Shown here in pieces: positions 1 to 30,428 of a stretch of DNA of 30,428 nucleotides. A model generated the notes under the pieces. It ran no database searches. It was not told where the DNA came from and saw only the letters and a list, made by a program, of their open reading frames with translations. The position numbers were made by a program, and so were the translations under genes. Source of the DNA: Stentor roeselii. Taxonomy: Eukaryota; Ciliophora; Heterotrichea; Heterotrichida; Stentoridae. The stretch spans positions 1 through 30,428 of the forward strand of contig RSEH01000384.1 of the NCBI GenBank assembly GCA_006503475.1, in the 5' to 3' direction. Numbering within the stretch: position 1 is the stretch's first letter; every line of letters starts with the position of its first letter.

Positions 1-61
1 CTGCCTCACGGAATAGTTTTAGCTTTTTTACTAGGTCTTTAACGATTGGGTTTTCTGACAT
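1..61 (-). CDS. 5' end of a gene running off the left edge
   Basis: An ATG at 61-59 opens a frame of 20 complete codons that is still open at the window edge. It reads MSENPIVKDLVKKLKLFREA, a lysine- and leucine-rich, probably helical start. The bases behind the ATG (62-120 on the plus strand) are C-poor and G-rich, which is the composition seen behind the other minus-strand starts here and supports a real gene start. Too little is visible to name the protein. Confidence 0.5.
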   Translation of the reverse strand, partial: MSENPIVKDLVKKLKLFREA

Positions 62-714
62 TTATACTGGGGGTGCTTTATATTATTTAGTTGTGAATAT
101 TTTTAAAGTGAAGGTTAGGTTATTGGATAAATTCAATGTTTTAGACGTTTTCTCAGTTAATAAATTAGTAGAAATATGTTAATTGTCTATGATCATCAAC
201 TTCGATTTTTTCATGTACGATAAATTTAGGAAAAATTCAGAATTTAAGATGATATCTGTAATTATGGGATATGAATGAGTGTAAAATCAAATAAGATCTT
301 TTATTTATCATTTGAATTATGATCTTTTATTAATAGAAATCTCTTAGTTTTAGGCAGGTGGTATTTAAATATCATGTTGTTCAATTAAACGTTGGATTAA
401 TATTGTTATATTCTCTCTTAAGGTGAGTAATTCATTAGCATAATTTAATCATAATCTTGATAATTTTAGACTATTTGCTTATTCTAAATCAAAAATAATC
501 AATTACTATAATATTTGAATTTCCTTTCCATTTCTTAAAATATTAAAACTTTTTCATTCTTTTCGCTAATAAAATCACTATAATAACTTCCTGATAACAA
601 ATATAAATTTAGAAAAGAAAAAAGTACTATCATCTCTATAAACCCTGAATACTCTTCAATTATAAATTTAATTCAAAATACCTAATGTTGAAATATATTA
701 TCTATTCTAAATGA
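62..714. other. 653-bp intergenic region, AT-rich, no gene seen
   Basis: Stops are frequent in all frames and only very short ORFs occur, for example 29 codons from 188. The left part is the probable promoter of the partial minus-strand gene; the right part is the 3' flank of the ubiquitin-like gene. The words gatctttta occur twice near 295-325. I see no tRNA-like or other structured element. Confidence 0.6.
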
Positions 715-1371
715 TTACTCACTATGTTCGTTGATATAAAACCTCAAGCATTGAAAAGTTTCATTATCGCCGTCCCTAAAAGTAGAATATTTGTTTTTTT
801 GTGTGAATCCAGGATTCTTCTTTGTACTTACTTTTTTTCCGTTCCCTAGAGTTGCTTTATAATACCAAGTCGCACGCGAAAGTACTATATTATTACATTC
901 AGTAATCTTATTGCACATAGGACATATTGCAAGTTTTTCAATCATATTCCTTAAATCGAATTCTCCATATCCTAGTGTCTTATAGACATATTTATTATAA
1001 GCTTCACATTGATTGTTTTTACATTTTCCTCTAGTACTCAGTCCGGAAGATATACCACACCATTGTGGACCAGTTTGACAGTAAGAATAAGACTCTACTT
1101 GATTCATCGCATTAAAAGTTAGATTCGCTGCCATACTAAAGCCACCTCCGCCTAAAATTGGAATCAGCCTTATGGTAGTGTGGCTAGGCATATTATAGTC
1201 TCTAATTGATAGCCAATCTTCAAGCTTTTCATTTTCATATATTAAAGTTTGTTCTGAAACAGGTAGACCTTCTATATCTTGATACAAGGTTTTGAGTTGC
1301 TCAATTGTCATAGAATCATCAATATCAAGTATAAGGCTTTTTCCGTTAATTGTAAGAATTTGGATCTTCAT
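715..1371 (-). CDS. Ubiquitin-like domain fused to a Cys-rich (zinc-ribbon-like) domain
   Basis: The 218-residue protein begins with a ubiquitin-like fold of about 73 residues (MKIQILTINGKS... to RLIPIL), followed directly by GGGG at 74-77, almost where ubiquitin has its C-terminal GG. The second half carries C98, C105, C117, C122, C150, C153 and C159, including C-x4-C and C-x2-C pairs that could bind zinc, with the blocks KCKNNQCEAYN and CPMCNK. From memory, a similar ubiquitin-like plus 'GxCxNxxCxAY...CPxC' arrangement occurs in protist and fungal proteins of unknown role. A role in ubiquitin signalling is inference. The start ATG is clear and the gene ends in TAA. It is head-to-head with the channel gene, with 118 bp between starts. 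Confidence 0.85.
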   Translation of the reverse strand: MKIQILTINGKSLILDIDDSMTIEQLKTLYQDIEGLPVSEQTLIYENEKLEDWLSIRDYNMPSHTTIRLIPILGGGGFSMAANLTFNAMNQVESYSYCQTGPQWCGISSGLSTRGKCKNNQCEAYNKYVYKTLGYGEFDLRNMIEKLAICPMCNKITECNNIVLSRATWYYKATLGNGKKVSTKKNPGFTQKNKYSTFRDGDNETFQCLRFYINEHSE

Positions 1372-1489
1372 TTATAAAAATGTTCTACAATTCAATATCT
1401 TCTTTAAACAATTTCTTCAGATCAATAAATTAAACCAGTCAAAACCTTCAATCCAAACAATCCAAAAATTTACTCAATCAACTTATTAA

Positions 1490-3544
1490 ATGTCCACAAG
1501 TGCAAATGACATCCTCCTGGTGATAGCTTTGGACTTTTCGCTATTTCTTGTTCTCGTGTTAGTTTTTGCAATCTACCGAAAGATCCGAAGCAAAAAAGTA
1601 GACCTCGCAAAAGAAATCACAGTTCTCCATCCTTACATGAACGAAGCCGAGCATTCCTGGCGAGTGATTTTCAGTAAATTAAAAGACATGGATTTGCCAG
1701 AAGTCTATTCAGAACTAGGTGAATGGGCATTCATGTACCTGAGTCTTCATCGTTTCTTCATAATATGTTTGATAGCAATGGGGATACCCGGTACCCTAGG
1801 GCTTCTTCTGATTTACTATTACGGTAACGACGAAGGTTCAGACAAGGACTCGATCCACCTGACAAGCATTTCTCACATCATAGACCAGCCAAACCTTCTG
1901 ATATACCCGGTTTTGTTCCTTATTTACTTTTCTCTAGTCATTTACGGCCTGGGCATCAGATTTTTGTACAACATGCTTTATTTGAGAACTTCTGATCACC
2001 TGATGAAAACTCAAAACACTGTCGTTATGATAAGAAATATTTTTAAACAACACTCTAGTAATTTTATTACTGAAAAATTGCATGAAAGTCTTGAGAAACA
2101 CTTTCAGAATTCTATTCAGTCGATTTATACTGTTCCTTATTTGGTAGAACCTTATGGATTCTATAAAAAGGTGAAAAAAAGCGAAAAAAAACTTAAACTT
2201 CTCAACCTTGACTTTGAACTTAATGGGGAGAAAACCCAGATACGAAAAAAATGTAAGAAAATGGATGGAATTTCTTTTTATGAGGCGAAAATATTTAAAT
2301 ATTCAAAAAAAATGACAGAATCTAGAGAAAAGTTTAAAGATTATAATGCTGGAGTGGCTTTTGTAATGCTTACTAATAGTACAGCAGCATATGAGTTGAT
2401 TCAATCAGGAGTTGATCCATTGTCAGAGTTAGACACAAGCAATTTCGAATGCCTTTACGCCCCGATTTCACACGACATCCTATGGGAAAACATTGGTATC
2501 GACCGTTCTTACGCACTATTAATGAAGATATTCCTAAACCTTGTATACGTTCTATTATTTTTAGTACTGATAACACCTTCAGCATTCGAGGAGTTCTTAA
2601 TAGTAAACCTTGACTACCTAGGTCTAAAGCACTTCCTGATCTCAACCCTAGCAATAAGTCTCCCTGCTCTAGTCCTCGTGATTTACCAGCTGTTAATCCT
2701 TCCTCCAGCAGTGAATCTTCTAGTAAAAAACGAGAAACACACAAAAAAACACACAAAAATCACAAGCAGTTTAAAAAAATACCTTTTTTTCCTGCTTTTC
2801 TACACCTTGTTCTTCCCAATTCTCCAACTTCAGCTCACAGGCGTGATTGAAATGTTTTTACATAAAGACTGGCAAGCGATATTAGGAACAAAAGTGAAGT
2901 ACACTGGGGAATTATTCTTTGTTTTTATTATTCATCAGATGTTTTTGAAGAATGGATTTGATTTAATCGTCGCTAGTAAATATTTTGTATCAGCAGCAAA
3001 GGCTTTGTTCGTCGCCAACAGCCGGGCGGAGGAACAGCTTTGCTTTGAAGCAGAACCTTTTGAGTTTGATTTTGAACTTGCTGTGAGTTTGAATGCTTTT
3101 GCTGTCATTTGTGGATTAAGTGTCATTTTTCCACTTATTTTAGTGCCTGGAGTCTTGTTTTTTGTTATCAGGGTAATTGGTATTTAGTACTTTGTGCATA
3201 AACATAATATTTTAACGGTTTTTTATGTGGAAAAGGAAACTTCTGCTTTTCCTAGCTTGATGACTTGCATGTTTTCTGTGTTTTTAGCGGCTTTTATCAT
3301 GCAGGTTATCACGGCTGCTACTTTGGTTCTTAGCAAGGATAAGAATTTTGTATTTTTTGGGAAGATTTGCTTGATTGCGGCTATCTCGTTGTTTTTGTTG
3401 GCTTGTATTTGGATTCGCTATGTTGTTAAGAAAGGAAGGGGAACTGCTGTGGATGGACAGGAAGCAAAGTATATTAGAATACAAGATGAAGATCTTTACA
3501 GACACCCAATGGATCGTGACAAGTCAAAAGAATATTTCAAATAG
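1490..3544 (+). CDS. OSCA/TMEM63 (CSC1-like, DUF221) mechanosensitive channel family protein
   Basis: Two exons (1490-3172 and 3188-3544) joined over a 15-nt intron give 679 residues. An N-terminal membrane segment and two more near residues 85-160 precede a basic cytosolic domain (about 165-325) that ends in the family-typical 'AFV.L...AAYEL' and 'YAPISHDILWENI' blocks. Six or more membrane segments follow (about 345-560 and in exon 2). The splice junction rebuilds RYFVHKHNILTVFYVEKE, matching the family's conserved 'Y...KYNLLYVY' region, so the intron is well supported. The family forms dimeric, tension- or osmolarity-gated cation channels in plants, animals and protists; channel activity here is inferred. 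The length is slightly below the usual 700-800 residues. The tail is short and charged. Confidence 0.9.
3173..3187 (+). other. 15-nt spliceosomal intron in the OSCA/TMEM63-like gene
   Basis: The intron reads GTAATTGGTATTTAG, phase 0, between AGG and TAC. It has GT...AG ends and A at position 10. Left unspliced, it introduces an in-frame TAG; removed, it restores a family-conserved sequence across the junction. Confidence 0.92.
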
Positions 3545-3599
3545 GTTAAGAATTCACTATTAAACCCGAATTAATACACATATATAGAGAGTATTAAAA

Positions 3600-3790
3600 C
3601 TACCTTAAAACACTAATAAAACCATTTCACAAACCAAAAAAAAATCAATTAAAATACTTCCAAATAAATAAAAACCTAAACCATCCCAAAATCATCAAAA
3701 CTCAAAACATTCATATTAAAATCATCACAATCAATAAACTCTCCACCAAAAATCACCATTTAATGTCCTTCCCACTAAAATCTGCCAACC
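3600..3790 (+). promoter_or_regulatory. G-depleted 5' flank of the 3795 gene
   Basis: About 190 bp of the 250-bp gap hold only two or so G residues on the plus strand; the block 3661-3720 has 14 C and no G. It lies directly upstream of a plus-strand ATG and shows the strand-specific composition found behind most starts in the window. No discrete TATA-like element can be singled out in such AT-rich DNA. Confidence 0.45.
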
Positions 3791-3794
3791 ATAA

Positions 3795-4565
3795 ATGAAC
3801 AAAGAAATCGACTACTACGAAAACAAACTCCAAGACCTTTACAGTCGACTGGGTAAAGCAAACGAGTTGGTGCAAGACCTGAAAGAGTCAAAAGAAAACG
3901 TGATCTCAGCTCTGGAAAAGTAAATTCCAAACAGAATCGAAGAGGAAAACAAGTATTTGATCGATGAAAACGAGCATCTGCATCAACAAATAAGCGAAAC
4001 TCACCAAAACTATTCCCACAACACTCCCGCCTTCAAAAAACCAAAACATCTGGCCCATAAGTCCTTGACCCTCTCCCTTCCAATGGACGAGATCCAAGAA
4101 AAAGAAATTTCAAACTTTTCTGACTCTGATGATGAGATGTCGCCAGACCCAAACATCGACAAGTTCTTAAAACAAATAAACGAATTGAAAGTTGTCTGCC
4201 AGAAGCAAGGCGAGGCTCTAGTCAAGTTCCAAGAAACAATGGAGTCCACAAAGGAAGAAAACGACCGTCTTCAAAACGTTCTGACCGATTTAGAAAACGA
4301 GAAAAAAGGAATCTCAGAGATTTTTGGCAGCTCAGAACTCAAAAGCTGCATCTTTGAAAACCTTCCAAGCCCTGTCGCGATGAGGTCCCCTGAGTCGAGT
4401 CTCTTCATCAGCGGGTTCGAAGCGGTGGAGTTTGACAGAAAAGATCAAAAAACAAACACGAGGGGAAAGGGATACATGGAAGAACTAAAGCTTTTCACCC
4501 GACATTCATTCAAGTTCGTCGAGAACGGCCTTCTTTTCTCGCATATTTCTGGACTGAAGATGTGA
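3795..4565 (+). CDS. Coiled-coil protein, unrecognised
   Basis: Exons 3795-3919 and 3935-4565 encode 251 residues. The ATG at 3795 opens MNKEIDYYENKLQDLYSRL, a heptad-rich helix that continues smoothly across the intron (SALEK then IEEENKYLIDENEHL). A Ser/Asp-rich stretch (FSDSDDEMSPD) suggests phosphorylation, and a second coiled coil (about 130-180) follows. The C-terminus is short and mixed. A start at the TTG near 3957 would lose the first coiled coil and is unlikely. No enzyme motif is visible. It lies in tandem upstream of the LRR/EF-hand gene. A cytoskeletal scaffold role is possible but only inferred. Confidence 0.8.
3920..3934 (+). other. 15-nt intron in the coiled-coil gene
   Basis: The intron reads GTAAATTCCAAACAG, with A at position 10. 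It interrupts a Lys codon (phase 2); unspliced it gives an immediate in-frame TAA, while removal keeps a continuous heptad pattern. Confidence 0.88.
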
Positions 4566-4756
4566 AAGTAGTTAGATTTAAGTGTTTTTTTAGGAATTTT
4601 AGGGAAAAAAAAGAGAAATTCAGCAGAAAAAGACTGAAAAGTCCACTATTCAGAGTATTTTGAAGTGATTTCATTATCATTAAGACGATCACTCATCACC
4701 ATAATATTTATTATCCCAAAATGGAGTCAAAATTCCATAAATCTTACAAAACATAA

Positions 4757-4766
4757 CCTTATTAAA
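4757..4766 (+). promoter_or_regulatory. CCTTATTAAA upstream motif
   Basis: This 10-mer ends 17 bp before the ATG of the LRR/EF-hand gene. Close variants (CCTTAATAAA at 15175 and 19731, CCTTAATATT at 17969, TCTTATTAAA at 12227) also lie within about 50 bp upstream of plus-strand starts. It may be a core-promoter or initiator element, but AT-rich DNA makes chance matches likely. Confidence 0.3.
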
Positions 4767-4783
4767 ATTTTCTTATTTAAACA

Positions 4784-6877
4784 ATGGAAGACCTGCCAGT
4801 TCTATTCGAGACCAGTCCAGACCTACAACAGATCAACTTAGAATTCTCAGAAATCGAGTCTTTAGAGCCTCTTCTGCCCTTGCTTTCCAAGTTCACCGCC
4901 CTGAAAGAGCTTCTTCTATTCGGGAACCGTCTCGAAAGTCTTCCACAAGACCTGTCATGTTTATCAAGTCTAACAAAACTCGACATTTCCAACAACCTAA
5001 TCGAAAACCTTGACCAGGCCCTTCTTTCTCTTTCAACCCTTCCAAACCTAGTCGACCTTCACTATTCAACTCAAAACGAATCAGAAGAAAAGCAGATATC
5101 ATTAAAACTTCCGAACCTTCAACTTTTAAACAACAATCAAGTCATTCACGTTTCTTATCCTTCATCTGAGAAGAGTTCAGCAGATTTAGACCAAATCGAA
5201 GAAGTGACTGAAAAATGCGAGACGACGAATCCAGGAAAGTTTCAAGAAAACGTTGCAGAAAGTCGAGAAAGTGAAATTCCTGATGTTGAAAGAACTTATG
5301 CGGCATGTGAACATTCAGGGTACTTTGGAGAAGATGCCTTTATGAGTCAGGATTATGTTGAAAAAGTTGCGATTTTATATGATGAGATCAGAGGACTTTG
5401 GCAGTCAGAAGACAGGTCAAGGGATAAAAAACTTGCTGAGGACTTCGACGAAGGCATCCGCTCGATCGTTGTTGACCTTTCAGGAGTGATTCGTTCGGAC
5501 TACTCACAGATTTCCAAGAAGCTGCACACGATCAAGTCAAAATACGAACTCGTCCTCATCTGTATTCAAAAACTTGTCGATTTTTTAATGCGAAAAAGTC
5601 CTAACCTGGGAAAGTTCTTCGTACAGTTGAATAAAATCGTGGAAGACCTTTTCAATGAACTGCTTTCAGTCAGTTTAGAAGCCTTCGCATCGCCTTTAGC
5701 TTCAAATGCGAGTCTTGAGCCGAAGTCGCCAAAGTCACCAAGAATGGAAAGTTTTGATAATTTTTTAGTGGAAAAAGAAATGATTTTCAAGAGGTTTGCA
5801 AATGAAAGAGAAGAGCTTTTAATGGAAATCGATGCTTTGAAAGAGGAAAATCAGAAGTACCTTGAAACTATTGTAAGACATTCAAAAAGATTCGCGGAGC
5901 AGATGGAAAGTAAAAGTTTAGATGAGGATAGAAAAGTCTCTGGAAGTGTCTTTGGGCTTAAACCGAATGGAAAAATTCTGACTTTGAGGCAGTTGAAGGA
6001 GATTATTGAAGAGATTTACGCGTCGAAAGCGAAGTACGATGAAAGGTGCCTGATGAACAAGATGCCCCGAGAGACGATGGAGCAACATATGTACAACTAT
6101 CTCAATACCAAGTACGGTTTAAAAAACTTGATTTTAGACTGGGCATCTTCAATTGTTTCATCTATTAAAAAACACTCATCGAAGGATAATGATGTAGCGG
6201 TTTTCGGAAAGATCTTGAAAAATGAATGTGATGAAGAGTTTCGCATGGTACAGACCCAGGTGAAAGAAACTGTCACAGAACTGCTGAGAATGCATTTGAG
6301 GATCAGAAACCCGATGAGGAATACTTCAGATATTCAGGATATGGTCAGTGAAAGGCTCTCTGGGTACTTGTTTCAGGAAGAATGGAATGAAATCATCCGC
6401 TACATGTATAATGAAGAGGATTCAGCATTTTTAGCACAGGAAGTCTTGAAAATCGTCAAAAAAAAACAACACCTTAATGTCCTTACCCCACCCAAGGGAA
6501 AGGTCTCTAGAGAAGAACTTGTCGTGTTGAAGGAAAAGGAAAAACTTATTAAAACTCGTGTTTTGTATAAGGACTTTATTAAGGTTTTACTTGACTTTCA
6601 GTTACAGGGACATGAAAAGTTCTTAAAACATTTTGTGAAGCTTTTTAGAGAGTTGGATACTGATGGTGATGGCATTTTGAATGAAGATGAATTTAGAGGA
6701 CTTGTCGAAGTCATGGACCTTGGGTTTTCTGAGGATGACATCGCAAGACTGCTGCAGATAATTGACCCTTATGATAATAAACAGATCACGTTTTCTGAAG
6801 CGATCACTTTGTTTTCTACTGAGTTGATTCCAATGGAAGGAATCGCGGTGATGAAGAAGTTATCATTAAATGACTAG
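4784..6877 (+). CDS. LRR, coiled-coil and EF-hand protein
   Basis: The single-exon protein has 697 residues. Residues about 14-125 hold four or so leucine-rich repeats (LKELLLFGNRLESLP, LTKLDISNNLIENL). An acidic linker and helical middle follow, with SPKSP-type proline-directed phosphosites near 310. Residues about 400-560 form a conserved-looking helical module (LRQLKEIIEEIYASKAKYDE, METMEQHMYN-like and YGLKNLILDWASSI blocks) that I associate, from memory only, with proteins of ciliates and algae. The C-terminus has one canonical EF-hand loop (DTDGDGILNEDE, about 624-635) and a second, weaker loop (DPYDNKQITFSE). Calcium binding is expected at the first loop. The exact family and location are unknown; a basal-body or axonemal role is a guess from architecture and neighbours. 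Confidence 0.88.
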   Translation: MEDLPVLFETSPDLQQINLEFSEIESLEPLLPLLSKFTALKELLLFGNRLESLPQDLSCLSSLTKLDISNNLIENLDQALLSLSTLPNLVDLHYSTQNESEEKQISLKLPNLQLLNNNQVIHVSYPSSEKSSADLDQIEEVTEKCETTNPGKFQENVAESRESEIPDVERTYAACEHSGYFGEDAFMSQDYVEKVAILYDEIRGLWQSEDRSRDKKLAEDFDEGIRSIVVDLSGVIRSDYSQISKKLHTIKSKYELVLICIQKLVDFLMRKSPNLGKFFVQLNKIVEDLFNELLSVSLEAFASPLASNASLEPKSPKSPRMESFDNFLVEKEMIFKRFANEREELLMEIDALKEENQKYLETIVRHSKRFAEQMESKSLDEDRKVSGSVFGLKPNGKILTLRQLKEIIEEIYASKAKYDERCLMNKMPRETMEQHMYNYLNTKYGLKNLILDWASSIVSSIKKHSSKDNDVAVFGKILKNECDEEFRMVQTQVKETVTELLRMHLRIRNPMRNTSDIQDMVSERLSGYLFQEEWNEIIRYMYNEEDSAFLAQEVLKIVKKKQHLNVLTPPKGKVSREELVVLKEKEKLIKTRVLYKDFIKVLLDFQLQGHEKFLKHFVKLFRELDTDGDGILNEDEFRGLVEVMDLGFSEDDIARLLQIIDPYDNKQITFSEAITLFSTELIPMEGIAVMKKLSLND

Positions 6878-6961
6878 TTATTTTAATGAAAATTTTAAAG
6901 AAATAAAGTGAATATTGTCTTGTTATACTCAATAAACATCCTAATTTAAACTTTATATTAT

Positions 6962-8713
6962 TCAACTTTCTCGACTGGAAGGCCGGTACTCTCCAGTCCC
7001 GGCACTTTGAGGATTAAGTAAATTGGTCAACACTTCCTTAGTATACCTCAATCTCTTCGCCATTTCCCTATTCTGTGTCTCCATGGCACTACTCAACGGG
7101 TACAAGCTCGGAACGCCACTTTTATCCACATAAGTCACCATTCTCGAATCACTACAAAGTAAAAGTTCGCTTTTATCAAGAAAACTGACCTGCACAACTT
7201 TATTACTCAATCTAAAAATCACGGCATGGTCAGTAACAAGCCATTTTTTCACATAAACCAATTCTTTACTTTCATCGTTGCTTTGCTTGTCAATCGTCAG
7301 ATGTTTCCGGAAATGCTGTAAAAGAGTCACTTTTTTCTGTAATTCTGGAGGAAATGTCAAAATTCCATGTTGAACTGTTGACTCTTCTCTGCCTGAGACT
7401 CGGCTTGTGTATTGAAAATAATCTCCTCGGCTGCTTGCGATTATTTTAGTTGAATCGTTGAAGTAGACCCCTGCGCAGCCGTTTGATAACATGTAACCGA
7501 GACCGTATTTGTTGGAGTAATCCACCCATTTGCTTACCCATAGTGAAGGACCACCGGAAACAGGATTGTAACAGCTTAGAGTCGCGGTCTTTCGCGAACT
7601 TGTTGCACCTGCTGAGTCGTGTCTTGCTATTGTTTTTGTTGTGCTTTTTATCTCACGCTCTGTCATTCGACCGTCTTCGATCCTTGCTGATCTCAGGTCT
7701 TCTGAGATCCGGGTTTGTGAAGCTGACCTGGGTGGTCTCATTAGTTTAGGCTCATCTTTTGGAATTTCAAATTGTTTTAGATATGAAGAACTGGGTGGAA
7801 CTGCTAATGTACTTGCAGGAAGTAGTCTTGGGATTGAATTCCTAGTCATAAAGGGATGTGCAAGAATATCATCCATTGAAGGCCTGGCTGAGGGGTCACT
7901 TACTAGAATTTCTGATATTAGGTTCTTTGCTTCAACGGAGATATTAACTTGCTCAGGAAATGAGTAAGCATTCATCTTGATCCTCCTATAAGTTAACTTA
8001 ACATCATTAGTCTCAAAAGGCGGTTTACCAATCAACATAGTATAAACAAGTACGCCAAGACTCCAAACATCCACTTCATACGAATGTCCATGTCCCCCAT
8101 CAAGAATCTCAGGCGCAATATAATTCGGAGTTCCACAAATAGTCCTTTTCCTTTCCCCATCAAATTCCAATTTAGTAGCAAGTCCAAAATCTCCAAGTTT
8201 AATTTCCATCTTTTCACTTAAAAACAAGTTGCCCAGTTTAATATCCCGATGAATGACCCGGTGCGAATGAAGGTACTTTAAAGCTGAGACAACTTGAAAC
8301 GTGTAACTTTGAACTTCTATCTCCGTAAGTCTCTTTCTCCTTCGAATCAACTCGCTCAAGGTCTGGTTGGTGCAAAGTTCCAACAAAATGTAAACATTTT
8401 CCGAGTCCTCAAAAAAATGCTCGAATTTTACGATGTTCGGGTGGTTTAAAGAACGATGAATTTTTATCTCTGACATCAGCTTTTGCCGGGCACGGGACTT
8501 GGTTAATGAAGCTTTGCTTATCATCTTCCCTGCTGAGATCTGCTTCGTGTCAAGTGTGAGGAACTCGTAAACTCGCGCAAAACCGCCTTTGCCTAAAAAT
8601 CGACCTTTTGAGTATTGTTTTATCCCGATTTCACCTGATGCTTTGAATAGTTTTTCTTCGATTATTTGACTTTCCTTTACTTCGCTGAGGGTTCTTGAGA
8701 TTTTTGATGTCAT
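6962..8713 (-). CDS. PLK: Polo-like kinase (PLK1-3 type) with divergent Polo box 2
   Basis: The 583-residue protein is a Ser/Thr kinase of the Polo family, which acts in mitosis, centrosome or basal-body function and cytokinesis. The kinase domain spans about 34-289: glycine loop LGKGGFARVYE (40-50), Lys63, Glu82, HRD 155-157, DFG 175-177, activation-loop Thr191 in TICGTPNYIAPE. A Ser/Arg-rich linker leads to the Polo-box domain: box 1 from LWVSKWVDYSNKYGLGY (Trp396 corresponds to human PLK1 W414) and box 2 about 487-565. The His and Lys of the human phosphate pincer (H538, K540) align with K514 and E516 (FLDKSELLLC), so canonical phosphopeptide binding is doubtful. The ATG at 8713 is chosen over the TTG at 8719. 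It ends in TGA and converges on the LRR/EF-hand gene with 84 bp between. Confidence 0.95.
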   Translation of the reverse strand: MTSKISRTLSEVKESQIIEEKLFKASGEIGIKQYSKGRFLGKGGFARVYEFLTLDTKQISAGKMISKASLTKSRARQKLMSEIKIHRSLNHPNIVKFEHFFEDSENVYILLELCTNQTLSELIRRRKRLTEIEVQSYTFQVVSALKYLHSHRVIHRDIKLGNLFLSEKMEIKLGDFGLATKLEFDGERKRTICGTPNYIAPEILDGGHGHSYEVDVWSLGVLVYTMLIGKPPFETNDVKLTYRRIKMNAYSFPEQVNISVEAKNLISEILVSDPSARPSMDDILAHPFMTRNSIPRLLPASTLAVPPSSSYLKQFEIPKDEPKLMRPPRSASQTRISEDLRSARIEDGRMTEREIKSTTKTIARHDSAGATSSRKTATLSCYNPVSGGPSLWVSKWVDYSNKYGLGYMLSNGCAGVYFNDSTKIIASSRGDYFQYTSRVSGREESTVQHGILTFPPELQKKVTLLQHFRKHLTIDKQSNDESKELVYVKKWLVTDHAVIFRLSNKVVQVSFLDKSELLLCSDSRMVTYVDKSGVPSLYPLSSAMETQNREMAKRLRYTKEVLTNLLNPQSAGTGEYRPSSRES

Positions 8714-8883
8714 TTTCAATTATATGGATATTAGGAGGGAAGTTGAGATTTCAGATGATTTTTATTGGAAAGGAAGAAAAATGAGAAATTTGGTGATTTG
8801 GAGTGATTCAGGTAAAACTGAGGATTTCAGTTATTTAACCTTGAAAAATAATGATTAAATTGCAGATTATAATTAAATAATGA

Positions 8884-9954
8884 CTAGATCTTCAGCTCTT
8901 TCTCAAATACTTCATCTGGAACTTCTATAATTCGAATATTTTTCCCATCAAATTTCTTTTTGCCCATTCGAAGTCTGGCCTGTTCCGCATGATCCGGGTT
9001 ATTAAACTCGATAAAAACACTTCCAGCTTCCGCTCCAAGTTTAACCTGAGAATTTCTAACAATCTTGCAATACCTGACATTTCCATACCCTTCAAATTCA
9101 TTTTTCATATCATTTTCAATATCCCGAAATTCATTTTCACTCATTCTCTTCAGTTCACGTTGTGCCAAGAAATCAAAAACCTTGATCGTTTTGTACTTAT
9201 GCTTGACATGCGGGTTATCAATAATCAAATTATGTCCTTTTCCCTGAATATCCTGAATAGCAGCGACAGCAACAGCTGCGGCTTTCGCAGAAGTCTCAAC
9301 ATTATCTTTTTTCGACAGAACATTTTGATTAATTCCAAGAACATCTCCAAGTGCACTAATTCCTGAAATTTCTTCATTTCTAGCAACTTTTAAAGGTCTT
9401 CCAAGCATCATGATTCCATCAAGTTTAAGTGCTTTTGTAGCTTCATCTTGTGAGGAAAGTTCAGCGACGCCCATATCTGCACAGTTGTCATCAATCCAGA
9501 CCTTTAACACAGAGTTTGAGTTATGAGGGTCAGTGAGTGAATATTCAATCATCTTCTTATTGAGAAAAGCTCTGATGTCCTCTTCGCTTATGTTGAACTC
9601 GACTGGAATGTTTGAAAGACCGACTCGCCTCGCTCGTCGATTCGCTTCGAGGACCTGGTCGATGTTGGCTGAAGCCATGTTTGAACGCGTCACCCACTGG
9701 AACCCGTCCCAGAACAATTCACTTTCTTGACCTCGACGAGGAGGCATCGACCCTGCCAGTTGTTTCAGCCATGGATGAGGAGAACGAGTCCGAGAACGAC
9801 CCACTAACCATGAAGCGGTTTCTAAGTACTCTGAATCTGTTGAACTTAAACTCGAGGAAGAATAACGTTGACGACGACGTGGAGAGTTGTGGTGACGATC
9901 TCGACGGGGACTCGTCGATCTTGAACGTCTTCTTGGCCGTCGGCTTCGGTCCAT
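8884..9954 (-). CDS. U2AF2: U2AF65-like splicing factor (RS, ULM-like, RRM1, UHM)
   Basis: The protein has 356 residues. Residues 1-60 are Arg/Ser-rich (RS domain). FWDGFQWV (81-88) resembles the U2AF ligand motif, whose Trp binds the small subunit U2AF35. RRM1-like sequence runs about 108-193 (RRVGLSNIPVEFNISEEDIRAFL... LDGIMMLGRPLKV). An alanine-rich, non-RRM stretch (about 195-245) stands where RRM2 is expected. A C-terminal U2AF-homology motif domain (about 254-345) has acidic helix 1 (SENEFRDIENDMKNEFEGYG) and GKKKFDGKNIRI in place of the R-x-F loop. The large subunit of U2AF defines 3' splice sites and bridges to SF1 and SF3B1. Absence of RRM2 is unusual. It is in tandem with PLK downstream and CEP90 upstream. 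PUF60- or RBM39-like relatives are less likely given the RS and ULM order. Confidence 0.8.
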   Translation of the reverse strand: MDRSRRPRRRSRSTSPRRDRHHNSPRRRQRYSSSSLSSTDSEYLETASWLVGRSRTRSPHPWLKQLAGSMPPRRGQESELFWDGFQWVTRSNMASANIDQVLEANRRARRVGLSNIPVEFNISEEDIRAFLNKKMIEYSLTDPHNSNSVLKVWIDDNCADMGVAELSSQDEATKALKLDGIMMLGRPLKVARNEEISGISALGDVLGINQNVLSKKDNVETSAKAAAVAVAAIQDIQGKGHNLIIDNPHVKHKYKTIKVFDFLAQRELKRMSENEFRDIENDMKNEFEGYGNVRYCKIVRNSQVKLGAEAGSVFIEFNNPDHAEQARLRMGKKKFDGKNIRIIEVPDEVFEKELKI

Positions 9955-10065
9955 TTTTAGATGGAAATAATTGAATGGAAGGTTGGGATTAGGGAATGGT
10001 TTAAGGGATTTGGTTTTTTAAGGGTTTGGGTTCGTCTTTTATGAATTATTCTATTTACTGCAGGA

Positions 10066-12204
10066 CTAATGATTCATTTTTCTCTTTAAAGTCTTAAACC
10101 ACAAAGGAGCATTAGTAGTCTCTTTACTCTTAACATTCTGAACAGGTTCTTCCTGGGTAAGCTGAGTGATCATCGTCTTAAGTCCTTCAATAGCATCTTT
10201 TTTCGTTAAAATCTGTTTAATATCAGCTTCCAGTTCCACATTCTTCTTATTCACCACTTCAAACTCAGCAGCCAATTCAAAAAGTTTTTGCTGACTTTTC
10301 GCGAAATTTCTCCTCATTTCAGCAGCTTCTTTTTCCTTTTCCTCAATTTGTTTGATCAAATAAGCATAAGGCTGTTCAGTCTGGTTCATGATTTTCTTAG
10401 CAAAGGTTAAATCACTAGCCAAGCTTTCATTATCAACTTTTAACTTCGCGTTTTCAACTCGCGCAATTTCCAACATTTTCTGTTTTTCTTTCAATTGTCT
10501 TGCAAGTTCTAAACTTTGTTGAATTCTTCTTTTCGCTGAAGTTGGAGGCTGGTACCCTTGCAAGTCTTGATTTTTGATAGCTTCATCAAGTTCCTGTTCA
10601 ATTAAAGCATATTGTTGCAGATTTTCACGTGCAACAGCGAGTTGTGCCTTGAGTTCCGCGTTTTCCTGTGCACATTTACTTTCATTTTTATAGAACTCCT
10701 GCCTGAGTACATCAACTTTTGCCTTAAGCAGTTCGTTTTCTTCTTTAGAATGTCTTAAACTTTTGATGGTTTCTTCATAAACGTTCTGAGTCCTGTGAAG
10801 ATTTTCAGATTTAATGCGGAGGTCGCTTCTTAGTTCTTGAAGACTCTCTTCAAGTCGGTTCTGAGTTGCTCGAAACTCAAGCAAAAGCATGTCAAAAGCT
10901 TCGGACTTGTCTTTTAGGTCTTGTTCAGTCTTGAGTAACTTTCTCTCTGCTGTTTCTTTCGCTTCTGTCAGGTACTCCGCTCGCCTTTCATGCACGTCGG
11001 TCAAGTTTTCTTTGATTACTTGAAGTTCTTTGTGGTGACGTTCGCGGAGCTCGTTGATTTCTTTTCGGAATTTGTCTTCGAAGGATGTAGACTGTTCTGA
11101 TTTCGAGTCTAGAAGACGGGCCAGGTAGCTTTGGGATTGGTTTTTTGCTTCGAGGATCTCGATTTCTAAACGGTCGTTTCGGTCTTCTAGTCGTTGGAGC
11201 TTGTCTTGAAGGGTGATGACTTGTTTTGAAAGGTATTCTTTGTCTTTTATTGTCAGGTCTAGTTCTTTTGTTTTAGTTTCCAGGATTACCCGAGTTTCTT
11301 CCTTGTCTCGGGTGAGACTCGTGATTTGTTTCAAATGGACTTCAGATTGATTTTCTAGTTTAGCCCTTGCAGTGATTTCCTTTTTCAGTTCCTTGTCAAT
11401 TTCATCGAACCTGATGACTTTTTCTCTATTTTCTTCAACTTTCTTAGAAGTTAAATCAAGTTGTTTATGGATTCTCGAATTTTCTGAAAGAGCTTCTTCA
11501 TACTTTCTTTCCAAGTCCTTTAAGAAACTTTGGCTGCTGGCTTGAAGATGACTGAGTTCTTTTTCAGTTCTCATAAGTTTGTCTCTTGTTACGACGAACT
11601 CAGTTCGGATCTCATCAAGTTCCTTTCGATTCTTGTCATGATTCTGTTTGTATCCTTTGACCACTTCGAAGACCCTGGCGAGGATCCAGTCTTTTACAGG
11701 TCTTTCATTTTCAGGGGTTCTTTTTATGTCGAAGTAAGCCTCTTCGTTCACTACCAGGTCTTTCAGCTCTTCTTTCAAAAGACTTATTCGCTCTTTCACT
11801 GCAGGACCTTCTTGTTGAAGACGCTTCAACTTTGATGATAGTTCTTGAAGTTCTAAAGCGTTTGCCTCTTGGAAGGCTCGAAGGTCTTGCTTGCTTTTCG
11901 CTCTTGTTACTTCTAAAGCGTCTTCAAGAGTTCGCTTATCGTGAATCGCTTCTTTTAACTTTACTTCGTATTCGCGTAGGCGACGCTCGTAGTCTTCTCG
12001 GATGTGACGAAGCTCTCGTTGAAGACGGTCTGAATCTTGAAAGACGCGCGGCTCTGGAGTCCAACGGGCTAGACTGTGACTTTCTGACAGGTCATCCTCA
12101 CTTTCACTAACCGGTATGCCAGTCAAAAGTACTTTAAAGTCTTCTTTTGATATAATTGAACTGTCAATATTGAGTTCTTGAAGAATTCTTGGAAGTTCAT
12201 CCAT
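10066..12204 (-). CDS. PIBF1: PIBF1/CEP90 homologue, basal-body coiled-coil protein
   Basis: The single-exon protein has 712 residues (human PIBF1 757), almost all coiled coil from about residue 55. Recognition rests on C-terminal landmarks shared with PIBF1/CEP90: ELDEAIKNQDLQ followed by PPTSAKRRIQQSLELA (about 552-567), MNQTEQPYAYLIKQIEEKE (about 605-623; human has a near-identical NQTQQPYRYLI block), and the terminal APLWFKTLKRKM. CEP90 acts with OFD1 and FOPNL/FOR20 in distal-appendage or transition-zone assembly and centriolar satellites; in Paramecium this module is needed for basal-body docking. The start at 12204 is supported by a short conserved-looking N-terminus (ELPRILQELNIDSS). 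It is transcribed divergently from the 12238 gene, with 33 bp between start codons. Confidence 0.9.
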   Translation of the reverse strand: MDELPRILQELNIDSSIISKEDFKVLLTGIPVSESEDDLSESHSLARWTPEPRVFQDSDRLQRELRHIREDYERRLREYEVKLKEAIHDKRTLEDALEVTRAKSKQDLRAFQEANALELQELSSKLKRLQQEGPAVKERISLLKEELKDLVVNEEAYFDIKRTPENERPVKDWILARVFEVVKGYKQNHDKNRKELDEIRTEFVVTRDKLMRTEKELSHLQASSQSFLKDLERKYEEALSENSRIHKQLDLTSKKVEENREKVIRFDEIDKELKKEITARAKLENQSEVHLKQITSLTRDKEETRVILETKTKELDLTIKDKEYLSKQVITLQDKLQRLEDRNDRLEIEILEAKNQSQSYLARLLDSKSEQSTSFEDKFRKEINELRERHHKELQVIKENLTDVHERRAEYLTEAKETAERKLLKTEQDLKDKSEAFDMLLLEFRATQNRLEESLQELRSDLRIKSENLHRTQNVYEETIKSLRHSKEENELLKAKVDVLRQEFYKNESKCAQENAELKAQLAVARENLQQYALIEQELDEAIKNQDLQGYQPPTSAKRRIQQSLELARQLKEKQKMLEIARVENAKLKVDNESLASDLTFAKKIMNQTEQPYAYLIKQIEEKEKEAAEMRRNFAKSQQKLFELAAEFEVVNKKNVELEADIKQILTKKDAIEGLKTMITQLTQEEPVQNVKSKETTNAPLWFKTLKRKMNH

Positions 12205-12237
12205 TTAAATTATTGTAAAAGATAAGTCTTATTAAAA
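12205..12237. promoter_or_regulatory. 33-bp bidirectional start region
   Basis: The start codons of the CEP90-like gene (-) and the 12238 gene (+) are separated by only 33 bp, all AT-rich. It includes TCTTATTAAA (12227-12236), a variant of the upstream motif seen elsewhere. Both 5' UTRs and any initiation sites must fit here or reach into the neighbouring coding region. Confidence 0.55.
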
Positions 12238-13029
12238 ATGGATCAAGTTCCCTCGAAATCTTTAAAAAGATTGCCAAATCTACAAGAAAAAGGAAAAGAC
12301 CGAAAACCCTATGATTTAAAAATTGTGAAACAAACAGTTTTTCAAGGAAATGTGAAAAAACTCAGCGAAGGAATTAGAAGTCGAAGCATTTCTCCTGGTC
12401 AAGGTCGTTTTTCACAGATGCAGAAAAACAATATTTCAAAAGAAGATATATTCAGAAACCCCTCAGCGATTTATTTATCAAGAAAACAGATTTTTTTTGG
12501 AAGAATGCAACGTGTCAATGACCACAGTACACCATTAAGACCTGTTAAAAAGAAACATGGAAAAACTCGATCTTTGCAAGTTCCTGATACTTTTAATTTG
12601 CTTCCAGTGAAAAAACAAATCGAGCTCGTCCCGCTCAATTCTTTAAAAAACCTTTCACCAACTCTACGCAAAAAAACTTCAGAAATGCTAAAAAATCTTC
12701 ATTGCGATGCACTAAAACGTTTTTCCTCCTTATGCGACGATTCAATTCGCCCCTCGCGCCGTATCGAATCCCATGAAAAGTCAGTTCTAAAAAAATACAC
12801 AGAAGACATAAACTGGTTAGCGACAGCCTCCGTAGACTACAGCGACTATGAACCGAAAATTGCAAAAGAACTGATAAAAGTGTCTCAACATTCGCGAAAC
12901 CTGTTCGATAACGAACGTGAAAAAATAGTTTCACAGATTCGTTCAGGAGACTTTGACCCAAACAAGAATGTATTCAAAATCCGCGCGTTGCTTAAACGGA
13001 AAAAAGCTGAGAGTCCAGAAAAAGATTAA
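12238..13029 (+). CDS. Basic protein, unrecognised
   Basis: The 263-residue, single-exon protein is strongly basic, with Lys/Arg clusters throughout (KSLKRLPNLQEKGKDRKP, RPVKKKHGKTRS, RALLKRKKAE) and the phosphosite-like RSRSISPGQGR near residue 50. It has no signal peptide, membrane segment or recognised catalytic motif. The middle (about 120-215) is probably helical. Its start codon lies 33 bp from that of the CEP90-like gene, so the two may share regulation, and a cytoskeletal or basal-body role is a weak guess from that. It ends in TAA and converges on the 13362-14408 gene. Confidence 0.72.
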   Translation: MDQVPSKSLKRLPNLQEKGKDRKPYDLKIVKQTVFQGNVKKLSEGIRSRSISPGQGRFSQMQKNNISKEDIFRNPSAIYLSRKQIFFGRMQRVNDHSTPLRPVKKKHGKTRSLQVPDTFNLLPVKKQIELVPLNSLKNLSPTLRKKTSEMLKNLHCDALKRFSSLCDDSIRPSRRIESHEKSVLKKYTEDINWLATASVDYSDYEPKIAKELIKVSQHSRNLFDNEREKIVSQIRSGDFDPNKNVFKIRALLKRKKAESPEKD

Positions 13030-13361
13030 TTTATTATTTGAGAGTTTTCGTTTTTATCTTAAAAACATTAAGCCTGTTTTGTCTTTAATAGTCTGGATGT
13101 TTAATGAAAGATAGATTTTGTAATCTCAAAACGATTTCATGCAATAAATCCTTTCGAAAATTCACAACTCTAAACAAAGAATAAATAATGAAAATTTATC
13201 AAGTAATTTATAAAAATATTCACTCCTTACTAATGGATTTAAATCGATAATCCAAAAAGTTTTCAATAATGATAAAAGGTTATCAAAGCCATAAAATAAT
13301 TTCATAATAACCCTACTTCTTCCACCAAGATAAAAATTCAGAAAATTCATTAAAACTAATC
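13030..13361. other. 332-bp intergenic region between convergent genes
   Basis: AT-rich sequence between two 3' ends. One 62-codon minus-strand ORF (13350-13162) exists, but its composition and lack of any recognisable motif argue against a gene. Nothing else is visible. Confidence 0.55.
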
Positions 13362-14408
13362 TTATAGATAAACACTTCTCGCAAAGTTACTTTTTGTTAT
13401 TTGAAAGATACTTTGAGTGCCACTCAATTCATTTTTCTTATTCTTGAAATCCGAAGCCTTATCAAAAAATTGACTTTCCGAGAAATGATTAAGTTCCAAG
13501 GTCTTTTCCGTGATCTGACCAAGTCCACACCTAGAAGTAGTTCTCTAAATATTCCTTACAACCATAAAGAAAGGCAAGTTGCTTTCAGGTCTCGAACTGA
13601 TTTTTCCGAAATCAATACTCGGGACATTTCTATCCAATTGTTTAAAGTTTTTCCTGTTGTAGTCAATATCAGTGATATTATAAACATTCGGCTTCCGCGA
13701 CGTGAATTTATCAAAATCAAGTGCAACATTCGACGAGTTTTTCATAACAAATTCTCTATTCGGGTTATAAATTCGAGAATTCATCGTTTCAGGAAGAATC
13801 AAGTCATGTCCAGTTCCTTTCGTAAAGCAAGGCGAGACAATATTCCGCGACTTGGAAAAGATCTTCGGGTACTCTTTAACTGAATCAAACCTCTTATCAC
13901 TGACATTAGGTGCAAAAGTGCTGATATCAGGTCGAGGCAGCTGTCTTTGAAAGGTGATTCCTTTAATCTGAGTTTTTGACACTTTTTCTTTTTCGCTTGG
14001 AGAGTTGCTTCGTTCTTGTACCTTATTTCGAAGTTTTGGCTTTTTGTTGAAATTTGGAATTGACTTGCATTTTTTCAGGTTCTGGTTCTGGATGTTGTAG
14101 TACCCGCAAGGTGGGACCTTATCACGACTGGAGACTGAAGTGTAGTACTCGTCTCGTCCCTGCGCCAAAAAGACTGGAGACAGGTGCTTCGCAGATGCAG
14201 TCATCAGACGGTCTCTGTGACTATTGATTTCGCCTATCACATCTTTCAGCTCTTCGTTGTTTTTACGGTCGATCTGCATGCCTGGCGAGTTTAAAGTTTT
14301 TGGACGTTCTCCAAGAAGCATCACTACCCGATCTTCTTTCACGTTGTTGAAACGTTCATCACAGGTTTTGCCACAACGACTGTAAGTTTTGCACATTCCT
14401 TTGATCAT
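13362..14408 (-). CDS. Possible microtubule-associated (MIP/SHIPPO-like) protein
   Basis: Exons 14408-13560 and 13544-13362 give 343 residues. The protein is basic and apparently low in regular structure, with short spaced turns: VPPCGYYNI (98-106), SRIYNPNREF (211-220), PNVYNITDIDYNRKNFKQLD (240-259) and IDFGKISSRP (265-274). Such spaced 'P-x-x-YN' and 'F-x-K-xx-x-R' segments recall ciliary microtubule inner proteins and SHIPPO-type repeats, but the match is loose and function is inferred. Cys residues cluster at the N-terminus (C6, C12, C16). Splicing adds 60 residues (RTTSRCGLGQITEK... SVYL); without it the frame stops at TAG. It is head-to-head with the 14484 gene, 75 bp between starts. 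Confidence 0.75.
13545..13559 (-). other. 15-nt intron (minus strand)
   Basis: Read on the minus strand it is GTAAGGAATATTTAG, phase 0 after GTT, with A at position 10. Removal opens a further 60 codons to a TAA at 13362. Its first nine bases are identical to those of the intron at 14848. Confidence 0.85.
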
Positions 14409-14483
14409 TTTATTTAAACAGCTAAAAGTATCAATTTTAGGGGTTTTTATGTTTTAGGGTTTTTAGACTTTGAAATAATTTTA
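14409..14483. promoter_or_regulatory. 75-bp divergent promoter with TTTTAGGG repeats
   Basis: Between two head-to-head start codons lie TTTTAGGGGTTTTT (14435-14448) and TTTTAGGGTTTTTAG (14452-14466). The reverse complement, AAAACCCTAAAA, resembles the plant telo-box. A third copy lies at 16713-16725, behind the next minus-strand start cluster. Its regulatory role is inference. Confidence 0.4.
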
Positions 14484-15029
14484 ATGGATTTTCCTCTTAA
14501 CAAGCGGGCGCACTCTTCTTGTTCGAATGAGTCGAAAACGGCTTCTATTCTAGCGAAGAGCTTTTTGATTAGAGATGATATCAAACAGAGGATCTTGCAT
14601 CAGAGGCAAATTGACTCTGCTATTTATAAAGAATATAAAAAAGACTTGGAAAAAAGGTCTGCAAGAAGGTTTTGTAAGAGTCCTTTCTTGGTTAATATTT
14701 TAGCTGACAATGAAATCCAGGAACATAAAAGAAAAATCAAGGATCGAACGAAAAAATGCAATTCTCTTAGCAAAAACCTTAAAAAAGGTAGGGAAACTTG
14801 TGGGTATTTGAAAAAATTGAGACAGGAAATTAGGAAAGTTAGTGAAAGTAAGGAATAGTTAGGGGAAAAGTCGATTGGATCCAGGATGAAAGCTGAGATC
14901 ACACAGCAGAAATTGGAAAAGGCAAGGAAGGATAGACTTAAGATGAGGAAAGATTTGGCTAGTTGTGGGATTAAGGTTACGGAAGGAGAAGATTCTGATG
15001 ATTTTGATACTTTTTGGGCTGATTGTTAG
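14484..15029 (+). CDS. Small basic helical protein, unrecognised
   Basis: Exons 14484-14847 and 14863-15029 encode 176 residues. The protein is Lys/Arg-rich and largely helical (QRQIDSAIYKEYKKDLEKRS; KLEKARKDRLKMRKDL), with an abrupt acidic aromatic tail (DSDDFDTFWADC). The intron is needed: without it the frame ends at TAG after residue 124, while splicing keeps the charged helix running (KVSER then EKSIGSRMKAE). No membrane segment or catalytic motif is seen. The acidic tail with Phe/Trp could be a short docking motif, which is inference. Confidence 0.75.
14848..14862 (+). other. 15-nt intron in the 14484 gene
   Basis: The intron reads GTAAGGAATAGTTAG, with A at position 10. It splits an A|GG Arg codon (phase 1). 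It differs at one base from the minus-strand intron at 13545-13559 in the neighbouring divergent gene. Confidence 0.87.
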
Positions 15030-15174
15030 TTTGGATTGCAGGAATAGTGAGATAATAAATTGTTTGTAACTGGAAGTTATTTGATGAGATGAGTTAGAGT
15101 TAAAGATTTATACCAGTTGACATTTCTTTTCCAAAAAATTTTATACCTCGATTTTTATCTTAAAACATATCAAA

Positions 15175-15184
15175 CCTTAATAAA
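15175..15184 (+). promoter_or_regulatory. CCTTAATAAA upstream motif
   Basis: Exact copy of the motif at 19731, here 40 bp before the ATG at 15225, in a G-poor 5' flank. See the 4757 entry for the related set. Confidence 0.3.
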
Positions 15185-15224
15185 ATAAAAAAGTATCCTT
15201 GATATCTAAGTGAGCCAAATACAA

Positions 15225-15797
15225 ATGTCAATCCAACTTCCCTGGAATGAGAGGTGGCTAAAAGGCAGCGAATACGAGTACATGATCCAAAACCACGAGG
15301 AATACATTTCCAAGCTCGACCTCGAAATTTTCCAAGACCATCCAATAGACATCTACACATCTCCAGCTCACGGACGAGTCTACTTCCTAAGAAGCCAGTC
15401 CTTGAAAGACCTTGGTTTTCCACGAGTGAAAGGCCTAAAAAAGCGTTTTAAATGGAAAAAAATGAACTTTTTAACACCTTTACCAAAGCAAAACCCTCGA
15501 GTTACATACTTAGTAGCGACAGGAAAGCTAGGGCAGTCCTGCTACCGAATGCACATCGTTGCCTATGAAAGTTCTTTTCCAATCCTCTGCCACATGCTGA
15601 AAATCCAGACCTTATTCAAATCAGGAGTCGCGATAATCCCCAGACAGCATTTCAAAGACAATGAAAAAATAAAAAATGAAGACTCAGAGTCCTCTTCCAG
15701 CGAATTTCTCCAAATAGAGCAAAAATTTATCTCAAGTCGTCATCCTCTCGAAGTTGAGGCCTTACTTTACAAAATCGCTCCATTCCGAAGAGTTTAA
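15225..15797 (+). CDS. Unrecognised 190-residue protein
   Basis: The first ATG in the frame is at 15225 (MSIQLPWNERWLKGSEYEY); the in-frame GTG at 15210 is not a plausible eukaryotic start. The N-terminal half is rich in aromatic and charged residues with a mixed alpha/beta look (IDIYTSPAHGRVYFLRSQSL, RVTYLVATGKLGQSCYRM). A Ser/Glu cluster near residue 150 (DSESSSSEF) is a likely casein kinase 2 target. No known family is recognised. It converges on the 15812-16657 gene with a 14-bp gap, so their 3' UTRs must overlap. Confidence 0.72.
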   Translation: MSIQLPWNERWLKGSEYEYMIQNHEEYISKLDLEIFQDHPIDIYTSPAHGRVYFLRSQSLKDLGFPRVKGLKKRFKWKKMNFLTPLPKQNPRVTYLVATGKLGQSCYRMHIVAYESSFPILCHMLKIQTLFKSGVAIIPRQHFKDNEKIKNEDSESSSSEFLQIEQKFISSRHPLEVEALLYKIAPFRRV

Positions 15798-15811
15798 TCA
15801 TTTTAAAGTTA

Positions 15812-16657
15812 CTACTGAAACATTTCAATTTCTTGATGGATATCATTATAAACCACTTTGCATCCATTTCTCATCTTTTCAGCTTCTCTTTGAAAAAAAT
15901 GATCGTCATCCAGTTCAGGCACATCAGGCCAACAAAAGATATAAACTTTGACCTCTTCTTCCAATTCCATCAAATGCTGCACACCGACCGAGAAGTCAAT
16001 CAAGAGACTTTTACGAATTTTCACAAGATGTGGTCTTTGAGAATTTTTTTCAATAATTGCCTTCGCCTTTAAATTTTTCTTAAGTCTTCGAAAAGTGCTT
16101 GCCTTGTACTTCGACTCAAGAAACTGCTGAAGTTTTCCAGCATCAGTTTTTTTTTCAACAGTCATCGTCAGGCATTCCTTGCGGAAATGAAGAAGGTCAG
16201 TTTTATCAGCTTGAGCTTTATGTTTTCCCCAGAAGTCTTTCATGAAGTTCCAAAGTTCTTTGCAGTCCTGTTTGATTGAGTTGATTAAAATGTTGGACTT
16301 TAGTGTTTCCAGGCCTTTACCGTGAATTTCTTTGATTTTTGAGAGAAGTGCTTCGGAATCTAGAAGGTCGATGAACTGGTCGTGTTCCGATATGCTGAAT
16401 TTCGCTTGAAGACCTGGAGACTTGAAACGTTTCTGGGTTTTTAAGTCGATTGTGTAAAGGTCTTCTAATGTGAAAAGACGACCTCGCCAGGATAAGAGAG
16501 ATTCTGTCGTCTTGTCGTTTGAAACTTTTGTCTCTACTGAAGATTTCACTGGGTCGTAAGAAAGGACTAGTTTTATTGATTTGATTAAAACGGAACCTGA
16601 GTCTCCCCAGATGAACGGCTCGACTGAACGAACTGCAACATTTTTACCGCAACCCAT
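15812..16657 (-). CDS. Unrecognised protein with N-terminal MGC acylation motif
   Basis: The 281-residue protein starts MGCGKNVAV, a combined N-myristoylation (Gly2) and palmitoylation (Cys3) signal, so membrane anchoring is likely. The N-terminal 60 residues look beta-rich (FIWGDSGSVLIKSIKLVLSYD); the middle is helical and Lys-rich (IKQDCKELWNFMKDFWGKHK; FRRLKKNLKAKAIIEKN). The C-terminus contains a hydrophobic strand and acidic segment (VKVYIFCWPDVPELDDDHFF). I recognise no enzyme motif. The start codon is immediately followed upstream by a C-poor plus-strand region carrying a degenerate tandem repeat. Confidence 0.78.
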   Translation of the reverse strand: MGCGKNVAVRSVEPFIWGDSGSVLIKSIKLVLSYDPVKSSVETKVSNDKTTESLLSWRGRLFTLEDLYTIDLKTQKRFKSPGLQAKFSISEHDQFIDLLDSEALLSKIKEIHGKGLETLKSNILINSIKQDCKELWNFMKDFWGKHKAQADKTDLLHFRKECLTMTVEKKTDAGKLQQFLESKYKASTFRRLKKNLKAKAIIEKNSQRPHLVKIRKSLLIDFSVGVQHLMELEEEVKVYIFCWPDVPELDDDHFFQREAEKMRNGCKVVYNDIHQEIEMFQ

Positions 16658-17062
16658 TCGATGTTTGTAATGATTGAAATTTTAGAGTTGATTATTTGGG
16701 GCGATATTTGAATTTTAGGGTTTTGATTTGAGACTTGAAATTTATTGGAAATTTTAGAGTTTTTTATTTAAGACTTGAAGATATTTGAAAATTTTAGATT
16801 TTAAGGTTTGAGACTGGAAGATTATTGGAAATTTAGATTTTTTGATTTGAGACTTGAACATATTTGGAAATTTTAAGATTTGAGACTTGAAATTAATTAG
16901 AAATTTAGAGTTTAGATTTGAGACTTGAAATTAATTGGAAATTTTAGAGTTTAAGGTTTGAGACTTGAAATTAATTTGAAAATTTAGTTTTTATATTTAA
17001 GGATAGTTATTTCGATGCTTAGAATGTTAGAATGACTAATTATTAGTAGAAACATCTAAAAT
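16658..17062. other. 405-bp intergenic region carrying a minisatellite
   Basis: Lies between the start of one minus-strand gene and the 3' end of another. Most of it is the tandem repeat listed separately; the rest is AT-rich and C-poor on the plus strand. A TTTTAGGGTTTTG element lies at 16713-16725. No ORF of note. Confidence 0.7.
16725..16995. repeat. Degenerate tandem repeat, seven units of about 33-41 bp
   Basis: Units begin at about 16725, 16766, 16806, 16844, 16877, 16915 and 16956. Each opens with RATTTGAGACTTGAA or GTTTGAGACTTGAA and continues as an AT-rich segment like ATTAATTGGAAATTTTAGA. A weaker relative sits just upstream near 16675. Unit length varies (41, 40, 38, 33, 38, 41), so the array is old or evolves by imperfect slippage. 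Each unit holds a single C, in GAGAC. Confidence 0.88.
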
Positions 17063-17647
17063 TTAACCAAAATTAACTCTTTTTAATTCCTCCAACTCTT
17101 TCTTCAGCCTTTCGATTTCGTTATCTTTTTCCTTCACTTTTATTGAATAATTCAAAAGCGCTTCAGCATAAATCGAGACTTTTTCATTTACTTTCATAAG
17201 CTTTTGCTGCAAGTTATCCTGTTCTGGGTTCCTCAAAAGACTAAAAAACATTGATTTGAGGACTTTGCAAGAAGCAGCACTTAAGAAAACTGGTTGAGAA
17301 GAGAAAAAAACTCGATTCATCAGATCATTCACGTCCTCATCTTCAATGACTGACACTTCTCCTGTTTTAACTGCATTTTCTTCTGTAGAACAATGAGTTC
17401 GGGCTGTCGGTAAATCGATTTCAAGCAGAAACTCATCACAAAGCGTGTTGACTAAGTAACCCAGACTCGACATTGAATACTCTGGACGTTTGGATTCTTT
17501 TGGAAGAGTTTTTGACTGAATTAGAGTCAGGAAGATTTGGTCGATTAGATTTTCTAGGGTTTCAGAAGTTTCTGAAAGGTTTTCATTACTATCAAAAGAA
17601 TCAGAAAGCTCGAGTTTGTTTAGTTTTTGGTTTGAAGCGGAGTTCAT
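17063..17647 (-). CDS. Unrecognised protein with C-terminal coiled coil
   Basis: The 194-residue protein has an acidic Ser/Glu-rich N-terminus (SDSFDSNENLSETSETLENL), a central part with hydrophobic helices (YSMSSLGYLVNTLCDEFLLE; VFLSAASCKVLKSMFFSLL) and a C-terminal leucine-zipper-like helix (VKEKDNEIERLKKELEELKR). It has no signal peptide or catalytic motif. The central pair of helices could be a dimerisation or RII-like fold, which I cannot confirm. The start at 17647 is preceded on the minus strand by AATAATTAAAATG, like other starts here. Confidence 0.75.
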   Translation of the reverse strand: MNSASNQKLNKLELSDSFDSNENLSETSETLENLIDQIFLTLIQSKTLPKESKRPEYSMSSLGYLVNTLCDEFLLEIDLPTARTHCSTEENAVKTGEVSVIEDEDVNDLMNRVFFSSQPVFLSAASCKVLKSMFFSLLRNPEQDNLQQKLMKVNEKVSIYAEALLNYSIKVKEKDNEIERLKKELEELKRVNFG

Positions 17648-17982
17648 TTTAATTATTTCTTTCTTTTATTAGCTAACTTGCATGGGAGGTTTTCGGTATA
17701 TTCAGTTGATGAAAGGTATTTAATCCATGAAATCTGAAAAATTAAAGATTACTCAGATCCTCAAATAATAAATTTTATCTAAACTTATCTTTCAATTCTT
17801 TCAACAATATTACCTCATAAAAAATACAATAAAAATTCTTAATAAAGATAAACCAATCAAAACATTCATGATAATTAAACTATTCTGAAAAAGCTCCTTC
17901 CTCTTCTCAACACCCAGCATTAATAAATCCACAAATAATCCATTCAAAATAACACCCTCTCTATTTCACCCTTAATATTTAA
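17648..17982. other. 335-bp divergent intergenic region
   Basis: Separates two head-to-head starts. The right two thirds (about 17800-17982) are strongly G-poor on the plus strand, as expected upstream of the plus-strand gene; CCTTAATATT lies at 17969-17978. No ORF or structured element is seen. Confidence 0.55.
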
Positions 17983-19485
17983 ATGAACATCCTTTTTCCT
18001 CCCCGCAGTGCAACAACCCGCAACAAAAGCTCAACAGAAATCAAGTCCTCTTCCAAGAACTTCACCTTTCGCGACCGTCAAATCCGTTTAATCTCGCAAG
18101 AAAAAAACTCTCGTTTAGTTCTAAACAAATCTTACATAAACAAGCCAGACAGCCACCTTCCTTCAAACGATTCAAAAGAAGTATCGCTTCAGCTTCACCT
18201 TCTAAAAAAGAACTTCGACCGAGCCTGTTCCGAGTTTTCAAAGCGAGACACTTTCATCGGCGGACTTAAGACCCAATTAGAAAAAATATCAGAAGTCGAG
18301 AAAAAACAACAGTCAAGTCTTGCGATGAAAGTTTTGGAAGTCTCGAGTCTTGAAGATTCAATCGAAACTGCGAAGAAAAATCAAGAGATTGAAGAAGAAA
18401 ACAAGGAAATTTTCATGCATGTTCTTGACCGCATGAGGACCACCATCGTGCATTTAAAGCAAAAGGCTCAGGACTTTAAAGTCACTCTTCATAAGAACTC
18501 CTTTCATTTGACTGTCGAGCAGGAAAACTCGACGAAGACAAAACAGTCCCGCGCCAAAACCGCCAACGCGATGGAAAGACTTAAAAATATCATCGACCTG
18601 GAAAAAAATGAGGAAAAACGCGAAATCAAAGACCTGGAAAAAAACATTGAGAAAAGAAAAGCCTCTGAAAACAACAGAAATGAAAGAAGAAAAAAACAAG
18701 CGGAAATCATTGAAAAAGCAATCATTGATAGTCAGAGCTCGACTTTAGAGGAGATGAGGGAACAGTTTTTCCTTAATCGACTTTGGTACCATGTTCAAAG
18801 TTTCAGGTTTGAAAGAGAAAAAAGCTCTTCTAAGCGATATGAAGACGCTTATTTAAAAATCAAACTTGAAACAGGAATTTTTGATATTCCTCTTTTTGTT
18901 GAGAAATTTTTAACTAAAGAAAAAGACTACCGCGAAACCTTGGAAAGTGTAAAAACCAAGGAAGTCGAACTTGGCTCTTACAAGAAAAAAATCACTAAAA
19001 TGCAAGAAGGCATTGAAAAGTTCCAAATGATGACTGGCAATTTTCACTTCGATAGAAAAAACTCTAAAAAGACTGTAAAACTTGGAAAAGAACTCAAAGA
19101 AATGAATGAAAAGAAAACTGGACTACTCTTGGTACATGATAAGGTAAAGAAATGGGCAAATAAAATGAGGAATAAGGTGATGGTTAATTGTATGGATTCT
19201 GTTTTTGAAACTGGAATTGGATATGCTGAGCCAAAGGTTTTGAAGGACTGGTTTGATGATATTGCTGAAGGGGTTAAAGCACTTTTGACGAAGTATCGTG
19301 ATGGCAAGGCGAAAGAAATTAATATTTCCAGGGAGTTTTCGAAGGAAATCGTGGAGGAAAATATTGAGGTTAAAAGATTTTTTAGAAGGACTATCACACC
19401 TCTTGACTCGAATGATTTACTTGCTGTTGAAAATGATTTTGAGAATGATTTTAGTAGAAGACCTTCGAAAAAAATACAAAATTAA
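17983..19485 (+). CDS. Coiled-coil protein resembling ODAD3/CCDC151 (outer dynein arm docking)
   Basis: The 500-residue protein is basic and mostly coiled coil from about residue 65. The best family clue is residues about 287-345: YEDAYLKIKLETGIFDIPLF followed by VEKFLTKEKDYRETLESVKT. This fits the 'YE.AF..IK.ATG..D...V..RFL.Q......L' signature I recall for ODAD3/CCDC151 and its algal relative ODA10, which help assemble or dock outer dynein arms. A later segment (GLLLVHDKVKKWANKMRNKV) also fits. The N-terminal 60 residues are Ser/Arg-rich and probably disordered. Other docking-complex coiled coils (CCDC114/CCDC63) share part of this signature and remain possible. Single exon; ends in TAA. Confidence 0.6.
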   Translation: MNILFPPRSATTRNKSSTEIKSSSKNFTFRDRQIRLISQEKNSRLVLNKSYINKPDSHLPSNDSKEVSLQLHLLKKNFDRACSEFSKRDTFIGGLKTQLEKISEVEKKQQSSLAMKVLEVSSLEDSIETAKKNQEIEEENKEIFMHVLDRMRTTIVHLKQKAQDFKVTLHKNSFHLTVEQENSTKTKQSRAKTANAMERLKNIIDLEKNEEKREIKDLEKNIEKRKASENNRNERRKKQAEIIEKAIIDSQSSTLEEMREQFFLNRLWYHVQSFRFEREKSSSKRYEDAYLKIKLETGIFDIPLFVEKFLTKEKDYRETLESVKTKEVELGSYKKKITKMQEGIEKFQMMTGNFHFDRKNSKKTVKLGKELKEMNEKKTGLLLVHDKVKKWANKMRNKVMVNCMDSVFETGIGYAEPKVLKDWFDDIAEGVKALLTKYRDGKAKEINISREFSKEIVEENIEVKRFFRRTITPLDSNDLLAVENDFENDFSRRPSKKIQN

Positions 19486-19730
19486 GTAATTTGTTTAGTA
19501 GTTTTTAATGGATTTGGAGAATATTAAGTAAAAGTTTCGATTAGTTTTCAGAGGACTTTTGAGTGTTAGAACACTAACTGCAATTCCATCGTCATATAAT
19601 TATAATTATAGCTATTAGAACATCTTTGAATTCATGAAAGTTTCTAAAAACTAAATATTTATTCTTCTAATCAATCAATTTTTCTTCAATCAAGGTTAAC
19701 TCACATCTACACCGCGGCGAAAAAAATAAA

Positions 19731-19740
19731 CCTTAATAAA
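19731..19740 (+). promoter_or_regulatory. CCTTAATAAA upstream motif
   Basis: Exact copy of the 15175 motif, ending 8 bp before the GPCR start codon. If it is an initiator, the 5' UTR would be only a few bases long. Just upstream is an unusual GC-rich patch (CACCGCGGCG, about 19711-19720). Confidence 0.3.
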
Positions 19741-19748
19741 TTATCGTA

Positions 19749-20603
19749 ATGTCGTGTTCTAATTTAGTCTACCAAGTTGAATTCTTTACAAACCTAGTCT
19801 GCTGCTCACTTTCACTCCTTGGAAGTATCTCAGTGATCATAATCATCATAAAATACGAACTTTACGAAGCCTATTCATTCAAAATTCTTATTTACATATC
19901 AATCAATGATTGTGTGAGGTCCTTATCAGGTCTATTAGAGTACCACTATAATCAAATCCCATTAGCCTGTATGCTTTTCGCATTCATAGACAACTTTTTA
20001 TTCATCTCGAATCTTTGCTGGGCTCTTTGTCTAAGTGTAACGATTTATCAAATAATAGTTCTAGAGGAGACTTGCTTCGAAAAGCATTTAAAATGGTGGA
20101 TTCTTGTCTCTTATCCTCTCGCAGGATCTATTCAGGCACTTCCTTTTTCTACCCAGTCTTATGTCTCCAAACAAGGCTCTTGTCAGGTTTCGATAAACAA
20201 AACAGGCAATATTTGGAGATTTTCCTCGTTTTATGCCCCTTGTTTTTTGATTTCAAGTATTGTGATTTGGCTTTTTGTGAAAGTTTATCAGAAGGTGCAG
20301 GTTTTAGAAAGTATTAAGATGAAAAATGTTATTTTTGATAGAGGTTTTGTATATATTTATATTATCTTAGCGGTTTTGATACCGTTTTTGATTGTCAGGA
20401 TTTTCCAGATCTTTTATAAAGATTGCATTTTGGATTTTTTCGTGATGGTTATGTTTAATATGAATATTTTGCAGGGATTTTTTAACAGTTTAGTGTTTTT
20501 TTCCAATGGAGGATTCAGAAAATTTGTTAAGAAGACTATCATCCGGTGTAGTGAAGCTAATGTTTCTATTGCAACCTTGAGGATTAGTTATGCTTCTAAT
20601 TAA
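19749..20603 (+). CDS. Seven-transmembrane receptor, cAMP-receptor-like (class E)
   Basis: The 284-residue protein has seven hydrophobic segments with short loops and little N-terminal extension. Segment 1 is about 11-35 (LVCCSLSLLGSISVIIIIIK); segment 3 contains NLCWALCLSVTIYQIIV; segment 7 ends in NILQGFFNSLVFF, matching the 'LQGF-N-hydrophobic' end typical of Dictyostelium cAR/CRL receptors and relatives. Cys74 and Cys143 could form the usual extracellular disulphide. The tail is short and basic (RKFVKKTIIRCSEAN), a plausible G-protein contact with a Cys for palmitoylation. The ligand is unknown. It ends in TAA TAA. A 7TM-RGS gene lies about 6 kb downstream. Confidence 0.82.
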   Translation: MSCSNLVYQVEFFTNLVCCSLSLLGSISVIIIIIKYELYEAYSFKILIYISINDCVRSLSGLLEYHYNQIPLACMLFAFIDNFLFISNLCWALCLSVTIYQIIVLEETCFEKHLKWWILVSYPLAGSIQALPFSTQSYVSKQGSCQVSINKTGNIWRFSSFYAPCFLISSIVIWLFVKVYQKVQVLESIKMKNVIFDRGFVYIYIILAVLIPFLIVRIFQIFYKDCILDFFVMVMFNMNILQGFFNSLVFFSNGGFRKFVKKTIIRCSEANVSIATLRISYASN

Positions 20604-20976
20604 TAAGTTGGGATGATTAAGGATTTGAGAACTTATAGTAGACCTTGAGATAGAATTATATTTTGTATGTATTCTCTTGAGTAATAAATGCTATAATCAA
20701 ATTTGGAGATTTCCAGATAACTTGATATATATTAAACTCGTAAAAATATGTTATGCTATATTTGATGTCTATATTTTCATATTATTGTTAAATTATGTTG
20801 TAGAACTATTAGTCTGCTATATCAAGAACTCTTTTAAAGCCCTATAACAAAATTTCCTCTACTTACTTAAAATTTTATCTAATTAAATAGTTCTGCAGTT
20901 CAATTCTAATATCTAAAAAATAATTGTTAAATAATTTTTTTATTATTGATTTACAAAGGCTTTATTATTCAATAAT
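20604..20976. other. 373-bp intergenic region, nothing recognised
   Basis: Very AT-rich, with stops in all frames. It holds the 3' flank of the GPCR gene and the 5' flank of the giant receptor gene; GCTTTATTATTC lies shortly before the latter's ATG. No RNA gene or repeat is seen. Confidence 0.6.
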
Positions 20977-23900
20977 ATGAAAGGCGGACGACTCTTAATC
21001 CTCGTTTTAGTTAGCTTCACTTCATCGCTTTACTGCTACCCTCCACCTTGCAAAAATTGTAAAACTGGAGTTCTTTATGAAGATCAACAATGCATAAATA
21101 AATGTCCAGACCCTCAAGATCCAAATACCAACCCATGTTATATGAAATTCCGAGATACAATCTTTACTTTGTCCTTTTACTCATTTTCCGATATTTCTGC
21201 CAAAGCTTTTTCTTCCTTCAAAACTCCCCATGGACTTCCTTTTTCCGATTCATCAAAATTCAGTCCATTACCAACCTTAAATCAAGGATTTTATTTTAGT
21301 TCAAACAGTAGTTTAATCAATGAAATATCAAGGGTACTTTCTCCAGATTTCACCTTTCACTTATCAGCGATTTTCAAACAGCCAGGTGATGTATTCAGAA
21401 TAAAAACTCCATCTTTAACGTATTTTTACCTCAGAGTAGATGAAGGATTCCTTGTAGTTGAAATTTTGTTACAACATTTTCAGATCACAGAGATTAAAAA
21501 CTTTTCAATTCCTTTTAACAAAAATGGATGGGATATTTTTTCAATGAAAATTTACCACACTTCTAATAATTGTCTAAAATTGAATTTTACCACACTGGAA
21601 AATTTTAAGACATTCTTAGAGTGTGACTATGAGTTTCAGGTACCTGACCAGCCTTATACCATGATTTTTGGTAGTCAGACCAACTCAAGCTTCAAAGGCT
21701 TTTTGCTTGACGCGATGTGGGGAAATTCAAAAAACGAATATTTTTACAAGCCCGAGTTCAAAATGACATGCTTATGCGACTTCAACGAATACTGCTCCTC
21801 AGGAAATTGTATCCCCTGCCCAAGTAATTGCTCTGATTGGCCTTGGTGTTCTCGAGAATCGTGCACTTTTTGTTATTCAGCAGCTTGTAAGAACTGCTCA
21901 AACTATTACTTCTCCGGGTGCACAAAATGCATTGATATCAATAAAACAGCTCCAAACTGCGAATGTGGACCATATTGTGAAACATGCAAATCAACTTTTG
22001 AGTGCACTAGTTGTGTGGATCAATACAAATTAGAAGGTTCAATATGCACTTTAACTCCATATAAAAAAGGGGAAAGCAGTCTTGTCTTCAACTATGAATT
22101 CAGGACTTTTGAGCAATTCAAAGGAGATGTTTTTCAAAGTGGATCGAATAATTCGACTTATTTCCCTTTGAACCATGAATTAGATGACCCGCTTGTTCTT
22201 GATAAAAGAGGAGCTGTTTTAAGCCCTCAGTCTTATTTTATATCATCCCCTCAGGTGAACCTGTTTTTAAACTACACTTTCACTGTGAGTACCTGGACAT
22301 TTGCAGAAGTCATCATCAATTTCGGGAATTTTGTTTATAATTCTAAAGGAAAGTGCAAGATTGATTTGATGTCTACAGAAAATACAGAAACTTTTCATGG
22401 TTTTATGAAAAATCCTCAACTCACAGAATGGGTCTTTCAATCATTATCAATCGTTTTTGAGAAAAGCGAGACAACATTAAGGATGGTGATGGATAATCGA
22501 GTAACTTCACTTTTTTCGATATATGGATTCGTTTATGTGTCTTCAGGAAATTCAGTAAGGATCTATTCAAATGAATCCGCGATGATTTACTACTTGATGA
22601 TCGACCAGGTGAATATCGAAAGAACTAGAAATTTTAATGATTATGGCCCAGGTATTCCCTGCTTTTATTGGGCATATTGGAATGATTTTATCAAAGGTTG
22701 CTATTATTGTCAAAATAGTCATAATTCAATTTGTAACACCTTCGGAACTGATTCCATTTGTAAGGACTTAAACTGTTCATCATGTAATTATAATAACGAA
22801 ACTTGTACTCAAGATCGCAATGCCATATGTCACCAAGGTTTAAATTTCACCTCAGGGAAATGCTGTTATATTGATTGTTTAGACTGCTTCGAAAAATCAA
22901 AATTTGCATGCTTTCAGTGCATTCCTTCTAAGAAACTTCTCGGCCATACTTGTGTTGAGGCCTGTCCAAGTGGCTTTGATTTGAATAAAAGTGTCTGCTT
23001 ATCGAAAGTTGGTCCAGTTGTTGACATTCAATTCGACAAGATACTTTTAGAATTTAATGACTCTTCAGTATACAAAAATCTTGTCCAAGCAGGAAATGAA
23101 TCAGTTGAATATCCTTTTGTGAACCCTACCCATCCACTCCCTGCCTATCAAAGAGGGTTTTATTTTAGAGAGAAAAGTTTTGTCAGTGTCTCGGATATTC
23201 TAATGAGTTATAATTTTTCAATATTTTTTATGATACGTTTGCAAGCATCAGGAGTTATATTTCAGAAAGGTGGTATTTCTGTTTGCTTGATTGATAGCTA
23301 TCTTTACATAGAAGACAAAGTCAAGGGGTTTAATCACTCATTTAATGCTCCAAACTTTAACACCTGGCTATCCATGATAATAAACTTTTCTGGATCCATA
23401 AGTCTCTACACCTCCGTTAAAGTTTTTTCCTATCCAAATAAAACAGACTCAACATATAACCCTTCAATAATTTTTGAAACCTCATCTTCTCCAATCATCC
23501 TCGGTTCCTCATCAAATTCCTTCCAAGGTTTTATTTGGCAGTTTAGACTTTACAACTACAACTTCAAAATCCTATCAGAAGCAAATCTCTGCATAGGACT
23601 CAAAAATTCTACCTGTTTACAACCATGTGAAATAGAAGAATTCTTCAAAAACGGAAGCTGCGATTCCTGCAAAAGCTGTCCTTTAGGATGCATCAGAAGT
23701 GAAGACTGTTTCTTATGCCAAGACCCGTTGTGCAAGTCTTGCATTGACTTTGAGTTAGGTTGCGATTCTTGTAAAGAAAACTCTGTTCTGATCGATAAAA
23801 GATGTGAATGCCTTGAAGGGTATTACTTGGATCAAGCAACTTTAACTTGCAGTCATTGCAAAAATAATTGCAAAGCATGTAAAAGTGAAAACGATTGCGA

Positions 23901-26616
23901 GTGTTTCGAAGATTCCCATCAAGAAAAACTTTCCTGCGTTTGTGATACTGGATTTTGGGCGAATTCAACAAGTTCTTGCTCGAAGTGTCATGAGTGGTGC
24001 AAAGAATGCTTTGGTGACCAGAAGAGCCAATGTAAAAACTGTTCAAATTACTTAATTGGAAGTTTTTGTGTCAATGCTTGTCCTTTTGATTACTTGGAAA
24101 CTGGTCATTTTTGTGATGATCAAGGAGGCGGTTTGAGTTTAAGCTTCAGGTTTGACAGACTTGACGGTAAATTTGAGAGTAAAGGAATAAACTTGCTTTG
24201 TGGGAAATCTGGAAAGTTTTATCCTGAACTTGAATTATACGACCCTTGGCCTGCTTATCAGAGAGGGCTTTACTTTAATGATGAAAACTTCTGCAGAGCA
24301 CCTTATGCGAATAAAGAGTATTTGTTAGGGATCGAATTTAGTCTTCAAGTTTGGTTTAATCGCTTTAGTGATAAAGGAACTCTAATTAGTGTTCAAGGTT
24401 CAGGATCAAGTTTTCTAGTTTTTTTTGAAAAAGATTTGATTAGACTAGAAATCGTTTTAGATTCAAAATTCGAGTTTTCTTATTTGAACTCACTTCCTCA
24501 GGTCTGGACCCTGCTGACAATAAATGTGAAATATCAAGACTCTTGTTCTATCGCCTTCGCAGTGAACCAAGACCTGTCTTCTTATTCAGAACTAGAAAAA
24601 CTTCCTTTTAACAATTCAGACAGTTCACCTATTTACCTCGGAAGTGAAAAAAATAAAGGAAACTCATTCTCCGGGTTTATCTACGAGATGTCTCTTTACA
24701 AGTCACCTCAAAACCCTTCAAAATCTCAAAGTTTTTCAGAATCTTGCGGATTTTTCCCAGCAAATGAAAATTGTTTGCCTTTTTGCAACATTTCAACTTA
24801 CCCTGAAGAGCGAAACTGTTTCAACTGTCACAAAAAGTGTTTGAAAGGCTGCAGGAATTTAAATTCTTGCAATTTATGTCATGACTTGAACTGCTTTGAA
24901 TGTTCTGATTATTCTGCTGGGACTTGTCGTAAATGCCGAGAAGGTTTCAGAGAGTTTCAAGGAATTTGTGTTGAAATTTGCAAGAGTTTTGAATATTTTG
25001 AGGAACAAGAAGTTAAATGCAAAAGTTGTCCGATGCTTTGCCTGACTTGCCTTTCTGATGAGATTTGCTTGAATTGTTCGGATTCAGCTGAGTTGAATAG
25101 TTTTAATAAATGTGCATGCATCAAAGGCTTTAGTGGCCAAGAGAGTTGCTTTAGGAACTATTTTAACGCTTCAATATCTGTCAGTTCTTCAAATATTGTA
25201 ACTCTTCATTTTTCAGAGGTGCTAGAATCAGAACTTTCTGCAGATATTTTAAATTTGACAGTAGATTCAGTGTCCGTTCAGTTTAAGTTGAAGAAAATTG
25301 ATTCTTCCTCATATAAAATAATTTTAACAGAAAAAAACATAGAAAAAGACTCTCGAATCATTTTAATTTTCACAGCTCAAGTGATTTCAATAGAAAATTC
25401 TTTACTTTCTACAGAATTCTTAACTGCTTTACTCTTTTCGCATTATTCTAGCTCAGACTCTGAAACAATTCTCACCATCCAGTCAACAACTTCAAAAGGA
25501 ATGATCGCCTTGAGCGCTTTAAGCTTCGGTTTAGGTTTCGCTACTTTCGACATAAAAAGATTCTTCGATTTGAGGAACACTGCTGAAATTTTTTCTGTTA
25601 TTGTTTTGTCTGAAATTGAACTTGACGATTATCTCAGAGCTTTTTTGAATGAAATTCATAAAACTTCAACTTTGCCTTCTTTTTTCAATGCTTTTATTGA
25701 CTCTTCGCAAGGAGTCAGACTTCCAAGTCGCTATCGAAATTACGGGTATGAAACGAATTTTATCATTTTGAATGCTGGGATGTACTTTATGACTTTTTCA
25801 GGACTTTTTGTGGTTTATTTTCCTTTTAAGGTCTTTCACCTGGTGAAACCTAACAAATTAACTGAAATTGTGATGAATTACTTGGAATTTGATGCTTTTC
25901 TCAAATTATGGGTGCAGGGATTTCTTGAAGTTTCAGTTTGTGCGATTTTAGGAATTTGGTTTTCTGAATTTGCGAATCCGATGCAAGTGATTGATGTTAT
26001 TCTTTGTTTTTTTGTTCTGGTATTTTTCAATTAGGTCTTGAATTTTGTTGGAATCGTTGTTTTGGCCCTGCTAATTCAGAGACATTCAATTATCAAGGAT
26101 GAAGAGCAAATGAAAGACTTTTTGAAGAGATATAAAAACTTTTTTGGCGAGTTTAAACCTGGCTCTACTTGTTTTTATTATTTCATCTTCATAATAAGAA
26201 GAGAATTTATATTGGTTTCACTTTTCATTCAAGAAGAATGGCTTGAGTTATCAATTCAGTTGATTTTATCATCAGCAGTATTTTTTTATTTGATTTTTTC
26301 AAAAATTCATCTTGATTTGAACATTCTCTCTCTTCGTATCATTAGTGAAGTTTGCACCCTCGGCTTTTTCTGGGTAATAGTATTGAAATTCTACTTTCAG
26401 GTTAAAATTTCTGGTTTTGCTATTATTGGTGTTGCTGGTTTGGCTCTTTTAGCAAACCCTTTGTTTGGAATTGTTAAGATGGTGATTAAGGCAAGGGCTT
26501 GGGTAAGATCGAGAAGACAGAAGATTATGACTACTTCTGTTATTCCTGTTGATCATGTCATTGAGACTAATAAATCGAAAAATGATGCGAAATTTATAAC
26601 ATCAACGAGAAATTAA
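20977..26616 (+). CDS. Giant Cys-rich/LamG-like surface receptor with C-terminal multi-TM module
   Basis: Exons 20977-26019 and 26035-26616 encode 1,874 residues. A signal peptide (LLILVLVSFTSSLYC, to about residue 20) leads to four alternating units of a beta-rich LamG/concanavalin-like domain (about 60-250, 366-560, 677-860, 1050-1245) and a Cys-rich furin/EGF-like stretch with many C-x2-C pairs. The LamG-like domains share landmarks such as PAYQRGFYF and GSSSNSFQGFIWQFRLYNY. A further beta domain (about 1394-1490) resembles an Ig-like or Big-type fold. About eight membrane segments follow (about 1505-1840), with a conserved-looking IIRREFILVS, then a short cytosolic tail. The multi-TM part recalls fungal TRP-like/FLC domains, but weakly. 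It is probably a ciliate surface receptor or adhesion protein; ligand and activity are unknown. Numerous N-x-S/T sites suggest heavy glycosylation. Confidence 0.88.
26020..26034 (+). other. 15-nt intron in the giant receptor gene
   Basis: The intron reads GTATTTTTCAATTAG, phase 0 between CTG and GTC, with A at position 10. Removal joins VILCFFVLV to LNFVGIVVLAL, giving a long uninterrupted hydrophobic stretch; retention ends the protein inside the membrane domain. Confidence 0.92.
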
Positions 26617-26977
26617 GTAGGATTTAGATTTAGACTTTATTATTAATTATTCTAAATGCGATGCTGATTCAAGATATTAGAATTTTCATATAATTAATAT
26701 TTTTTCTGAATAATAGCTTGCACCTAATTCACAAGTTAGATAATAACTATAGTATTAATTCAACCTAGTGCATATATATATTCGGATCAATAGTTAGTTT
26801 ATAAACTGATTTTTAGAATAATATCTCGAGTAAAGATTATTCTAGTTTAAAAATCATTACTTATTATCATTAAACCTTCATACAAACTTCCATAATTAAA
26901 TTAATCTTATGATTCTATGGTAATATGTCAGGAATTATTAAGGGTTTAAACAGTCATAAAATGATTTAAATGAATTT
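26617..26977. other. 361-bp intergenic region between convergent genes
   Basis: AT-rich 3' flanks of the giant receptor and 7TM-RGS genes. It contains a 12-bp perfect palindrome AGTTTATAAACT (26796-26807) and, directly after it, the inverted repeat listed separately. No coding potential. Confidence 0.6.
26808..26855. repeat. Inverted repeat, about 15-bp stem with bulge
   Basis: GATTTTTAGAATAAT (26808-26822) pairs with ATTATTCT (26836-26843) and, after a 5-nt bulge, AAAAATC (26849-26855), around a 13-nt loop. Located between two 3' ends, it could form a 3'-UTR or termination hairpin on either transcript. The AT content makes chance formation plausible. Confidence 0.45.
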
Positions 26978-28042
26978 TTAGTTGAAGTTAATGAAGTAAT
27001 TTTTTTTTAAATCTGAAAGCTCAGAAGATTCTAAATAAGAAGTAGATATCTCACTCAATATTTCCTTCAATGTTTCTTCAACAATGCCTAGATCAATCAA
27101 AGTAATACTGCTATGAAGACTAATAAATTCTTGATTTTTTAAAAAGTCATCTATAATACTCGAACAGTTGTTTTTGCCCTTACAAATTTGGTTTACTTTT
27201 ATTCTGAAAAACAGGTAAAAGGCTGATTTTTCTTTTGAATTGCCTACCTTTTCAACAAACAGAGTGAAACTATCATAAAGTTCCCTAATTTCAAATAAAT
27301 TATCAAATTCAATAATAAAAGGTAATTGAGGTCTAATAAGATCATTATGTTTCTGTAAACTCTCATAAGAAATCAATAACAAGATTATATTTCTAATCGG
27401 AATCGTAAAAATTACTTTATTTACATCGAATGGAACTGTCCCTGAGATCCAAATAATACTATAAAAAATATATTCAAGGCTTATGCTTGGATGTCTTGCT
27501 TTTGTGAATACATGATAAGAAGCCAAAAGCATGACAACACTTTCAATAGCATACGTGATTCTTATTATGTATTGTTGAACTATTTGAGCACCGAGTAAAA
27601 TATTTATAATCAAGGAAATAGCTGTTGTTGAGATACCATATAAGCAAGAGATGAGGAAACTGGACTTCCAATTTATTAGTATATTATTTCTTATAATCTT
27701 ACCGTTTGTACGTGCATCATTTAGTGAAGATATTCTTGCTATTCTTAATCCAATTGTAAATGCATAAACCCTTGTGAAAAAGTTTGCAAATATAAAGGAT
27801 GAAAGCCAGTACTCTTCACCGTAATCATGTAATAATGAAAGCAAGCCAAATAGTATGTTAAAAAAGCTCTCGACGTAGTTCGATAAATTAGCTAAGATCA
27901 TTAGAGGATTCGACCTTTCGTATAATGACTCGTAATATGATCTACTTTTAGCTTGCCTTAAACATAGTAAATAGTATAAAGAGCAAATTGTAATCGCAGT
28001 AAATACAACAAAGAAGTTTAAAAAAGTGATTATCCATGACAT
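26978..28042 (-). CDS. Multi-TM (probably 7TM) protein with C-terminal RGS-like domain
   Basis: The 354-residue protein has about seven hydrophobic segments in residues 4-235 (WIITFLNFFVVFTAITICSL, FFNILFGLLSLL, FIFANFFTRVYAFTIGL and further ones). A cytosolic domain of about 110 residues follows (about 243-352). Its helical pattern and landmarks (LYDSFTLFVEKVG, IIDDFLKNQEF, ITLIDLGIVEETLKEI, YLESSELSDLKKNYF) fit the alpha-helical RGS fold, including a terminal block like the usual 'LE.DS...FLKS..Y'. 7TM-RGS proteins such as plant AtRGS1 speed GTP hydrolysis by G-alpha at the membrane. The RGS assignment is moderately sure; the usual Asn and Glu contacts to G-alpha are not obvious. Composition is AT-richer than neighbours. 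Divergent from the WD40 gene. Confidence 0.68.
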   Translation of the reverse strand: MSWIITFLNFFVVFTAITICSLYYLLCLRQAKSRSYYESLYERSNPLMILANLSNYVESFFNILFGLLSLLHDYGEEYWLSSFIFANFFTRVYAFTIGLRIARISSLNDARTNGKIIRNNILINWKSSFLISCLYGISTTAISLIINILLGAQIVQQYIIRITYAIESVVMLLASYHVFTKARHPSISLEYIFYSIIWISGTVPFDVNKVIFTIPIRNIILLLISYESLQKHNDLIRPQLPFIIEFDNLFEIRELYDSFTLFVEKVGNSKEKSAFYLFFRIKVNQICKGKNNCSSIIDDFLKNQEFISLHSSITLIDLGIVEETLKEILSEISTSYLESSELSDLKKNYFINFN

Positions 28043-28530
28043 ATTCGATTGTAATTCTTATATTCTCCTAAAAAAACTTCATTATAATATCTATATGAGA
28101 CTTTGATTAAAATGAGTAATGATTATTCTTTACTCAAAAGAAAGATCTTGATCTTGAGTATTTATCAAAGTAATTTTTATATATTTTATATATATTATTT
28201 CTTTAATATTGATTGATCTTAGTGCTTCTGATTGATAAATTCTTGAGTAGGCTGATTTAAACTTTATTATCGATTGAAGCTAACTATGAATTTCACAATA
28301 TAGTAGTTACCTAAGATCTTTTATGTACAAAATAAAAAACTATTATTTAAAATTTCTTTATTACTTGCTATTAATACGAATTAAAACATACATAAAGAAA
28401 TTAGACCTTATTTAAAGGATGATCAATCAATTTTGATGAGATATGGCTTCTAAAGTGTATCTAGCTAAATGAAAGCTTATTATAAGTTTAATCCTTTTTA
28501 TTATTTTGATATATCTCTTCAAAACTATAA
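28043..28530. other. 488-bp divergent intergenic region
   Basis: Between the 7TM-RGS (-) and WD40 (+) starts. It is extremely AT-rich, with a TATATATT-type tract around 28177-28200. AAGATCTTTTAT (28313-28324) also occurs near 293 in the first intergenic region. No ORF, tRNA-like or repeat structure is convincing. Confidence 0.55.
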
Positions 28531-30428
28531 ATGGGCCATAGTTCTTCTAAAAATCAAACATCCGATGAAAACCCTGAAAGAATATCTCTTGAACAGAAGA
28601 TTTGCGATAACTATTCACTTTATTCAAATCACATAAAAGACCACCAAAAAAATCCAAATCCTTGGCCTTGCTTCTTTTCAAAAGTAAAGAGTAAAGAGAT
28701 CTCGACAGTCTGTTTTTCCCCAAGCTGTAATTTCATCGGGTATTCAGCAGAAACCAATGTAGTAATCGAGGAAGCTCACGCAATAAAGAAAGTTTTACTC
28801 AAATACAAACATCTTGACACTGTAAAAACTCTGACTTTTTCATCTAATGGCAATTTTGTTGCTTCAGGATCTAAAGACTCACGAATAATAATTTGGAACT
28901 TAAATAAATCAACTGAAGAGAAAAGAAATCTTAAGCATAATTCGGAAGTTAACTCATTGTCCTTCTCGCCTGACTCAAATCATTTGGCAGCTGGCTATCA
29001 GGATGGAGTTTTGATAATTTGGGATCTTCAGGCAGAAAGAGAACATGTCTTAGTCTCTGAACATTTGTCATCGATTAGTTGTATCAGCTACTCACCTGAT
29101 GGGACAGTAATTGCTGCGGGATCTCAAGACAAGACAATTAAAATTTGGAATCCTTTTGAACAAAAGGTAGAGTTTACTCTTATTGGTAACTATTCTTTTC
29201 CTATCACTTGTTTGTCTTTCTCACCAGACAGCCTCTTTATCGCATCTGGAGGACAAGGATTCCTAGATGTCTGGAATTTGAAATCAAAAACGATAGAGTA
29301 CCTTCAGGTTGAAATTCCAAGTAAATTAAATTCCTTGATGTTTTCACCTGATGGTTTGCTGATCGCAGCTGGTTTCACCGATAATAAAATAAGAATTTGG
29401 AATTTTCACAAAAAAATAAAAGAATTTTCTCTTAATGGGCACAAGTCATCAGTGAACAGTTTGAGTTTTTCAAATGATGGCAGGTTTCTATCAACTGCTT
29501 CCAAAGACAAAACGATAAAAATCTGGGATATTCATCAAGCAAAAAATGAAGTCGCAATTGATTTTTATTTGCATACTATTCATTCGCTTTCTTTTTCGAA
29601 TGACGGCAGGTTTTTAGCAGCTGGGTCAGTCTCAAGTATAAAGGTATGGAATTGGCAAAATAAAACAGAAGATTTTCATTTACATGGTCATTTGGCAAAA
29701 GTCGCTTGTTTGGTTTTTTCTCCAGATTCAAATAAACTTGTTTCAGGTTCAGAGGATTGTTTGATTAAGGTTTGGAATATTGATCAAAGAATTGAAGAGT
29801 TTTCGCTCTTTGGGCATAGCCTTTGTATTAATAGTCTTTGTTTTACAAATGATGGGAAATTACTTGTTTCAGGATCATCTGACTTTAGTATAAAACTATG
29901 GTGCTTAGAAGAAAGAATTGAAAAATATTCTTTTACAGGGCATCTTTTGTTGGTGAGTTGTCTTTCAATTAGTCCTGCTGGAGATTTTCTAGCATCTGGC
30001 TCGTTTGACCAAAGTATTAAAGTTTGGAATTATATTCGGTATACTTTAGAATTTTCTTTTGTCCTTCAATTTCCAATAAATTGCTTGGTATATGTAAAAG
30101 AAGGAAGTAAATTGGCTGTTGGAACCTCAGAAAATATAATTTACATCTTAAACATTCAAGAAAAAGCAATTGAATTTTATTTTAAAGGACATCGTGGGAG
30201 TATAAACTCTCTTTTATATATGTCTGAAAATCTTTTAGTCTCAGGTTCAAATGATCTATCGGTAAGGGTCTGGAATTTGCAAGAACAAATGGAAGAATTT
30301 AAGCTCTACGGAAATATAATATCAATAAAGAACTTGGCAATATCATCTGACAAAAATTTCTTAGCAGCATCCACAGGTGGTTTAATTGTAAATATCTGGG
30401 ATATAAAAAATAAAAGTCTTTCTTTCAA
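28531..30428 (+). CDS. WD40-repeat protein with N-myristoylation motif, runs off right edge
   Basis: An open frame of 632 complete codons from ATG 28531 without a stop. The N-terminus MGHSSSKN fits the N-myristoylation consensus (Gly2, Ser6, Lys7), suggesting membrane association. After about 55 residues come at least 13 WD repeats, recognisable by strand-d endings such as IIIWNLN, LIIWDLQ, IKIWNPF, LDVWNLK, IRIWNFH, IKIWDIH, IKVWNWQ, IKVWNID, IKLWCLE, IKVWNYI, IYILNIQ, VRVWNLQ and VNIWDIK, with repeated 'EFSLxGH' starts between. Thirteen or more blades suggest two propellers. No other domain is seen in the visible part; a C-terminal domain may lie beyond the window. Such proteins are usually scaffolds; the partner is unknown. 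Confidence 0.9.
   Translation, partial: MGHSSSKNQTSDENPERISLEQKICDNYSLYSNHIKDHQKNPNPWPCFFSKVKSKEISTVCFSPSCNFIGYSAETNVVIEEAHAIKKVLLKYKHLDTVKTLTFSSNGNFVASGSKDSRIIIWNLNKSTEEKRNLKHNSEVNSLSFSPDSNHLAAGYQDGVLIIWDLQAEREHVLVSEHLSSISCISYSPDGTVIAAGSQDKTIKIWNPFEQKVEFTLIGNYSFPITCLSFSPDSLFIASGGQGFLDVWNLKSKTIEYLQVEIPSKLNSLMFSPDGLLIAAGFTDNKIRIWNFHKKIKEFSLNGHKSSVNSLSFSNDGRFLSTASKDKTIKIWDIHQAKNEVAIDFYLHTIHSLSFSNDGRFLAAGSVSSIKVWNWQNKTEDFHLHGHLAKVACLVFSPDSNKLVSGSEDCLIKVWNIDQRIEEFSLFGHSLCINSLCFTNDGKLLVSGSSDFSIKLWCLEERIEKYSFTGHLLLVSCLSISPAGDFLASGSFDQSIKVWNYIRYTLEFSFVLQFPINCLVYVKEGSKLAVGTSENIIYILNIQEKAIEFYFKGHRGSINSLLYMSENLLVSGSNDLSVRVWNLQEQMEEFKLYGNIISIKNLAISSDKNFLAASTGGLIVNIWDIKNKSLSF

Follow-up and report, generated by a model that had tools for sequence, protein, structure and literature searches.

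The Stentor roeselii DNA analyzed here comes from a heterotrich-like ciliate macronuclear genome whose strand composition follows a gene-scale sawtooth. Along the coding strand, genes run from C-biased at the 5' end to G-biased at the 3' end, and this gradient equals its own reverse complement. The assignment of the genome rests on 15-nt introns (10 of 10, in a search that allowed 15 or 16 nt only), a standard code with three stops (TAA 34, TAG 27, and TGA 9 in frames of at least 300 codons), and CCCTAACA telomeres (660 pattern matches, against 0 for the reversed control). Among the telomere matches listed, those on the plus strand lie within the first 75 bases and those on the minus strand at high coordinates, in contig C13 at the very end. 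The genome also contains a match to the SPO11/TopVIA family (E 3.9e-18).

The window, a stretch of 30,428 nt analyzed at its full length, was combined with positions within 20001-40000 of 18 contigs and eight loci around 7TM genes, a non-random sample. Gene models were our own predictions, built from open frames and 15- to 16-nt introns. A set of 131 models (224,835 bases) gave the coding-strand gradient, synonymous-permutation, and base-context figures, and a set of 166 models (264,835 bases of 44.4 Mb) gave the spacer, orientation, and Pfam-confirmed figures. Pfam was searched with 10 window proteins (7 with a match) and with 50 of the 66 listed single-exon genes outside the window (33 with a match).

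Strong local skews are frequent in the window: 44 of 507 60-nt blocks show |G-C| of at least 12, whereas 100 first-order Markov simulations gave a mean of 7.5 and a maximum of 17. All seven 60-nt blocks counted by hand in a preliminary description of this DNA were exactly right, and the C-to-G gradient that it reported on the coding strand is real, although its reading of direction was wrong. Both in the window and outside it, the coding strand leans toward C in the first ~350 nt and toward G thereafter. The gradient is present at fourfold and twofold synonymous sites and reaches +0.289 in 106 genes, compared with +0.024 (sd 0.018) under synonymous-codon permutation; it thus survives the control for amino acid composition that the preliminary description had proposed, and that composition is ruled out as its source. 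A rise from the first to the last third is seen in 87 of 106 genes in all, among them 14 of the 16 that are complete in the window, not in every transcription unit as had been claimed, and an end-versus-end shuffle test modeled on McLean and Tirosh (500 shuffles here, 1000 in theirs) gives p<0.05 for 39 of the 106. The gradient is synonymous, widespread, tied to genes, and beyond protein composition. In plus genes it is +0.208 and in minus genes +0.422, each above its own null.

Over gene tenths, fourfold GC skew moves from -0.28 to +0.19 (106 genes), though not monotonically (-0.19 in the seventh tenth), and fourfold AT skew is not constant but falls from +0.06 to -0.20. C/(C+T) declines from 0.44 to 0.27 along genes while G/(G+A) climbs from 0.25 to 0.39, a rise that is absent before C (0.356 to 0.331). 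Loss of C occurs before every base, and CpG-specific deamination was accordingly rejected. The end-to-end difference amounts to 0.47 at fourfold sites, 0.26 and 0.16 at first and second codon positions, and 0.41-0.56 between intergenic edges.

The preliminary description held that the sign of the skew flips with gene orientation. On the plus strand, however, the left gene edge is C-rich for both + genes (mean -0.104, 50/75) and - genes (-0.132, 41/64), and the right edge is G-rich for both (+0.125, 50/75, and +0.169, 50/64). The flip was a misreading; the minus-gene examples cited for it were 5' flanks only, which lie to the right of their genes. At fourfold sites in the outermost gene tenths (127 genes), the orientation-independent part of the GC skew is 0.198 +/- 0.038, compared with a direction-specific part of -0.042 +/- 0.033; a skew set by transcription direction would follow gene orientation in sign, and this one does not. 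The orientation-independent part of the TA skew is 0.129 +/- 0.025 (same 127 genes), and fourfold sites on the coding strand additionally show an excess of T that is direction-specific (TA part +0.08 to +0.16). Since 5' and 3' ends share one sign, the skew marks gene edges, and its GC part has no direction. Its proposed use to tell orientation fails, with an AUC of 0.496 for the sum of the two edges and 0.430 for their difference, and it was rejected as an orientation marker; a single 250-nt step separates spacer middles from gene middles with an AUC of 0.74 in the same sample. In 40 genes with a Pfam-confirmed strand (38 with the relevant end), the 5' residual is -0.284 (p 5e-6) and the 3' residual +0.203 (p 0.003), the latter weak in + genes (0.102 +/- 0.085, 23 genes) compared with - genes (0.358 +/- 0.073, 15 genes).

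Divergent, tandem, and convergent spacers share a switch from G on the left to C on the right (left/right 100 nt, +0.26/-0.29 in 27 divergent, +0.20/-0.24 in 63 tandem, and +0.37/-0.17 in 22 convergent spacers, leaving out 28 neighbor pairs with gaps <20 or >1500). Convergent spacers, with two 3' ends and no start, thus switch like divergent ones, contrary to the earlier link of the skew to transcription direction. The expected sign is carried by 88 of 109 spacers; among the 16 window spacers listed, it is found on both sides in 10, on one side in 4, and on neither in 2 (Table 1).

Table 1. Features of the window. Outward skew is given for the left and right sides of each intergenic region; negative values agree with the pattern and positive values go against it.
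Positions	Strand	Feature	Left skew	Right skew	Basis
1..61	-	Putative gene cut by contig start, apparent 5' end (short open stretch from ATG)			Sequence read directly
61-120		Upstream flank of the 1..61 gene, G-rich on plus strand			Block counts
715..1371	-	Ubiquitin-like domain gene			Pfam PF00240
1372..1489		Divergent intergenic region	+0.08	-0.12	
1490..3544	+	10TM (CSC1/TMEM63-like) membrane protein gene; 15-nt intron 3173-3187			Pfam PF14703, PF02714
3545..4082		Tandem intergenic region (model) with G-free block 3661-3720; may contain a short upstream exon	+0.20	-0.13	
4566..4783		Tandem intergenic region, skew switch	-0.11	-0.42	
4781..6877	+	LRR/EF-hand gene, gradient visible (C early, G late)			Pfam; block counts
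6878..6961		Convergent intergenic region, two 3' ends, no start, full switch	-0.30	-0.33	
6962..8719	-	Polo-like kinase gene with POLO box			Pfam PF00069, PF00659
8714..8883		Tandem (minus) intergenic region, switch	-0.16	-0.30	
8884..9954	-	RRM-domain gene			Pfam PF00076
9955..10065		Tandem (minus) intergenic region with C-free block 9961-10020, switch; flanks one minus gene on its 5' side and the next on its 3' side	-0.14	-0.20	
10066..12204	-	Long open frame, probable coiled-coil gene			Open frame; no Pfam match
13030..13361		Convergent intergenic region	+0.05	-0.24	
15030..15224		Tandem intergenic region	-0.54	-0.19	
17648..17982		Divergent intergenic region	-0.12	-0.47	
19486..19748		Tandem intergenic region	-0.38	-0.25	
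19740..20603	+	7TM receptor gene (Dicty_CAR), gradient visible			Pfam PF05462; block counts
20604..20976		Tandem intergenic region	-0.33	-0.33	
20950..26616	+	Putative gene for a long cysteine-rich, probably membrane, protein; 15-nt intron 26020-26034			Open frame
26617..26977		Convergent intergenic region	-0.18	-0.03	
28043..28530		Divergent intergenic region	-0.06	-0.17	

The bias peaks in the ~100 nt next to the gene edge, fades ~300-400 nt inside the gene, and weakens toward the middle of long spacers. On average, the strand read from a spacer into either neighboring gene is C-rich and, in intergenic DNA near the edge and at fourfold sites, relatively A-rich. The 5' C bias and 3' G bias that McLean and Tirosh described appear here at fourfold sites and in both flanks. 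The window's own 3' flank is weak, averaging only +0.03 in its first 100 nt and turning C-rich over the next 200 nt (-0.28, -0.31); outside the window, the first 50 nt of 3' flank reach +0.23. With ATG as a proxy for transcription start, G makes up 7.2% and C 19.1% of the last 100 nt before ATG in the window (10-12% and 16-18% outside it), so that a "near-absence" of G was overdrawn.

By promoter number, the synonymous residual is -0.235 for divergent, -0.183 for tandem, and -0.118 for convergent spacers, with no significant difference between tandem and divergent 5' ends (p 0.41). Raw skew runs in the reverse order (-0.106, -0.120, and -0.195; rho 0.22, p 0.02), which we distrust because raw values contain the codon first-position G excess. 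Longer spacers have stronger skew (rho -0.34, p 7e-5), a correlation that depends much on two groups of short gaps, convergent ones <20 nt and tandem ones of 20-100 nt, and was set aside because those gaps may be false or split gene models. No such skew is found in either group, with +0.109 +/- 0.054 for 11 convergent and +0.055 +/- 0.059 for 11 tandem pairs, which may be a real exception or the product of false gene ends. AT-richer spacers are flanked by stronger synonymous-site skew (rho -0.26, p 0.011, 92 spacers), a figure that may share the fault of the doubtful gaps.

We tentatively infer that the skew is caused by strand-asymmetric germline mutation spreading out of intergenic DNA, an account that we hold to be plausible at somewhat less than an even chance and narrowly prefer to selection at the two gene ends. 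The skew would be a mutational footprint of the germline micronucleus, in which a process beginning in AT-rich intergenic regions, either break resection at meiosis or replication initiation, would expose or copy the two strands unequally. Changes of the C-to-T and A-to-G type would build up on the strand with its 3' end toward the intergenic region, so that this strand would end up with G+T and its partner with C+A. In its favor are the orientation-independent fourfold GC and TA skews, the like switch in all three spacer classes, the persistence in genes with a Pfam-confirmed strand, the C/(C+T) and G/(G+A) changes along genes, the correlation with spacer AT content, and the SPO11/TopVIA-family match. 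The similar skew at fourfold sites and intergenic edges is as expected of a force blind to coding, and published work describes the ciliate germline as silent in transcription (PMC5585995). In the flanks of human meiotic breaks, C and A are reported to be lost on the forward strand at the left and their complements at the right (PMC7615360), with the same sign as here, independence of orientation, and C and A as the bases mutated on the exposed strand; the human data are measured mutations in hotspots with resection of 1-2 kb, whereas the Stentor skew fades within ~400 nt. Leading strands in budding yeast are described as A+C enriched independently of orientation, the same sign for an intergenic origin here, but the GC skew jump is ~9% over several kb at mapped origins, compared with ~0.4-0.56 at the average spacer here (PMC3459929).

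Several observations count against the germline account: skews flanking a common spacer are no more closely correlated (rho 0.20, 129 pairs) than those at opposite ends of a gene (0.21, 110 genes), G/(G+A) does not rise before C, the 3' residual of + genes is weak, and the short-gap pairs lack the skew. Meiotic breaks are strong in S. cerevisiae and S. pombe, and yeast breaks prefer promoter spacers to convergent ones. Gene-end skew in these two species is reported as weak only (PMC3315797), which, with their strong breaks, counts against the germline account, as does the finding that convergent 3' ends are not significantly weaker than tandem ones (p 0.29), given the promoter preference.

Selection at the two gene ends, a serious but still doubtful contender, would keep promoters, leaders, and the early coding part rich in C/A and poor in G and would separately keep the 3' coding end and the trailer rich in G/T, where processing or termination signals or strand-asymmetric nucleosome-boundary elements may lie; the mirror symmetry would then reflect two regimes of like size. 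It works through the expressed macronucleus, no feature that would mark gene ends in a silent micronucleus is known to us, and the peak at gene edges with its fading in long spacers fits it. Effective population sizes of ~1e8 reported for two ciliates (PMC5585995) would also favor it. It has to treat the near-zero direction-specific GC part as a coincidence, however, and intergenic edges and fourfold sites show skew of similar size. Taken alone, the selection against G in 5' UTRs suggested earlier would leave the mirror-image 3' ends unexplained. An improbable alternative is transcription-coupled mutation or repair acting differently at initiation and at termination, which McLean and Tirosh put forward as their mutational hypothesis. 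Fungi share the coding-strand gradient, with very weak expression correlations (PMC3315797), the Halteria authors propose non-template-strand deamination for a 3' skew (PMC7858049), and the direction-specific T excess is in keeping with such a process. Yet germline copies of ciliate genes are described as unexpressed (PMC5585995), and transcription-coupled macronuclear mutations would therefore not be inherited, which makes them an awkward cause and tells against the same proposal in the preliminary description; moreover, the GC skew has no direction-specific part, and promoterless convergent spacers also switch.

Slightly less credible still is chromosome fragmentation with telomere addition, by which macronuclear chromosomes would be broken and healed between genes and intergenic edges biased as telomere strands are, C/A-rich at the left end and G/T-rich at the right. 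The sign matches the telomere of this genome, Blepharisma is reported to have 46,705 potential alternative telomere addition sites (PMC9942806), and nanochromosome ciliates show mirror-symmetric subtelomeric biases (PMC2633312, PMC7858049). However, the genes here lie inside contigs that measure up to 261 kb, and the bias extends ~300-400 nt into these genes, whereas the published subtelomeric biases span ~50-130 nt and that of Nyctotherus is described as purine rather than C/A. An artefact of gene calling, through wrong-strand frames, start choice, or stop-codon ascertainment, is very hard to credit. Models of our own making invite it, and wrong-strand calls would symmetrise the profile, but a coding-strand score, for which the longer models themselves served as the training set, led to the removal of 3 of 166 models, the skew persists in genes with a Pfam-confirmed strand, and stop avoidance does not shape fourfold sites.

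A C-to-G gene gradient has already been published for unicellular fungi (McLean and Tirosh 2011; PMC3315797), which share with Stentor a C-biased 5' end and promoter, a G-biased 3' end, and its presence at fourfold sites and flanks. By similar end-shuffle tests, 33% of Candida albicans genes and 37% of those here are significant, which does not bear out the earlier claim of a gradient much stronger than known. In fungi, AT skew, a feature of those cases that does not define gene-end GC skew, is reported to be flat and fourfold sites to resemble nondegenerate ones, whereas here AT skew changes and fourfold sites shift more; the excerpted text of that paper calls the pattern asymmetrical, with no statement of orientation independence. 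Plants and some fungi have C over G at transcription starts (Fujimori 2005; PMC555766), sharing the C excess upstream, but as a start-site peak, and the abstract is silent on 3' ends. Gene-end skew with mirror symmetry is noted for nanochromosomes of Halteria, Oxytricha, and Nyctotherus (PMC7858049, PMC3558436, PMC2633312), where gene ends are chromosome ends and the Nyctotherus skew is purine, whereas the Stentor genes are internal to contigs. The Halteria paper describes mirror symmetry as consistent with a non-transcription cause, alongside its transcription-linked deamination account of the 3' skew. Among the literature matches listed, the orientation-independent form for internal genes was not found.

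McLean and Tirosh left the cause open; their proposals were mutation specific to a stage of transcription or the need to avoid collisions between RNA polymerases (PMC3315797). The present finding bears on that question in that the GC part is directionless and occurs in organisms whose germline genes are regarded as silent, and such a direction-blind pattern speaks against the usual transcription explanation. Gene-end GC skew in microbial eukaryotes might even be, though we think it unlikely, a direction-blind germline footprint of single-strand exposure spreading from spacers rather than of transcription, clean in ciliates because their germline genes are silent. The even/odd decomposition can be applied to any annotated genome and to mutation-accumulation data, which makes the question directly testable. 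In practice, the skew helps to locate gene boundaries but not orientation.

Synonymous sites carry a strand-asymmetric gradient along the genes of this assembly. Across gene tenths of 106 complete genes, fourfold-site skew moves from -0.28 to +0.19, not strictly monotonically. The synonymous gradient is +0.289, versus +0.024 (sd 0.018) after within-gene shuffling of synonymous codons, and thus persists with amino-acid composition controlled; the same measure is +0.265 in the 90 genes lying outside the window. The preliminary description attributed the gradient to every transcription unit. Skew does rise from first to last third in 87 of the 106 genes (14/16 in the window), but the remaining genes show no rise and 39/106 pass the end-to-end shuffle test, so the gradient is a strong average and not a trait of each unit. 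In long genes (21 with at least 500 codons), the steepest change falls within the first ~150 codons, and values in the interior fluctuate with no consistent trend.

The base counts originally given for seven 60-nt blocks were all exact on recount. Blocks with |G-C| of at least 12 make up 44 of the 507 60-nt blocks of the window, versus a mean of 7.5 and a maximum of 17 in 100 first-order Markov simulations. In ATG-aligned genes outside the window, the final 50 nt of the 5' flank have a GC skew of -0.22. Skew in the coding sequence is -0.12 to -0.16 across the first 150 nt, passes through zero near +350, and levels off at ~+0.1 from +500. With alignment to the stop codon, skew is +0.14 to +0.16 over the final 100 nt of coding sequence and +0.23 over the 50 nt of 3' flank that follow. 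Window genes match these in 5' flank and coding sequence; their 3' flank reaches just +0.03 (first 100 nt) and then becomes C-rich.

A 5'-to-3' gradient from C to G looks the same on the reverse complement. Read on the plus strand, the left and right edges have skews of -0.104 and +0.125 in 75 plus-strand genes, and of -0.132 and +0.169 in 64 minus-strand genes; the sign therefore does not flip with gene orientation, as had been proposed, and the apparent flip is an artefact of comparing only the 5' flanks of minus-strand genes with plus-strand genes. Nor does skew serve as an orientation marker (edge-skew AUC 0.496 for the sum of edges, 0.430 for the difference). When fourfold skew of 127 genes was split, the outermost tenths had an orientation-independent GC part of 0.198 ± 0.038 and a direction-specific part of -0.042 ± 0.033; the latter differed from zero by no more than 2 standard errors at any of the five positions. 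TA skew has both an orientation-independent part (0.129 ± 0.025, outermost tenths) and a direction-specific one, in which T exceeds A on the coding strand (+0.08 to +0.16, depending on position). This T excess, which has no GC counterpart, may genuinely stem from transcription or from a codon effect.

Spacers switch from G-rich to C-rich whatever the orientation of their neighbors. The left and right 100 nt are +0.26 and -0.29 in divergent spacers (27), +0.20 and -0.24 in tandem spacers (63), where the switch point lies ~100 nt past the stop codon, and +0.37 and -0.17 in convergent spacers (22). As convergent spacers contain no gene start yet switch, a promoter or leader is unnecessary. The expected sign was found in 88/109 spacers, and at both sides in 10/16 window spacers. 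Wrong-strand gene calls do not account for the pattern, given a coding-score filter (3/166 gene models failed and were removed) and 40 genes with Pfam-confirmed strand (33/50 tested outside the window, 7/10 within it). These genes show residuals of -0.284 at the 5' end (p = 5e-6) and +0.203 at the 3' end (p = 0.003; 38 genes each), the latter weak in plus-strand genes alone (0.102 ± 0.085) and strong in minus-strand genes (0.358 ± 0.073). Two groups count against a direction-blind edge reading. Convergent pairs less than 20 nt apart (11 pairs, +0.109 ± 0.054) lack outward C skew and, unless their gene ends are false, form a real exception. Tandem pairs spaced 20-100 nt apart (11 pairs) give +0.055 ± 0.059.

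Across gene tenths, C/(C+T) drops from 0.44 to 0.27 and G/(G+A) climbs from 0.25 to 0.39, with fourfold G+C nearly constant (0.30 first tenth, 0.32 last). Between first and last thirds, C is lost ahead of all four next bases, and G is gained ahead of A, G, and T, with no gain ahead of C (0.356 to 0.331). The end-to-end change is largest at third codon positions and smaller at first and second; it is 0.47 at fourfold sites, and the two edges of intergenic regions differ by 0.41-0.56. A force blind to coding status fits best.

The source genome is a heterotrich-like ciliate macronucleus. The telomere unit published for Blepharisma, CCCTAACA, has 660 assembly matches (reversed control, 0); among the matches listed, plus-strand ones lie no further in than base 75 of a contig, and minus-strand ones at high coordinates, at the very end in contig C13. 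All ten introns of the gene models are 15 nt long (the search admitted 15 or 16 only), and all three standard stops are used by frames of 300 codons or longer (TAA 34, TAG 27, TGA 9); the standard code and 15-16-nt introns are reported for Stentor in the accessible text of PMC9505925. For the 7TM family, PF00001 has 10 genomic matches at E<=0.001, four with one stop inside the match.

Features located in the assembly
Feature	Position	Remarks
The window	1-30428 of contig C327	Assembly of 44.4 Mb, 522 contigs
Polo-like kinase	Window 6962-8719	Kinase domain and POLO boxes
7TM gene	Window 19740-20603	Slime-mould cAMP-receptor-like / rhodopsin-like family; family also at loci L001-L008
Cysteine-rich repeat protein gene	Window 20950-26616	~1,880 residues; 15-nt intron near 3' end
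SPO11/TopVIA N-terminal match	G000:C316:14907-15089	Single match, in a 385-aa open frame

The anatomy of the skew is demonstrated, and all mechanisms are proposals. Transcription-coupled mutation is improbable: PMC5585995, in the part available, describes a transcriptionally silent germline nucleus in ciliates, and changes tied to transcription in the macronucleus would then not be inherited. This leaves selection or a between-gene germline process. Composition linked to fragmentation is unlikely. Tentatively, and by a narrow margin over selection acting at both gene ends, we favor a mutational germline origin, in which a strand-asymmetric process would be initiated between genes. Mutation flanking human meiotic breaks, where C and A of the exposed strand are the bases that change, has the right sign on our reading of the excerpted study (PMC7615360), as does the A+C enrichment of leading strands reported in budding yeasts (PMC3459929, in part).

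Related patterns have been published. The available text of McLean and Tirosh (PMC3315797) describes the same coding-strand C-to-G gradient in unicellular fungi, significant in 33% of C. albicans genes. Gene-end or subtelomeric skews appear in accounts, accessible in part, of Halteria, Oxytricha, and Nyctotherus; for Halteria, that portion notes that forward-reverse similarity fits a non-transcription cause and also gives a transcription-linked account of the 3' skew. A limited literature survey found no direction-free skew for internal genes. The gene-end gradient itself is thus known, in fungi, and its direction-free form at internal genes appears to be new.
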